The notes under the pieces are model-generated. The model did no database searches and was not told the DNA's origin. It saw nothing but the letters and a program-made list of their open reading frames with translations. Both the position numbers and the translations under genes were made by a program. This document shows, piece by piece, positions 1-64,000 of a DNA stretch of 64,000 nt. The stretch lies in assembly GCA_903813345.2 (NCBI GenBank), contig CAIIXF020000012.1, forward strand, positions 15,928,020-15,992,019, given 5' to 3'. The stretch comes from Owenia fusiformis. Its lineage: Eukaryota > Annelida > Polychaeta > Sabellida > Oweniidae. How positions within the stretch are numbered: the stretch's first letter is position 1; the number at the start of each line of letters is the position of its first letter.

Positions 1-1370
1 ATACATTTTTAAATCAACCAAACTTTCCTTTGTATAATTACAATATTGAGAGACATAAACACGTTGTGTTTATGTCATTTTGTTCAAATGAGGTTCGGAT
101 AGATGTTTCATTTCATTCCGAACATGATATGATACCGAGCACAAAAGAAGTGTCCGATGTGTTTTCTAAAGTATATATATCTAAGATGACCATTAAATTG
201 ACAATGTGCAAAATTTTCAGAAATTTTTGATGACTGGTTTAAGAGAAACGTGTGTTCAAAATGTTCGCCATATCGATACCCATCCTTTCTTACGAAACGA
301 GCTCGTTTAAAATATATATTAGAAAACCAGCTATAGTACTTCATCAATGGCATACTATAGAATCATTATACGCTACTGGTGTAGTCTAAACAAACACTGG
401 AGCTCAACGGCTATTTCATGAGAACGCTACATGCATTTGAATATAGGCGATTGATACGTACAGGTTTTCGTTTCAGTTTAATACGGAAGCTTAACCTCTC
501 TACTATTGTGCTGTTTGAGACTAAAACCAAAAACAGAATAAAAACAGTACAAAGAAGAACACTGACGGAATGCTCACTGATCGATTGCTTTACCCCAGCG
601 TCATTTCATTTGACCAAAAACCACTTGAAAATGCTCAGAATTGTGAAAAAGTGCGTGATTTTGAAATATTTTTTTTGCTAGGGGTTTGAAAAACATCCTG
701 GCTGCGAGCTTGGATGTAGATGTCTTATTAATAACACAGACGCCTGATGATATAAGGGGCACGTTGCTCAATTTACCAGGTGTTATCCATGGAGCAGTGG
801 ATAGCCCAAGATATATCTCTATTACGAAAAAACATGGGAATCACTGATATCAGATTATACATGTCATGATATAGGGAGAAAATCAATAAACTCAAGGCCT
901 GTGTTACACTTGCTAACTGTATATTGAATAATCTTACTATGCTAGAATATTTTCTCTCCCTATATTTTGACACTGTAATATCAGATGGATTCAGTTGATA
1001 CATTAAAATAAATTATCGTCATGCATTTAACATTCTAAAAATATTGCCTTTTGGTGAAAATGATATCAACGACATGGAAAAGTATATTGTGATTAGTTAA
1101 TTGTCATTCAAATGTAACAAAGGACAAATTATGATTGTATATACTTTCCTCAGAGATGAAAGATGGATCTAAAAAATATAAATGACTCCATTGTCAGAAA
1201 TTACACACTGAATCCACAATACCAGATGTTATTTTTACCTACACCTTCGGTTAAAAATAAGCACACAGACAGATTGAAATCTTATTCTCTTATTCCCAGC
1301 GGGAAAATAACAAATACTGGATACTGTTAAGTTGATATGTTGATTGGAAGTCAACTCCACACAAGGCATT

Positions 1371-1496
1371 AACATGCAAAATGCCACTACCTGCCATTTG
1401 TTACAGACACCGAACACCAACCACTGAATGCCGAACACCGTCCACAAAAAAGTGTGAGACTATAACAATATGTCACCACTTTAGGTAGTGACATAA
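1371..1496 (+). repeat. TGTCACCACC-family element, copy 1
   Basis: Contains ACATGCAAAATGCCACTACC, TGCCATTTGTTACAGACACC, the GAACACC repeats and GAGACTATAACAATATGTC that define the family. It is followed by a local amplification of its right end (1469-1584). Confidence 0.8.
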
Positions 1497-1584
1497 TATG
1501 TCACCATTTCAAGTAGTGACATAATATGTCACCACTTCAGGTAGCGACATAATATGTCACCACTTCAGGTAGTGACATAATAAA
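1469..1584. repeat. Tandem array of a palindromic 31-bp unit
   Basis: Four copies of ATGTCACCACTTCAGGTAGT plus GACATAAT. Each unit is itself near-palindromic (GTCACCAC...GTAGTGAC) and matches the terminus of the TGTCACCACC element beside it, so the array grew from the element's end. Confidence 0.85.
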
Positions 1585-2190
1585 CCAATTGCGCTTGACT
1601 AGAACCGTGACAAAAAATCAAACATCGTATGGTTCATCATGTATACTTTATTAAATACCCACTATTAATCTCTACAATAGGTATCAAGTTTCTATTCAAT
1701 TAATTCAATTAATTGTATCAGTAAGATACATCCTTGTCAAAGAGATGGTGTTACTATCTACATGTCAAAAGTTGATGTCGGAAAACAAAATTATGGTGAA
1801 CTTCTGTACAAATAAATATACATTGTGATGTACAATATTTACAATTATGAACTACCTGAACAGTTAATGTTATACTGTTTAATGACTAACTAACTAAAAG
1901 TCATCAAAGGTCACATGTTTCAATCCCCACTTGGGTGGACAGACTTGACTTTAATTGCTCAACATGTCAGTAAAGAATTATAAGAAGACAAATTGATATA
2001 AAGCGCAATTGAACTTTTGATTTTGCATGATTTACACACAAACCCATGAGACAGGTTTTGAATACTGCCAACAGTTGACAAGTAGTGATCTGCCATCTAC
2101 ATGAGTCATTAATATTACTTCAATCTGTCACACATCTGTTCATTCGTGTGAACAATTTGGCACTCAGTATCCTCCAACTGTCTATAGATG

Positions 2191-5100
2191 TCACCACTCT
2201 ATAAGTGGAAGGGGGTTGATGGGAAGATCCTCCTCCGTAAAGTGTCCATCCCATAATGCCACTGACAGTTTCGCATTACCCAGTTTACCACTTTTATTAA
2301 TTTTACTCGTTAAAACCTCATTGGCTGGCATAGTCTTTAGACTGTCAATGACCTTACTTGGTATTTTTTTTCCACTGAACACCTGTGTTACTATTTCTCC
2401 TCCAAATATGGCAGTACCGTCAAATAACGGAAAAGCCGTCCAACCAATTTGTTTGTTCCCAGATTTCACTTTCACGGCAACCACAGTAAATTGGTTGTAC
2501 TCTGGTGTTATGGTCATTAATGGTCCAGTCCATATTGGATCTTTGTTGGTTGACGATGGATCAAGACCCTGCGTTATCCAGGTGATGTCAGAACTAGTGG
2601 CGCCATCTCCTTCAAGAATCTTGGCTAAACAGGTGATAGGCTCAGAAACTGAAATATGTAGTTTACATATGGATTATACATGTTATATATGAAGTTATAT
2701 GGTGTGATTAATGAATTTAACCCAATGAAAGAGAAAAACATATCAGGCACTTGCAGGTAAATAACACTGGAGAGGAAAAGATGAAGAATAGTATTTCAAT
2801 ACAGTAGTATTAGTAAGAAAGATTGCTCTTTTCCAATCATTTTGAGGGTTCCACACATTTTTAAACATGGTGGAAAAACTAAACCTGTGCCTAGTGGGGA
2901 TGATTTGTATAAAGTTGGGCATTGATTTTCTTTATTGAATATTGCAAAGTGCATCAGAGAGGTGGTATGTCAATGAAATACTATATACTACTGTAGGTTA
3001 CTTAATGACTTAAATAGTGAGCAACACTTCTTTAAATGTTAAATGTGTACTGCCTTCTGTCATGTCTGATCGTTTAAAAATTGGTAGTATGTCTGTGAGC
3101 ACCCCTTGCTAAATATTGCACTTTTAATATCATCTTCAATTTGGAGATCGGACATTTAAAATCATGTTTTTTTTTGTTATACCTGAGAATCCAGTTCCCT
3201 TTCTGATCTCAATACATGCCCCAACTGACTGGTCATAAGTCACCATCTTCTGTATGGTGAGGTTCCCTGCTGCTTGCCCAGAGGGCAGTTGTACACTAGC
3301 ATCTAATCTTTGTTTGTACCATTCCATGAGATCACTGTCGCCTAAAATGTTGAGTTTATACATGTATGCAAAAGGGCAGTTGTACACTAGCATCCAGTCT
3401 TTGTTTGTACCATTCCATGAGATCACTGTCGCCTAAAATGTTGAGTTTATACATGTATGCAAAAGGGCAGTTGTACACTAGCATCCAGTCTTTGTTTGTA
3501 CCATTCCATGAGATCACTGTCGCCTAAAATGTTGAGGATATACATATATGCAAAAGGGCAGTTGTACACTAGCATCCAGTCTTTGTTTGTACCATTCCAT
3601 GAGATCACTGTCGCTTAAAATGTTGAGGTTATACATGTATGCAAAAGGGCAGTTGTACACTAGCATCCAGTCTTTGTTTTTACCATTCCATGAGATCACT
3701 GACGCTTAAAATGTTGAGGTTAAACATTTATGTAATGGAGATGGGAATTTATGCATTTGGACTATTTGTTCAAAATTACTTGTTTTTAATTTAGCATACA
3801 ATATGGCTTAGTGAATTCAATAAGCTTAATTAAAATCTCATCCCAATATAAGTTCAGATCCAAGTTCATAATCAACATTGCCATTTACATGGATGATTTT
3901 TTTGATTCAAACATTAACACGCACTGCATTGCGAAAATTTGAAGCAGAGAGCTGCAGGATGGTGGATAGCATCATCTCTCATTGAGTCATGATGTCATCA
4001 TTTAACATGAATTAACAAATTTTAGTAAATTTTGATCTGGTGAAAATTGTGAACAGAATTGTTAACATACTGATAGTTTCTGGATCCTCTTCAGTTTCTA
4101 TGGCCATCAGCTCCCTTGCCATGTCTTGTACAGAGACTTTGTACTCTAACTGTTTCTTAATCCCCTCCATTACAATTAACTCTGAATTGTTGGGTATAGC
4201 CTTGTTACTGTTGTAATAGCCACCGTTGTATGAAGGCTGAGGGGCTGGTGTCTGAAACATCCATATAAGGAGTCATTATCTGTGGCTAAATGTTAATGTC
4301 TGAGATGCGTTCAATCAAAAAATTATTTTTACTCAAAAAGTTTACCTTATTTTATGGTTATTTATGTTATGTTTCTTAATATGAACAGTCATTCATGGTT
4401 TGGGGGAGATATTGGTTATTCAGTTCACTAAGTTTTGATCAACAGTTTTGGATCCCTTTCAAATAATTGTATATTCAAACATAGCTAGGCAATGTGTGAC
4501 CAATTCCAGCGAATCAGAACATGCTATTTCACGTAACTGCATTCCGTTATAACCAGTAATGCATTTGTTGTGTATTTGTCAAAGTGACAAGTTAAACTCA
4601 GATTGAAATTGATGCTTTGACAACTTGACCCTTGCAAAAAGTTTCATTGAAAATATTTTCTTCTAGTGATTTCGTATCTTTTAAGTGACATTGTAGAAAA
4701 TATTTTGCAATGTGTGAAAATAATTTAAACCCTCGACTCAGTGCATTGTGTAATGACAATATTCCATTCAGGCATTGTTTGTTAAATTAACACCCGATGC
4801 TTCGCATCTCGTGCACCTTTTGAAAAGCAACACCTTCAAGGGAATGATCATTCCACATTTCACTGAGTCTAGGGCTTAAATCCTTTACCATTAAATCATG
4901 TTACCTGTGAATGAGGCAGAAGTCTGAATAGTATTGAACAGCCAGGGATCTTTGGACTATTGTCCATAGAGCGTCCATTCAGAGCAGCAACACCACCCTT
5001 GTCACTTGGCATGCCATGTCGCAGCGCCACCTGGTGACCGCCCACACGTAAATCACCCTAAAAACCAATGTGTTCATTTCAAACAGTAACATTAATTATA

Positions 5101-8100
5101 TGTTGCCTTCTTGCAAACTAACAAAAGGGTGTATTGTAAAGGTTATGAGTTATGGAAAAATATTAAAAGGAATTATGGAAAAATTATGGAAAAATATTAA
5201 ATTCCAAAGGAATTATGGAAAAATTATGGAAAAAGATTAAATTCCAAAGGAATAATCCTACTCCATCACTCAGTCAATTTCATAAAAACATAAGTGAACA
5301 CTTAAGTCACCAGCAGTAATAAATGTGTATTTTAAAGTTTTCTTAAAATTTAACACGAGAAATATCCACTTTGATTTAGTAAGAACTGTTCCTTACCTTT
5401 TTTGTGAATACTTCAACTAAGCAAGTTCCTATGACAACCAGGTCTCCATCTTCTCTATCCAAAGTGTAGACACGAAGCACTAATAATGTCCCAGCTTCCA
5501 TCTGTTTATCATCCTCATTTACCCCCATTCTGTAATTGAACCTGGGTGACCTTACCAGACTCTTTAACTGTGGGTAAGCTGAGATGTCTGGGATACCTGA
5601 TACCTCCCCTGTCCTCAGGAATCTCCCTGTGACCTGTAAAGAGAGATATAATTGTAAACCATGGTGCAAATGGACTTATGGGATACAAAGGCCTACATGT
5701 ATATCACTCTACTATACCTTACCCCTAGAAATGCATAAGATACTCTATTTGTCTAATTGAGTTGTTTAATATATTTTTGAAAGTACAGTACCTTAGTAAC
5801 ATCTAACGTCATCCGATAAACCATTAATAAGGAACTGACAAATAAAAACAAATAACACAATCATTACTAATAAGTCAAATTGGTTGCTCATGAACAGAAA
5901 ATGCACGGTATAGTAGAGTGTATATATGCATTTGGAAATTCCATGAGGTTTAAAGTGAGGATTTGTTGATATATACAATTCTTCATTTATCTCATATGCC
6001 TGAAAAATAAAGCATTAGAAAATATTAATCAAGGCAGCGATTACATGAGTTATTAGATAAGGAAATCAATATCAAACATCTTTAATTGTACATAATTTCT
6101 TTTTAATTTCTACATTTTTTGAATAAAAAGTGAGCATTTGAACAAAAGATAGATATTCCTTTACAACATCAATGACTTTTTTACCTTTATAATTGTAGCG
6201 TTGTCAGGTATGAAGTGTACATCATCTATATAGAGATCAAAGCCCTGTTCAAATGTGCTCGGGGGAGGGTTTACTTCAGCTCCTACCCTACGAGCATGAT
6301 TGACAAAGGTATCATGGACTTCTCCATCAAAGGGACTTGGAGTTCTGGAAATGAAAAAGTAAGTATGACGAAAGTGATCAAGGTCATATGCGTAAAATAG
6401 CATTGTCAAATTAATTGACTTTTTGGTGGTCCAATTTCTTAATACCCTCTACATCTCACCTCACTTTACCCTGGGCTGGTGATTGCTTGCTTGGTGTAAT
6501 AATGGCTGGTTTCACTGGTGTTTTATGGACTCGTGTTTTGTTGGCTGGTGTTTGATTGGCTACACGAGGAGAGGTAGGTTCATTGTTTCTGGGAGTTGGT
6601 GTACCTCTTTTGGGGTCATAAACCAACACACTTAGTTCACAGTCTGGACCAATAAGATCTGTAATATGACAAAAAGATATATAAAAATACAAACAAGGCA
6701 TCAACATGCAAAATATCACCACCTACCATTTGTTATAGATGCCAAAGACCAAACACTAATCGCAGAATGTCAATCACCAACCATGAAACAACATCCACAA
6801 AATAGTTGAAGACTATAACAATACCATTTATGTTGGTCACATAAAAATAAATATGGTTTTGACATTTTATGCTCCCTTGTATACATATTCTTTATTTCGT
6901 ACCACTAAGCATTCAATTGTGCTGTAAACATCAATGTTGATTTTTCATGAACAAGAATTCAGTTTTTAATTTTTGTGCTTTCAAGTCACCATCAAGTAGT
7001 AGTGGAATATTGTTAGTGGCATCATCTTTCATTACCACCATTCAATGATCAGTGATCATTATTGTCTGGAGAAAATTGTTATTAAACTTTTGTAAACAGT
7101 TTTAACAAATACAGTATCCTGATGTTGGTATTTTGTCATGTTTGGTGCGTTCCTTTTTATCAAAAATATCTGAACTTCATTCCATTCAAAACTGAACAGA
7201 ATCTCTAAAATAATACTAAACACCTCCCACATAAGGTGGACATGACCACTCAATTTCTTTGTACAATATCAGTACAATGTACCTGTGGGTTGTGTAGAGC
7301 TAGAGCCTGGCAAGTCTCCTGCTAACACACTATAAGAGTATTGCCCAAGCTGCATCTTCCAGTCAGACTCCCATCTATATAATGGCACCCTGGACCAACC
7401 TATGGCTGTTCTCAAATCTGCACCTGTTAGAAATAACAATTTTTATTTATTCATTATAATGATGTACAACAATTCAAGGATATATATCTGAGGCACCTGC
7501 ATTGACTGAAACTTGAGAGCTTATCATGCGATTATCCAACTAAAAGTGAAATCAAGAAGTATACCAGTAAAAGAAAATAACATTTTTACTTGATTCATTT
7601 ATTTACTCAGAATAATTGACACTCTATTACATTATTCAGCTGAGCTCGGACTGTATTGGGGGAAAACAAGAATTCACAGATATGTTTCTGTGACATCCTC
7701 AATAACTCAGATGCGAGTAGGTAGTTACCAGTTTCGCCACTAGGTGGCTGATTCGGGGGAAATAACATGGCAGGGTATTACAAAATTCCCTTAAACTTGA
7801 ATATTCATCAGTTTTAGTGGTTCACTTGTCATATTACCCTTATGTATCGGATAATATGTCCAATAAAAGAAATTATAACATACCTATGATGATGTATAGT
7901 GCAAAGTGTACACAAGACAGCGGGCCAATATAAGTTTTGAAAAGCCCACGCCCGCTAACTTTCTGATTGGTCAAGGCGCTGACGTCATAACAAATCAATC
8001 GAAGATAAAACTGCGCGAGCAATTTTTCTAAACTCATTTCAATCATTTTCAGACCATTTGTTTGTCAATTCTATAAGAAAACGGTACTCTCTGACCAGTC

Positions 8101-9028
8101 TACATCATCATAGGTATGTTATAAATCGTTCTCAGAGATCTATCACTGAGACCTCGGGCATATATGCCACGATAGTGACATAACCTCTAAATATTATCTG
8201 CCCAATACAAGAAAAGATATTTCACTTTTTCTGATTTTACAATATGGGGTCTATGGGGAATCTCCCCGACCTAGAAGTCAGATTTTCAAAGAAAATAAAA
8301 TGTTCAAAGTTAATAAACTCTTTTCATAGCCACATTTCTAGATGTAATTTCACATCTATATTCCAAATATGACATCAGATTGACTGAATTTTTAATGACG
8401 TAAATCAAAATTATTTTTCCTCGCATCTAGTCTATAGGTTGAGGATATGAGAATGTATAATGTAATTGCTCAACTAAATGTGAAACCAAGAAGTTTAACA
8501 CTAAAGGGAATAATAAGTGTGTGTAAAATGAAAAAAAATTATCTTACAATCAAAATATTATGGTTTTGATGGAGAATTCTCAAATCCTTATTTTCTAATT
8601 GATACTAAAAATAAAAATTACAAACATCTACTATGAAAGAAACCTCTGCCTTCTTTGACATTCTTTGTTTTGAACTATACCCTGCACATCATATGGATCA
8701 AATTCTAAGAAGTTCTTCAATATTATCTGAGTAAATTATAGAAAGTGGCATAATTTCACTCACTTTTATATAGTAGCTGAAATATGATGTATGGGTAACC
8801 TCCCATTTCAAATTCCAGATCATAGTTTGATGGGTTGATATCATTGTACACAAATCCTTCCTCTGGTGGGAATGTTATGGTGAATTCCCGACCGCCATAT
8901 TTCACAGTGTTGTCATTGTTAAGATCAGGTTCAACCTTGAAGTCTTCCCTGCGAATCTCAACACTCCCAAAATGCAACACAGCATCTAGTTGCAGATGTT
9001 TGGGGTTGACCGTTGCCATCCAGGGGTG
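2191..9028 (-). CDS. TBC-domain gene, exons 14-22 (beta-rich C-terminal half)
   Basis: Exons: 8800-9028, 7283-7423, 6460-6658, 6185-6344, 5397-5633, 4905-5057, 4071-4251, 3183-3341 and 2191-2648. Phases match at every junction, and the last exon ends in PLPLIEW followed by TGA. Residues about 619-1256 form alternating hydrophobic strands. A Pro/Thr/Lys-rich spacer (exon 16) separates two beta-rich blocks. Block two contains FDLYIDDVHFIPDNA, then VTGRFL, GDLVVIGTCLVEVF and FGGEIVTQVF, a pattern like C2 or related beta-sandwich membrane or protein-binding modules. No Asp-rich Ca-binding loops are evident. If exons 13 and 14 are not joined, this block would be a separate gene lacking its 5' end. 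Exon 21 carries the 91-bp acceptor-spanning array. Confidence 0.75.
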
Positions 9029-12000
9029 CTGGAAATATACAAGGAAATAGCATTTAATACATAAGCTCTTCTATTAAACCATAAGTTTTAGAGGGAGCTA
9101 TCTTAAAATAAAATATTGATATCTACAGGGTGGGCCAATAAAAAGTCCATATTTTTATTTTTTGTAATATCTTTGCTGGTATGTGAGAAATATAAATAAA
9201 TTATATATCATTTGAAAGATAATTTAATTTCAAACAAAGTGAAAAATCCAAAATGTCTTGAAATGAGTAAATATTCAGCTATTTGATGCAGATTTCTCCG
9301 CATTATTTAGACTAGGCCTATAATATTACCAATACCTATCAAAATGGTAAAAGAACTCAATAATATTGTAGTTGTAAATCAATTTGCTTTCATTTGATAC
9401 ATATATCAACAATTTTGACCTTCTATAATTAGACTTATATCCCCAAAGCTGCCATATATCTGTCTGGCCAGTTTTTAGCATTCTGTCTTCAGCAATCGGT
9501 AAATCATGATTTTGACCCCTGTGGTAATTGAAACATTGTTTTAAAACAAATATTTATTTATGTGAAATAAATTATATATCATTTTGTTGGAAATTGAATT
9601 GTCTTTCCAATGATATATGGTTTAAACATTTGTCTGTACTATTAAAAATGTTGTAGCAAAACAAAAATATGGACGTTTTTTTTGGCCCACCCTGTATATG
9701 CAAAATGATTATCTTTTAAATTGGTTCATGAAAATTGAAACAGAAATTCAATAAAAGGAATTAGTTTTTTTATTCCTTAATCTAAGATTGTAACAGGTAT
9801 CCTGAAGATAAAAATACTGATTTTATCATTCACTTTGGTGTTTCTTATTCTGCTACCTGATCATATTTGATATATGATGTCATATATATTATAAACATGG
9901 CATCAACATGCAAAATGTCATCACCTGCCATTTCTTACAGACACCGAACACTGATTGCCAAATGCCGGACACCAAGTGCTGAAAACCAAGCACCATGCAC
10001 AAAAAAGTTGGAGACTATAACAATATGTCATCACTTCTGATGGTCACTAAAAAAGGCCTTATTCTGAAGTAGAGATCTTAAAATTAAGTACAGAAAACAT
10101 TTGCATATCTAACGAACATTCACAATCACATGGAAATATTACAGCATATTTCAGTTTCATTTTCTCTATATCCCTCACAAATTAAATTCAGTGGGACAAA
10201 AAAACTATTTTGTTGAAGTTGAATTCGAAGTTTGATTTTATTTTGTACCGTAGTAATGATATATAAATCAGGTCAACCTGACATTTGATTAAACAAAAAA
10301 AGAAGTTCAAAATGAACAAGCTCAAAATACAAAGAAAGTCTTAAACCAGAGGAATAAAGTTCAAAACACAATACAACTTCTTTTATAATTTCCTGTCAAA
10401 TTACATCGTAAGACAAAAACTAGGCCCAAAATCAATCCACAAATCTTTGGGGAAAATTTTGATTTCTGTATCCATTAGATCATAACAACAATTATACATG
10501 ATTTCACTCACTCAGCATTAGAGTCAACAAATTCTTATATAAGTACTTCAGTTGGAATAGTTTTCGAATTGGCAAGGAGCCATTTCTTTGAACATTGAAG
10601 TAGTTTCATTTTGATTCTATATACTTTGTGTACAATTTAAACATATTGAAAGACGTGCTTTCAAAATGTCATAATGGAGCTTAGAAGTGTTCAATATAAT
10701 TTTTTATTTAGCTTTAATCTTTCGTTTCTTTTCACAATCTACTTGAAATAGGAATAATGATTAAAAATTTGAGCGCTGAACTTCAGCACCATATATTACT
10801 TCAAGCTATTGACCTAAAAATACATACAATTTTACATTACATAAAGACTATAAATTGTCTACTACACATTTTAAATCATAAATATTTTATCTCGAGTGCA
10901 GGGTAGAGTCATAGGTCACTGCAAAACATTTACTGTTTAGATGAATGTTAGATAATAAAACACTAAACAGCCTTTTGATTCTCACAAAATTGATTTCTTC
11001 AACGCCACGATGCCGATCGATAAAAACAATGAAAATAACAATATGGAGTCACCCAAGCAGGATTTATTATCGCATACAAGAGTTGATATAGATGAAAATG
11101 GCTACCAGATTCCTGAACATATACGATACACTGAAATAAAAGACACAGAAGTACAAGAGGGAGAATATTCATATGCGTATGCCAACAAAATAATCCAAAT
11201 TGATCGCATCGCGGAAAAATTGCATTGTGGAACATTCAGGGTTGTTTTGTTTGTGGCAACTGTGTTGATTTCTGCAACAATTATTGCTGTATTTGTCACA
11301 ATAATCACTCTAAGGCATCATACAGGTAAAGTGATTACTTTTTAACTTTATATATTAAGATAAAGAAAGTCTATTATTCTGTATTTATTCGCTAAACATT
11401 AAATCAATTACAAAATTATATGTTAGACTGAAATTAACATAATTTATCCAAAAGTGCATATCTCACATTCCTATTCTCCTTTTTATCAATCATGTGGTCC
11501 TGTGTCAAATTATTTGAAGGAACTTTGGAGAAAACAAACCTGCAGATCAACATCTTTAAACTTTGAAAGATGTAGTAAAATTGAGAGATTCTTAATATTT
11601 ATTTTAATGTTACCCTTTGTCTGTTTTTAATTAATTATCCATTGTACAATTAATTACAGATGAGCCGATTATGATCGATACAACAAACAATCCTATCAAC
11701 AATAAACACATAGAGGACTGTATAACAACAGCAGCCCCAAAAAACAAAGACCTTGAAACCCTAACAACAAAAAATATAATCCTGAACTGTCTGACCACGA
11801 GAACCCAGAATTTGGGTGGTGGTGATTTTCGTGAAAATGCCAACACCACCAGAACAAACTCCTTCATGTGCAAGGTGTTTCCAAAAGTTTTACCCGGCTT
11901 ATGTAGCCTTTAGGCAGGTTTTACAGTATACAAGAAAACATTATTTTATAATTATCTTAATAACTACAAAAGTTATCTTAATTACAAAAAATATTTTAAT

Positions 12001-15000
12001 TGTAAAAAGTATGTTGAACTTAAAGGTATTCCTTGATTCTGCCTTCAGCTCCAAGCTTTGTTTTATTTTTATTATTTTGGATGAAAGGTAACGGTACGGG
12101 GTGGACCATTGCAAGAGTCCACCCCTTTTTTCATTTTAATATCAAAATTGAATAAAAGATTTAACAACGAATGTCTTGTTTTCAGACTTTGAATGAAGGC
12201 GACAGCACAAGTCTATTATGATACAAACATGTGTTGATTCAATCATTACACAATTCATAAAGTCAAGTGCTTAAATTCTTTTCACACACTACACAGGATT
12301 TTGTACAGCATCACAGGAAGAATATTTTTTGCAAGGAAACTTTTTTTGCAAGGGTTTCAAAGATTAAATGGTCAAAACTAGGTCAACACTATCCATTTAA
12401 CATTTGACCTGCATGAGCACCTGTCTTGCTATTCCATATGATACTTTTATAGCTTTAACTCAAACGCTAACTTAAGATTATGAAATGATGATAATCAATT
12501 CCATCAAATCTAAAAAAACATGCTTGGCTGTAATTTAAAGAATTCCGATTATCTAAAATAGTGTGTTCTGATTGCCTGGAATATGTGTTGTATCTTGCCT
12601 AGATATGTAAGAATATATATTTTTGTAAAAAACGTAAAAATAAATGTGCATGTCTTATATTTTCTATAACAAAAAAAGTTTGTTGTTGAAATATTATTTT
12701 TTATTGCAGTAACATAACTTAACAATATTATGAAATAACACATAATCAGAATTTATTTTCTAACATCTAGCAATATTATGAGTGAGCAATAACATGAACT
12801 TGTAAAGAATTTCTATAAAAGAAGGGTACGATACTTGAACAGAAAGTCCAGAGAGAAATACAATATATTCAGCTCAAATTTGATTGCTATCAAAAAGGTC
12901 ATTAAAATCATATATGATATCAATTAGCTGATAAGATGTAATCAGTGTCACATTTTAAAATCATTTTTAAAGTAGCATGTCTCAGGACATTTCTTAACGA
13001 TGACGCATTCCAGCAAAATAGTTTAGATTATGTCATTGTACTGTGTAAGTAGGTATGGCAGACATGCGTTTCCAAAAAATACTTTTAATAGAGAAATACT
13101 TTTAAATATGAGGTATTCAAAACAAATTCAATGAAATTATTACCCCCTGATCCTAGATTTGCTACTTCTGAATTAAACACTAAAATATTGCATGTTAATA
13201 TTCTTATTCTTATTTATTTAATTCGCAAAGTGGGTGTACTGTTGAAAGCATGCGTATAATCAATGGGATCTTGAAATTCAATAAGTCTTTGATTTGCACT
13301 GTGATTCATGTTTCTAATAAATTTTATGACATCATTTCATTACAGGGTTTATCGCTTTTTGAGTCATGATTTAATTCTTAGAAAAAATTGCATTCATCCA
13401 GGGACTTCCTCATCTTGAGTTTTTATGGCCCTTTTATGTCACCACCAAAAGCGGTGACATACTGTCTCCAACTTTTCTGTTGACAGTGTATGTCATTTGG
13501 TGGTTGGCATTTAGCATATGTAACAAATGACAGGTGGTGACATGGCTAATGTCTGTTATCATTCTTGTATGTATTTTTCTTAGGAACAACGCATTGGCCT
13601 AAGAGACGCCTTTTTGAAATTGTTCGGCTATCATAACAATAGTGACATGTTGTAACTAGTTTGTTGGATCAAAACAACTATCAAAAGAGCATTATGACCA
13701 TATACTCAAGAGCCTTATTGACACATTTATTCACAATGTATTAAAGGAATATTCCTTGCCAGACCCTTTTTATCTTGATATGGTAGTTATAATCATATAT
13801 ATAGTTTCCATATTTAGCAAAACATGGGAAAATGTTTTAATATGGTCAATATTGATCATTTAAAAATCTAGTGCTTATTTCCAGTGAGCTGCCATCTTTT
13901 AAGATTTCTTGCAGGAAGTGATGTCATCAACTCTCAACTTCTATAACCTTGCCCATAACAGTATAGGAAAGTAGCACAAAATCACTTCTAGACAAGTAAT
14001 CATTACTTTCTGTGCAAAAATATTTTCAGGGCTTGTCAACTTAGAATAAAAGAAGAGATTTTCAGAAGGATTAAATAAGATACAAAGTTGAAAAAGAATA
14101 TTTAGCTGGTTTTGTAATTCTTAATAGCTCCTCACCTAATGCTATATGCAAAGTTGAGAGTCGATGACATCACTTCCTGTGTGAAATTTTAAAAGATGGC
14201 AGCTTACTGGAATTGAGCATCACATTTCTAAGTGATCAAATTTGACCATATCAAAACATTTTTGTGTGTTTTGCTAAACATAGCAAGCATATATATGGTT
14301 ATAGCTACCATATGAGTTGAGAGATGGTTTGGCAAGGAATATTCCTTTAATAAGTTATCTTGAGTTTTGAGTAAAGATGAAAAGTTCACATTCTGTCAGA
14401 TTTGTAATACATTTCTGTACACCCTGGATCTTTGACTATTTATTGTCCTATTATATTGGTTAAGGACATCTGAATGTCAAAGTCACCTTATTATTTCCTT
14501 GTATGTGTTATTGGTTGTCATTGGCAGAAAACGTTACTGCTACTTATCATTATTAAAAGCAAATATATTACTTAGTTGATTCACATTGGTAGACAGTAAG
14601 ATAAAATAAAATAATCTTCAAAGATTGACTATAAACAACAAGTAAAATTGCTATAAAAATAAGAATATATATAAAGTGAACTCTAAAATATCACTGGCAT
14701 GTAGCGATTATAGCGATACTGGATACTTTACTGAATTGTGTCGAAGTTAGACGTGTGGTGCGGAAGTTAATATGCAGGTGACAATCATTTCAATGTTATA
14801 TTGTTTGAAGGCAAATTGAGATTAGGCCATTGGAGTATTTGTTTCACGCATACATAAAGCATAACGCATTCAAGGGTCACATTTATCATTAAACCAATAA
14901 CTCAAACATATGACCTTGTACACCGACCACCTCTTGAAATCAATGCAGGCCGATTTCAACGAATGCAAACGGTGATATATAAAAGAAACATAATCAAGCA

Positions 15001-18000
15001 TGACCACGTCCCAACTTCTTTTGTTTTCTTTACAACTAAGCTATGACTGCAGTCTATTCAGTGTTGCGTATCGAACTTTGTTTATTATAAAAATAGTGCA
15101 ACAACAAGCAGAATTCACACATTTACCTTATACTTATTCTCAACTGAAGACATTGAATTTATCTCTTAGGTTTTACATTATAAATATCTTAACATGCAGA
15201 ATACAAAAATAGAGGCTTAGGCCCAACTTTGTATGGATTTTATGAAAATAATCTGATTTTAGAGAAATGAAAAGAATGGTTCCCCGGGAATACGTATGTG
15301 TTGCTTGTATATTAGAATCGTATTCCAGTTACAGAAAGAAGTACATATCATGTTAAACTATATATAATTTATCGTCTATTATCCTTTGACAAGTAGAGTA
15401 GAGAAAAAAAATAAAAAAATTGAAAAATTCAAAAAAGGAAATAAGATTAATTTTTTAGAAAACTACTTGGTATATGATAAAGCAGATATGTGCAGTCGGT
15501 TTGGATATGGGGTTTATCCCTCGTGAGATATGCACGTCTACCTTCGGTCCCTATGGTCCATCAGGTAGATATAGAGATTATCCTATATGAGGTTCAGGAT
15601 ATTGGGATTACCCCGAGGCAAAAATAATATATCTGTCCGAGGGCCGCAGGTCCCGAGGGAAAATATATTTTATTCCATAATACTACTGTTTTCCCAGGGA
15701 AATATGAAGGAATTAAAATCGTATTGAATCGTATTACATGAAAAAATCGTATTGTCCCCGGGAAAAAATCGTATTGGAGCGTATTACATGAAAAAATCGT
15801 TTGTCCCCGTGAAAAAATCGTATTGGAGCGTATTGACCTATTATTTTAGTTTCCCGGTTATTTTATTTATTTATTTTATTTTTCAAACAATGTGCATTTA
15901 TTGATATAACGTTTGCATTATCCAAATGTAACATTCTAGAGGGATGTATTATGGTAAAAATTGACACTCGGTCGCTGCGCTCTCGGTCAATATTATATTA
16001 CCCTTCAGTCAATATCATATTGTCCCTCAGAATAAAACCCATATTCAATCCCTCCCAGTAAATAACCTATATTTATCATATGCCAAGTACAGTTTTAGGG
16101 AGATAAGTTGGTAAGATATATCCCGTATCCTAATGTTGAGGTTTCCATATCCAGAACCTCCATATCTCCCGCCATATCTCCCACTTCGGTGCATATCTTC
16201 CCGCTTCCGGTGCATATCTTCCCGCTTCCGGTAATGCAATAAAATGACTTTGCATATGAATGAAATATTGAAATGGCCATGTGCCCTTGAAAACTCTACT
16301 TGGTATAGGATAAAGCAGTTATGTACGGTCGGTTTAGATATGGGGTTCATCCCTCGTGAGATATGCACATCTACCTTCGGTCCCTACGGTCCCTCAGGTA
16401 AATATGCATATCTCCCTCTGGATAAACCCCATATCCAAAACCTCCCTGTACATAACCCTTATGTATTCCATACCTGATGAGGTTTCAGGGGCATATCAAC
16501 CGGGAATATATTCCATATCCGGCAAATATTATTCGTGTGTCCCGCTCCGACGGAGGTCCGGGACATATAAATCGTATGTCCCGCTCAAAAAAAATGTTAA
16601 AAATAAATTCAGGAAAAAAATTTGGTAAAAAATTTTTGACAAAGATTTGAAAGAAAAGTTTTGAAAATATTCTGAAAAAAAATTATGCCAAAAAAAGGTG
16701 AAAAAAATTTGAAAAAAATGTGGGAAAAAAATTCGGGAAAAAAAATTGAAAAAAAAATTTGGAATTTATGAAAAAAAATCTGAAAATAAAAATCTGAAAA
16801 AATTGTGGAAAAAAATTATGTAAAAAGATTTTGAAAAAAATTTGAAAAAAAAGTTTTGAAAATATTCTGAAAAAAAATTATGCAAAAAAATGTGAAAAAA
16901 ATGTCGCTACGCTCGCTCGTGCAGATATCATATTCATTCGTGGATAAAAATCATATCTCTCATCCATAAATCATAGGATATCCTCTATATCCCATGGTTG
17001 CAATGATATAGATCGAATATCACATGATGATATATTTGATATGTGGACCAAGATATCATATTTTAGCAAACAATTTACAAACCATCGAATATCACTTTTA
17101 AACTATCGAATATCACGTCTTAAAAAGTGATATTCGATGGTTTGAAAAGTGATATTGGATGGTTTCGGATTTTTTCAAAAAATGAATTTTGAATATTTGA
17201 TGACGTAAATCAAGATAATTTCTACTCGCATCTTGTCTATTCCACAGGTTTGGGAAAAGTGTACAGGAAAATCTCCACGTTCAATTGATGTATGATCAAT
17301 ATACGAATCAAATGTATTCTTGTGTGCATTACAATATCCACATTGAAACATTTTTGGCCTGCAATGGACGTATAATGGATTAGAATATGAGGCCGTGTTA
17401 TCATTCAAATGTAAAGTCATGGTATTGGGTTGCAAGTCAAGTTATCAGATTCAATGCAAATTAATCATTTAATATCAGATGCGCGATCAGTCCAATAATG
17501 TAATTTCAGGTCATCAGTTCGATATCTAGCAGTTGTTCTAACGACACGGTATTACTAGGCTATCATGTTATAAATACACACACATATAAATAAATCAAAC
17601 TGGTACACGATATAAGCATGACTGCTCTTTCAATTGAGTATAAATGTTGATAAACTTACCCGGAAGCCAACACATACACGTTTAGACGATGCTATTTTCA
17701 GTTCAGTGTAAGAGTAAATGCCCGGATATCGAAGCTTTTTCGTGTAAAGTTTTAACCAAGCATGTAGAATCGGGTTATATTGCGTGTAGAATTTATCGAT
17801 ATCAGGGCCGCTACATGCCAGTGAAATATGACCTTTTGATCATGATCAATAGTAAAAAGGTGCATCGGAAATTTGACTAACATCTAATTCTAGAAGATTT
17901 TGGAATGATTTGACAGAGTGAATGTATTTGATTTACTTGGAGTAAAAGCTGTTGGTTATTAAGCCCATACACACTGTAATTTAGGTTTCAATTGTTGCAA

Positions 18001-21000
18001 ACGTTTCAATTGTTTCAAGCATTTCAATCAGTTCAATCGTTTCAATGCATGTATCATTTTCTCTGTTTCAATGATTAAGTCATTACAAACATTTTTTCTC
18101 CATTTCAAGCTCTTCAATCACATGACCAATTCATAAAGACTCAGGCGAAACAGGAAAAACAAACATGCACGTTTTTTGTTTCAAGCATTTCTCCAGGACT
18201 TTTCAACCATTTCAATCATTTCAATCGATACGCCTTGGAGAATGAAATTACTGTTTAATTTGCCTGACCTATCTATTTTTTAGTTCATTTTCATTTCAAC
18301 CTTTTCAAGTAATTTGGCCTTTTGGCCCCTGCTTCAAGCATATCCCCTGCCAGTATGTCACCCCTCGAGAAACATCTTTTTGGATTCATGGTCCCTTTAG
18401 AAATCTTCGACTTAGATACCCTCTAGAAACTCAATAATATACATAAAATGAAAGCGCAAAAATATAATTGCTGAGACTCCAAGATCACTGTAACCTTGTC
18501 CATGTTTTTAATCGCAAGTTGTGAATAATCTTCACAAAATTTACAGGGCTATATCACAGTTTCAAAAATTGGTGATTCTCCAATAATGTGAAGCAATGTT
18601 AAAGTGCAAGCAAAATATAAAAAATGAAATCCTGGTAAAATATGATGTACCCTAATACTCAAAACCTCCCATTTGTTTCCCCTTTATGAAAGCTGTTCAA
18701 GTATTCAAACAAAGACTAATTAATCAAGTTACATTGAAACTTCTCTGAACAAACTTCTCAGAAACAGATGGTTGATTTTTCTTAACAAGATATACATCTG
18801 CTACTAAAAATTCCTTGATTCAAAAATGAAAAAGGGAAACATCATGATTATTAAGCAAACTAAAAGGAAGAGGAAGTGAAATCAGGAAATTTTTACAAAG
18901 TTACTCATATCATGACTTTTAATGTTAAATCAATGTCAAGCTAACACATGATCAGTATGACATAATTGACAATTGACTTTGTCTAAAATGTACAACATTT
19001 TTAAAACAGCAATAAGGCTAAAGGGGCCAAAACATAAAGATATTTTTTCTTCCTGAATAATGTTCCACTGATACAGCTTTATTTATGCATCAATATTCTG
19101 TGGAGGATGGAGGTTAAATGGTGGAATGGGGGGGGGGGGCTGATGCCAGGATTTATATATAACAGGCCACTTAAAATATTACACTTTTGTTCACTCCACA
19201 AATAACAGAGATACAGGGGAGTTCCTAGAACATACCCAAATAGCAACAAATCTTATTTAGGAGGGGGGGGGGGTATATGCAATGAACAAATACTATGAAG
19301 AGGTAATAGTTGATTTAGCTACCTTCTTAATGCTGTCAGGTGGAACAATCAACTTAAGAGAGATGTTCTTCACTCCTATTGGTTCCAGGACTCGTCCATT
19401 AGGGCTAAGAGACACAGAGGCAATACTACCAGGTCTAGCAGTCCTACGACTGACTCTGGATGGAGTCTGATTAGACCTGTAAGTGTCAAGAAAAACTATA
19501 ACAATTTTCTATGTGTGTTCTCTCAGATTGAATTTTTGAAATTATGGGGATAATGTGATTATAACATTTTTCATTTCTCAAACTTTTGTTGTAGAATAGT
19601 ATTACACACAGCCAATCTGCAACAGTACTGTACGGTACCATTTTGGTAAGGGTACTGTACAGTACCATAAAATATGGTACTGTAGACTAAAATGGTACAG
19701 TTCTGAAACAGTGTACAGTGTCATACTCAAACCATATCCTTGGCACAATAATCGTAATGCACAGCATGGTAACGTGATTTTAGAGTGCAGATTGGGGGTG
19801 TAATATGCAGTAAAATAAACTTGATCATGCTTATTTTATACCTTAGTTGTGTAAGTCTGTTCATAGATGGCACCTCTGTGGGATCGCAACCATGTTGTAA
19901 ATGTACCCAAGCTTTTAGAATGTCCATTGTATATAAACTACATGGCCCTTCCAGGAATATCTGCAACATATTGTAAATCTATGTAATGTTTTGATGTTGT
20001 AAATGTACCCAAGCTTTTAGAATGTCAATTGTATATAAATTACATGGCCCTTCCAGGAATATCTGCAACATATTGTGAATTTATGTAATGTTTTGATGTT
20101 GTAAATGTACCCAAGCTTTGAGAATATCCATTGTATATAAATTACATGGCCCTTCCAGGAATATCTGCAACATATTGTGAATTTATATAATGCTTTGATT
20201 ACAGATATACACGAGGTGCAAAATGTCACCCCCTGCCATTTGTTACAGATGCCAACCAACGAACACCAGCCACAAAAAGTTGGAGACTATAATAATATGT
20301 CACCTACTAATTACATCGAAATCGGCAAATCTTTGGGGCTGCTGATGTCTAGCTTGAAGATTATTCACAACTTGTGTTAAATACATGTATGAGGTTAGAG
20401 TGATCCTAGAGTTTCAGCAATATGAAGATTGGCATACAAAGAAAATTAGGACTGACATTACACTGGCACAATGAAACTGGCATACATGTAGATCAGCATA
20501 GTTAACTATTTTCTGTCAGTGGAGATAAAAAGTAGTTTTATTTTATTTTTAATTGCCTAAATTTAAAAGAATGTAGCCATATTTTATGCAAGAGTTATGT
20601 ACTGGCTTAATATTAATTTCCAGCTTTTTCAGACATACCTTTCTCATTTTGGGGTAATCTGTTGCCTCAATGAAGTATACTCTCAGTAGCATTAGTAGGG
20701 CTATGGCAAAGTCCTGTAGCACCTTTGGGTTCCACTTTTGCATAATACACTGGTCCCATACAATTATAGCTGCCTGAATGTCCAATATGCCTACAAAGCC
20801 CTATAACATAAAACAATAGCATTAGAAGGGCCATAAGGTACCACTTTTGCATATTACACTGGTCCCATACAATTATAGCTGCCTGAATGTCCAGTATGCC
20901 TACAAAGCCCTATAACATAAAACAATAGCATTAGGAAGGCCATAGAGTTCCACTTTTGCATAATACACTGGTCCCATACAATTATAGCTGCCTGGATGTC

Positions 21001-24000
21001 CAATATGCCTACAAAGCCCTACAACATAAAGCAATAGCATTAGAAGGGCCATAGGGTTCCACTTTTGCATAATACACTGGTCCCATACAATTATAGCTGC
21101 CTGAATGTCTAGTATGCCTACAAAACCCTGAAATAGCAAATATTCATACAAGTCAAAAACACAGAGTGTAACATATCACACTGAGATAGCAATTATAGAC
21201 TTGATTGTCACCTAATTGCAGATCATCATGATTTCATGATTTTATTTTTATCTAATACAGCCAAAATGATATTTGAAATCCAAACAAAAATACGTCTAAA
21301 ATGTGTTATGTTTTCAGTCAAAAGATTTTCAAATTCTTAACTGTATACAATGTCCAGTTACATCATTATTGTGCTGATCTATTTCAAACAATATAATACA
21401 TAGTAATGAAAGATATCTTACTTCCCCGATCCATTTACGAAGGAATATGATTGGATCAGCCAGCAGCTCACGCGAGGGAGCATCAGTTGTTGCTGTTTTC
21501 TGCAGCTTCTCCTGGTGAAGTAATTGAACCATGAACTCCTGAAAAGCAAATATTTTGGATACTATTAGAAGGAACCTGAGTGCTTTCTTGATCATGTCTA
21601 TCTCCAAGCAATTCATTAAATGCTATTATGCCTTATCTCTTGCAAATGTTTAATGTTTGCCAGGATTGCATTGTTACACTAGATGCTGCCATACAAAAGT
21701 AGGATATCTTGTTCAGAAAAGTGCATGATTATTTTTCAAATTCTCCATTTTCAATCATATTCCTTTTAATATGTAGTGGCAAAATAATTTCAAAATATCA
21801 CAAATTAATCAATTCTCAAATTACAAAACATTTTATTTCAAATCCAAATTATACAGGTCCATGAATATAAACACTACACAAACCTTAGGATTTGACTGCA
21901 CATTCTTCTGGGCGATATCTTTCAAATGATTATAGAATTCACTGTCTACACTCTGGAGTTGCGTCAGTGTTTTCTCCGCAGTTTCAAACACTTCAGGCCA
22001 GCTAGGGAAACAGTTCTTTTGCAGGAGGTCTAACTTCATGGCCAGGTCATATACATGCTCAGCTAAAAAAATTCATATATGGATTGTAATCCCTTATAGA
22101 ATGATTACCATTCAAGACAATTCGAGTTTTTGTATTGTTTTATAAAACATCCAAGAATTGTTTTATAATGGGGAGAGTGGTATTCTATGCAGAGTTCAAA
22201 AAATTTCAACCTTAGGAATTCTTTTAGAATATTAATGTCTAGGTTTGTTTTGTTTTTGAATATCTACCCCCTCAGCCAAAAGTAAAGCTACTGGTATATC
22301 CTGCCTGCCGATGAAAATACTATTTAATAACCTGCTTCATGTACCTAAAATACATCCTTGTATGGGATAAACAGTTTTATCTTACCTGCATCTCTTGTAT
22401 TTTTGTTGGCTATTTGTAGCAGTAATAACCAATAGATGAGGTATGGTTCATAACTTCTATCATATGTGTAGAGAATATTCAGTACTCTCACAGCTTCTTT
22501 CATGTGTGTGGCACTCTGGTAAGGTTCCATACTCGCTGTTTTCTCATATGTCTACAAATAGAAATTTTGGACTATTGGTATAAGACTCCCAATTTCTGAG
22601 GTATATACCACTTTCGTATGAACATAGATAAGTTAATGTAATGACAATTACGTCCTTCAATTTAAATTACAAAATTTACACCATTTGGTGGATTCTGAGG
22701 CTGCAAAAATAGGAGAAGGGACCAACCGTATTACAAAATGGATCCTCATCAAATTCATACAAACGTGATACACTTGCTTATTCAACTTAAATTACAAAAC
22801 TGGCACCATTCGTTGGTTCAGTAGGGGGAATAGTAGGAGTCTAGTCAGAACTATGATAAACCTATTAACTACTATATGGATCCTCATGAAATTAAGATAC
22901 TTGCTCGTTAATGATTTTAAAATACTTGCTCAAATACATGAACTATATAATAGATGTGAAAGCCAAATTCACAAAATATACACAGTTCTGTTAGTGTCCA
23001 TTTTATTTTTGAGTTTCAATTCTTTATTTTTTATTTAGACTGTCTAGTAATCACTACAATCATAAATGGCCTGTCTTAAAACTGATAGTTCAGTAAAACC
23101 TGAGCATATGGAACACCATTTTTACTTGTATTTATTGCATGCAAATTAATTAATTACTATTTACAAAATGTAATAATGTTGATCGAACAATATAACTGTA
23201 CTGGTTAAAAAGAGTTATTTATAGACATGTGTCACATACAAAGGTTCATAAGCATGTAAACCAAAGGAACTCGATTCTTTTGAAAATTGAGAGAGAACTG
23301 TTCCTTTATTCCAGATGGTTTTCCATCCAAAAAGTTTTACTGTATGTGCATATTACTGAAAAACCTCTGAAGATACTAAAAAAACATTGTAAGATCTAAT
23401 TTACAAATTTGATCATCTTTAGAAGTTTTTTCCCCAAATTAATATCAAACATTTATCAAAAAAGCTTCAAAATGGCAACCAAAAAACAAGATTGCCACCC
23501 AGAAGTTAATCAGCTCTAGAACTTGACATCCTCTATCATGTGTGCGAATTTGGAGAAAATCTGGTGAACGGTTTTCCTGAAATGGCGATTACAAGATTTA
23601 TCAAAAACCTTCATAATATTATTAATTAAAGGACAAACACACTGTACCTCAATGACAGCATTCTCAATAAGTCCAGCTATGGGAGATTGTGTCGCCCTAT
23701 TGATCTTCAAATCACTGACTCCTCTTGCAACACCTTTACCAAACCTCTCTCGCACCAATGTCTCAGTATTCCTTAAAATTAAAACAAACATAAGTTAGGG
23801 TTCAAGCAAACCCTCCCCCGCAACCCCTGGCCAAAAATTCTTTAAAAACCATACAGTTTTCACTATTTTGAGCATTTTCAAGCAGTTTTGGGGCAAGGTT
23901 GGCAAAAGTGAACTCCCTCTTGGAATCTTTTGGCTTAATTGGCCTGAGTTTGTGTCAATCTTACTAGATTTGCATCTTGTTAAATAACATGTGTTTTGGA

Positions 24001-27000
24001 TGAGAAAACGCATCAGCACACATCATGAGGGAAATGAAATCATTTGAAATCATTTTATTTTGCCTAGGGTTTACAGTTTTTACACTATTATACCCTGTAG
24101 GGGTAATTTGCCTTTGATTGGTATGGCTAAAAAACAAGATTAACGAGTCATACAGATGGCAGTAGAGGGTTGTTCATCATAGCAGGAGAGAGTGCTTAAA
24201 TGTTGGTGTATGTACTATATACATTATATATAAGGGTTATGTACTGGGAGGTTTTGGATATAGGGTATATCCCAAGAGATATATTTAAATCTCCAGAGGG
24301 ACTAAAGGGACTATTACACTGCATGAAAATAGAATGATTATATTGAAAAATTCCCGGAAGTGGGATGGATATATTATATCTGCCCGCATTTGGCCTGGAG
24401 CGGAACATATACAATATATCCTGCCTGCTCCTTAGATATGATATAAATTCTCGGGTGATATCTACCCCAAACACACTTAAGTATGAGATACATACTTATA
24501 TTCAATCATTCTTTCTCCTAAAATTTCTTATCTAACATGAATACTGAATAAAATTCATCTTAGTGTTTTAGTAATTATAAATGAAGTCATTCAAAATAAT
24601 AATGTTAAAATATACTTCAAATCAACTTACGCATCTTTCATTCGGCTTCGCTCTTCCTTTAATAAAACGTCATCCCACATGTACGAGCGTAGAGTCTCCG
24701 GGAGTTGCTTTCCATGAAGTCTTGCAGTGACCTCGTCAAATCTACGAGGATCTTTCTTCAATATATCAATCACAGACTCCCCTATTGCCTCACTCATTGC
24801 GCTACAGAATACTGGCTCACTGGTCCCATGTTCATTTATAACACCTATAAATCATATAAAAGCGAATTATTCACCACCATTAAATAGATGCCAAACCGAC
24901 AAGTTGTCACTCATTGCGCTACAGAATACTGGTTCACTGGTCCCATGTTCATTTATAACACCTATAAAACATACAAAAGCGAATTATTCACCACCATTAA
25001 ATAGATGCCAAACCTACAAGTTGTCACTCATCGTGCTACAGAATACTCGCTCACTGGTCCCATGTTCATTTATAACACCTATAAAACATATAAAAGTGAA
25101 TTATTCACCACCATTAAATAGATGCCAAACCTACAAGTTGTCACTCATCGTGCTACAGAATACTCGCTCACTGGTCCCATGTTCATTTATAACACCTATA
25201 AAACATATAAAAGTGAATTATTCACCACCATTAAATAGATGCCAAACCTACAAGTTATCACTCATCGCGCTACAGAATACTGGCTCACAGGTCCCATGTT
25301 CATTTATAACACCTATAAAACATATAAAAGCGAATTATTCACCACCGTTAAATAGATGCCAAACCTACAAGTTGTCACTCATCATGCTACAGAATACTGG
25401 TTCACTGGTCCCATGTTCATTTATAACACCTATAAAACATATAAAAGCGAATTATTCACCACCGTTAAATAGATGCCAAACCTACAAGTTGTCACTCATC
25501 ATGCTACAGAATACTGGTTCACTGGTCCCATGTTCATTTATAACACCTATAAAACATATAAAAGCGAATTATTCACCACCATTAAATAGATGCCAAACCT
25601 ACAAGTTGTCACTCATCATGCTACAGAATACTGGTTCACTGGTCCCATGTTCATTTATAACACCTATAAAACATATAAAAGCGAATTATTCACCACCATC
25701 AAATAGATGCCAAACCTACAAGTTGTCACTCATCATGCTACAGAATACTGGTTCACTGGTCCCATGTTCATTTATAACACCTATAAAACATATAAAAGCG
25801 AATTATTCACCACCATTAAATAGATGCCAAACCTACAAGTTGTCACTCATCATGCTACAGAATACTGGTTCACTGGTCCCATGTTCATTTATAACACCTA
25901 TAAAACATATAAAAGCGAATTATTCACCACCATTAAATAGATGCCAAACCTACAAGTTGTCACTCATAGCACTACAGAATACTGGCTCACTGGTCCCATG
26001 TTCATTTATAACACCTATAAAACATATAAAAGTGAATTATTCACCACCATTAAATAGATGCCAAACCTACAAGTTGTCACTCATCATGCTACAGAATACT
26101 GGTTCACTGGTCCCATGTTCATTTATAACACCTATAAAACATATAAAAGTGAATTATTCACCACCATTAAATAGATGCCAAACCTACAAGTTGTCACTCA
26201 TCATGCTACAGAATACTGGTTCACTGGTCCCATGTTCATTTATAACACCTATAAAACATATAAAAGCGAATTATTCACCACCATTAAATAGATGCCAAAC
26301 CTACAAGTTGTCACTCATCATGCTACAGAATACTGGCTCACTGGTCCCATGTTCATTTATAACACCTATAAAACATATAAAAGCGAATTATTCTCCACCA
26401 TTCAATGGATGCCAAACCTACAAGTTGTCACTCATCATGCTACAGAATACTGGTTCACTGGTCCCATGTTCATTTATAACACCTATAAATCATATAAAAG
26501 CGAATTATTCACCACCATTAAATAGATGCCAAACAGACAAGTTGTCACTCATCATGCTACAGAATACTGGCTCACTGGTCCCATGTTCATTTATAACACC
26601 TATAAAACATATAAAAGCAAATTATTCACCACCATTAAATAGATGCCAAACCTACAAGTTGTCACTCATCATGCTACAGAATACTGGCTCACTGGTCCCA
26701 TGTTCATTTATAACACCTATAAAACATATAAAAGTGAATTATTCACCACCATTAAATAGATGCCAAACCTACAAGTTGTCACTCATTGCGCTACAGAATA
26801 CTGGCTCACTGGTCCCATGTTCATTTATAACACCTATAAAACATATAAAAGCGAATTATTCACCACCATTAAATAGATGCCAAACTTACAAGTTGTCACT
26901 CATCGCGCAACAGAATACTGGCTCACTGGTCCCATGTTCATTTATAACACCTATAAATCATATAAAAGCGAATTATTCACCACCATTAAATAGATGCCAA

Positions 27001-30000
27001 ACCTATAGAACTTTAAAGTTGTCACTCATAAGGAGTCAAAATGTCTTGTTCATGACACTGTTGACCAAGACATCAACAAGCACAATGTCATCATCTGCCA
27101 TTTGTTACAGAGGCCAACTATCGAACGTCAGACACCAATCACCGAATGCCGAACATGGTCTACAAAAAAGTTGGGAATACAAGTATAACAATATGTCTTG
27201 TAGTGATAGCATAATAAAGGCCCACAGGTACAGTGAAACCTGTAAATTGGAACAACTCCAGTTACCAATTAATTGGACATCTGTTTGTGGAGCACCTCTT
27301 AAGTGGAATGCTATTTTAGGAACAAAGGTGTTCCACTAATACAGTTTCTACTATATAAGTAATTTAATTCTTAACATATTCCTAATTTTTTTTATCACCT
27401 AAAACTGTAGTTTAAGCAACAGATAAATAACATAATAATAAATAACATGGTATTTAGTTTTCCTACCAATTTGTTTTGTGTGAGTTAATGAATCAATTTT
27501 TATGTTTGATGGGATAAACATAAACAAACAAGCAAAATGTCACAACCTGCCATTTGTTACAGACACCGAACGCAGAACACTAAACGCTGAACACCAACCA
27601 CTGACATAAGAAAGTTCGAGACTCTAATAATTTGTGGTGGTGACATAATAGGCATGACAAGGAAATTTGAGCATGGCCTTACAATATGTAGGCATGATAA
27701 AACTCTTATAAACAATCAGATTATGTTTCCGCAATCCAAATTAATCAACAGTTCTCCTTGGGTGAAGGCAAACATTAGAGTTCCCCATTGGGTTAATCAA
27801 CTATAGACGCATAGTAGAAATAATCTTGATTTACGTCATTAAATATTCAAAATTTAGTCAAAGTAAAATCATATTTGATATCTACATGTCATATTACATA
27901 TAACTGGGAAATTTGGTCTCAAAATTGTTAATCAACTTTGAAAATTTAATTTTTTTTGAAAATGTACATTCTAGGTTGGGTAGATTCCCCACAGACATCA
28001 TGTTATAAAAGTACAAAAAGTGCAATACATTTTCTTGTATTGGACAGATAACATTTTCTTTTACTGGACATATTTTCATTTGCATAACTGTTAGATACAT
28101 AAGGGTAATATGAAAAACTGATCTACTAAAAATAATATTCAAATTTAAGGGAACTTTCTACTATATCTGCCATGTTTCCTAATCTGAATAAGCCACCTGG
28201 TGGTGAAACTGGTAACTACCTACTGTGATCTGAGTAACTATTTATTAAAGAAGGATTACATCGTATATAGTGTACTATTATTTAATTACCATTTTGCCGG
28301 GCCTGTTCTAGGGGTATTAGTACTAGTTTAGAAGGCATTTATTTTACTATATTGACTTTAGCAATATGTGACGTCATACATGTAGTAACAGGCCATATAC
28401 TGTAATAGTGGCGGACCAATAATGCATTAACGCCTGGCAACTCCCCCGGAAATGAGATATCGTTCAATGCATATAATTTCTGTTCAGTGGTTCTCAGTTC
28501 TTGCTATTTCATCCCTGGGCATTAACAGTGGTAATAATACTAATAACGTCATATCTGCGGGCAAAATAGTGAAATATTGGACCTTGGGCCCTTGGTCCGA
28601 TACTTCACTAATATTGCCATTTGAAATGATGATATTTTACTATTAGATCAGTTATGATATCTAGTATTCATTGTATCAGACACACTTAATCTGGCACATC
28701 AATTCCTGTTTTTCTGTTTAACGAAAAATTGCTGACTCCTTTTCATTCCATAATATATGATCTCTGGTGTAACCCCAAAATTATATCAATCACTTAAATG
28801 TCTTGTTAACACATCAATAAATAGACATTGATTTGGCAATGGTAGACAACATGAGACAATTTTACAATTCAGTATCTTTATTCATATACTCCAGAATTGA
28901 GACAATATGGTATGTACAGATCATAATTATACAGAACAACAGGCATGCAGTGATTTAATATTCATTCTCTGATTGAAACATGACAACAACAAGATTTTAA
29001 TTAATTACAACAAGCTGTTTTTAGAATAAATGTTTTGATATTTGATTTATAAATTGTTTGGTCTTGAGAAGGAATTTGTATCAGAAAAGAAAAAAACCTT
29101 AAATACGACAGTGACTCAATATGCAATATACCACACCATTTAATAAAACAGTCACTGTCCAAACAAGACAACAGCAAAATATCACTTTTTCAAAGTGTGA
29201 TAAAGACACTGTTATTTGAAAACAGGCTTTTGAAAATCATCTTAAATTAGTTTTAGTCTTATTTTGAGTTGTGGCAGTACTGTTACTGTGGCAGTATCAA
29301 TTTAGACACAACATTGTTAAGACAAATTCACTCTTTGTTGAATAACTGTTTATCTCCTTCCTCAAGTGCCTCCTTCTATTAGGAAAAAAGTAAAACACAA
29401 TGTCCTCCTCATTTATCTTGTGAATCTAGTTCAAATTTGAATCATTGGTTGTGGTGCCAGGGCACTTGAGTGCATGTAACATGGCATGACGGAAAGTCTG
29501 ATGCCGTAGAGCGTAGACCCATGGATTCATTGCGCTGTTGCACAATCCAAATATGGAAATAAACAATCCAAAACTTTGTAGCCATACAGAGTCTATATCA
29601 AATCGAAAGGAGCTAAATATAGTAAAGGGAAGGCATGTTAAGAAGAAGAGTCCAACAATCAACAGTAATGTCTTTGTATATTTCTTCTCCATTTTTGCCT
29701 TTTCCTTGTTAGCATCAGAGAGACCAACAACTTGAGCGATTTTCTTGCTCTGTTTCCATGCAATGTATCCAATCATAATGGAACTGATGAGACATACAAT
29801 CATGAACAAAATGACATGCCACTGAAGGATCTTGTAATAGCCAGGAACGACGATTTTATATATGAGACAGCTACCAGTATTAGGAGTCCAAGTGTTAAAT
29901 TTGTCGAGAAACATGAAGAAGCACATGAAGGTCATATGAATCCACATAATGACGGCGATCACCTTCAATGTAAAGGATGTCAGGAATCGAGCATGCTGCA

Positions 30001-33000
30001 TTGGCCATTGGATTGTGACGAATCTTAGCAGCGATATAACCGCAAGGTGAAAGATGGAGACACCTGCTAAAACAACAACGATGAATGTGCGAGCCGTGCA
30101 AAGATAGCGTTCATTTATATAATCATAGTTGATCGGAATGAAATGATAAACGGTGCTGACAGGAAGGGCGAGTAGACCTACGAGAAAGTCACAGATGCAT
30201 AAGCTCATCAGAAGAATATAGCGCTCTGCCTGCAGGGCTGTGCTTTTTACGTAACTGAGGAGCACAACACCATTTGGTATCACTGTAATTATAGCCAAAA
30301 TCACTTCAATAATCATATGACACATCTTTAATCCTATAGGCATATTTTGTGGGTGAAATATTTCTGTTATATCTGTATTGTTAATGTTTGTAGCATTCAT
30401 TTCAGTTGCACTTATGTTTGTAGCATTCATGTTCATTGTTGTAGTATTTTTGGCAGTTATGTTCATGTTTAAAGCATCTATATCCATGTTTGTAGCATTC
30501 ATTCTGAGTATTTACTGTAAGTTCTTTCACTTATGAATAGTCGCAACTCTTGAAGTCTATCCCACCTGTTTATTCTTATGTGTTCTAATGTTGTTTGAAA
30601 TATCAGACGTGTCCCCTCTCTACGTCCAGCCTTGATTATGTTTATCAATTCAGTAACTTATTATTCATACCTGGTGTGTCGCAGGTGGGAATAATACAAC
30701 TAAACCCAGTGTCTTGATTTCAAGATATTAAAACAAACTGAGTGTCTAATGATTTCTTAATTTTCCTTCCTGATGAAACCTTTCATCCAGAGCTTATCAA
30801 CCCACACACATTTCAGTCAGTTTGCAGTGAAATGTCATTTCAAGTCACAGGTCCTTGATTCTATTATTGTTAGGTAAGTGTCTAAATCCACTGTGGTTCA
30901 ACTACGGTACATATTGTCTTCCACTTATGCTTTGAAGTCATTAGTGTCAATCACGTTTACACTTTTAAACTCTACCCTACCATGTGACAACTTTTAAGAT
31001 GGATACAGGCTTAAGTGCAGTTGCAAATGGAGTGGATATTCTCAATCCTTGTGCTTTTCTGGTAATAAATACATGAATCTTAAGTAGTACACTTGGAATA
31101 TATGTAAAAGACAATGATGGACTACATAAGACAATCTTATAATTCAGTTTCTTTATTCATAAATTAGAGACAATATGGTATGTACAGATCATAATTATAC
31201 AGAACAACAGGCATGCAGTGATTTAATATTTCATATGGAAAAAAGAAAATGTTTAATGTGTAACAAGAAAACCGGTTCAGAATGCCATTTCCTATTAGAA
31301 TGCAATAAGTTAAAAGATGTTCAGTCAAGTTACATGGATAAAATAAAAAAACACTGTCAAAATTTAGAAAACATGAATAACGTGGAACATAAATTAATGT
31401 TTCTATTTAATTCAGAGGGAATAATATTAAATATACTAACAAAATATATATCCAATATTTTTATCGAGAGAGAAAAAAACACGAAATGCATCCAATAAAA
31501 TCTTGCAATGATCAAGCACCCTTTGATTAGTTAATATACTATATAGATAATTAGTTAAGCTTTTTCATTTTCTTCTGTTTAAGCTGTACACTTTGCCCAA
31601 ATGTGGGATACAAGTATAATAAAGCTCATAATAATAATAATATGCAATTAATAACAACATGCTGTTTTCAGAATAATTGATTGTGATATTTGAGGTAGGA
31701 ATTTGTATCAGAAAAACAAACTCTGCCTAAATAACAGAGTGGTTTGAAATCAAAATACCACACCATTTTGTAAAAAGGAACTTAATCTAAAACAATCCAA
31801 ACAAAACACTGTTACTTGTAGATTTGCAGCACAAATGCTTTAGAAAATTATCTAATTTTAATCTAATTTTGAGCCTGACTGTGGAAACAGACAAATTCGC
31901 TCTTTGTTGAATAACTGTTTATTTCCCTCCTTAATACCCCATTCCTTTGGTAGGAGTTAATAAACAAGAATGTCCTGCTTAATTGCACCTTGTGAACCTA
32001 GCTTGCACTTGTAACACTTGTTGTGGTGCCAGAACACTTGAGTGTGCGTAACATGGCATGACGGAAAGTCTGATGCCGTAGAGCGTAGACCCATGGATTC
32101 ATTGCGCTGTTACAAAATCCAAACATGGAAATAAACAGTCCAAAACTTTGTAGCCATACAGAGTCTATATCAAATCGAAAGGAGCTAAATATACTAAAAG
32201 GGAGAAAGGTTATGAGGAAGAGTCCAACAATCAACAGTAATGTCTTTGTATATTTCTTCTCCGTTTTTAACTTTTCCTTATTTGCATCAGAGAGAACAAT
32301 TACCTGAGCGATTTTCTTGCTCTGTTTCCATGCAATGTATCCAATCATAATGGAACTGATGAGACATACAATCATGAACAAAATGACATGCCACTGAATA
32401 ATTTTGAAATAGCCAGGAACTGCAATATAATATATGAGACAGCTACCAGTATCAGGCATCCAGGTGTTGAATTTGTCAAAAAACATGAAGTGGTTGAGGA
32501 AGATGGCATACATCCACATAATGACAGCGATCACCTTCAATGTAAAGGATGTCAGGAATCGGGCATGCTGCATTGGCCATTGGATTGTTATGAATCTCAG
32601 CAGCGATATAACGGCAAGGTGAAAGATGGAGACGCCTAATAAAACAACAACGATGAATGTGCGAGCTGTGCACAGATAGCGTTCATTAATATAATCGTAG
32701 TTGATCGGAATGAAATGATAAACAGTGCTGACAGGAAGAGCGAGTAGACCTACTAAAAAGTCACAGAAGCTTAGGCTCATCAGAAGAATGTAGCGCTCTG
32801 CCTGCAGGGCTGTGCTTTTTACGTAACTGAGCAGCACAACACCATTTGGTATCACTGTAATTATAGCCAAAATCACTTCAATAATCAAATGACACATCTT
32901 TAATCCTGCAGGCATATTATGTGGGTGAAAAATTTCTGTATTGTTAGTGTTTGTAGTATTCATGTCAGTGGTTACATTAACGTTTGCCACATTCATGTTC

Positions 33001-36000
33001 ATTATTGAAGTATTTTTGGCAGTTGTGTTCATGTTTATAGAATCTATATCCATGTTTGTAGCATTCATTCTGAGTATTTACTGTCAGTACTTATAAGTAT
33101 GAATAGCCGCAACTCTTGAAGTCTTTCCCACCTGTTTATTCTGCTGTGTTCTGCCACATTTTGAACCTACTTGCTTCTTGTATATGTCTAGTCTCAATAA
33201 TGTATCTTAATTCCATAACTTATTATTCATACCTCAGGTGTGTCGCAGGTATGAAAAGTCAATTAATTCCAAATGCTACAGTCTATTAGGAAATATTCCA
33301 GAATAACAACCATCAGAAATAATAAAACTAAATTCCATGCCTTGATTTCCACATACTGTATATATAAAAGTCATATCAGGTCACATGTCCTTATTGCTAG
33401 ATAAGTGTCCAAATATGTTCTGGTTCAGCCAAGGTACACATTGTCTTCTGCTTATGCTTTGAAGTCATTAAAAGAACGTCAATCATACTTTTACTCTCTA
33501 CCTACCATGTGACCACATTTAAAAGGGATACAGGTTACAGTTAAGTTGCAAATGGAGTGGGTATTCTCTATCATTGTTTATAGGGTTTTTCTTGTAATAA
33601 TACAAACTCCTCGATGAATCTATACAATGTATAGTAGAACACTTGCAGGGCTTGCATTAACGGCGTCCCGTACATGTTAAGGACTCAAAAATAATTTGGA
33701 GGACGCAAAAATTGAAAATATTTCCGTTTTTTGGATGCAAATTTTTTTTTAGGTCAATACTACAATGTGTTTACAACGATACCTAACAAAAACAAATAAT
33801 TATGATCTCTCACCTTTATTTGAATCGTAAATGAGGCTCAACATGTTGAATATTTACAACTAATCATGATTCTCTCGAATTTTTTCAACTTTGTTTATTT
33901 TTAGATTTGAAACCATGACAGGCCACAGTTTTTCCTATTCAGAAACAAATATTAGGTTGTTATGAAATAAAATGTATTCATTAACGTTTACTTCCATTTT
34001 AAATTCGCGACAAGAAATCAAAAACTGAAAATATGACAAGTAAGATATACGTAAGTTAATAAAAGTAACATTGGAAAGATGTTTTACTGACCTATTGTTG
34101 TGTTGAAGCAAAGACAATCATGTGACAAAATTAACTTCAAGGTGTTTTGGTAAAAAATGCTTTTAAAATAAAGTTATACCTCAAAACAGGCTAGAAATAG
34201 GGGACACACTTTTTTTCAAAGGACACACTTTTTTTAAAAAATTGCGTCCTTTGGACTCACAAATTTTCTAACCTAATGCAAGCGCTGACTTGGAATATAT
34301 GTAAAATCTAGTATACCTTCAGAAATATGGAAATAAACAAACCTCCTCCATTTGTAACTTCTCTGTAGCCTGTATCCCTTTCATAAGTGGTCAGGTGGTA
34401 AAGTAGAGTGTTTTACACATATTGAGCATGAAACTGTGTTGTGAATGAATAAATTTGTTTCTTTAATACATCCCACATAAGTTCAATCATCTAAGTTTAG
34501 ATTCCTAAGTTCCACCGAAATGCTTTGATGAGTTATCTACATATAACTTAGCAACTACATAAAACAAAATCAAACACTGCTAGTACAATGTTATATCACT
34601 TTTCAGATAGAAAGATTGTCTTCAATATGTTGTCTCATTATTTCCATTCTGTGATACTTATTCTCTCATTGGTCAATAAGATACCATGTGACTAACAATA
34701 TGTAACAGTATTCCATCCATTATGCCAAAAGATGTATTCATCGTTGAATACCAGGCCATATTCAACGGGAAATATGTATATTGGCATCAATTTTTTTTCA
34801 TTTATTTTAAATCTTGGGACTTCACATAGAACAGATGTAAAATAAGATAACACAAAACTGAAGATTTTAACCTACATGTTTGGATTGTTAGGAAAAAAAT
34901 GATTTTGTACTTTGTGGTTTGCACAAACATCAAAAGGGCAGAAAGGAAGACTTAAAAGAGCAAAAGAGCAAGAGCAAAAATGATTTAATTAAGACAAGAT
35001 ATTCCAAAGGGATATTTATTTAGCTTGAACTGAATATAACTAACTAATTAGTGAATGAATGAAGAACATGAGACTAATGATGTGTTACAAGAATACAAAT
35101 TTACGTCATTAAAATATAATTAGCTCGTCAACAATGGGTGTTGCAACAGAGGTAAGACATGTAATTGACAGACAGGAAAATTATACCTTTGCATTCATTA
35201 GAATCACATAACAATGTAATTAAGATGTAAAGATAATGAATGTAATCATTAGTCTCAGACTAATTAAAGAAGAGCATGATGTATCTAATGTGTTGAAATA
35301 AAGAAATAGATGTTTCACGTTTCACATTTTCAGAATATTGGCCTTTGCAAGTAGCCTAATATGATTTTGAATCTTTGGATTACATTTTTTGTATAAATAC
35401 TATAAGTTATTGAATGATTTGAAGTGCGATACAGGATATATTCTGCTCGAGAAATTCTGTATTGGAACGAGACAAAGTTGAGTGCCAATACAGAATATCG
35501 AGACAGAATATATCCTGTATTGCACTTCAAATCATTTCATAACGTTTTTATCGTGTGATCCTCTGTATTGCTACTGAGAATGTTCCCTCCGTACCAATAT
35601 TTTCTGTATTGCAATGGAGATGATCAATGGAGACAATCTCAGTAGCAATACAGATTGGTACAGCACAAGAACTGACCAATCAGAAGGCTTCATTTTACAG
35701 ATCATACAATAAAATAAAATACAATGCTATGAAAGTGTACCTTTTATCTTAGCTGAGGTTGGAACTGATGCCATTGAACTCTGGGCAGAGAGAAGTGACG
35801 ATTGTCTTCGTCGAAGTGGCCATGTTTCCAGTCTTGCTATCTCACGTTTACGTTTATGCTCCTTCTCTTCCTGTATTTCATGACGCTTCTTTTTCTGAAA
35901 TTGAAACCAGGGAGTATCATTTGACATTCTCCTTTATGCACCCACTTTAGGATGCAAATAGTTTATTTCATGCAGAGGTTCTATTTGCACCAGGTGATTT

Positions 36001-37761
36001 CTCCTCTTGTTTTATAAAACTTTTGCAATTGTTTCCATGTTAAAATTCCATGAAAAAATCAGAAATGATTTCACATTGAGTCAGACTGCAATATGAGAAC
36101 TTAGAATGATTGAGATAAAATATCATTCTAAAGTTAGGCAATGGGCAGGTATTTTAAAGGCAAAGTTAGCTCTACTGTAGTAAGTCACTTTTCTCCCAAA
36201 AATTGTTACAATCTTTAAATATTTTGGGCTCTTATCATTCCCGGCCATGTAATTTCTTAAGAATCCCAGTTCAGACTTCATTCCACAAAGATTACCATCA
36301 CTTTTCCATTATTTCATAAACAGAATAAATGTTATGTTAACTGTCTTACAACTGCTGCTTGCTCTAGTTTATGTAGTTCCCTGTCCATGCCATCATGCAT
36401 TACCAAATAGGTGTGTGACAGGAACTCCTTCATTTCTTCACTCAAACCATCTCTGCAATAAACAAAAAAAAATGCTATGGTAATGTTTTAAAATAAAAAA
36501 TAAGGTACAAAAGAGTGAAATAAGAAAGGTATAGAGTAAATAGGCATTTAGCAAACACTAACAAGGAATTCACATGCAAAATGTCACCACCTGTCATTTG
36601 TTACAGTCACCAACCCGAGACCGCTGAATGCCAAACACGAACCAAAAATATCAAAATATGTCACAACATTTGGTGGTAGTGACATAAAAATTACATAAAG
36701 ATGATTAAACAAAATAGCTATTTTCAGTTATCAATGATTTTTTCTCTACCTGTTAGCCCCTGGTGGAATTCTGTAACAGCCTTGCCCCTTGCCTATCTTG
36801 ATAACCTGGTTATACAACCAAGAGTGGGCCTCTACTTCTAGTTGCCTCCTCTCTTCAACACTAGTGTGTGGAGGAGCCTATGAAAATATATATAAAATTT
36901 GAATTGATTCAGCAAAATAATTATTTTAGGACAAATACTGTGGCTGCTGACCTTGGCGAAAACAGAAAAAATGCTACAACTTAAATTTTGAAAAATGACT
37001 TTGAGAGCTTGCGCTGAAATTCCTTAGAGAAATTTGAATGAAGTAACACATAAAGAGTGTGGTTAAAAATAAGTTCATCTTTATATTCAAGCTCTATTTA
37101 AAGTGCTTCGAGAATTGCTTGCATATGACATACACACTATTTAAAGATATTTAAATTTCTTTGTGCCACCCTGTGACAGTGACTCTTTAACGAAAAAACA
37201 TCCATATAAGGACTACATACCAGAATATTAGCATTAGGCAGCTCATCAGGGAAGTACTGTTTAGCGAAGGGTTCACCTAAGGTCTGCAATATAACTTCCT
37301 TGCGCTTCTCATGCTTGAACTGATTAGAGACCTTCTTTGCCAGTGTCTTACAGATATTTTCAGAGACCTGGAATAATCAATAAATCTCGCATTGAATAAA
37401 CATTCATAAATATGCATAATACTTATGATATGTTTACATGATCCACATACAAAAGGAAACATTTTAAATGCTAGGAAGAAACTTGTATTAATTTCAAAAA
37501 AAGTTTTGAAAAATTCTGGGGAGAAATTGTGACAGTAAAGGTTTTAAGATGTTTGGGTATGTTTGATTTGAACACTCCTTGTACTATAAGGTACCCTTTA
37601 TGTACAACATACAAATTAAGATGTATTGTATACACGTTTAGTTTTTCATAAAAATTCAACATATGAATGTTCACCTGTTTCCATGGTGATTGTGGCAGCA
37701 ATGTTTCCTTGAAACATGAATCCAACCAATCAGCTGCCTTGTTTTCCTTGTTGTGGTCCAT
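2191..37761 (-). CDS. Divergent TBC-domain protein with beta-rich C-terminal half; 22 exons, 1256 aa
   Basis: I assembled this by hand. Each exon is bounded by AG/GT, and every junction phase matches, giving 3771 nt (1256 codons plus TGA at 2191-2193) without a frameshift. Residues about 240-560 look like a TBC (Rab GTPase-activating) fold: LPETLRSYMWDDVLL, then FYNHLKDI, FLRKWIGEGFVG and IIVWDQ, in TBC order. Residues about 570-1256 are beta-rich, with motifs such as FDLYIDDVHFIPDNATIIK and IGWTAFPLF, compatible with C2-like modules. The last part faintly recalls the CCDC17 C-terminus, which I hold only weakly. Large introns 5 and 13 contain other genes. Exon 13 to exon 14 crosses 10.3 kb; the phases agree (0/0), but a missed exon or two abutting genes cannot be excluded. 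I recognise no named vertebrate orthologue. An AATAAA signal (tttatt on plus, 1647-1652) is a candidate poly(A) site. Confidence 0.8.
3283..3722 (-). repeat. 91-bp tandem array spanning the acceptor of TBC-gene exon 21
   Basis: GGGCAGTTGTACACTAGCAT recurs at exactly 91-bp steps (3283, 3374, 3465, 3556, 3647), about 4.8 copies. The unit contains about 59 nt of the 5' part of the exon, its AG acceptor and about 32 nt of upstream intron. The copy nearest the exon body (to 3341) is the functional one. The others lie in the intron, and 91 is not a multiple of 3. Confidence 0.92.
5150..5255. repeat. 42-bp tandem repeat, about 2.3 copies
   Basis: GGAATTATGGAAAAATTATG, then GAAAAAKATTAAATTCCAAA, repeated between TBC-gene exons 19 and 18. 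Confidence 0.75.
6698..6850 (+). repeat. TGTCACCACC-family element, copy 2
   Basis: GCATCAACATGCAAAATATC, ACCACCTACCATTTGTTATA and GAAGACTATAACAATACC; moderately diverged. It lies in the intron upstream of TBC-gene exon 16. Confidence 0.75.
7708..8429. mobile_element. GATGCGAGTAG-ended MITE, copy 1, with a nested insertion
   Basis: The ends are CAGATGCGAGTAGG (left) and CCTCGCATCTAG (right). The interior matches copy 2 (48605-49037), including CCACATTTCTAGATGTAAT and GGTCTATGGGGAATCTCCCC. Relative to copy 2 it is interrupted at about 7872-8192 by extra sequence with its own 22-24 bp inverted repeat. Confidence 0.8.
7872..8192. mobile_element. Insertion nested in the GATGCGAGTAG MITE
   Basis: Absent from the matching copies at 27808-28242 and 48605-49037. 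It contains an inverted repeat, TTATAACATACCTATGATGA near 7875 and its complement ending GGTATGTTATAA near 8123. About 65 more bases follow that also have no counterpart in the other copies. Exact ends are uncertain. Confidence 0.6.
9126..9694. mobile_element. Tc1/mariner-type MITE with TA target duplication
   Basis: The ends CAGGGTGGGCCAATAAAAAG and, inverted, CAGGGTGGGCCAAAAAAAAC extend as an inverted repeat of about 40 bp. TA sits at both outer edges (9124-9125 and 9695-9696). The 569-bp interior is AT-rich with no frame. It lies in intron 13 of the TBC gene, about 100 bp from exon 14. Confidence 0.85.
9896..10052 (+). repeat. TGTCACCACC-family element, copy 3
   Basis: GGCATCAACATGCAAAATGT, CATCACCTGCCATTTCTTAC, then AAAGTTGGAGACTATAACAA and ATGTCATCACTTCTGATGG. 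Confidence 0.8.
11010..11913 (+). CDS. Small single-pass membrane protein, nested in an intron, two exons, 189 aa
   Basis: Exon 1 is 11010-11325 and exon 2 is 11660-11913; the GT-AG junction is phase 1 and the total is 570 nt. The ATG has A at -3. Residues 1-76 are polar and acidic with several tyrosines (ENGYQIPEHIRY, GEYSYAYANK). Residues about 77-101 form one hydrophobic helix (FRVVLFVATVLISATIIAVF). The remaining 84 residues are Thr/Asn-rich with four cysteines and an NTT sequon, which suits a short extracellular tail on a type II protein. I do not recognise the family. It lies entirely within the 10.3-kb intron 13 of the opposite-strand TBC gene. A stem-loop in the 3' flank (12099-12119) and AATAAA at 12151 suggest the transcript end. 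Moderately sure it is a real gene, because the spliced frame, membrane segment and poly(A) signal agree. Confidence 0.55.
12099..12157 (+). terminator. 3' stem-loop and poly(A) signal of the nested membrane-protein gene
   Basis: GGGGTGGAC and GTCCACCCC form a stem closed by CATTGCAAGA and followed by T-runs. AATAAA lies at 12151. Placement about 190-240 bp after the stop at 11913 suits a 3'UTR end. Confidence 0.45.
13434..13545 (-). repeat. TGTCACCACC-family element, copy 4, inverted
   Basis: TATGTCACCACCAAAAGCGG, GTCTCCAACTTTTCTG and AACAAATGACAGGTGGTGAC. The two ends are GTCACCACC and GGTGGTGAC. Confidence 0.8.
13745..14346. mobile_element. TTAA-flanked foldback element with arms of about 200 bp
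   Basis: TTAA at 13741-13744 and 14347-14350 flank inverted arms that begin AGGAATATTCCTTGCCA. The arms share CATATATATRG, TTAGCAAAACA(T/C), GATGGCAGCT and AAGTTGAGAGT(C/T)GATGACATCA-type blocks over about 200 bp. The unique centre is about 200 bp. TTAA duplication suggests piggyBac- or Kolobok-mobilised derivatives. No frame. Confidence 0.8.
14352..15479. other. Intronic stretch (TBC intron 13); nothing recognised
   Basis: AT-rich sequence with no frame longer than 70 codons that looks coding and no repeat I could pair within the window. Confidence 0.5.
15480..15625. repeat. Hairpin-type repeat related to 16325-16480
   Basis: GGTTTGGATATGGGGTTTAT, CCCTCGTGAGATATGCACGT and ACCTTCGGTCCCTATGGTCC, shared with the copy at 16325. 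Confidence 0.75.
15660..16085. repeat. Dispersed repeat, partner of an inverted copy at 56268-56760
   Basis: Shared blocks: TATTATGGAATAAAA complement, TTTCCCAGGGAAATATGAAG, repeated ATGAAAAAATCGTATTGTCC, TTTCCCGGTTATTTTATTTA, CAAACAATGTGCATTTAT, GATATAACGTTTGCATTATC and ACCCATATTCAATCC. It includes two tandem copies of an AAAAAATCGTATTGGAGCGT unit. Confidence 0.85.
16320..16490. repeat. Foldback hairpin element
   Basis: Left arm GATATGGGGTTCATCC pairs with GGATAAACCCCATATC, separated by a loop with CTTCGGTCCCTACGGTCC. A related, diverged copy lies at 24225-24480 (TTTTGGATATAGGGTATATC). Confidence 0.75.
16585..16905. repeat. A-rich degenerate low-complexity tract
   Basis: Roughly 13-bp degenerate units of (T)GAAAAAAAATT and (G)TGAAAAAAATT over 320 bp, strongly purine-skewed on the plus strand, directly followed by GTCGCTACGCTCGCTCG. 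Non-coding. Confidence 0.8.
17055..17170. repeat. Palindrome of alternating ATCGAATATCAC units
   Basis: AAACCATCGAATATCACTTT and CTATCGAATATCACGTC are mirrored by AAGTGATATTCGATGGTTT and AAGTGATATTGGATGGTTT, giving two nested stems. Confidence 0.8.
17185..17248. mobile_element. Fragment of the GATGCGAGTAG MITE family
   Basis: TTGAATATTTGATGACGTAA, ATCAAGATAATTTC and TACTCGCATCTTGTC match the right end of the fuller copies. No left end is seen. Confidence 0.6.
17250..19322. other. Rest of TBC intron 13; no gene
   Basis: Only the TTTCAA-rich repeat, two G-runs (about 19129 and 19263) and short frames without coding character (17175-17435 and 17689-17880). Confidence 0.5.
17985..18245. repeat. 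TTTCAA-rich degenerate short repeat
   Basis: Runs of TTTCAATYRTTTCAAKC-type decamers (GTTTCAATTGTTTCAAGC) with loss of register. Non-coding. Confidence 0.7.
19323..24844 (-). CDS. TBC-domain gene, exons 6-13 (TBC domain)
   Basis: Exons: 24631-24844, 23648-23771, 22386-22551, 21884-22062, 21422-21538, 20639-20800, 19842-19960 and 19323-19476. They encode residues about 207-618. Exon 6 holds the TBC entry motif (LPETLRSYMW). Exons 7-8 hold the helices where active TBC proteins carry the Arg finger (IxxDxxR) and Gln finger (YxQ). Here my alignment gives IENAVIE and EPYLIYW, so both catalytic residues look replaced. Exons 9-11 carry the C-terminal TBC helices (DSEFYNHLKDI, FLRKWIGEGFVG, AAIIVWDQCIMQKW). 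Exons 6, 11 and 12 each have tandem copies of their acceptor and 5' part lying upstream in the preceding intron. Exon 13 is Ser/Arg-rich and then turns into a beta segment (NISLKLIVPP). Confidence 0.82.
19615..19712. repeat. Palindromic GTACTGTACAGTACC tract
   Basis: ACAGTACTGTACGGTACCAT, GGTACTGTACAGTACCATAA and ATGGTACTGTAGACTAAAAT form overlapping inverted repeats upstream of exon 13 of the TBC gene. Confidence 0.8.
19893..20198 (-). repeat. 102-bp tandem array spanning the acceptor of TBC-gene exon 12
   Basis: Three copies stepped by 102 bp (GTTGTAAATGTACCCAAGC at 19894, 19996 and 20098). Each has about 67 nt of exon 12 (reverse strand ATATTCCTGGAAGGGCC), the acceptor TTGCAG and about 35 nt of intron. 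Using an outer acceptor would read into an in-frame TAA within the unit, so only the innermost acceptor gives a coding product. Confidence 0.92.
20210..20305 (+). repeat. TGTCACCACC-family element, copy 5, short
   Basis: GCAAAATGTCACCCCCTGCC, ATTTGTTACAGATGCC and AAAAGTTGGAGACTATAATA. Adjacent to the 102-bp array. Confidence 0.75.
20732..21131 (-). repeat. 109-bp tandem array spanning the acceptor of TBC-gene exon 11
   Basis: CAATTATAGCTGCCTG recurs at 20761, 20870, 20979 and 21088 (109-bp steps). Each copy holds about 69 nt of the exon start, with the acceptor TATGTTATAG and about 40 nt of intron. Only the copy ending at 20800 continues into the full exon. Confidence 0.92.
22655..22910. repeat. 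Two diverged direct copies of about 125 bp
   Basis: TTAAATTACAAAATTTACACC, CATTTGGTGG and ATGGATCCTCATCAAATT recur about 125 bp later as TTAAATTACAAAACTGGC, CATTCGTTGG and ATGGATCCTCATGAAATT. Confidence 0.65.
23805..23905. repeat. Relative of the GCCCGTAGCCA MITE, inverted fragment
   Basis: CTGGCCAAAAATTCTTTAAA, CAGTTTTCACTATTTTGAGC and ATTTTCAAGCAGTTTT mirror the core. It lies 30 bp upstream of TBC-gene exon 7. Confidence 0.6.
24225..24480. repeat. Diverged foldback hairpin copy in the TBC-gene intron
   Basis: AAGGGTTATGTACTGGGAGG and TTTTGGATATAGGGTATATC correspond to the complement of the 16.4-kb element's right arm. ATATACAATATATCCTGCC and other AT-rich palindromes follow. Confidence 0.6.
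24790..27005 (-). repeat. 117-bp tandem array, about 19 copies, spanning the acceptor of TBC-gene exon 6
   Basis: Units such as TGGTCCCATGTTCATTTATA recur at 117-bp steps from 24821 (24938, 25055 and on). Each contains 55 nt of the exon 6 start, the acceptor (TTTTATAG on minus) and about 62 nt of intron. Copies differ by a few substitutions, with variants such as CATCGTGCT, CATCATGCT and CATTGCGCT. Blocks of shared variants imply several rounds of amplification. On the minus strand each outer copy meets an in-frame TAG after its exon part. On the plus strand 117 = 39 codons, which creates an accidental long open frame. Confidence 0.95.
27075..27205 (+). repeat. TGTCACCACC-family element, copy 6
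   Basis: CACAATGTCATCATCTGCCA, TTTGTTACAGAGGCC and AAAAAAGTTGGGAATAC. It lies immediately beyond the 117-bp array. Confidence 0.75.
27525..27655 (+). repeat. TGTCACCACC-family element, copy 7
   Basis: GCAAAATGTCACAACCTGCC, ATTTGTTACAGACACCGAAC, then AAAGTTCGAGACTCTAATAA and GGTGGTGACATAAT. Confidence 0.8.
27808..28242. mobile_element. GATGCGAGTAG-family MITE, copy 3, inverted
   Basis: In reverse orientation it matches copies 1 and 2. It runs from ACGCATAGTAGAAATAATC with TTTACGTCATTAAATATTC through to AAACTGGTAACTACCTACTG and a diverged end (GATCTGAGTAACTA). It lies within intron 5 of the TBC gene. Confidence 0.75.
28500..28646. repeat. Foldback hairpin element, family with 53248-53386
   Basis: GTGAAATATTGGACC pairs with GGTCCGATACTTCAC around GGGCCC. 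The outer arms are TAATAACGTCAT and ATGATGATATT. It is shared with the copy at 53.3 kb (TAATAATACTAATAACRTCA at both). Confidence 0.8.
29426..30502 (-). CDS. Orphan class A GPCR, copy A, intronless, 358 aa
   Basis: A seven-helix receptor. TM1 has PNGVVLL (residues 76-82). TM2 has CDFLVGLLALP with Asp105 (position 2.50). Cys135 at the start of TM3 pairs with Cys212 in loop 2. Trp187 is in TM4, LTCLPF is the TM6 CWxP equivalent, and NPWVY (326-330) closes TM7. The DRY motif at the end of TM3 is replaced by LRF (159-161). The 52-residue N-terminus is built from repeated MNATN/MNITA units and holds seven N-glycosylation sequons. The frame is uninterrupted and the start is the first ATG. It sits in intron 5 of the TBC gene on the same strand, so it needs its own promoter. 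It was tandemly duplicated with the gene at 31998-33068. Ligand unknown; an amine, peptide or lipid receptor cannot be told apart here. Confidence 0.93.
   Translation of the reverse strand: MNATNMDIDALNMNITAKNTTTMNMNATNISATEMNATNINNTDITEIFHPQNMPIGLKMCHMIIEVILAIITVIPNGVVLLSYVKSTALQAERYILLMSLCICDFLVGLLALPVSTVYHFIPINYDYINERYLCTARTFIVVVLAGVSIFHLAVISLLRFVTIQWPMQHARFLTSFTLKVIAVIMWIHMTFMCFFMFLDKFNTWTPNTGSCLIYKIVVPGYYKILQWHVILFMIVCLISSIMIGYIAWKQSKKIAQVVGLSDANKEKAKMEKKYTKTLLLIVGLFFLTCLPFTIFSSFRFDIDSVWLQSFGLFISIFGLCNSAMNPWVYALRHQTFRHAMLHALKCPGTTTNDSNLN
31231..31650 (+). mobile_element. 5'-truncated non-LTR retrotransposon 3' end
   Basis: The plus-strand frame ending at 31498 carries the C-terminal cysteine-histidine motif of non-LTR reverse-transcriptase proteins: CLMCNKKTGSECHFLLEC. 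A 3'UTR follows, ending AATAAAGCTC and then an (AAT)n tail at about 31632-31646. Comparison with duplicate A (ATTTAATATTCATTCTC) shows this segment is absent there, so it inserted after the GPCR duplication, with a short target change. It is a dead fragment lacking the polymerase domain. The clade is not assignable; CR1/L2-like is plausible from the tail. Confidence 0.75.
31998..33068 (-). CDS. Orphan class A GPCR, copy B, intronless, 356 aa
   Basis: Paralogue of the receptor at 29426-30502, nearly identical through the seven helices. It shares the ALQAERYILLMSL and NPWVYALRHQTFRHAML segments and the LRF substitution for DRY. Differences concentrate in the N-terminus (six sequons), TM4/loop 2 and the C-terminal tail (SGTTTSVTSAS). 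Both frames are intact, which suggests that both copies are under constraint or that the duplication is young. Its flanks carry two insertions absent from copy A: a non-LTR fragment downstream and a CAGGGCTTGC-ended element upstream. A conserved AATAAA (tttatt on plus, 31152-31157) matches one in copy A (28877-28882). Confidence 0.93.
   Translation of the reverse strand: MNATNMDIDSINMNTTAKNTSIMNMNVANVNVTTDMNTTNTNNTEIFHPHNMPAGLKMCHLIIEVILAIITVIPNGVVLLSYVKSTALQAERYILLMSLSFCDFLVGLLALPVSTVYHFIPINYDYINERYLCTARTFIVVVLLGVSIFHLAVISLLRFITIQWPMQHARFLTSFTLKVIAVIMWMYAIFLNHFMFFDKFNTWMPDTGSCLIYYIAVPGYFKIIQWHVILFMIVCLISSIMIGYIAWKQSKKIAQVIVLSDANKEKLKTEKKYTKTLLLIVGLFLITFLPFSIFSSFRFDIDSVWLQSFGLFISMFGFCNSAMNPWVYALRHQTFRHAMLRTLKCSGTTTSVTSAS
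33646..34287. mobile_element. CAGGGCTTGC-ended non-autonomous DNA transposon with 5-bp TSD
   Basis: The ends are CAGGGCTTGCATTA (left) and TAATGCAAGCGCTG (right), an imperfect 14-bp terminal inverted repeat. The flanks are ACTTG (33641-33645) and ACTTG (34288-34292). Duplicate A of the GPCR segment has the empty site ACACTTGGAATATATG at 31089-31104, which confirms both ends and the 5-bp target duplication. The 642-bp interior shows no coding frame. Near the right end is a repeated GGACACACTTTTTTT. End sequence and interior suggest a hAT-like derivative. Confidence 0.8.
35405..35540. repeat. Palindrome with arms of about 35 bp
   Basis: GATTTGAAGTGCGATACAGG with ATATATTCTG pairs with CAGAATATATCC and TGTATTGCACTTCAAATC. 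The inner arms (TTCTGTATTGG and CCAATACAGAA) extend the stem. Confidence 0.85.
35562..35668. repeat. Second palindrome beside 35405-35540
   Basis: CTGTATTGCTACTGAGA pairs with TCTCAGTAGCAATACAG, and ACCAAT with ATTGGT at the inner and outer edges. It shares the AATACAG word with its neighbour. It lies about 70 bp from exon 5 of the TBC gene. Confidence 0.8.
35741..37761 (-). CDS. TBC-domain gene, exons 1-5 (N-terminal 206 residues)
   Basis: Exons: 37675-37761 (ATG at 37761, protein begins MDHNKENKAADWLDSCF), 37221-37367, 36750-36877, 36350-36452 and 35741-35894. Junction phases are 0, 0, 2, 0, and exon 5 ends in phase 1. The segment is helical and charged. Exon 5 is strongly basic and then serine-rich (KKKRHEIQEEKEHKRKR, then RRRQSSLLSAQSS), typical of a linker or phosphorylated tail. 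The start codon lies 316 bp downstream of the SPRING1 stop on the same strand. The 5'UTR probably lies in that gap, but no core promoter is obvious. A dispersed repeat of the TGTCACCACC family sits in the intron between exons 3 and 4. Confidence 0.8.
36505..36690 (+). repeat. TGTCACCACC-family element, copy 8, long form
   Basis: Core CATGCAAAATGTCACCACCT, GTCATTTGTTACAG and TTTGGTGGTAGTGACATAAA. The preceding AGAGTGAAATAAGAAAGG and AGTAAATAGGCATTTAGC blocks also occur beside other copies (54740-54790 inverted) and alone at 55600-55760, so the full element is longer than the core. Confidence 0.75.
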
Positions 37762-38076
37762 ATTTGGAATTGTTTATAAATGCATTTTATTCCTTCTTGT
37801 GGTCTTTATTGGTATTGTTAAAAAATGCATCATATTTCTTTTATTGTTTCATAAGCTCCTTGTTTATCACAGCGCTTGCTTTGAATATATATTTCTAGTT
37901 AGTCTACAGTGCCACCTTTATGCATAGCTTAATGACCAATTCATAAATTAGTTCATATATAAAATGCATAAATTAGTGTAAATTTTATGTCAGCATTTAT
38001 ATTCATCACATTTTGTGTGCTCAGCATATAATATCCACCATTATGACATCATTGGTTAGATTATGATGTCATATGA

Positions 38077-41000
38077 TTATTGTATGGCAACTGGCTGCAG
38101 GTCTGGGGGTTTATCGCCATAGCAATATTTTGCTTTAGGATCTCTGTAGGAATTCTCATGCTGAACGCTCTGAAACAAAAACAAAGTTGGAACATTAATT
38201 AGTAATAATAAATTACTGTAAAATCGGCACTAAATCGGCACCATTCTTGAATGAGCGGCCATTTTGAAAATCGGCTTTTGAGCAGAACTTCTACCCCCAT
38301 AGGGTATATGTTTACAAAATATGAACAAAATCGGGCCAATGGTATTTGAGTTATTGCCTGGACGGACAGACAGAAGTATGTACGGACGGACGGACAGACG
38401 GATGGAGGCGTTCCCTATATCCCTCTGAACTCCATTCGATAGGATAATAAAATAGCAATTATGTGATAATCATAATATATGCTCATAAATTACACACACA
38501 TGGTAATTTACTTAAGTATCACTCCTAAATTATATTCACAATTGAATTATTCAACTTAAAAAGTGACAGTCACAAGTTAGATTTACTTTCAATCATTATA
38601 CCTAAAGGAATTACCATTATATGGATATGGCAGAAATGAACAATAATCAAATATTCTGATCTGATCAAGTCGTCCATTGATGAAAATGAGGCTTACTTCT
38701 GTACATAAAACAACACTTAAAGCATATTTTCTATTCATCATCACGATAACTCATAAATCATTTCTAAAAAATGCAGAACAAAATATGCACCTGTGATGAT
38801 GTTCTACATTTGGCGAGGCAGAGTTCAAAGTGGTCCGTCACTGAGGCAAACAGGTTGTGGAATGTGTCGGCTGTTTTACTAAGGATTTTACGTAATAGTG
38901 GTTGCTGAAAATAAATAACAAAAATTTAAAATCTAAAGAAGTACAATGGTGCACAAACATGTACATTTATTTAAAACATTCAGTTGAAATTAGTTTTACT
39001 CTTAAATCCAGGTGTGGTGTGTATTTGTATTTAAGGATCTTAGGTAATAATAGCTGCTGAAGATAAACGACAAAAATATTGATAAATGAATAAGTATTTT
39101 ACTACAGAAGTACAATAGTGCTCATACATTACATGTACAAAACATTTAGTTGACTTTGGTATACTTTCGATTTCATAAACTTTTAAATTCAGGAGTGTTG
39201 TATTTGTTTGAATTATGACCCCTCTGGGTTGGCAGCCATACTTTGACCTACTTGAACAGGGACCCATAATATTAGAAAGAAAACTGATAAAATATTATGC
39301 ATTTCTCAATTTTGTAGACATAAAGCAGAATATTATTGACAAACCTTATCTGGCTGCAAGCAGCAAGAGATGCAATGTTCATATATACTACAACACCCAG
39401 TGTTTGTACAAGAGTCACATGTGTAGCGTTTTGTGGATGGAATTGTGGTACGACAACAACCTTCTGAGTCTACCTCTTCTCTATTGCATACATAACCTGA
39501 AAAGATAATTCATTAAAATAAATTTAAACTAACGGCAGAAATGCTTTAACATGATGATAGGGCTATACGTGCCTTTTGACTAATCAGAATGACGAAACCA
39601 TATGAAGTATTGATTTAATACATGGGAAATATAATCATTAGGAATTCTCATGTACTATGTACAGCGAATAATGACAACATAGTAAGACCATGCATGGTCT
39701 TGGTCTAATGCATGGGTCTAATGCATGGTTTAAATCATATGTTTGTACATGTGATACATGTCTTGCCCGTAGCCAACTTTTACCAGGAGGGGGAGCTTTT
39801 TTCCAGGGGGGGAGCTTTTTCATAATTTTGGCTAAAAATCATGCAAAAAATTCTCAGAATGGTGAAAAACTGCATGATTTTGAAAGAATTTCTGGCCAGG
39901 GGGGGAGCATCTGCTCCCCCAGCTCCCCCAGCTCCCCCTCTGGCTACGGGCCTGCATGTAGTTGATTATTTTCATTTTTCATTAAAGCTTCTTAGGTTGT
40001 GATTCATATGGGATATTTAATAAAATAATATACCATATACACATATACATGTACATATATACAGTATATGCAGAATTGATGATAAAACATACCTCGCTCA
40101 TCGGCTATAAGCTGTTTCCCTTGTACTGAGTTTCTGCAACTTTTACTACTGTTAGATTGTGTAAAATGTACTGCTTCCCAATTGATTGCATCGGGCTGCA
40201 CCAGTAACCTCTTGCGGTCGATGTAATCTTCTTGCGATACGAGCTTCTCCGACTGTAACAAATCATATAAAATATATTATTTTTAGTCATCAAAATAATT
40301 TTTACTGCCTTCTACTGTAGATTTCTGAAAGTTTTACACTAACAACAGAATATTTAACTCAGTAATATACAGTGGAAAATTAGTAAGTAATACAAACATC
40401 AACTAAAGTTACAGTCTTTTTAAACGAATCACCATACACCATAAATAAATACCATAAATATTTCAAAGAACTATCCAGAGAGCTCGAAATAATATATTGT
40501 TTTCCTGGTATAAACAACAGCAAAAGGACCCACATTCCTCAAAATCAAGAACCACAATAAGATAAGATTGTAACAAACACTTCAACATCTTGTTCCCTTG
40601 ACTTGTTTACTTGCTGCATCACCCATGACAAAGATGTGTTATCTATTCCATGTTTTCCCTGAAAGATGAATGAGCAATCTGATTTCCTGGCTTTTATCTA
40701 TGACTTAAAGTGTTTAATACTTGTTTCTTTACTTTATTTCTTGTTCCTTGCACTATTTCTCATTCTATTAAGCTTTTACAACACAATATTAAAATGACAT
40801 TTTCCCAATGGGATGAATCTAGAATTTTTGAAGCCTGGAGATCTAGAGATATGTAGCTCTTATAAAAAGGATTAAGGGGGCAGGTCAAAGTATTCTTCTT
40901 TTTCAACTGAAATTAACTATATTTGATATTCAATTGTCATATATGAAATTAAAAGGAGGTAAAGTCATTCAATGTTTTAGGGAAATTAAAGCCATTCAAT

Positions 41001-43376
41001 ATCATAAATAAAATGATTAAAAAAATCTAAATCAATGCCATAAGTACATAAATGCCCAATGGAGTCTAGAGAGCCCTTCCATTGCCAATATACATGTAAA
41101 TACAAGTTTGTGTTGGAAGATATTTCTCGATACATCACTTTCAAAAATTGATATTTTGATCAAACCCCCGAGAATTCTCTGAAAGTAGACCAACCTGGCA
41201 GAAAACCAGGGACTCTATAATACCTCAGATAATTAGTCCATCTATCAAAGTTCTCCTGGTATCAGTTTAAATTGAATATATGCCAGGAATTCCTCTGGTT
41301 TTCTGTAATATTTATGCCTTGCCTACACAAAGCTTATGTTCTTGGCTAATGGCCTAATCTGACTTTGAGTCAGATAATTTTGGAACTCAGCCATGGAATT
41401 ATGTCTTTTGTGAAAGTTGGGTAATTTGAAAAAATATGTGCTTAGAATGTTAGAAGTGAGAAAGTGATATATAAAATTTGTCACAACTGACTGTACCAAG
41501 TAGCCATTGTAAAATCCAAGAGGTTATTTTTTATTCAATTTAGATAGAACTACTAACTACTATCTAAAACTCTGTGCTCCTACACAACACAAAATCTATT
41601 ATTTAAAATTGACACAAAAATCTTGCCTTTTATGCATATACTATTGACATGAGCAATGATCCCTCATTTAAAAAAAAGAATTGGAACTAAACTTGTGATT
41701 TCAATTGTAACTGTTAGTTCAACAAGTTAAACCTAGTCTGGGCCTTATTTCTTATCCGACATCTCTTATGTCCTGACTACGTTTAATTACCATTACAAGG
41801 CCTGTAGCCAGCTTTTACCAAGGGGAGTGGTTTTACCAAAGGGGGACCATTTGTCAAAGAGGAATAAAATTTTGGGCTGAAAATCATGCGAAGTCCTCAG
41901 AATAATGAAAATGACTTTGAAAGAATTTCTGTAATGTCATTCCTAAAATTATGAGATCAAACCAAGAATACATGACGAAATGAATAAAATCACATCATCC
42001 AATCTGAAAACCTTTGTATATTTTGGAGAGCATTCTGATACTCATAGCATCTTTCTGTTTCACCTGAAACATGCTCTGATATTATGAGGCATATTCTGTG
42101 ATCTGAGCACATCAGATGGGAAGAGTTATAACTGTCAATAAGTATGATAGTTATCATATAATCATTTACTTAATGTCAATACATTACATAATAGGCATTG
42201 TATTTAAAAGCAGATATAAGCACAGGTGTACACAAGTTTAATGACCCCAATTAAATGAAATATGAGCTGGGATGAAAGATCTCAAAAATCCTCAATTTTG
42301 GGCTCTCCTAGATTGCGAAATCAAGGTCATTACATGTATATCATGGCATCTCAGGGCTGAGAAGAAATGAGATATCATGGAATTTCTCATGATGTTATGA
42401 GAGAGCTATTTGGAAAAATTTGGTTCGGCATGAGTAATATCGAAATGGCAAACCTTGTCAATAAATAAACTGCCATTGACGATATTGAACGAAATACTAT
42501 TGATAAGTAAACTTACACAAGTTTCGTGCTTTTCTCTGAGTGGATCTATTTATATCCCTGAGAATACATTTTCAAAAAGTTAATTTTTTTTCTAAAAAGT
42601 TAATTTTCAGACAAAAATTGCCAATTGATGAGAAAATTATACATTTCACTTCAGATCAGAGTAGCAACATTTTACTATTATAAATGAAATTAAATGCAAA
42701 ATATAACTTGAAATTGTTTGATGGTAGGTGTTTCTATATTGAATGAATGCATACGGAAGTTAACATTGGCTTGTGTAGCCTTTTGCCTGTAAGGGGTGTG
42801 TGTATCTGTTGAACACATCAGGTCATAATTACATTAAACGGCTCGCTCCAAGAAAGATGAATAATAAAAGCCGTCACTGAGTTTAACTTGTTGGAACTAC
42901 TGTAACTGTTGACTTTCAACTTTGCTTTTGGCACATCTGATAAACATGTGCAGTGTACACTCATTCACCTCTGTTAGATAATTTTGGCTTTTGTTTTGCT
43001 TTTCATTATAACGAGGTGGATGACTCATCGATGGGTGATCATATGAAATTGATAACAGTGTACACAGGTTTAGCTCTCTGGTCAAGTTCACTATACAACA
43101 TAAGATTTGAACACTTGATCTAAAGGTCTGAGTAGTGAGGACCAGTAGTCTAGTGAGTTGATCTGAAAAATGAAAATGATTTGTTTTGTTTTTGAAATTT
43201 ATTTTACCCATAACGTTTTTACTAAATGTTGGGTATTTGTACACAAAATGAGATGAATTTCGGATTACATAGAATTTCTTTACCTGTCTGTATATGTTGA
43301 TGAGGAAATAGGCCAATGAGAACAAGAATATAACGGCTAAAACCCAACGTTTTCTCAAAATTCTTGAGTTCAGCAT
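38077..43376 (-). CDS. SPRING1: SPRING1 (SREBF pathway regulator in Golgi; C12orf49 orthologue), 203 aa
   Basis: Five exons: 43284-43376, 40093-40252, 39345-39496, 38791-38904 and 38077-38169. They sum to 612 nt, 203 aa plus TAA, with all phases matched; the human protein is about the same length. In mammals SPRING1 is a Golgi membrane protein that supports site-1-protease activation and SREBP processing, and so sterol and lipid synthesis. Residues about 11-29 are the membrane anchor ([19 protein letters not shown]). The luminal part has the family's cysteine pattern ([24 protein letters not shown]). It then has [25 protein letters not shown] and AKYCYG, which leave little doubt about identity. 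The start is the only upstream ATG in frame. Intron 1 is 3.0 kb. The gene lies head-to-tail just upstream of the TBC gene. Confidence 0.95.
38225..38410. repeat. Interspersed repeat ending in a GGAC/GGACA microsatellite
   Basis: AATCGGGCCAATGGTATTTG, AGTTATTGCCTGGACGGAC and then (GGACGGACAGAC)n to 38400. This is a repeat type common in marine invertebrate genomes. It lies in SPRING1 intron 4. Confidence 0.65.
38878..39190 (-). repeat. Diverged two-copy duplication spanning the acceptor of SPRING1 exon 4
   Basis: The end of exon 4 and its upstream intron (AAGGATTTTACGTAATAGTG at 38881) recur with mismatches 152 bp further on (AAGGATCTTAGGTAATAATA at 39033). The copy keeps the CAGC acceptor context and the following AAGTACAATRGTGC block. 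This is an older example of the same architecture as the four arrays in the TBC gene. Confidence 0.75.
39763..39956. mobile_element. Short MITE with GCCCGTAGCCA ends
   Basis: TTGCCCGTAGCCAACTTTTA (left) and CTCTGGCTACGGGCCTG (right) form terminal inverted repeats around G-runs. The core TCAGAATGGTGAAAAACTGC recurs at 600-690, 23805-23900 (inverted) and 41795-41935, marking a family of four. Confidence 0.7.
40253..43283 (-). other. SPRING1 intron 1; no gene
   Basis: A 3.0-kb intron between exons 2 and 1. Apart from the GCCCGTAGCCA-related fragment at 41795-41935, I see no repeat or frame of note. Confidence 0.6.
41795..41935. repeat. Relative of the GCCCGTAGCCA MITE
   Basis: GGCCTGTAGCCAGCTTTTAC, AAAATCATGCGAAGTCCTCA and TGAAAGAATTTCTG, without a right end. 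Confidence 0.65.
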
Positions 43377-43405
43377 CTCACTGTAAATATTTTTATTGCT
43401 CTATC

Positions 43406-43417
43406 TGCGCATGCGCG
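43406..43417. promoter_or_regulatory. Palindromic NRF1-like site in the SPRING1 promoter
   Basis: TGCGCATGCGCG matches the NRF1 consensus YGCGCAYGCGCR and lies 30 bp upstream of the SPRING1 ATG, in an otherwise AT-rich region. NRF1 sites this close to start codons mark TATA-less housekeeping promoters. Function is inferred from the motif and its position. Confidence 0.6.
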
Positions 43418-43910
43418 AAACCAATTAACTCTTCAAATGAGAAGATAGTTCCCAAAATAAACTTCTCCCGATCCAAGAACATCGCAATTTATGCGTCATA
43501 TCACGGAAACGTAGCAAGATCTAACACTAATTATTATTTAGGTAAGTACTAGAAGAACCTTTTTAGTCATATTCATGGTGAATGTGTGTTTATCCCTTCA
43601 AATGTAACTTCTATGAGTGTATTAAATTTTGTGATGAACATTTTTTTCTTTTTTTCTTTCACTTTTCAGATAACAAAATCTTGCAACATTTAGTTCTGGT
43701 GTCACATCTACTTATCTCGTTCCAAGACTATCTCTACGTTCTAGTCTTGCGGGGGATGTATTGAAGCGCATGTTATTTTTCAAAAGTTGAAATTTATTGG
43801 CGATAGCTACGCACATATTTCTTACCTCTATTGACTCTTAACATCACAAGAAACATTCTTCTAAAGGCAGAAAAGTTGCGTCTGTCTCAAATCGCAGTAA
43901 TATACACTTC

Positions 43911-44310
43911 AAACTTCAAATCGACCAGTTTTCCAAAATGTCATCCATGAATTTGATGACGTCACTTTCGGACTATTTTAACTTACATGAGATTGAAATG
44001 TAGGCACTGGATGAAATGTTCATGGCAGACATTTTGAAATAAGCTGAATTATACTGCTCGACTCGAAGATTGAAGTGTATATTACTGCAATTTGAGACAG
44101 CCGCGTCGTTAAATTTCGACTTTTGGAAAATAACGTGTGTTTCAACTTCAAATCGACCGGTTTTCCAAAATGTCATCCATGAATTTGATGACGTCACTTT
44201 CGGACTATTTTAACTTACATGAGATTGAAATGTAGGCACTGGATGAAATGTTCATGGCAGACATTTTGAAATAAGCTGAATTATACTGCTCGACTCGAAG
44301 ATTGAAGTGT
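43911..44310. repeat. Direct duplication, 232-bp spacing, of a segment of about 165 bp
   Basis: ACTTCAAATCGACC(A/G)GTTTT at 43913 and 44145, then identical through AAAATGTCATCCATGAATTT, GATGACGTCACTTTCGG and GATTGAAGTGTATA. It lies in the SPRING1/LRRC14 divergent interval. Each copy carries the CRE-like octamer TGACGTCA (about 43957 and 44189). Confidence 0.9.
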
Positions 44311-46069
44311 ATACTAATTTAAAAACATAAGGGATTGTTCGAATGCGTATTTATTAATATATATGCTTTAAATCATATATTTTATTTTTTTAAATTATAT
44401 AATTCAACTGATCTCCTCCGGTTACGTTCCCAGCTCCGGTTACGTTCCTAAGTAATATTTTTAAAACTTTTTTTTTAATTAAACAAATCAGAGTCATGTG
44501 AATCAGAAATAACAGAATTATCCAATAGTATAAGGACTATTCTGTACTTTTTTCAAAAGTCTATACTTAAATGTTGTAAAAAGTTATAATCGAAAAACCA
44601 TCTTTCGGAGTAAAGTCCGACTGGGCCGATTTCAATAACTTCGTACTTGATCAGAACTGGGTTCCAACAGAATTCCTACAAACTCATGAATGAAATAGCC
44701 ATTGCATGGAATACTTACTTTTGTCAAAATCAAAGTAGAACTCTAGTTAAAAAATATATTGTGCTAAATTATTGCCATTTCTAAGTAAAATGTCGTTCTC
44801 CGGTACGTTGCCAAAATTATTCGATGGTACCCCGTGTACATGGCGCTGTGGATCGATGTTACCTTAGTCTTAGAAAATGCTGATGCATCAATATACGATT
44901 ACATGTATGGCACATCACAACAACACTACCAGAAAGTCATACTATGGACCATTACCCTGCTAACAGTCAAATTTAGGACTTCATTGACAACTTTGCCCCT
45001 GAAAAATAGAGGAATATGATGTGATATACATTATGTGTCTACTTACTAGTATGTGTCATTTGATGCCCTTGGTTACATTTGAAAACTCTTTCAAATGGAT
45101 GGAAATTGAAATAGATTGTATTTTAGGGCTCAAAATATGAAAATTTGGCATCTCAAATGCTCTGTCTTTGTGACAATTATTTCTGCATAACATTTTTTTG
45201 TTTTTGGATGTGTAATTATGCTAAAATTGAAAGAACCATCACGGCTGATTTGGTCTGAAAATCTCATAATTTATTTATGTTTTGTTATATATCAAAGACA
45301 ATTGAATCAACTCCTTCAAATCATTTGAGAATAATCTTCACTTCTGTTTGAAGTTCAATAATGCAAGGAGTAAACTTAAAGCTATTAAAAATGCCACTAG
45401 CATATTATATGCTCTAAAATACCCATTTTCTGTTTCTATCATTACTTTGGAAGTGAGACTCGGAGTAATGGGGTCCTTTTGTTTTTAATTTTTAATTAAC
45501 ATCAAAACTTGTTCCAAATAATGTAAAGGGAATTTTCCGCTATGGGGGATCAGGTTCAAAATTGAAATTGAGATCCCCAATACTGGCAATATATATTTCA
45601 GAATTATGAATACTTTGTTTGTTGGGATTTGCTACGCCAAGAGTTGCCCTTTTCTGTTTTTCTTTGATATAATGAAACATGTGAGTTAAAAAATCAAATG
45701 ATTTTCCTAGTATTTTTACAAAAAATACCATGGTCCCCTACAAGGGACACCTTTTACTATCTCACACCATGCTCTTTGAATTTTGAATCATATAAATATT
45801 TAAGCAAAATTTTGATGGGGATACATCAGGAACAAATGAGACAATCATGGCAAGAAACTTCTAGTTTTCTGCATTTAAATCAAAATTTTGCAAAAACAGT
45901 GAAATCGCTTGAGGACAGTGTGTACTTTGGAATTTTTTGCAATTTTGAAAAGTAGACCACTGAATATTAATCTAGTTATTATTCATACATTCAAAAGAAT
46001 TATCAACCCTCAATTAATAATCTAGGTACACCAATGCACCTTTTGTGTAAAAAATAAAAGTTGTAGACC
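44311..46069. other. Divergent intergenic region; no gene supported
   Basis: Contains a repeated CTCCGGTTACGTTCC (44415-44450) and small frames (44834-45019 and 45698-45955) without recognisable products. The non-coding first exon and promoter of LRRC14 may lie here or in 47373-47925. Confidence 0.4.
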
Positions 46070-46074
46070 ATGTG

Positions 46075-47367
46075 CACGGTGTATAACCCAAACGCTCCTA
46101 CATGCACGACGGAGCGTTACATTTACGCGGAAACGCTCCGGAGCGAAATAAAATGGCAGCTAATGAAGATTCTACTATGACCGTAAGTATTGTTTCTCTC
46201 GTTTCTCTTACATATCATATGTCATGGTGAAATATTATGTACCATTCGATGAACAATACCGTGAGCAAAGATCTTATTTATTCAACTTCTGGTGGTAAAC
46301 TGTTATTTGCTTGATCAAAGCTCCGTAGTGTAGATCGAACGAATCTGAAGATGACGATTTGACCACAAATTACGAATTAAACTAGTATTTCTATGAAAAC
46401 GTTAATCTTTCTGTTTAAGTAGTAGATCACAAACTCGTATATTCTCATTTCCTAAAATCCCAGTCCAAATCCATTACTTGTTCTCGAGAAATCGCTTGTT
46501 TTCCTCGAAACGCTCCGTCGATTTAGACCACAATTTTAGAAACGCTCTTACCATTTTGTTTTGATATCATTTTCAGATTATTAGAGAAGAGTTCCGAATC
46601 GAATCTATCTCTCAAAAACGTGTTGTACTTGTTAGGCAAATTGAAACATCTGAACCTGGTGGTGCTAAACGTGCAACTAGCTGATTAAAGCCTATACATT
46701 AGATGATGTCATGCCTACATATGTGCTAAATCATAAAACTATAGAAAAAACGAAAAGTTATATGTGAATTAATCTTTCTTCTATTGATGCCAAGGGGTAT
46801 AATAGATCTTTTCTTTCTCTTCCTGTAAAGGAAAGGCAAGCTATATATTTCCTTAACTGATCTAGACTACCGGAGCGTTTCCAATTCACTGTGTTAACCA
46901 GATCGGAGCGTTTCTTGAATATGAGAATCTCATCATTTTTAAGACTGGATTTTCGGTCATCAAATCACTATTACGATAATGTATGGTGCGTTGAAGCATT
47001 GGAATTTGACTAAAATATACGTTGGTGCTCTAATCTTGGCTCAACTAATCACATGTATCGACAAAAGGGGTTTTGACTGGTAGAATGACAAATACGTTTT
47101 TGAATTTTGATAACTATACTGCTTCGTACAGCTCTTCCTAATTGCTTCAAACGTCAACAGCCAGCCACGTACAACATGAATATCACACCCATCGAATGGT
47201 ATACTCGAAATATGTAACTCATACCTCTTATTCCCATTATTGGGGAAATTGTCAGACGGCTCATCATTCCCGCCAGACAGTTTTCCTACTCCGGAGCGTT
47301 TCTTTGTTTAATTTCAGTAATAAAACGCTCTGTCGTGCATGTAGGAGCGTTTGGGTTATACACCGTG
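46075..47367. mobile_element. 1293-bp DNA transposon with CACGGTG termini and 5-bp TSD (Transib/RAG-like ends)
   Basis: A 44-bp terminal inverted repeat (46075-46118 and 47324-47367, one mismatch) begins CACGGTGTATAACCC. It is flanked by ATGTG at 46070-46074 and ATGTG at 47368-47372. A 5-bp target duplication with a CACnnTG-type heptamer is characteristic of the Transib/RAG group, and CACGGTG is one base from the RSS heptamer CACAGTG. The motif AACGCTC(C) recurs about ten times in both orientations inside. No transposase is visible, so it is non-autonomous, apart from a small spliced frame. The alternative is a hAT variant with 5-bp duplications. Confidence 0.75.
46153..46684 (+). CDS. Two-exon micro-gene inside the CACGGTG element, 45 aa
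   Basis: Exon 1 is 46153-46182 (ATGG with A at -3; MAANEDSTMT), ending at a good donor (GTAAGT). Exon 2 is 46577-46684 after TTTTCAG, continuing in phase 0 with IIREEFRIESISQKRVV to TGA at 46682-46684, followed by ATTAAA. It is a small charged peptide with no recognisable domain. It starts 35 bp inside the left terminal repeat, where a transposase gene would start, so it may be the remnant N-terminus of a lost transposase or an adapter retained by the element. The splice signals and Kozak context are better than chance, but the frame is short. Confidence 0.35.
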
Positions 47368-47734
47368 ATGTGGAGAATGAGTTATGTTTATCTGAAAATA
47401 GCACGAGGTCATGAAATTTCATCAAAGTACACACTGACATTAACATTGTTGTCCAACAATATTCAATCCAAAATGGTGAAATAAAAGAATATAAACAGTC
47501 AGATTTATAAATTACCTGCTGTTTCGCCATGCTTTCATTCATTGGCTGATCATTGTAGGCCTATTAGACACTTTTCCCAGGGATTTTTCCAAGATATCTG
47601 AGAGGAGTGTGACCACACCACATCCAACGTACACCCCTCTCATCTGGTGGGACTGCATTGTAAAGGTCAGTATAGGCCACTGCCAAGGGTATGTACCATT
47701 GTGTACTGTATTTACCTAAATGCTGTGTTGAAGA

Positions 47735-47872
47735 TTGCTAGGGAGTGACCCCATAAATGTGGGGTCGAATTGGCGTTTTTTCTTATATTTTTTTATCATT
47801 CCTGTGCCAATTGGCACTAAAATATTAAAAATGCCAATTCCACCCCACATTTATGGGGGTTCTAGGGAGGTG
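47735..47872. repeat. Hairpin element upstream of LRRC14 exon 1
   Basis: GACCCCATAAATGTGGGGTC with GAATTGGC pairs with GCCAATTCCACCCCACATTT and ATGGGGG. It ends about 55 bp before the first LRRC14 coding ATG. Confidence 0.75.
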
Positions 47873-47925
47873 TTGTGTTCCACTTTGTTCAAATGTAAAT
47901 TTTCATTTGAAGGACATGGGCCAGG

Positions 47926-50900
47926 ATGTCTACCACCTGCCCCCTGGATGATATTCCCTATGACAAACATTGCTTTAACATTGACGATCGCTACACCAAC
48001 CATCCACTATGGATGACAGAGGAACACTTTCGCTACCAACTCTACAGAGATGATGCGGGGCTGCTGCAGTGCAAGAAATCAAAGAAAGGAGAATTCATCA
48101 AGTCGCCAAGGTTTGTGGTTTTTATATCACCACCAAAAGTGGTGACATATTGTTATAGTCTCCAACTTTTTTGTGGACGATGTTCAGCATTTGGAGGTTG
48201 GTGTATGTAATAAATGGCAGGTGGTGACATTTTAATAGTTAATGCCTTGCGCTAGTCTTGTTCCAAGTCCTTGTGACCCCCTCCCACCAGCAAGCACACT
48301 TCTCAACAATGATGTGAAGGAGATAGGTGTAAAGGCTCCTAAAACTTGATCCAACATTTTTATTTCATTTTTCTTAAAGGTGGGATTTATGCAGTTTAGG
48401 ATTTCATCGTTTGCCAGAAAAATATGTTTTATTTACTATAAACCTTCAATGATTCATTAATTAAGATCAGATGGTATCTAGGGCATGGATTATACTATAT
48501 AAGATGAAACAATGTATGAAAGTGTTAAACCTAGTGTCATAGTGACCTTAAAGGCAGAATCTGATCTATAGGGGGTGACAAAATTACAAGCAACATGTAT
48601 AATTACCCAAATGCGAGTAGGTAGTTACCAGTTTCACCACCAGGTGGCTGATTCGGGTCAATTAACATGGCAGGTATATAAGAAAGTTCCCCTAAACTTG
48701 AATATTATCAATTTAAGTGGCTCAATTTTCATATAACCCTTATGCGTCTGATACTTATACCAATGAAAATATGTCCAGTAAAGCAAAATATTATCTGTCC
48801 ACTAAAAGAAAAGATATTTCATTTTTTGTGATTTTATAGCATGGGGTCTATGGGGAATCTCCCCGAGCTAGAAGTCACATTTTCAAAGAAAATTAATTTT
48901 TCAAAGTTGATAAACACTTTTTAAAACCACATTTCTAGATGTAATTTTACATGTAGATTTCAAATATGATATTACTTTGACTGGATTTTGAATTTTTAAT
49001 TACGTAAATCAAGATTATTTCTACTCGCATCTGGGTTATTGACCTACCAATCTATTCCTTACAATATCAAATACAATATCTCCCAAAAGATTCACAATAT
49101 GGTGTAAATTGGTGAAGTTATTCATGATTCAAAGTGCAAAAATGGATGAAAAATGTTTAAATTCTCCCAAATAATAAGAATGGTAACCATTCTTATAGAA
49201 AAATAATACATTATTGTAAAAATCTTTAGTTTTCCTGGAATAAAGTATGCACTTTTGTGTATTTTAGAAAATAGATAGACAAGGAATGACATGAGCCAAA
49301 AATATTCTAAAATTGAAACAATTTTTTGTTTAGCTGCTCGCTATATCTGATTCTCTCTTTAAGGTCAATCCATCCTCCAAATGCAAGACTTTCCAAGAAC
49401 ACACATTCCTCCTTATTGATGGCTTTTGTAGAGTTTGGAGAATCTCATACCTGGTCATAGTAACATTTAAGTGAAAAATTGTACCATTTTGGAATACTGT
49501 AACCTTAATAAGTTGGCTCTTCCAAGTGTTGAACAATTACGTAATAATTAAGAATTGCTATCAAATCAGTTTTTAATTCCATAAATGTTCTGATTTCATT
49601 AGATAAAGTAGGTTTAATGTACTAACTTGATAAATGTTGCATGTATTGCAATCAGATGGCTATTTTTACTTTCAGGCCACTCTTCCAGCTAAGCCTCTAC
49701 CAGACTGTAACAGACCACAACGCCTTGCACAAGCTAGCCACATTTCCCAGTAATGTGTACTCTCATCTGCTGACAGAGGCTATTTACCAAAGGGAGGTCT
49801 ATGCTATAAGGTAATGACTATGAGCTTAAATGGAATATAACAATTTTGTGGTGCATCTCCTGTACTGGTTTACCAGTGAATTTACCCTCTGTGATAAGGA
49901 GGACCTTTATTTTTGACCAGTCTGCCACAATATTCTCGATTTAAAAACAAACCTGACATTTTCAATTATGTAAATGAAAAAGGTGCATGGTCCTTTATCA
50001 ATCATAACATTCTTAATGTTTTGTATTATTATACTAAACTCTCACATTTATAGTGTGAATAATTATTAATATTGGAAAGTTCAAAAAGAAAATCGAAAAT
50101 TATTTTACTTTTTCCCCCGTTTCCCCATCTCGTGGAAATATTCACACTTAAAGGGAATGCGAAGTTTTGTCCCTTAAACTTGATAATAAGTTAGAATAAA
50201 GATACATCTTTCAATCCAACTTCGTTTTATTGTTCTATCATTATCCCCTTAATTGTTATTGAGCCCCGGGTTTTGCATGTGAACTGGACCACGGAGCTGC
50301 CATTTCAACCGTAAAGTGGTTCTTTACGACATTGTTATGACGTCATTGATGCCAGATTGATGCCTTGGCATTCCCAAAGTTTTGTGGCGCCATTTTTGAA
50401 TCAAAAAATAAATGCCGAGTTGTTGCCATTCCAAAACCAAATAAATCATTTTAAAGGAACTAAAATAATACGTATATACCACCCATAATAAAGAACGATT
50501 TCAATAGAATATTAACGACGGCATTTTCGGAATTGCTTTTTACCTATCTAGACATGGAATGCAGGTTACATTTATTCGTTATTTACACTTGAAATAATCT
50601 GGGATTCGTGACTTTTTAACTTTCATTAGGTCTAGCGCTAAATGCGAACACAGAATACTTATTCTATCAGGTGAATGCAAATTATTTTAATAAAACATAA
50701 TAAAATTAATTCAACCAACCCATCTTGAACTTCCAAGAATGCAATCACGGTGATGATTTAATTTGCTAGTCTCATTACAAAAATACGTGTTCGTACTTTA
50801 ATATTCATTGCATTTATGTTTATCTTTAACACAAGTATTTGCAGAAAATTTTAAAATTAAATTTTAAAAACGTATTCAATTACTATCATGGATTCTTAGC

Positions 50901-53900
50901 CTCACGTCACATTTTTACGGGGACCGTACGGTCTATCATTTCTGCGGTAAGTAAAATTTCTACGGTTGCCTAAGTATTTCTGCAGTCAGATAATTTAGCA
51001 GTCACATTTGCTAAGATAGCGGCGTATTTTGATCATTCCCGTACGGCTGATAAATGATGACGCACGATCAGCATAGGGCGGCCCTACGATGTGCGTAGTT
51101 TTTCTTGAAGGCATCATCAAAGGGTTCCATGGTTCGGAAAGGTCAATTGTAACCTATGAAATCCAAGCGCAGCCGCAAGTCGACCGTGAACCCGACGCAT
51201 GGCCGCCGTGGGACCTATGGTTTGGCTGCTGCTTGTTGATATCTACGGTGACCACAGGAAAGAAAAAGTTATAACTCCGACTCTACGCTCTGTAAAACTT
51301 GATATGCCGTGTACGTAGACCGCAAGGTGACCTTAAGGCGACTTTAGTTTTCCTATGTTTGCCGCAGAAATTTACTGATTTCAGGGAAATACGGTCGACG
51401 AGCAAATGTGACTAAAGCTTTTAAAGTTCCACTTATTTTAGAAGAAACGATATGGAAAAACAAAAGGTTGTATGCCATTAAATTGAAAATCATTATTTGG
51501 AAAAAACTGTAGAACTTTACTTACCACGGATGTTATATAATTAAATTCGAGCTCGAAATCAGGAATTGATTTAACAAAAAATAAATATATATTAAAATAA
51601 ATATTAAAAATATTGGCGCACTATCAATACGGCAATTGTCTTATCGTCGTTGAAATGAAATATCTAATCGACCCCATCGTCTTCCCGCATCACTGAATGT
51701 TAAACATTGCGTATTATTCTTTGAAAATATGACAGTGGCATGTCCTTGTAAAGCTATTGCCAATCTTAATATTTAGGAGATTGTCATTCACATACGTATC
51801 ATTTAGACGACGTCGATATTTCGTTTTTTGTTTGCGTTTTTCATCAGAATTTAAATGATTAAACACTTTAGGGAGTTACTGTTTCATTGGATTACTACTT
51901 TTCGTTTTATTTCTTTCATTCTCCAATATCCACCTATTCATATTTGGATAGATTACTACAGATTGCAGAAATCTACCAATATGATTAGGTAAGAAAGCAT
52001 TTGCAGCAGTTTGCCTATTTGCCGACGTATACCTTATCATTATATAAAATAATTCTAGTGGATATTCTCAAGTGGAATATAATGCGATGACTTTTCAGTC
52101 AAAACCAGTTAAATTGCGAATCGCGCTGCCGATATCTCATAAGTTTAGTGATTTTTCTACCTAGCCTATAAGCTACTATATCACATTGGAGAAATTAAAT
52201 ACAAACATTTGAAAAAAGACATTGCAACAATTCAATTTCTATGAAGAATATACTGAAACAACCTTTCCAAATATATAATATGATATGGACATGAACATGC
52301 GGCAACAATGTCAAGCGGACAGAAATAGTTATAAAATAGCAGTGAAATGTGTTCTATTTCTGCGATCCGAGTATGACGTGCGACACTTCCCAGGCATCAA
52401 TTTAAGGCATCAATGACGTCATTGACACATAACAATGGCGGCATCCACAGCGATCCAGATATGGGTACTTTGAACTTCAATTATATGTTAGTTCAAACAC
52501 GATATGTCCAAAGAGTGAGCTGAAGTGATAGATGATGGTTATAAGTAGTCAGCGTATAAATTAGAACATGAAACTTCGCATTCCCTTTAATAATATTCTA
52601 AATATTTGTTTTAGATACTTGGTATCGACATGGCCCTCCCCAGTGCTCTGTATTTACGATCATCTTCCATTGGAAGATTATCTGGACGACAACTATCTGA
52701 CACTCCCCCTGGAGGGACACGACCGAACTAGCATGCTCGATGGATTTATGCTCGGACTGCTTGATCTGAAACCTGAATCGAAACTGAAGTTTGTTGACTT
52801 TACAAAGCTAGATAAAGGTAACAGATGTACTTATGTAGGTGTTCATAATCATATAGAAACATTAACAAATGTTAGAGACTGTTCGATGTGCCCTTTTGGG
52901 CTCGCATAAAGAGACCATCATACTGTAGCGTTCTCAAGTTGAATGATATAAAGTGTATGTCTCTCAATTGATATAAGGAGAAATATCCAGTTTAGTAGCC
53001 CATGTTTACAGCTTTCTCTGGGTACTCTACCAACTTTGGAAAAACTGTCAAAAAATGAACTCCAATTCATTAAATTACGTTGGTAAAACAGTTACTATTT
53101 TCCTATATTTATTGATATTTTAGATCGCAAATTGTGTCGTGAGCTCTGCAGACTGCCAATATTATGGACAACCAGGGAAGATCGTTCCATCGAAGCAGTC
53201 CATGAGAAGCTCAACTGTAAACTAGGTGAGATTATTTTATCCATTGAGCATTAACGGTAGTAATAATACTAATAACATCATTTCTGCGATCAATATAGTG
53301 AAATATTGGACCGAGGGCCGAGCGCCCAAGGTCCAATATTTCACTATATTGCCCTTCAAAATGACGTTATTGTACTATTACTGAAAAGTGAACATTGTTT
53401 GTTGTAAAATTAACTAAAAACTAAAGACAGTTCTTTTCTTTATATCTAAGTTCTCCCAATTATAGTAAACATTTGAAAATACTTGAGGTCAATGTGACCT
53501 GTTAAAATTGAAATGTGACCCATAGAAATAGGTTGACATGGCCAGTTTAAATAGGTCAATATGACCTGCGAAATAGGTCGATATGGTCAGTTGAAACTGG
53601 ACAGAATGCCCTGTAAGAATAGGTAAAAATGGTCTGTTTATAATTTCATTGGTTTTATGGTTAATGAATGGCTTACAGTGTACCTGTGCAATCTCAGATT
53701 CTGGGTCAATGAGCTATAAATTACCAATCACAATAAAACCTGTGAGATTGGAAGCTAGAATGTTAAATATTAAAAACCTTAGGTCACATTTCATTTCAAA
53801 ATTCACTAAGCCATTTTGGCAGAAATGGATATTTTGACTTTGGCCCTTATTCTAAGTTATGTAATTCATCTGTCAAGTCGATATTAAAAACCTTAGGTCA

Positions 53901-56900
53901 CATTTCATTTCAAAATTCATGACGCCATTTTGGCAGAAATGGTCATTTCAGCCCAAGCCCTTATTCTTAGTTATGTAATTCATCTGTCAAGTGAATTTTA
54001 AAAACATTAGGTCACATTTCATTTCAAAATTCATAGATATTTCAACCCAGGTTCTTATTCTATGTTATGTAATTCATTTGTTAAGTAAATATTAAAAACC
54101 TTAGGTCACATTTCATTTCAAAATTCATGACGCCATTTTGGCAGAAATGGTCATTTCAGCCCAAGCCCTTATTCTTAGTTATGTAATTCATCTGTCAAGT
54201 GAATTTTAAAAACATTAGGTCACATTTCATTTCAAAATTCATAGATATTTCAACCCAGGTTCTTATTCTATGTTATGTAATTCATTTGTTAAGTAAATAT
54301 TAAAAACCTTAGGTCACATTTCATTTCAAAATTCATGACGCCATTTTGGCAGAAATGGATATTTCAACCCAGGCCCTTATTCTATGTTATGTAATTTATT
54401 TGTTAAGTAAACAAGAAAAAAATCCTGTTGGCAACTGTTTTTAGGTTTCATGCCAATGTTATCCACTTGAAATTAATGAGATACTTTATGAAGCACTTAT
54501 TTAACATTACCTGATAAATGGTCATGGTCAAGTTATGCTTAAAATATGTTTTCTATTAATATATAGTTTAAATGAACTGACTTATTTTCTTGCTTTAATG
54601 TCACCACCACAAATGATGACATATTAACTTTTTTGTACACAGTGTTCGGTGTTTGCCGTTTGGTTGTCAGCATTTGGCAGTCCGCATCTGTAACAAATGG
54701 CAGGCTGTGACATTTTTTCATGTTGGTGCCTTGTTATATAATTTGCAGTTTTGATTAAATGTCTATTTACTTTATTCCTTGCTGATACCTCATTATACTT
54801 TGAGTTTGAAGGAGGGTTTGAAATTGAATTAAACAAATGAGAGAAATTTTTATTCTTGTTTTATGTTTTTGAAATCCAAATAGTAAAGTGCAAATCAGAG
54901 GAATAGTTTTTAAAACATACATACAGGTAGTTAACTCAATTGACTGTAAACAAACTTCAGAAAAACAATCATACAGTACATTCTTTTAAAGAGATTGTGC
55001 AACAATGACGATATTGAATGACATCTATAGGAATGAAATTCTCCAGTCCTCAATGTTTTATTTAACACTTTTGAAGATATTAGTAATAGTGATTGTTCAT
55101 TACACTACTATGTACAAGCAATTCACTGTATTAAATCACCAAAAATTGTGGTACTAAATTAATCCAAAGATAGTTATTATGTGCCAAATGTACTGTTTCC
55201 TGAGTGTACAGTTGAGATATAATTAATTTTATTCATATGTCTTTGATTTCAAGTTGTTTTGCTTGTTGCCATTGTTACTACACATGGGTGGCTAGCATTT
55301 CACATTTTATCATGTTGTTCGCAAGATAACCTGTTTCAAACAACTCTGTTTTACTTCAAAGATTTTGAGATATCAATGCTTCCAATATATCCGACTACCT
55401 GATAAAACTTGGGCTGCAACTTTTTCCTGAAACTCTTATCTGAAAGTTTGAGGAAACTAATTTAAGATATCAATGTTCAGAATGTTTACAAAATGTTTTC
55501 TCTATCTTTACAATTGCAGAGTAAAGTCTTGTTTTCTGTATTGAATTTGTTATGACAGTATGAAAAATGTCATACAGGTTTTGTTTTTAATTGAAAATAG
55601 ACAGAAAAAGAGTGAAATCAGCAAGGAATAAAGTAAACAGGCTTATAGTCAACACTCTAAATTGTCAAGAAATGTCAAAAAATCAAACTGTTCATTCAAA
55701 TTTTAGAGAGAAAAAGAGTGAAATCAGCAAGGAATAAAGTAAACAGACATTTAGTCAACTCTCCACATTGCTCAGAAATAGCAAAGAAATGTTAGAATGT
55801 CCTTTCAGAATCTGTCATGATTTACTGATTTGCTTATATTTTTCGTTGTTTATGTTCTTTCAGAAATCTCCAAGGACAAAGTGGAGCGTTACTTGAATAG
55901 AATCTCACTTATTTATAGCAATGTCGACATGGAGTTCAAGAAAGGAAATGTTTTCGGTAATGTATATTCCTATAGTTTTCCATTAGTCATGCATACATGC
56001 ATATGAATCTTCACATTATTAATTTGATATCTTGTGGTCATAACTATTTTATTCATCTTTCCTTCTCTACTTTTAAATGCTCTTAATTTAGTTATCTGTA
56101 ATAGAAATGCAAAATAAAAAACGTTTGATGCTTAATTGTTTTTTAATTACTAATTTGTACTAATCTAGTGAAATATATGATTACCTTGCATCCAAGTGAA
56201 AATTTTCCTATTTCATGATGTCATGATAAAAACTCACAGATGTTTTTTTCAGTTCTCTGTCTGAATAATAAATATAGGTTATTTACTGAGAGGGATTGAA
56301 TATGGGTTTTATCACGAGGGACAATATGATATTGACTGAAGGGTAATATAATATTGACCAAGGGAGCGCAGCGACCGAATGTCAATATCATATTGCCCAA
56401 GGTCAATATTATATTTTCCGAGGAATAAAACCCATATTCAATCCTGACCAGAAATAACCTATTTATTCCATAATACATCGCTCTAAAATGTTATATTTGG
56501 ATAATGCAAACGTTATATTAATAAATGCACATTGTTTCAAAAATAAAATAAATAAATAAAATAACCGGGAAACCCAAAAATAGGTTAATACGCTCCAATA
56601 CTATTTTTCCCAGGGACAATACGATTTTTTCATGTAATATGCTCCAATACAATTTTTTCCCGGGGACAATACAATTTTTTCATGTAATACGATTCAATAC
56701 GATTTTTATTCCTTCATATTTCCCTGGGAAAACAGTAGTATTATGGAATAAAAAGCAAAATCAAAAGTATCTAAAAGTATCAAAAGATGTATTTTGGTAA
56801 TTTCTTTATCAAAAAAGAAGATTTTCACCAAGAGAACATTATGTGCCAGAGAGCGCTCTAAAATATGCTTATATTCCAGGTCCTATAACAATACTTTTCG

Positions 56901-58506
56901 AGTGTAAACTCACAATGGATGATGTGCCAATTGGCTTAGCTCTGTACCCTAATACACCATTCAAGTTTGCCTGCAGCAAGGTCTGGATGGAAAACATCCC
57001 TGAAATACCACTTACTGCGAAACACCTCACCAAACTGGTGGATCCAAAGGTACAATTACGTTACATTCGAGAAAATCAGATTTCAAAGAAGATTTTATTC
57101 ATTTTGCCTCACTCACTGTTCCATAACTAGTTACTTTGACATAACGTCAATGTAACAAAATGGATGAACTTCCTGGTTACGAGTTTTTTCTTTTCTCGAA
57201 TTAAACCTACTTATAAGTCAAGTTGCAGATTATAATTTGGCACAAAGCTAGAAAATATAGTCTAGTTTTGATAAGATTCTTTCGATTTGGAATTGTTTTT
57301 GTAACTGAAGTTGCAATTCATATATCTAGCCCATCGCTTTTGTTATATTGACGAAAGTCCATTATATTACCAATGTATGTTACATTGACAACCTACATCA
57401 ATGTAACAAAAGCGATGGTCTAAATGCAAGAATTATAGCTTTATCTAAAAGTCAAATTCCAAACTGAGAGCATTTCTTAAACTCGTATCCAGGAAGTTCA
57501 TCCATTTTGTTACATTGACATTCCGTCAAAGTAACTAGTTGTGGAACAGTGTCACTAGAATAAGAGCAATAAACATTGCCTTCTCTACAGTGATATTTGT
57601 CTCATATATGTACACTTAGATCTTTTTATTGTAAAATATAATACAAAAAATAAAATACCTCTTGTTTTTTGATGGTCTTATAATGTACATTATGTTTTTA
57701 GGGGTACAATGTCTTATACTATATTTCAATAGACCATAAATATTGTTTCACTTTTTCAGCTCATCACCCATCTAGAGGTTGAGGATAACAATATAACCCT
57801 CGGTGAGGATAACCTTCTGGCACTCCTCCATGGTCTGAAGAAATTGCCGAATCTCATTGCGTTGAGTCTTCCAATCACAATAGATGTCACTGTGCAGCAG
57901 GATCTTGAGGTTGGCATACAGCTGAATAAAATACTGCGTCATCTCCGCTGGTTACGCAGACTTAATCTCAGCCATTGTAACCTTGCGTATCAACTATCGG
58001 ACATTTTAGGTGGACTACAGCAACCATTTGAGTATCTGAACCTCAGAGATTGTCGTCTCGCTGACCAGGATTTGTACTTTTTACTCAACTGGTCGCAGTT
58101 GATATATCTCCGGGAATTGAACTTATCCCGGAATAATTTACGGCAGCTTACAAGCATGTTGTGTCAAATGCTGCAGCGCATGTGTTTTCTAACAGTGTTC
58201 TCAGTGTCGTATTGTTCCCTGAATAATTCAGAACAGCGCATGATATTAAGGACGGCTATTGATAACTGCCCCGGGCTCAAATGTCTCAGCATGCAGGGGT
58301 TCACCCCTATCCCGAAAGAATCTATAACACTAATACTCAACGATGCATCTAGTCTACGTAGCATCCAGCGTCTGAATGTTCTCCCAGAGTTCTATGCATT
58401 TCCGGGAAATAATGATGAGGATCGGGAAAGGAATAAAGCCAACTATGTCAGGTTCTGTTATGCGTTGCTGCTACAGAAGAAACGGTTGGATATTGAAGTT
58501 GAATAA
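47926..58506 (+). CDS. LRRC14: LRRC14-type leucine-rich repeat protein (PRAME/LRRC14 family), 544 aa
   Basis: Seven coding exons: 47926-48110, 49676-49810, 52615-52817, 53124-53225, 55864-55956, 56880-57049 and 57760-58506. They sum to 1635 nt with matched phases. The N-terminal part (YSHLLTEAIYQREVYAIRY, then LVSTWPSPVLC) corresponds to the LRRC14/PRAME N-terminal region, which contains the 'HTWPFPLL'-like motif. The last exon holds LRRs of that family (LRRLNLSHCNLAYQLSDIL, FEYLNLRDCRLADQDLYFLL, LRELNLSRNNL). Human LRRC14 binds IKK-beta and dampens NF-kB signalling, and PRAME relatives are CUL2 substrate receptors; which role applies here is unknown. The protein is about 50 residues longer than human, mainly at the N-terminus. 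I chose ATG 47926 (A at -3), but an upstream non-coding exon is likely, since an acceptor-like CAG abuts it. Transposons crowd several of its introns. Confidence 0.85.
48118..48235 (-). repeat. TGTCACCACC-family element, copy 9, just downstream of an LRRC14 donor
   Basis: ATCACCACCAAAAGTGGTGA, CATATTGTTATAGTCTCCAA, CTTTTTTGTGGACG and ATGGCAGGTGGTGACATTTT. It begins 8-15 bp after the exon ending at 48110. Confidence 0.8.
48605..49037. mobile_element. GATGCGAGTAG-family MITE, copy 2
   Basis: Terminal inverted repeat TACCCAAATGCGAGTAG (left) and CTACTCGCATCTGGGTTA (right), about 430 bp, uninterrupted. It lies in the first coding intron of the LRRC14 gene. A fragment of the same family's right end is at 17190-17245. 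Confidence 0.8.
50152..52586. mobile_element. 2.4-kb TTAA-flanked DNA transposon inserted 24 bp from an LRRC14 acceptor
   Basis: TTAA at 50148-50151 and 52587-52590 flank the 16-bp inverted repeat AGGGAATGCGAAGTTT. A longer subterminal inverted repeat (ATGACGTCATTGATGCC near 50338 and GGCATCAATGACGTCATTG near 52404) supports the pairing. The 2435-bp interior shows no intact transposase. It holds GC-richer islands near 50900-51420 that may be a further nested element (partly inverted GTCACATTT...CGTA blocks). The right end stops 24 bp before the exon at 52615, so removing it would leave an ordinary 361-bp intron. Confidence 0.75.
53248..53386. repeat. Foldback hairpin element, family with 28500-28646
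   Basis: AATATAGTGAAATATTGGAC pairs with GTCCAATATTTCACTATATT across a short GC-rich loop. The outer arms read TAATAACATCATTT and AATGACGTTATTGTA. It lies 22 bp after the donor at 53225. Confidence 0.85.
53475..53645. repeat. Degenerate tandem repeat of about 30 bp
   Basis: Recurring AATAGGTCRATATG(A/G)(C/T)C(T/A)G units over 170 bp, adjoining the higher-order array. Confidence 0.65.
53778..54420. repeat. Higher-order tandem repeat (114 + 94 = 208 bp)
   Basis: AGGTCACATTTCATTTCAAA starts at 53781, 53895, 54009, 54103, 54217 and 54311, giving spacings of 114, 114, 94, 114 and 94. Two subunit types alternate: the long type has GACGCCATTTTGGCAGAAAT, and the short type lacks about 20 bp of it. 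It lies in an LRRC14 intron. Confidence 0.92.
54596..54800 (-). repeat. TGTCACCACC-family element, copy 10, inverted, long form
   Basis: ATGTCACCACCACAAATGAT, CATATTAACTTTTTTG, AACAAATGGCAGGCTGTGAC and downstream CTATTTACTTTATTCCTTGC, the complement of the block beside copy 8. Confidence 0.75.
55600..55765. repeat. Two direct copies of a 108-bp unit
   Basis: AGAAAAAGAGTGAAATCAGC, AAGGAATAAAGTAAACAG at 55602 and 55710. The unit is the outer block of the long TGTCACCACC element without its core. Confidence 0.75.
56268..56760. repeat. Dispersed repeat with hairpin end, inverted copy of 15660-16085
   Basis: Reverse-complement match to the 15.7-16.1 kb repeat. The left 190 bp is itself a hairpin: GGGATTGAATATGGGTTTTA (about 56292) pairs with AATAAAACCCATATTCAATC (about 56422). 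The loop contains AGCGCAGCGACCG. It lies in the intron before the exon at 56880. Confidence 0.85.
57114..57550. mobile_element. 437-bp palindromic foldback element in the last LRRC14 intron
   Basis: Arms of about 73 bp (57114-57186 and 57478-57550) begin CACTGTTCCA and share ACTAGTTACTTTGAC, GTCAATGTAACAAAATGGAT and GAACTTCCTGG. A second inner hairpin centres near 57380 (CCATCGCTTTTGTTA and TAACAAAAGCGATGG). The whole element can fold into one long stem. It begins 65 bp after the donor at 57049. Confidence 0.8.
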
Positions 58507-58705
58507 TGAATCGATGTTGAAGTGGAGTATTGTAAATCATTGAAGTGGAATATAAATGTTTAAAATTGTTCATATTGGAATTATATCAGACATTGAAGTG
58601 GAACATGTCTGATATTGTTGAAGTGGAATCATGCTATACATTGATGATGGAATAACGCCAGACGTTAAAGTGGAAAATTTCTGATATTGTTGAAGTGCAT
58701 TAATG
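58490..58705 (+). repeat. TTGAAGTGGAA repeats starting in the last LRRC14 codons
   Basis: The final codons (ATTGAAGTTGAATAA) are the first unit of a degenerate series (TGTTGAAGTGGAGTATTG, CATTGAAGTGGAATAT, TGTTGAAGTGGAATCAT and so on) running about 200 bp into the 3'UTR. Confidence 0.7.
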
Positions 58706-59433
58706 TTGATTTGGAATGAGTTTCTCATTCTGTGTTACATTCCCTTTCATGCCTCTCCTGAGTGGTTTCCATTATTTTTTTCATCTTATTTCATAAAAAA
58801 ATAATTATTGAAATTCTGATGTAAGCCACAGATTGGTTATGTTTGGAGGGGCTAGCCTTGAACATGTTGCATTTTGTCAAAGAGAGATTTTCAGTAAGTA
58901 GGAAACAAGTTTGGAACCCTGTGATATTCTCTTTAATGGATTAATTCATATTTCCACTGTCCAGATTCCGACCATAATGTTTAAGATTTTGATTTTATAG
59001 GTGGACAAAAAGTGTTGATTGTGGCGTGGAAAATCCCCCAAATTATTGCTGATTGATTGAGAATTATGTCTACGGGTATTTGAATTCATCTTGAATACTT
59101 TCTTATTTTCCATGTATCAATTCAGAAAAATCATTGGTGTCAAATATTGAATTTAACTGATTCAGTCAGTGTCTTTAAATGAGTACAGATAGGTTTAATT
59201 GGGTCCAATATTGGAATCAATGCAGAATTTTTATAGTTTTCGGTAAAAATTCAATGCACATTATTTGAATGCACACTACATTTTAAATTTTTATTAAGAT
59301 GTAAATAATTTTGTCGGTAAAATAGGGAACATTTGTTGATGTTGTAGGGAACACTCTAAAGTTTAAAATGGAACTTCAACATAATGCAACATGTTCAATG
59401 TATTGTAATATGGCTGGGATCAAGTATTGTATT

Positions 59434-59595
59434 CAGTCAGTGTATGCCCTAAGGGCCAGTCAACTGGTCATTACCAGGTTACTTTTGATATGGACCAGTT
59501 GATTTTTTCACTAGGATAGGAAAATAACATTGCAATTGGTCCGTAATGCCATTTTGACCAGCAGCTCTCAGATTCGTAGGGCATACACTGACTGT
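59434..59595. mobile_element. 162-bp MITE with CAGTCAGTGTATGCCCTA ends
   Basis: An exact 18-bp inverted repeat (59434-59451 and 59578-59595) flanked by TATT on both sides. No coding. Confidence 0.75.
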
Positions 59596-59839
59596 ATTGG
59601 AGTTGTGATTTTCCCTACAATTATGTAGATTTGCCAAACAGGGAGTCCTCCATCAAGGCCTTCGTTGAGAATAAGATGTTACAGAGGGGCTTGATGTAAG
59701 ACTTCGAGAGGATTGTTACAGATTTGTTACAGATGTAGATAGATGTGATAAATAGATGTGATTAACAAATACAATAGAGAGATTCTGTAAGCTCACTTAT
59801 ATATTAAATTGATCTAATTATCTGTTAAGATCATTGAAG

Positions 59840-60030
59840 TAGAATAAGATTCCACTTCCTGTGTGAAACATTAAAAGACGGCATCCTACTTGAAATAAGC
59901 ACTACAGTTTTAAATGATCAATATTGACCATATCTAAACATTTTCCCGTGTTTTGCTAAATATGGAAAATAAAATATACCACACTACCATATTTGGAGAG
60001 AAATGGTCTAGCGAGGAATATTCCTTTAAA
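59840..60030. mobile_element. Single arm of the TTAA foldback family
   Basis: Matches the right arm at 14160-14350: CACTTCCTGTGTGAAA, AAAAGACGGCA, TATTGACCATATC, TTTTGCTAAATATGG and GAGGAATATTCCTTTAA. The opposite arm is missing, so it is a fragment in the 3' flank of LRRC14. Confidence 0.7.
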
Positions 60031-60572
60031 CAAGAGCATACATTTTAGAAATCTCCATTATTCGTATAGTAGTTATAGCTTGCAAAATCTGTCTATTGTA
60101 TAAGACATATACCTGAGGTATTACTTCATAAGGGTAGACTAATTAAAGTAAATATCTGGCTATTTTACATGGGCCTTGTACATATACACAAAAAGATTGT
60201 TAAATGAAACATCCTATTAATATCGGAAAAAAACCTGTGAACTATCAACATAATGAACCTCAATAAGTGGAACACCTTCCAAGTGGAACACTGTTCTGAA
60301 GTTAATAAGGCATTCTTTTAACACAGATTTTACCATGTGTGTACTCATTTATATACACAGTGCCAAAATTTTCCAGGAAAATATTTTTTGACTGAAGCTT
60401 TGCAAATGATTTCATATATTCATTTTTTCATGGTTCTAATTTGATTAACTTTTGCATGCAAATTGCTCACCCCAGAGTACTCAGTGTTATGACGAACAAA
60501 ATGTCCTGAAATGTGACAATGTGTGAATTATTATACATCTAAAAACCACTAGCTAACCCTTTCATTATTCAC

Positions 60573-60710
60573 TATGTCACCACCAGATGTAGTGACATAT
60601 TGTTAGAGTCTCTAACTTTTTTGTGGCTGGTGTTTTGCAGTTGGTGTTCAGCTTTTGGCATCTGTTACGAATGACAGACAGGTGGTAACATTTTGCATGT
60701 TAATGCATTG
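60573..60710 (-). repeat. TGTCACCACC-family element, copy 11, inverted
   Basis: ATGTCACCACCAGATGTAGT, GACATATTGTTAGAGTCTCT, AACTTTTTTGTGGCTGG and CAGGTGGTAACATTTTGCAT. Confidence 0.8.
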
Positions 60711-61355
60711 TTGTAATATTGCATTATTGTTTTTAAAGTGCCTTTTGAACCCCAACTTAATATAAAACATAATTTACCCTTGTTTGTTTTGGGGATGTTG
60801 ACCCTGCTGATGTACATAAGTTGAGCTCAATATTAATGTTTGATATTATACTAACAGCCAGTATTTTAATATCCATATACTGTATGATAAATTGTATTAA
60901 TTGAAAGAATTTATTATCGAGGGCTTACCATTAGATCTGTTGGCAGCCTTACAAAACAGAAAATCTGATATTGACAGTTGAAACCCACAAGAAATTTGGG
61001 TTTGGTCAAAGAACAGTTTTTGAATTCAAACAGGAATCTTGGAAAGATGAAAGATGTTTATATAAGTTGACAATGAAGATTAAACATAACAAAAACATTA
61101 AATGGCTTTCCAGTCAAACCAGTGAATATAACAATTTTTGTATACAACATTCTCCGAATCATACTTTGAATTTTGATAGGGGAGAGAAAAAATATTTTAA
61201 GCCCATGCTGAGATCCCACCTTGGAGGTCTAATGGGGGCTCCTCAGACTTGTATTGTTTAAGTTTGACCACACAGTTATTTAATATTTATATAACTGTAC
61301 TTGTAGTGTGCTTATTTTAGATACTAGCCTGTATACGTACCAGTACAATATAACC

Positions 61356-61577
61356 CAGGGCTCTGGCTAGGCTTTTAGATTGTGGCGCAGCACCACAGTC
61401 TATTTAGCTCCCACCACACCCTATTGGCAAATATTGATTGTTTCCACAATCTAAACTTGACTGAATACATAGCATGTAAAAAGGATAAAATATAACATAA
61501 ATATGATTTATCACGATTGAATGGTTATGCTGAAGATGTTTGCACCACACCCTGAATATTTTCTGGTGAGAGCCCTG
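61356..61577. mobile_element. CAGGGCTCT-ended MITE
   Basis: CAGGGCTCTGGCTAGG (left) and CTGGTGAGAGCCCTG (right) form an imperfect inverted repeat. GCACCACA(G/C) repeats lie near both ends. It resembles the hAT-like ends of the 33646 element. Confidence 0.55.
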
Positions 61578-61999
61578 AAACCTGTCTTAGCTAGTCTGTC
61601 TTAGTTCACAGCAATCAATATTGTACAAGTGAACACTTGTGCCTAAAGTGAACACCATTCCTCACATATGCACCTTACTAGTACTCAGTATAAATGATGA
61701 CTTTTATTATGGCTTCAAATGTTGCTTGTTTGAAACTTTTCATTTAAAGTTATGCCAACCAACTCATGGATGTTGAAAACAATTCAATTCATTTGCTATT
61801 TGACAAATTCCAACTGGAATAACTTTGTTATCTTCTTATTTTCATCCAATCATCGTAATCTCTAGTCACATGACTTCTTGGTCCATGTATTGTTAAATTG
61901 TATTATAGAAATGTGTATTAACATTTCTATCTGATTAAAATAACAAACTCTGTGTGATGTAACATGGTTATTAGCTTTATGTGGAGGCTACTAATGAAA

Positions 62000-62375
62000 G
62001 ATAAATTGAGTTTCATGTTCAGACTATTTGATGAAATATCAATTTAGCTTCATTCTTAGGCTATTTTATTAAAGATAAATTGAGTTTCATGTTTAGACTA
62101 TTTAATGAAAGATCAATTTAGCTTCATGTTTAGATTATTTAATTAAAGTTAAATTGAGCTTCATATTTAGGCTATTTACATAAAGATAAATTGAGCTTCA
62201 TGTCTAGACTATTTAATGAAAAATCAATTTAGCTTCATATTTAGGCTAATTGATTAGATAAATTGAGCTTTATGTTTAGGCTATTTAATTAAAGATAAAT
62301 TGAGCTTCATGTTTAGGCTATTTTATTAAAGATAAATTGAGCTTCACGTGTTGGCTATTTAATTGAAGATAAAAA
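62000..62375. repeat. Tandem repeat of about 38 bp, about ten copies
   Basis: Degenerate units of AAAGATAAATTGAGCTTCAT, then GTTTAGGCTATTTAATT, with an alternate form having ATCAATTTAGC. The two forms alternate in the first half. Confidence 0.88.
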
Positions 62376-63889
62376 ATGAAAAGCAATGAAAAGAGGTTAT
62401 TATAGCAGCCAGTATTTTTTATTTTCTGATTTAAACAAAGTATTTGCCAAAACACTGTTCATAAGAGCCACTTTTTATTCAGGTTTTACTCTAATAAAAT
62501 AGTATTTAATTGTGAATGCACATGTAATATTTATAGCACTTTCAATCTATTCTGGATTATTTATTTCTACGTAATACTTATACTCTGATGTAATGTATAA
62601 TTTGGAAACAGTTCAGTCAACCTGCAGTATGTTAAATAAAGAATTGTTTACTACCAACATGATATTGTTTTTGTTCTTGTAACTACACTATCAGTACAGT
62701 AGTTTAAAAGAGGGCTTCATCTGCACTATTTGAATTACAGATCTTAAGTCTCTCACCTTATCAAAATGGGTTGAATAATTCCAGGACTTTTTAATGAGTA
62801 TTGTCATCATGGTTACCAAAGCAACCATTAAATCTTAATCTATTAAAGTAAAGGTGTATCTTAACATTGAGAGTTCGAGGAAATAAGTGTCGGAACCAAC
62901 ACAAGATGTTTGTGCAAAACATTTTGAATTACCTTTATATCTAGCTTATGTCTTTCACATTTAGCCTCAGACTTCCCCCCCCCCCTGAACATTAGTCTTC
63001 CACTCAATGTTTTTAACAAAATAAAACGTTGGCTAAAAACAATAGATTCACAGGGTGACCTCATCTTGATCCACAAGGTGTCAGTTGTACCTTCCTCTCT
63101 AGACCAATGGAAAGTGACAATGGGGTGACCAACTTTTCCTTAGTTGTCATTATCAGACCCAAGTTACCATTGATACCAAATTACCAATATGAATGGACAA
63201 TAACCCCCGGGTTCAATAATTCTATGACATTGGCCCCTAAATAATGAGCCAATGGCTAATTCAACTGACAGGAAAATAAGGGTGATCATATTCAAATTTA
63301 AAACCATACAGATTTCAGAGATTATTTTCTAATGGATGGGCCATAAGCTTAATAAGCATAATTCCCTTAGGAAAAAACCCATGTTTTTACATGCGTGGCG
63401 AAAGATGGCACATGTTCTTACTTTACTTCACTTTAACTTGCTTCATTTTGCCCCATGTGTGGCGTGGCATGTTGTTGTAAAAACAAGAGATGGCACTCTT
63501 GATTTTACTCCACTTTTACACGGGGCAAACTGTGGCAGAACATGAACAATGTGGCAAAATCATGTAACTCTTGTCTTGGTTTTACATGACTCCGCCATGT
63601 TTTTCCCACTGTGTGTAAGTATGGGGAATCGTGGTTACATGAAATAACATGAAATGTAGTACATTTTAGAGAAAATAGAGGGACTTACTTGTGCTCCTTA
63701 ATTCACCTGGTTAGGTGTTTTTATTTCATTCTATTTTTATTATTTTACATTTCTGACAGTTTTTAGGCATTAAGGAGCCCTAACCAAATAAACTATGAAA
63801 AGGCAGATTTTCTTTTGGAAACCAACTTCTCGAGTTAATCATATTTTCATATTCTAAAACTGCATCCATGAACCTGTAGTTAAAGCTGT

Positions 63890-64000
63890 ATATAGTAGAA
63901 AATTGAACCTGTAGTAAGTAATTGAACCTATAGTTGAACCTGTAGTTGAGAGTTTTACATGTAATTGAATTGAACCTATAGTTGAACCCGTAGTTGAAAG
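63890..64000. repeat. TTGAACCTGTAGT short tandem repeat, cut by the window end
   Basis: At least six units of TTGAACC(T/C)(G/A)TAG(T) with variable spacers reach the last base. Confidence 0.8.

Follow-up and report, generated by a model that had tools for sequence, protein, structure and literature searches.

The window, a stretch of 64,000 nucleotides, carries two genes whose exon starts bear tandem duplications. The first, referred to here as the host gene, was modelled manually from splice scores as 22 minus-strand exons that keep one frame and end in a single terminal stop, giving a predicted product of 1267 amino acids, the presumed ATG not being included in the count. A RabGAP-TBC match in this product scored 20.6 bits, under the curated value of 25.2, and a Pfam search with the whole protein returned no family at E≤0.001; the match weakly suggests a TBC gene. 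The predicted identity of the second gene, SPRING1, was confirmed by a Pfam match to PF10218. The relevant features are as follows.

2191 to 37761, minus strand: 22-exon host gene (presumed ATG, then 1267 codons and a stop), with a weak RabGAP-TBC match
3183 to 3341, minus strand: exon 21 of the host gene; one open frame through all modelled junctions
3282 to 3732, minus strand: 91-bp array of 5.0 copies (TRF); the final unit reaches exon 21, with 60 nt exonic and 31 intronic
19842 to 19960, minus strand: exon 12 of the host gene; one open frame through all modelled junctions
19892 to 20199, minus strand: 102-bp array of 3.0 copies (TRF); the final unit reaches exon 12, with 69 nt exonic and 33 intronic
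20639 to 20800, minus strand: exon 11 of the host gene; one open frame through all modelled junctions
20727 to 21129, minus strand: 109-bp array of 3.7 copies (TRF); the final unit reaches exon 11, with 74 nt exonic and 35 intronic
24631 to 24844, minus strand: exon 6 of the host gene; one open frame through all modelled junctions
24790 to 27005, minus strand: 117-bp array of 18.9 copies (TRF); the final unit reaches exon 6, with 55 nt exonic and about 62 nt intronic
38791 to 38904, minus strand: SPRING1 exon 4; Pfam PF10218, E 2.6e-48 on the joined exons
38880 to 39153, minus strand: diverged two-copy duplication at the acceptor of SPRING1 exon 4 (self-BLAST and aligned copies)

An earlier note on this DNA had described five acceptor-straddling duplications in the two genes, and all five are real: the arrays with periods of 117, 109, 102 and 91 bp were recovered by TRF, and the SPRING1 duplication, which measures 152 bp from AG to AG, by self-BLAST (70% identity over 125 bp, E 3e-9). 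The exonic part of the unit, given in that note as 27–69 nt, was measured at 55, 74, 69 and 60 nt for exons 6, 11, 12 and 21, respectively. Self-BLAST extended the exon-6 array to 27029. The short sequence ATGAGTGA is present twice at this array, once at the outer edge and once where the array ends in the exon, a pattern that duplication between short direct repeats would leave; alternatively, the outer occurrence could be what is left of one more copy. In the exon-11 array, the intron tail of the outermost copy differs from that of the other copies and resembles exon 11 sequence further downstream, with 18 of 24 positions alike. A short repeat family occurs at 11 places in the window and adjoins the exon-6 and exon-12 arrays on their outer side. 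With the method used below for the genome sample, boundary arrays were found at 5/25 acceptors and 0/25 donors in the two genes (27 exons). That the copies lie solely upstream follows from geometry, since an array crossing an acceptor and sparing the exon must grow upstream, and one crossing a donor must grow downstream.

The modelled junctions keep the frame at exons 6, 11, 12 and 21 when the innermost acceptor is used, and on the strength of this frame the innermost acceptor is probably the true site. The upstream copies present decoy acceptors that are mostly intact: AG stands at the aligned position in 25 of the 27 decoys of the four arrays, and two of the four exon-21 decoys lack it there but retain an AG one base further on. 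In the exon-6 array, all 19 AGs are intact. Decoys and true site also score alike, at 2.0–3.2 for 18 decoys versus 2.0 at exon 6, 1.8–2.3 versus 2.2 at exon 11, and 0.3 versus 0.2 at exon 12; therefore, the true site is not chosen by sequence strength. The earlier note had stops following outer acceptors in the 117- and 102-bp arrays; in all 11 decoys tested (the nearest two or three at each of the four exons), a stop follows 21–80 codons past the junction.

Among decoys d1–d17 of the exon-6 array, diversity is 0.040 in the exonic part and 0.031 in the intronic part. The interior copies d5–d12, except d10, are almost identical, and the copies toward both ends have other variants in common; in this array, the interior is homogenised and the ends are left out. 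The exon-6 query, exon and unit, matched a single place in one assembly.

The frequency of such arrays was determined in a sample of the 498-Mb genome comprising 329 exon matches to four protein families (myosin, kinesin, SNF2 and dynein) in 154 loci, or 275 kb. Sampled matches come from the best candidates, for example the best 65 of 210 scored for myosin and the best 122 of 218 for kinesin. For kinesin and SNF2, 100 of 131 planned regions were used (161/196 matches), taken with the highest number of exons per base first. Rows were removed for myosin (12/92, a cluster of repeated exon copies at C9:37986009-37994334), kinesin (17/144) and SNF2 (4/73), the latter two being extra copies within two arrays, and none for dynein (0/88). 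Three further family searches (15, 99 and 60 matches) were inspected by eye and stand outside the count. Nine of the 329 cores exceed 400 bp and may contain an intron, and one (L016 at 4018) is a copied exon start. Core boundaries gave 20 acceptors and 9 donors, whereas with refined boundaries the acceptors stay at 20 and the donors number 8; inspection by eye marked donors L033 and L080 (core list) and L016 at 4018 (refined list) as doubtful and acceptors L087 and L113 as weak. Loci L131 and L145 lie 30 kb apart, are paralogue-like and have one array type in common. Tandem pairs numbered 149 and lay in 55 of the 154 loci, versus none in one dinucleotide-preserving shuffle per locus, and thus the detections are not explained by chance.

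Tandem copies straddle 20/329 sampled acceptors (6.1%) and 8/329 donors (2.4%) by rule, 7 of the latter being convincing by eye, as compared to about 2% of intron positions. The ratio to introns is 3.4-fold for acceptors (bootstrap 1.8–6.4) and about 1-fold for donors (bootstrap 0.4–2.0); the 20 acceptors stand against 6.6 expected. A permutation test assumes independent positions, and the bootstrap over gene clusters is safer; in the latter, the acceptor rate was no higher than the donor rate in 1.1% of samples. Sign tests of acceptors against donors gave P 0.036 for 20 versus 8 and P 0.043 for 18 versus 7. This comparison, which the earlier note had proposed for the whole genome, upholds part of its reading: acceptors stand above both introns and donors, but donors are about equal to introns rather than spared. 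Its statement that no array lies at a donor is true of the two window genes and fails in the sample, where donor arrays are of the same make as acceptor arrays (e.g., L065, L102, L148). Exclusivity to acceptors was rejected on these cases; what stands is an enrichment at acceptors, with donors hit as well. Unit lengths in the sample are mostly about 30–166 bp, with one of 259 bp, as compared to 91–152 bp in the window, and many sampled decoys repeat the true splice site. The 29 boundary cases fall in 27 of the 154 loci, on 10 of 12 large contigs. At 6.1%, 21 acceptors would carry 1.3 arrays, with P(≥4) = 0.04; four arrays in one gene, which the earlier note had expected to be extreme, are thus a high number but not an extreme one for this genome. 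These data suggest that exon starts commonly bear arrays of this kind and that exon ends have them too, so that the window gene would illustrate a habit of the whole genome and be no oddity. The idea that array exons follow longer host introns was considered and rejected: the median distance to the preceding match was 935 for the 11 of 20 array exons where it was measurable versus 423.5 for 212 array-free exons (P 0.15), and 631 with the array subtracted (P 0.88).

To our knowledge, boundary minisatellites have been described from a handful of amphioxus genes only. These "mirage" minisatellites are reported in Adh3, the globins BflGb6 and BflGb9, TnC and PGBD5 as tandem units of 10–160 bp spanning an intron/exon junction, many with AG or GT, at either boundary (PMC3087553, PMC3902484). 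Also described are concerted evolution within the array with the ends left out, length that varies between haplotypes or somatically, and transcripts, and the authors report that regular splicing is undisturbed in RNA (PMC3087553, PMC3902484). The likeness drawn in the earlier note is borne out by these descriptions: the window units contain the boundary, measure 91–152 bp, which lies within the amphioxus range, and keep the splice signal in many copies. Both exon boundaries are affected in the sample (20 acceptors and 8 donors by rule), acceptors only in the window. Unlike the amphioxus cases, the present arrays come with a count, in which acceptors (6.1%) exceed donors (2.4%); the host, probably an annelid, has haemoglobin-linker genes of annelid type. 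Our literature search found mirages in this sense solely in the two amphioxus papers; most subscription papers lay outside its coverage, so a case outside amphioxus may be published.

Two other known systems bear comparison. The AGGT model of intron gain by tandem genomic duplication has a short intragenic tandem duplication give rise to duplicate splice signals (PMC3443670). The present arrays share this feature, but an existing intron is lengthened, the exon is unchanged and a new intron is unnecessary: the frame needs the modelled exons alone, and no exon within the arrays. The exon-11 unit, with its intron tail resembling exon sequence, comes closest to that model. Ordinary intronic minisatellites were found by the same method in the sampled introns, where about 7% of positions lie within tandem copies. 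Boundary arrays differ from them in that constraint from coding and splicing fixes one copy and in being most enriched among the more identical pairs.

We consider it likely, at a probability of about two in three, that the window arrays are mirage-type minisatellites, i.e., intron/exon-straddling duplications tolerated as silent decoys and then expanded and homogenised. A tandem duplication would start between a breakpoint in the intron and a second one, a few dozen bases into the adjoining exon, sparing the exon and adding upstream a spare set of intron end, AG and exon start. The spliceosome would stay with the acceptor nearest the downstream donor, in line with exon definition, leaving the upstream copy a silent and presumably neutral decoy that is tolerated. 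Unequal exchange or slippage may then expand and homogenise the interior copies; coding selection would fix the exon copy, and old variants would persist in the outermost one. If the first-transcribed acceptor were favoured, arrays at acceptors should be less tolerated, and the opposite is seen. We found no sign of a function for the arrays.

Neutral placement and tolerance alone do not predict 20 acceptor arrays against 6.6, nor their excess over donors, and the silent-decoy reading does not account for acceptors at about three times the intron rate while donors stay near it. This is the ground of a competing explanation, in which the 3' intron end, through its T-rich tract, branch point, R-loops or the exon nucleosome edge, is a mutational hotspot that starts more tandem duplications. 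The acceptor excess, the near-background donors, and the 1.1% of bootstraps with acceptors at or below donors speak for it, as does the larger excess among copies at least 85% identical (17 versus 2.9 expected); simple selection arguments would not predict an acceptor excess. However, array coverage is 7–9% upstream of acceptors, 6.5% immediately before the AG and declining inside the exon, so that the sample has no local peak at the AG, and donors are enriched too at that identity (7 versus 2.9, P 0.03), which argues for better preservation at boundaries. Indeed, coding constraint on one copy may keep boundary arrays recognisable for longer than intron arrays and so inflate both boundary rates. 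The control is moreover side-dependent, at 3.3% of positions upstream of acceptors and 1.4% downstream of donors, and against the downstream control alone donors are about 1.8-fold enriched; the acceptor/donor contrast comprises 20 versus 8 events in 97 gene clusters, and a common break motif is not established. The excess may reflect targeted mutation, or better survival or recognisability of arrays at acceptors, and we hold the hotspot to be possible but doubtful. Slightly more speculative is its broadest form, in which the 3' splice site in this lineage would be a birthplace of minisatellites, thousands of exons would lie at the ends of unstable arrays, and the coding starts of these exons would exchange sequence with freely evolving decoys upstream; new splice sites and conversion-driven coding changes would then keep arising at exon starts.

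The intact AGs of the exon-6 array and the near-equal decoy scores would also be expected if the decoys tuned splicing by competition, delay, or an alternative exon start leading to transcript decay. We judge this unlikely: the exonic part of that array is not less diverse than the intronic part, half the exon-21 decoys have their AG displaced, units vary between genes, and a homogenised array can hold intact AGs without selection. Periods are multiples of 3 in 6 of 21 acceptor arrays (five in the window and 16 of the 20 sampled, four unclear periods being omitted), so in-frame selection is not indicated. The same periods and the read-through stops led us to reject a coding use of the copies. 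They do contain exon sequence with an acceptor, and the exon 6 and 12 periods are divisible by 3, but the units span the first part of the exon alone, excluding the donor, making extra or alternative coding exons highly improbable. A transposon or satellite family inserting at acceptors earns equally little credence. The earlier note had called the units unrelated and not a transposon, and the units of the exon 6, 11, 12 and 21 arrays indeed matched the genome at their own loci alone, in a DNA search that skips very common words and that some relatives could escape; at that sensitivity, a transposon origin was rejected. The short repeat family beside two window arrays could point to a mobile element, but it occurs at 32 places in the 275-kb sample, lies within the same fetched stretch in 4 of the 29 boundary cases and touches the array in none (the stretches reach only a few hundred bases beyond the exon). 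Finally, long near-identical arrays are prone to assembly error and exact copy numbers may be wrong, but an artefact of assembly or prediction is scarcely credible given the individual substitutions that distinguish copies, the spread of boundary cases over loci and contigs, and the absence of pairs after shuffling.

At the sampled rates, and with sites taken as independent, a ten-intron gene has better than even odds of at least one array, and whoever annotates such genomes, maps short reads to them or predicts their splicing must expect decoys identical to real splice sites. The arrays are natural experiments in which the spliceosome chooses one among up to 19 similar acceptors. The interesting part of the result is the acceptor excess over donors, which raises the question of whether the splice site influences how duplications arise or how they survive.

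TRF located four tandem arrays in the window, at the starts of exons 6, 11, 12 and 21 (periods of 117, 109, 102 and 91 bp) of the 22-exon minus-strand host gene. The exon model was built by hand with boundaries taken from splice scores, and the joined exons encode 1267 amino acids after the presumed ATG codon, followed by a single terminal stop, indicating that the phase agrees at all junctions, those of exons 6, 11, 12 and 21 included. The arrays across exon starts described in the earlier note are real. The label 'TBC' is a weak assignment for this gene, its 20.6 bits falling short of the 25.2 cut-off. The five exons of the adjacent SPRING1 gene join without a stop and match Pfam SPRING1 with E 2.6e-48. 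TRF also reported a 45-bp repeat (1.9 copies, 83% matches) at window 37744-37830, spanning the ATG at which the host gene presumably starts. Intron 5 holds two similar uninterrupted minus-strand frames of ~360 codons each (window 29441-30511 and 32001-33077), which by eye look like seven-transmembrane receptors.

The last unit of each array reaches 55, 74, 69 and 60 nt into exons 6, 11, 12 and 21, respectively, and includes 31-62 nt of intron. The AG is kept at the aligned position in 25 of 27 decoys, the spare acceptors in copies upstream of the true exon (18/18, 3/3, 2/2 and 2/4 for exons 6, 11, 12 and 21); in the two exceptions, both at exon 21, an AG follows one base later. On a simple score of our own, decoy acceptors are about as strong as the true sites (2.0-3.2 for exon 6 decoys against 2.0 for the true site). 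Splicing to a decoy would lengthen the message by 91-117 nt per unit, and all 11 decoys tested, the nearest two or three per exon, lead to a stop 21-80 codons past the junction, bearing out over four exons what had been proposed for the outer acceptors at exons 6 and 12.

Interior copies d5-d12 of the exon-6 array are nearly identical, d10 excepted, and the exon copy, d1, d4, d10, d17 and d18 have other variants in common at the same exonic sites. Among d1-d17, diversity per site is 0.040 for exonic and 0.031 for intronic sequence (d18, which has an altered outer end, was omitted); the decoys thus give no sign of coding constraint. ATGAGTGA occurs at each end of the duplicated stretch, a pattern consistent with duplication having taken place between short direct repeats; alternatively, the outer ATGAGTGA could be a remnant of an additional copy. 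At exon 11, the intron tail of the outermost copy differs from the inner units, whose tail matches sequence further downstream in exon 11 at 18/24 positions (maximum of 17 in 300 shuffles; 18 reached by 1/300 random windows of the region). This resemblance hints that a longer exon piece may have been duplicated first and shortened afterwards. CTAATG in the same unit tail could be a branch point. A genome search with the units of the four arrays, very common words being skipped, returned matches at their own loci and none elsewhere.

Four families (myosin head, dynein AAA_6, kinesin and SNF2) supplied the exons for comparing acceptors, donors and intron positions in the same genome (498,259,871 bases in 525 contigs, with contigs C1 to C12 each of 32-62 Mb). 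In this assembly the window spans C12:15928020-15992019. The 329 exon matches, among the matches listed, came from 154 fetched loci totalling 275,113 bases; exon boundaries were refined with splice signals and frame before counting, and tandem copies were sought by self-BLAST. One dinucleotide shuffle per locus gave 0 tandem pairs, against 149 in the real loci. Controls were positions shifted 100-340 bp into introns, with resampling over 97 gene clusters. Acceptors fell in the final copy of a tandem pair in 20/329 cases, a rate of 6.1% (3.5-9.5%) or 3.4 times the control (1.8-6.4), and donors within the first copy in 8/329, a rate of 2.4% (0.9-4.2%) or 1.03 times the control (0.4-2.0); the corresponding intron rates were 2.0% and 2.2%. 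In 1.1% of resamples acceptors did not exceed donors in rate. The control for donors varies by side, with hits at 3.3% of shifted positions on the upstream side of acceptors but at 1.4% on the downstream side of donors, and donors would stand at ~1.8-fold against the downstream-of-donor control alone, making the claim that they lie at background less firm than the acceptor excess. The proposed targeting of acceptors finds partial support, as a bias of roughly threefold in this sample but not as exclusivity. Decoy sites in the sample are often letter-for-letter identical to the true sites, at acceptors and donors alike. Three acceptor arrays, all within the fetched sample, were visible already in the family searches as repeated partial matches:

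Acceptor arrays seen in family searches
C12:24489641-24489983, dynein, two copies
C2:23266359-23269174, kinesin, 18 copies at 159 bp
C2:4915297-4916006, SNF2, five copies

The kinesin array, at an exon start, is as long as the exon-6 array; its ends lie in fetched loci L100 and L108. Outside the fetched loci, twelve matches to the same myosin head piece (positions ~18-84), among the matches listed, lie within 8 kb at C9:37986009-37994334 and are possibly mutually exclusive exons of a myosin.

The coverage profile of the sample shows no peak of arrays at the AG. Arrays cover 7-9% of introns upstream of acceptors, 6.5% of the 25 bases immediately preceding the AG and 3% past 75 exon bases; around donors they cover 2-3%, rising to 5-6% from 50 bases downstream onward. 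Arrays simply run on across acceptors but become sparser at donors, and acceptors are enriched relative to arrays ending at a given point but not relative to plain coverage. When pairs are restricted to those of 85% identity or more, acceptors (17 against 2.9 expected) and donors (7 against 2.9) are both enriched, suggesting that constraint on the exon copy may help to keep its array homogeneous; the excess of acceptors over donors persists. That excess may have a mutational cause or reflect better survival.

Four arrays in one gene had been thought extreme. At 6.1% per acceptor, 1.3 are expected among 21 acceptors, with a probability of 0.04 for at least four, and of 0.02 for the 5/25 acceptors of the host gene and SPRING1 together. 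Since the window was chosen for having them, the arrays of the host gene are ordinary for this genome, toward the upper end.

Other repeats in the window include a short family found at 11 places, and at 32 in the 275 kb of sampled loci, whose ends by eye look like MITE-like inverted ATGTCACCACC motifs.

Short repeat family in the window
1362-1587
6694-6847
9896-10054
13432-13543
20206-20305
27066-27197
27527-27635
36562-36690
48111-48249
54667-54733
60573-60710

A 28-bp minisatellite (window 1467-1582, TRF) appears built from the end of this family. A complex array with periods of 94, 114 and 208 bp (window 53766-54408, TRF) is flanked by open stretches in a plus-strand gene that by eye looks leucine-rich.

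Haemoglobin linkers are typical of annelids. Three exon matches to the linker C-terminal family Eryth_link_C lie above the curated cut-off within 15 kb on C6; one matches a solved 'Hemoglobin linker 1' chain (E 0.0025) and adjoins an open reading frame resembling, by eye, an LDL-receptor class A repeat. On this moderate evidence the host is taken as an annelid and not a cephalochordate, whereas mirages, minisatellites whose units span an intron/exon boundary, were described in the cephalochordate amphioxus. Amphioxus mirages span both kinds of boundary, many with intact signals, are reported to leave splicing undisturbed, are unstable in length and have homogenised interiors (PMC3087553; PMC3902484). 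Every one of these features that was tested is shared here, with occurrence at both boundaries seen in the genome sample and a homogenised interior in the exon-6 array, upholding the likeness of layout first proposed; the arrays are most likely mirage minisatellites. Such minisatellites would arise through ordinary tandem duplication, and the arrays would persist since splicing would ignore the outer copies.
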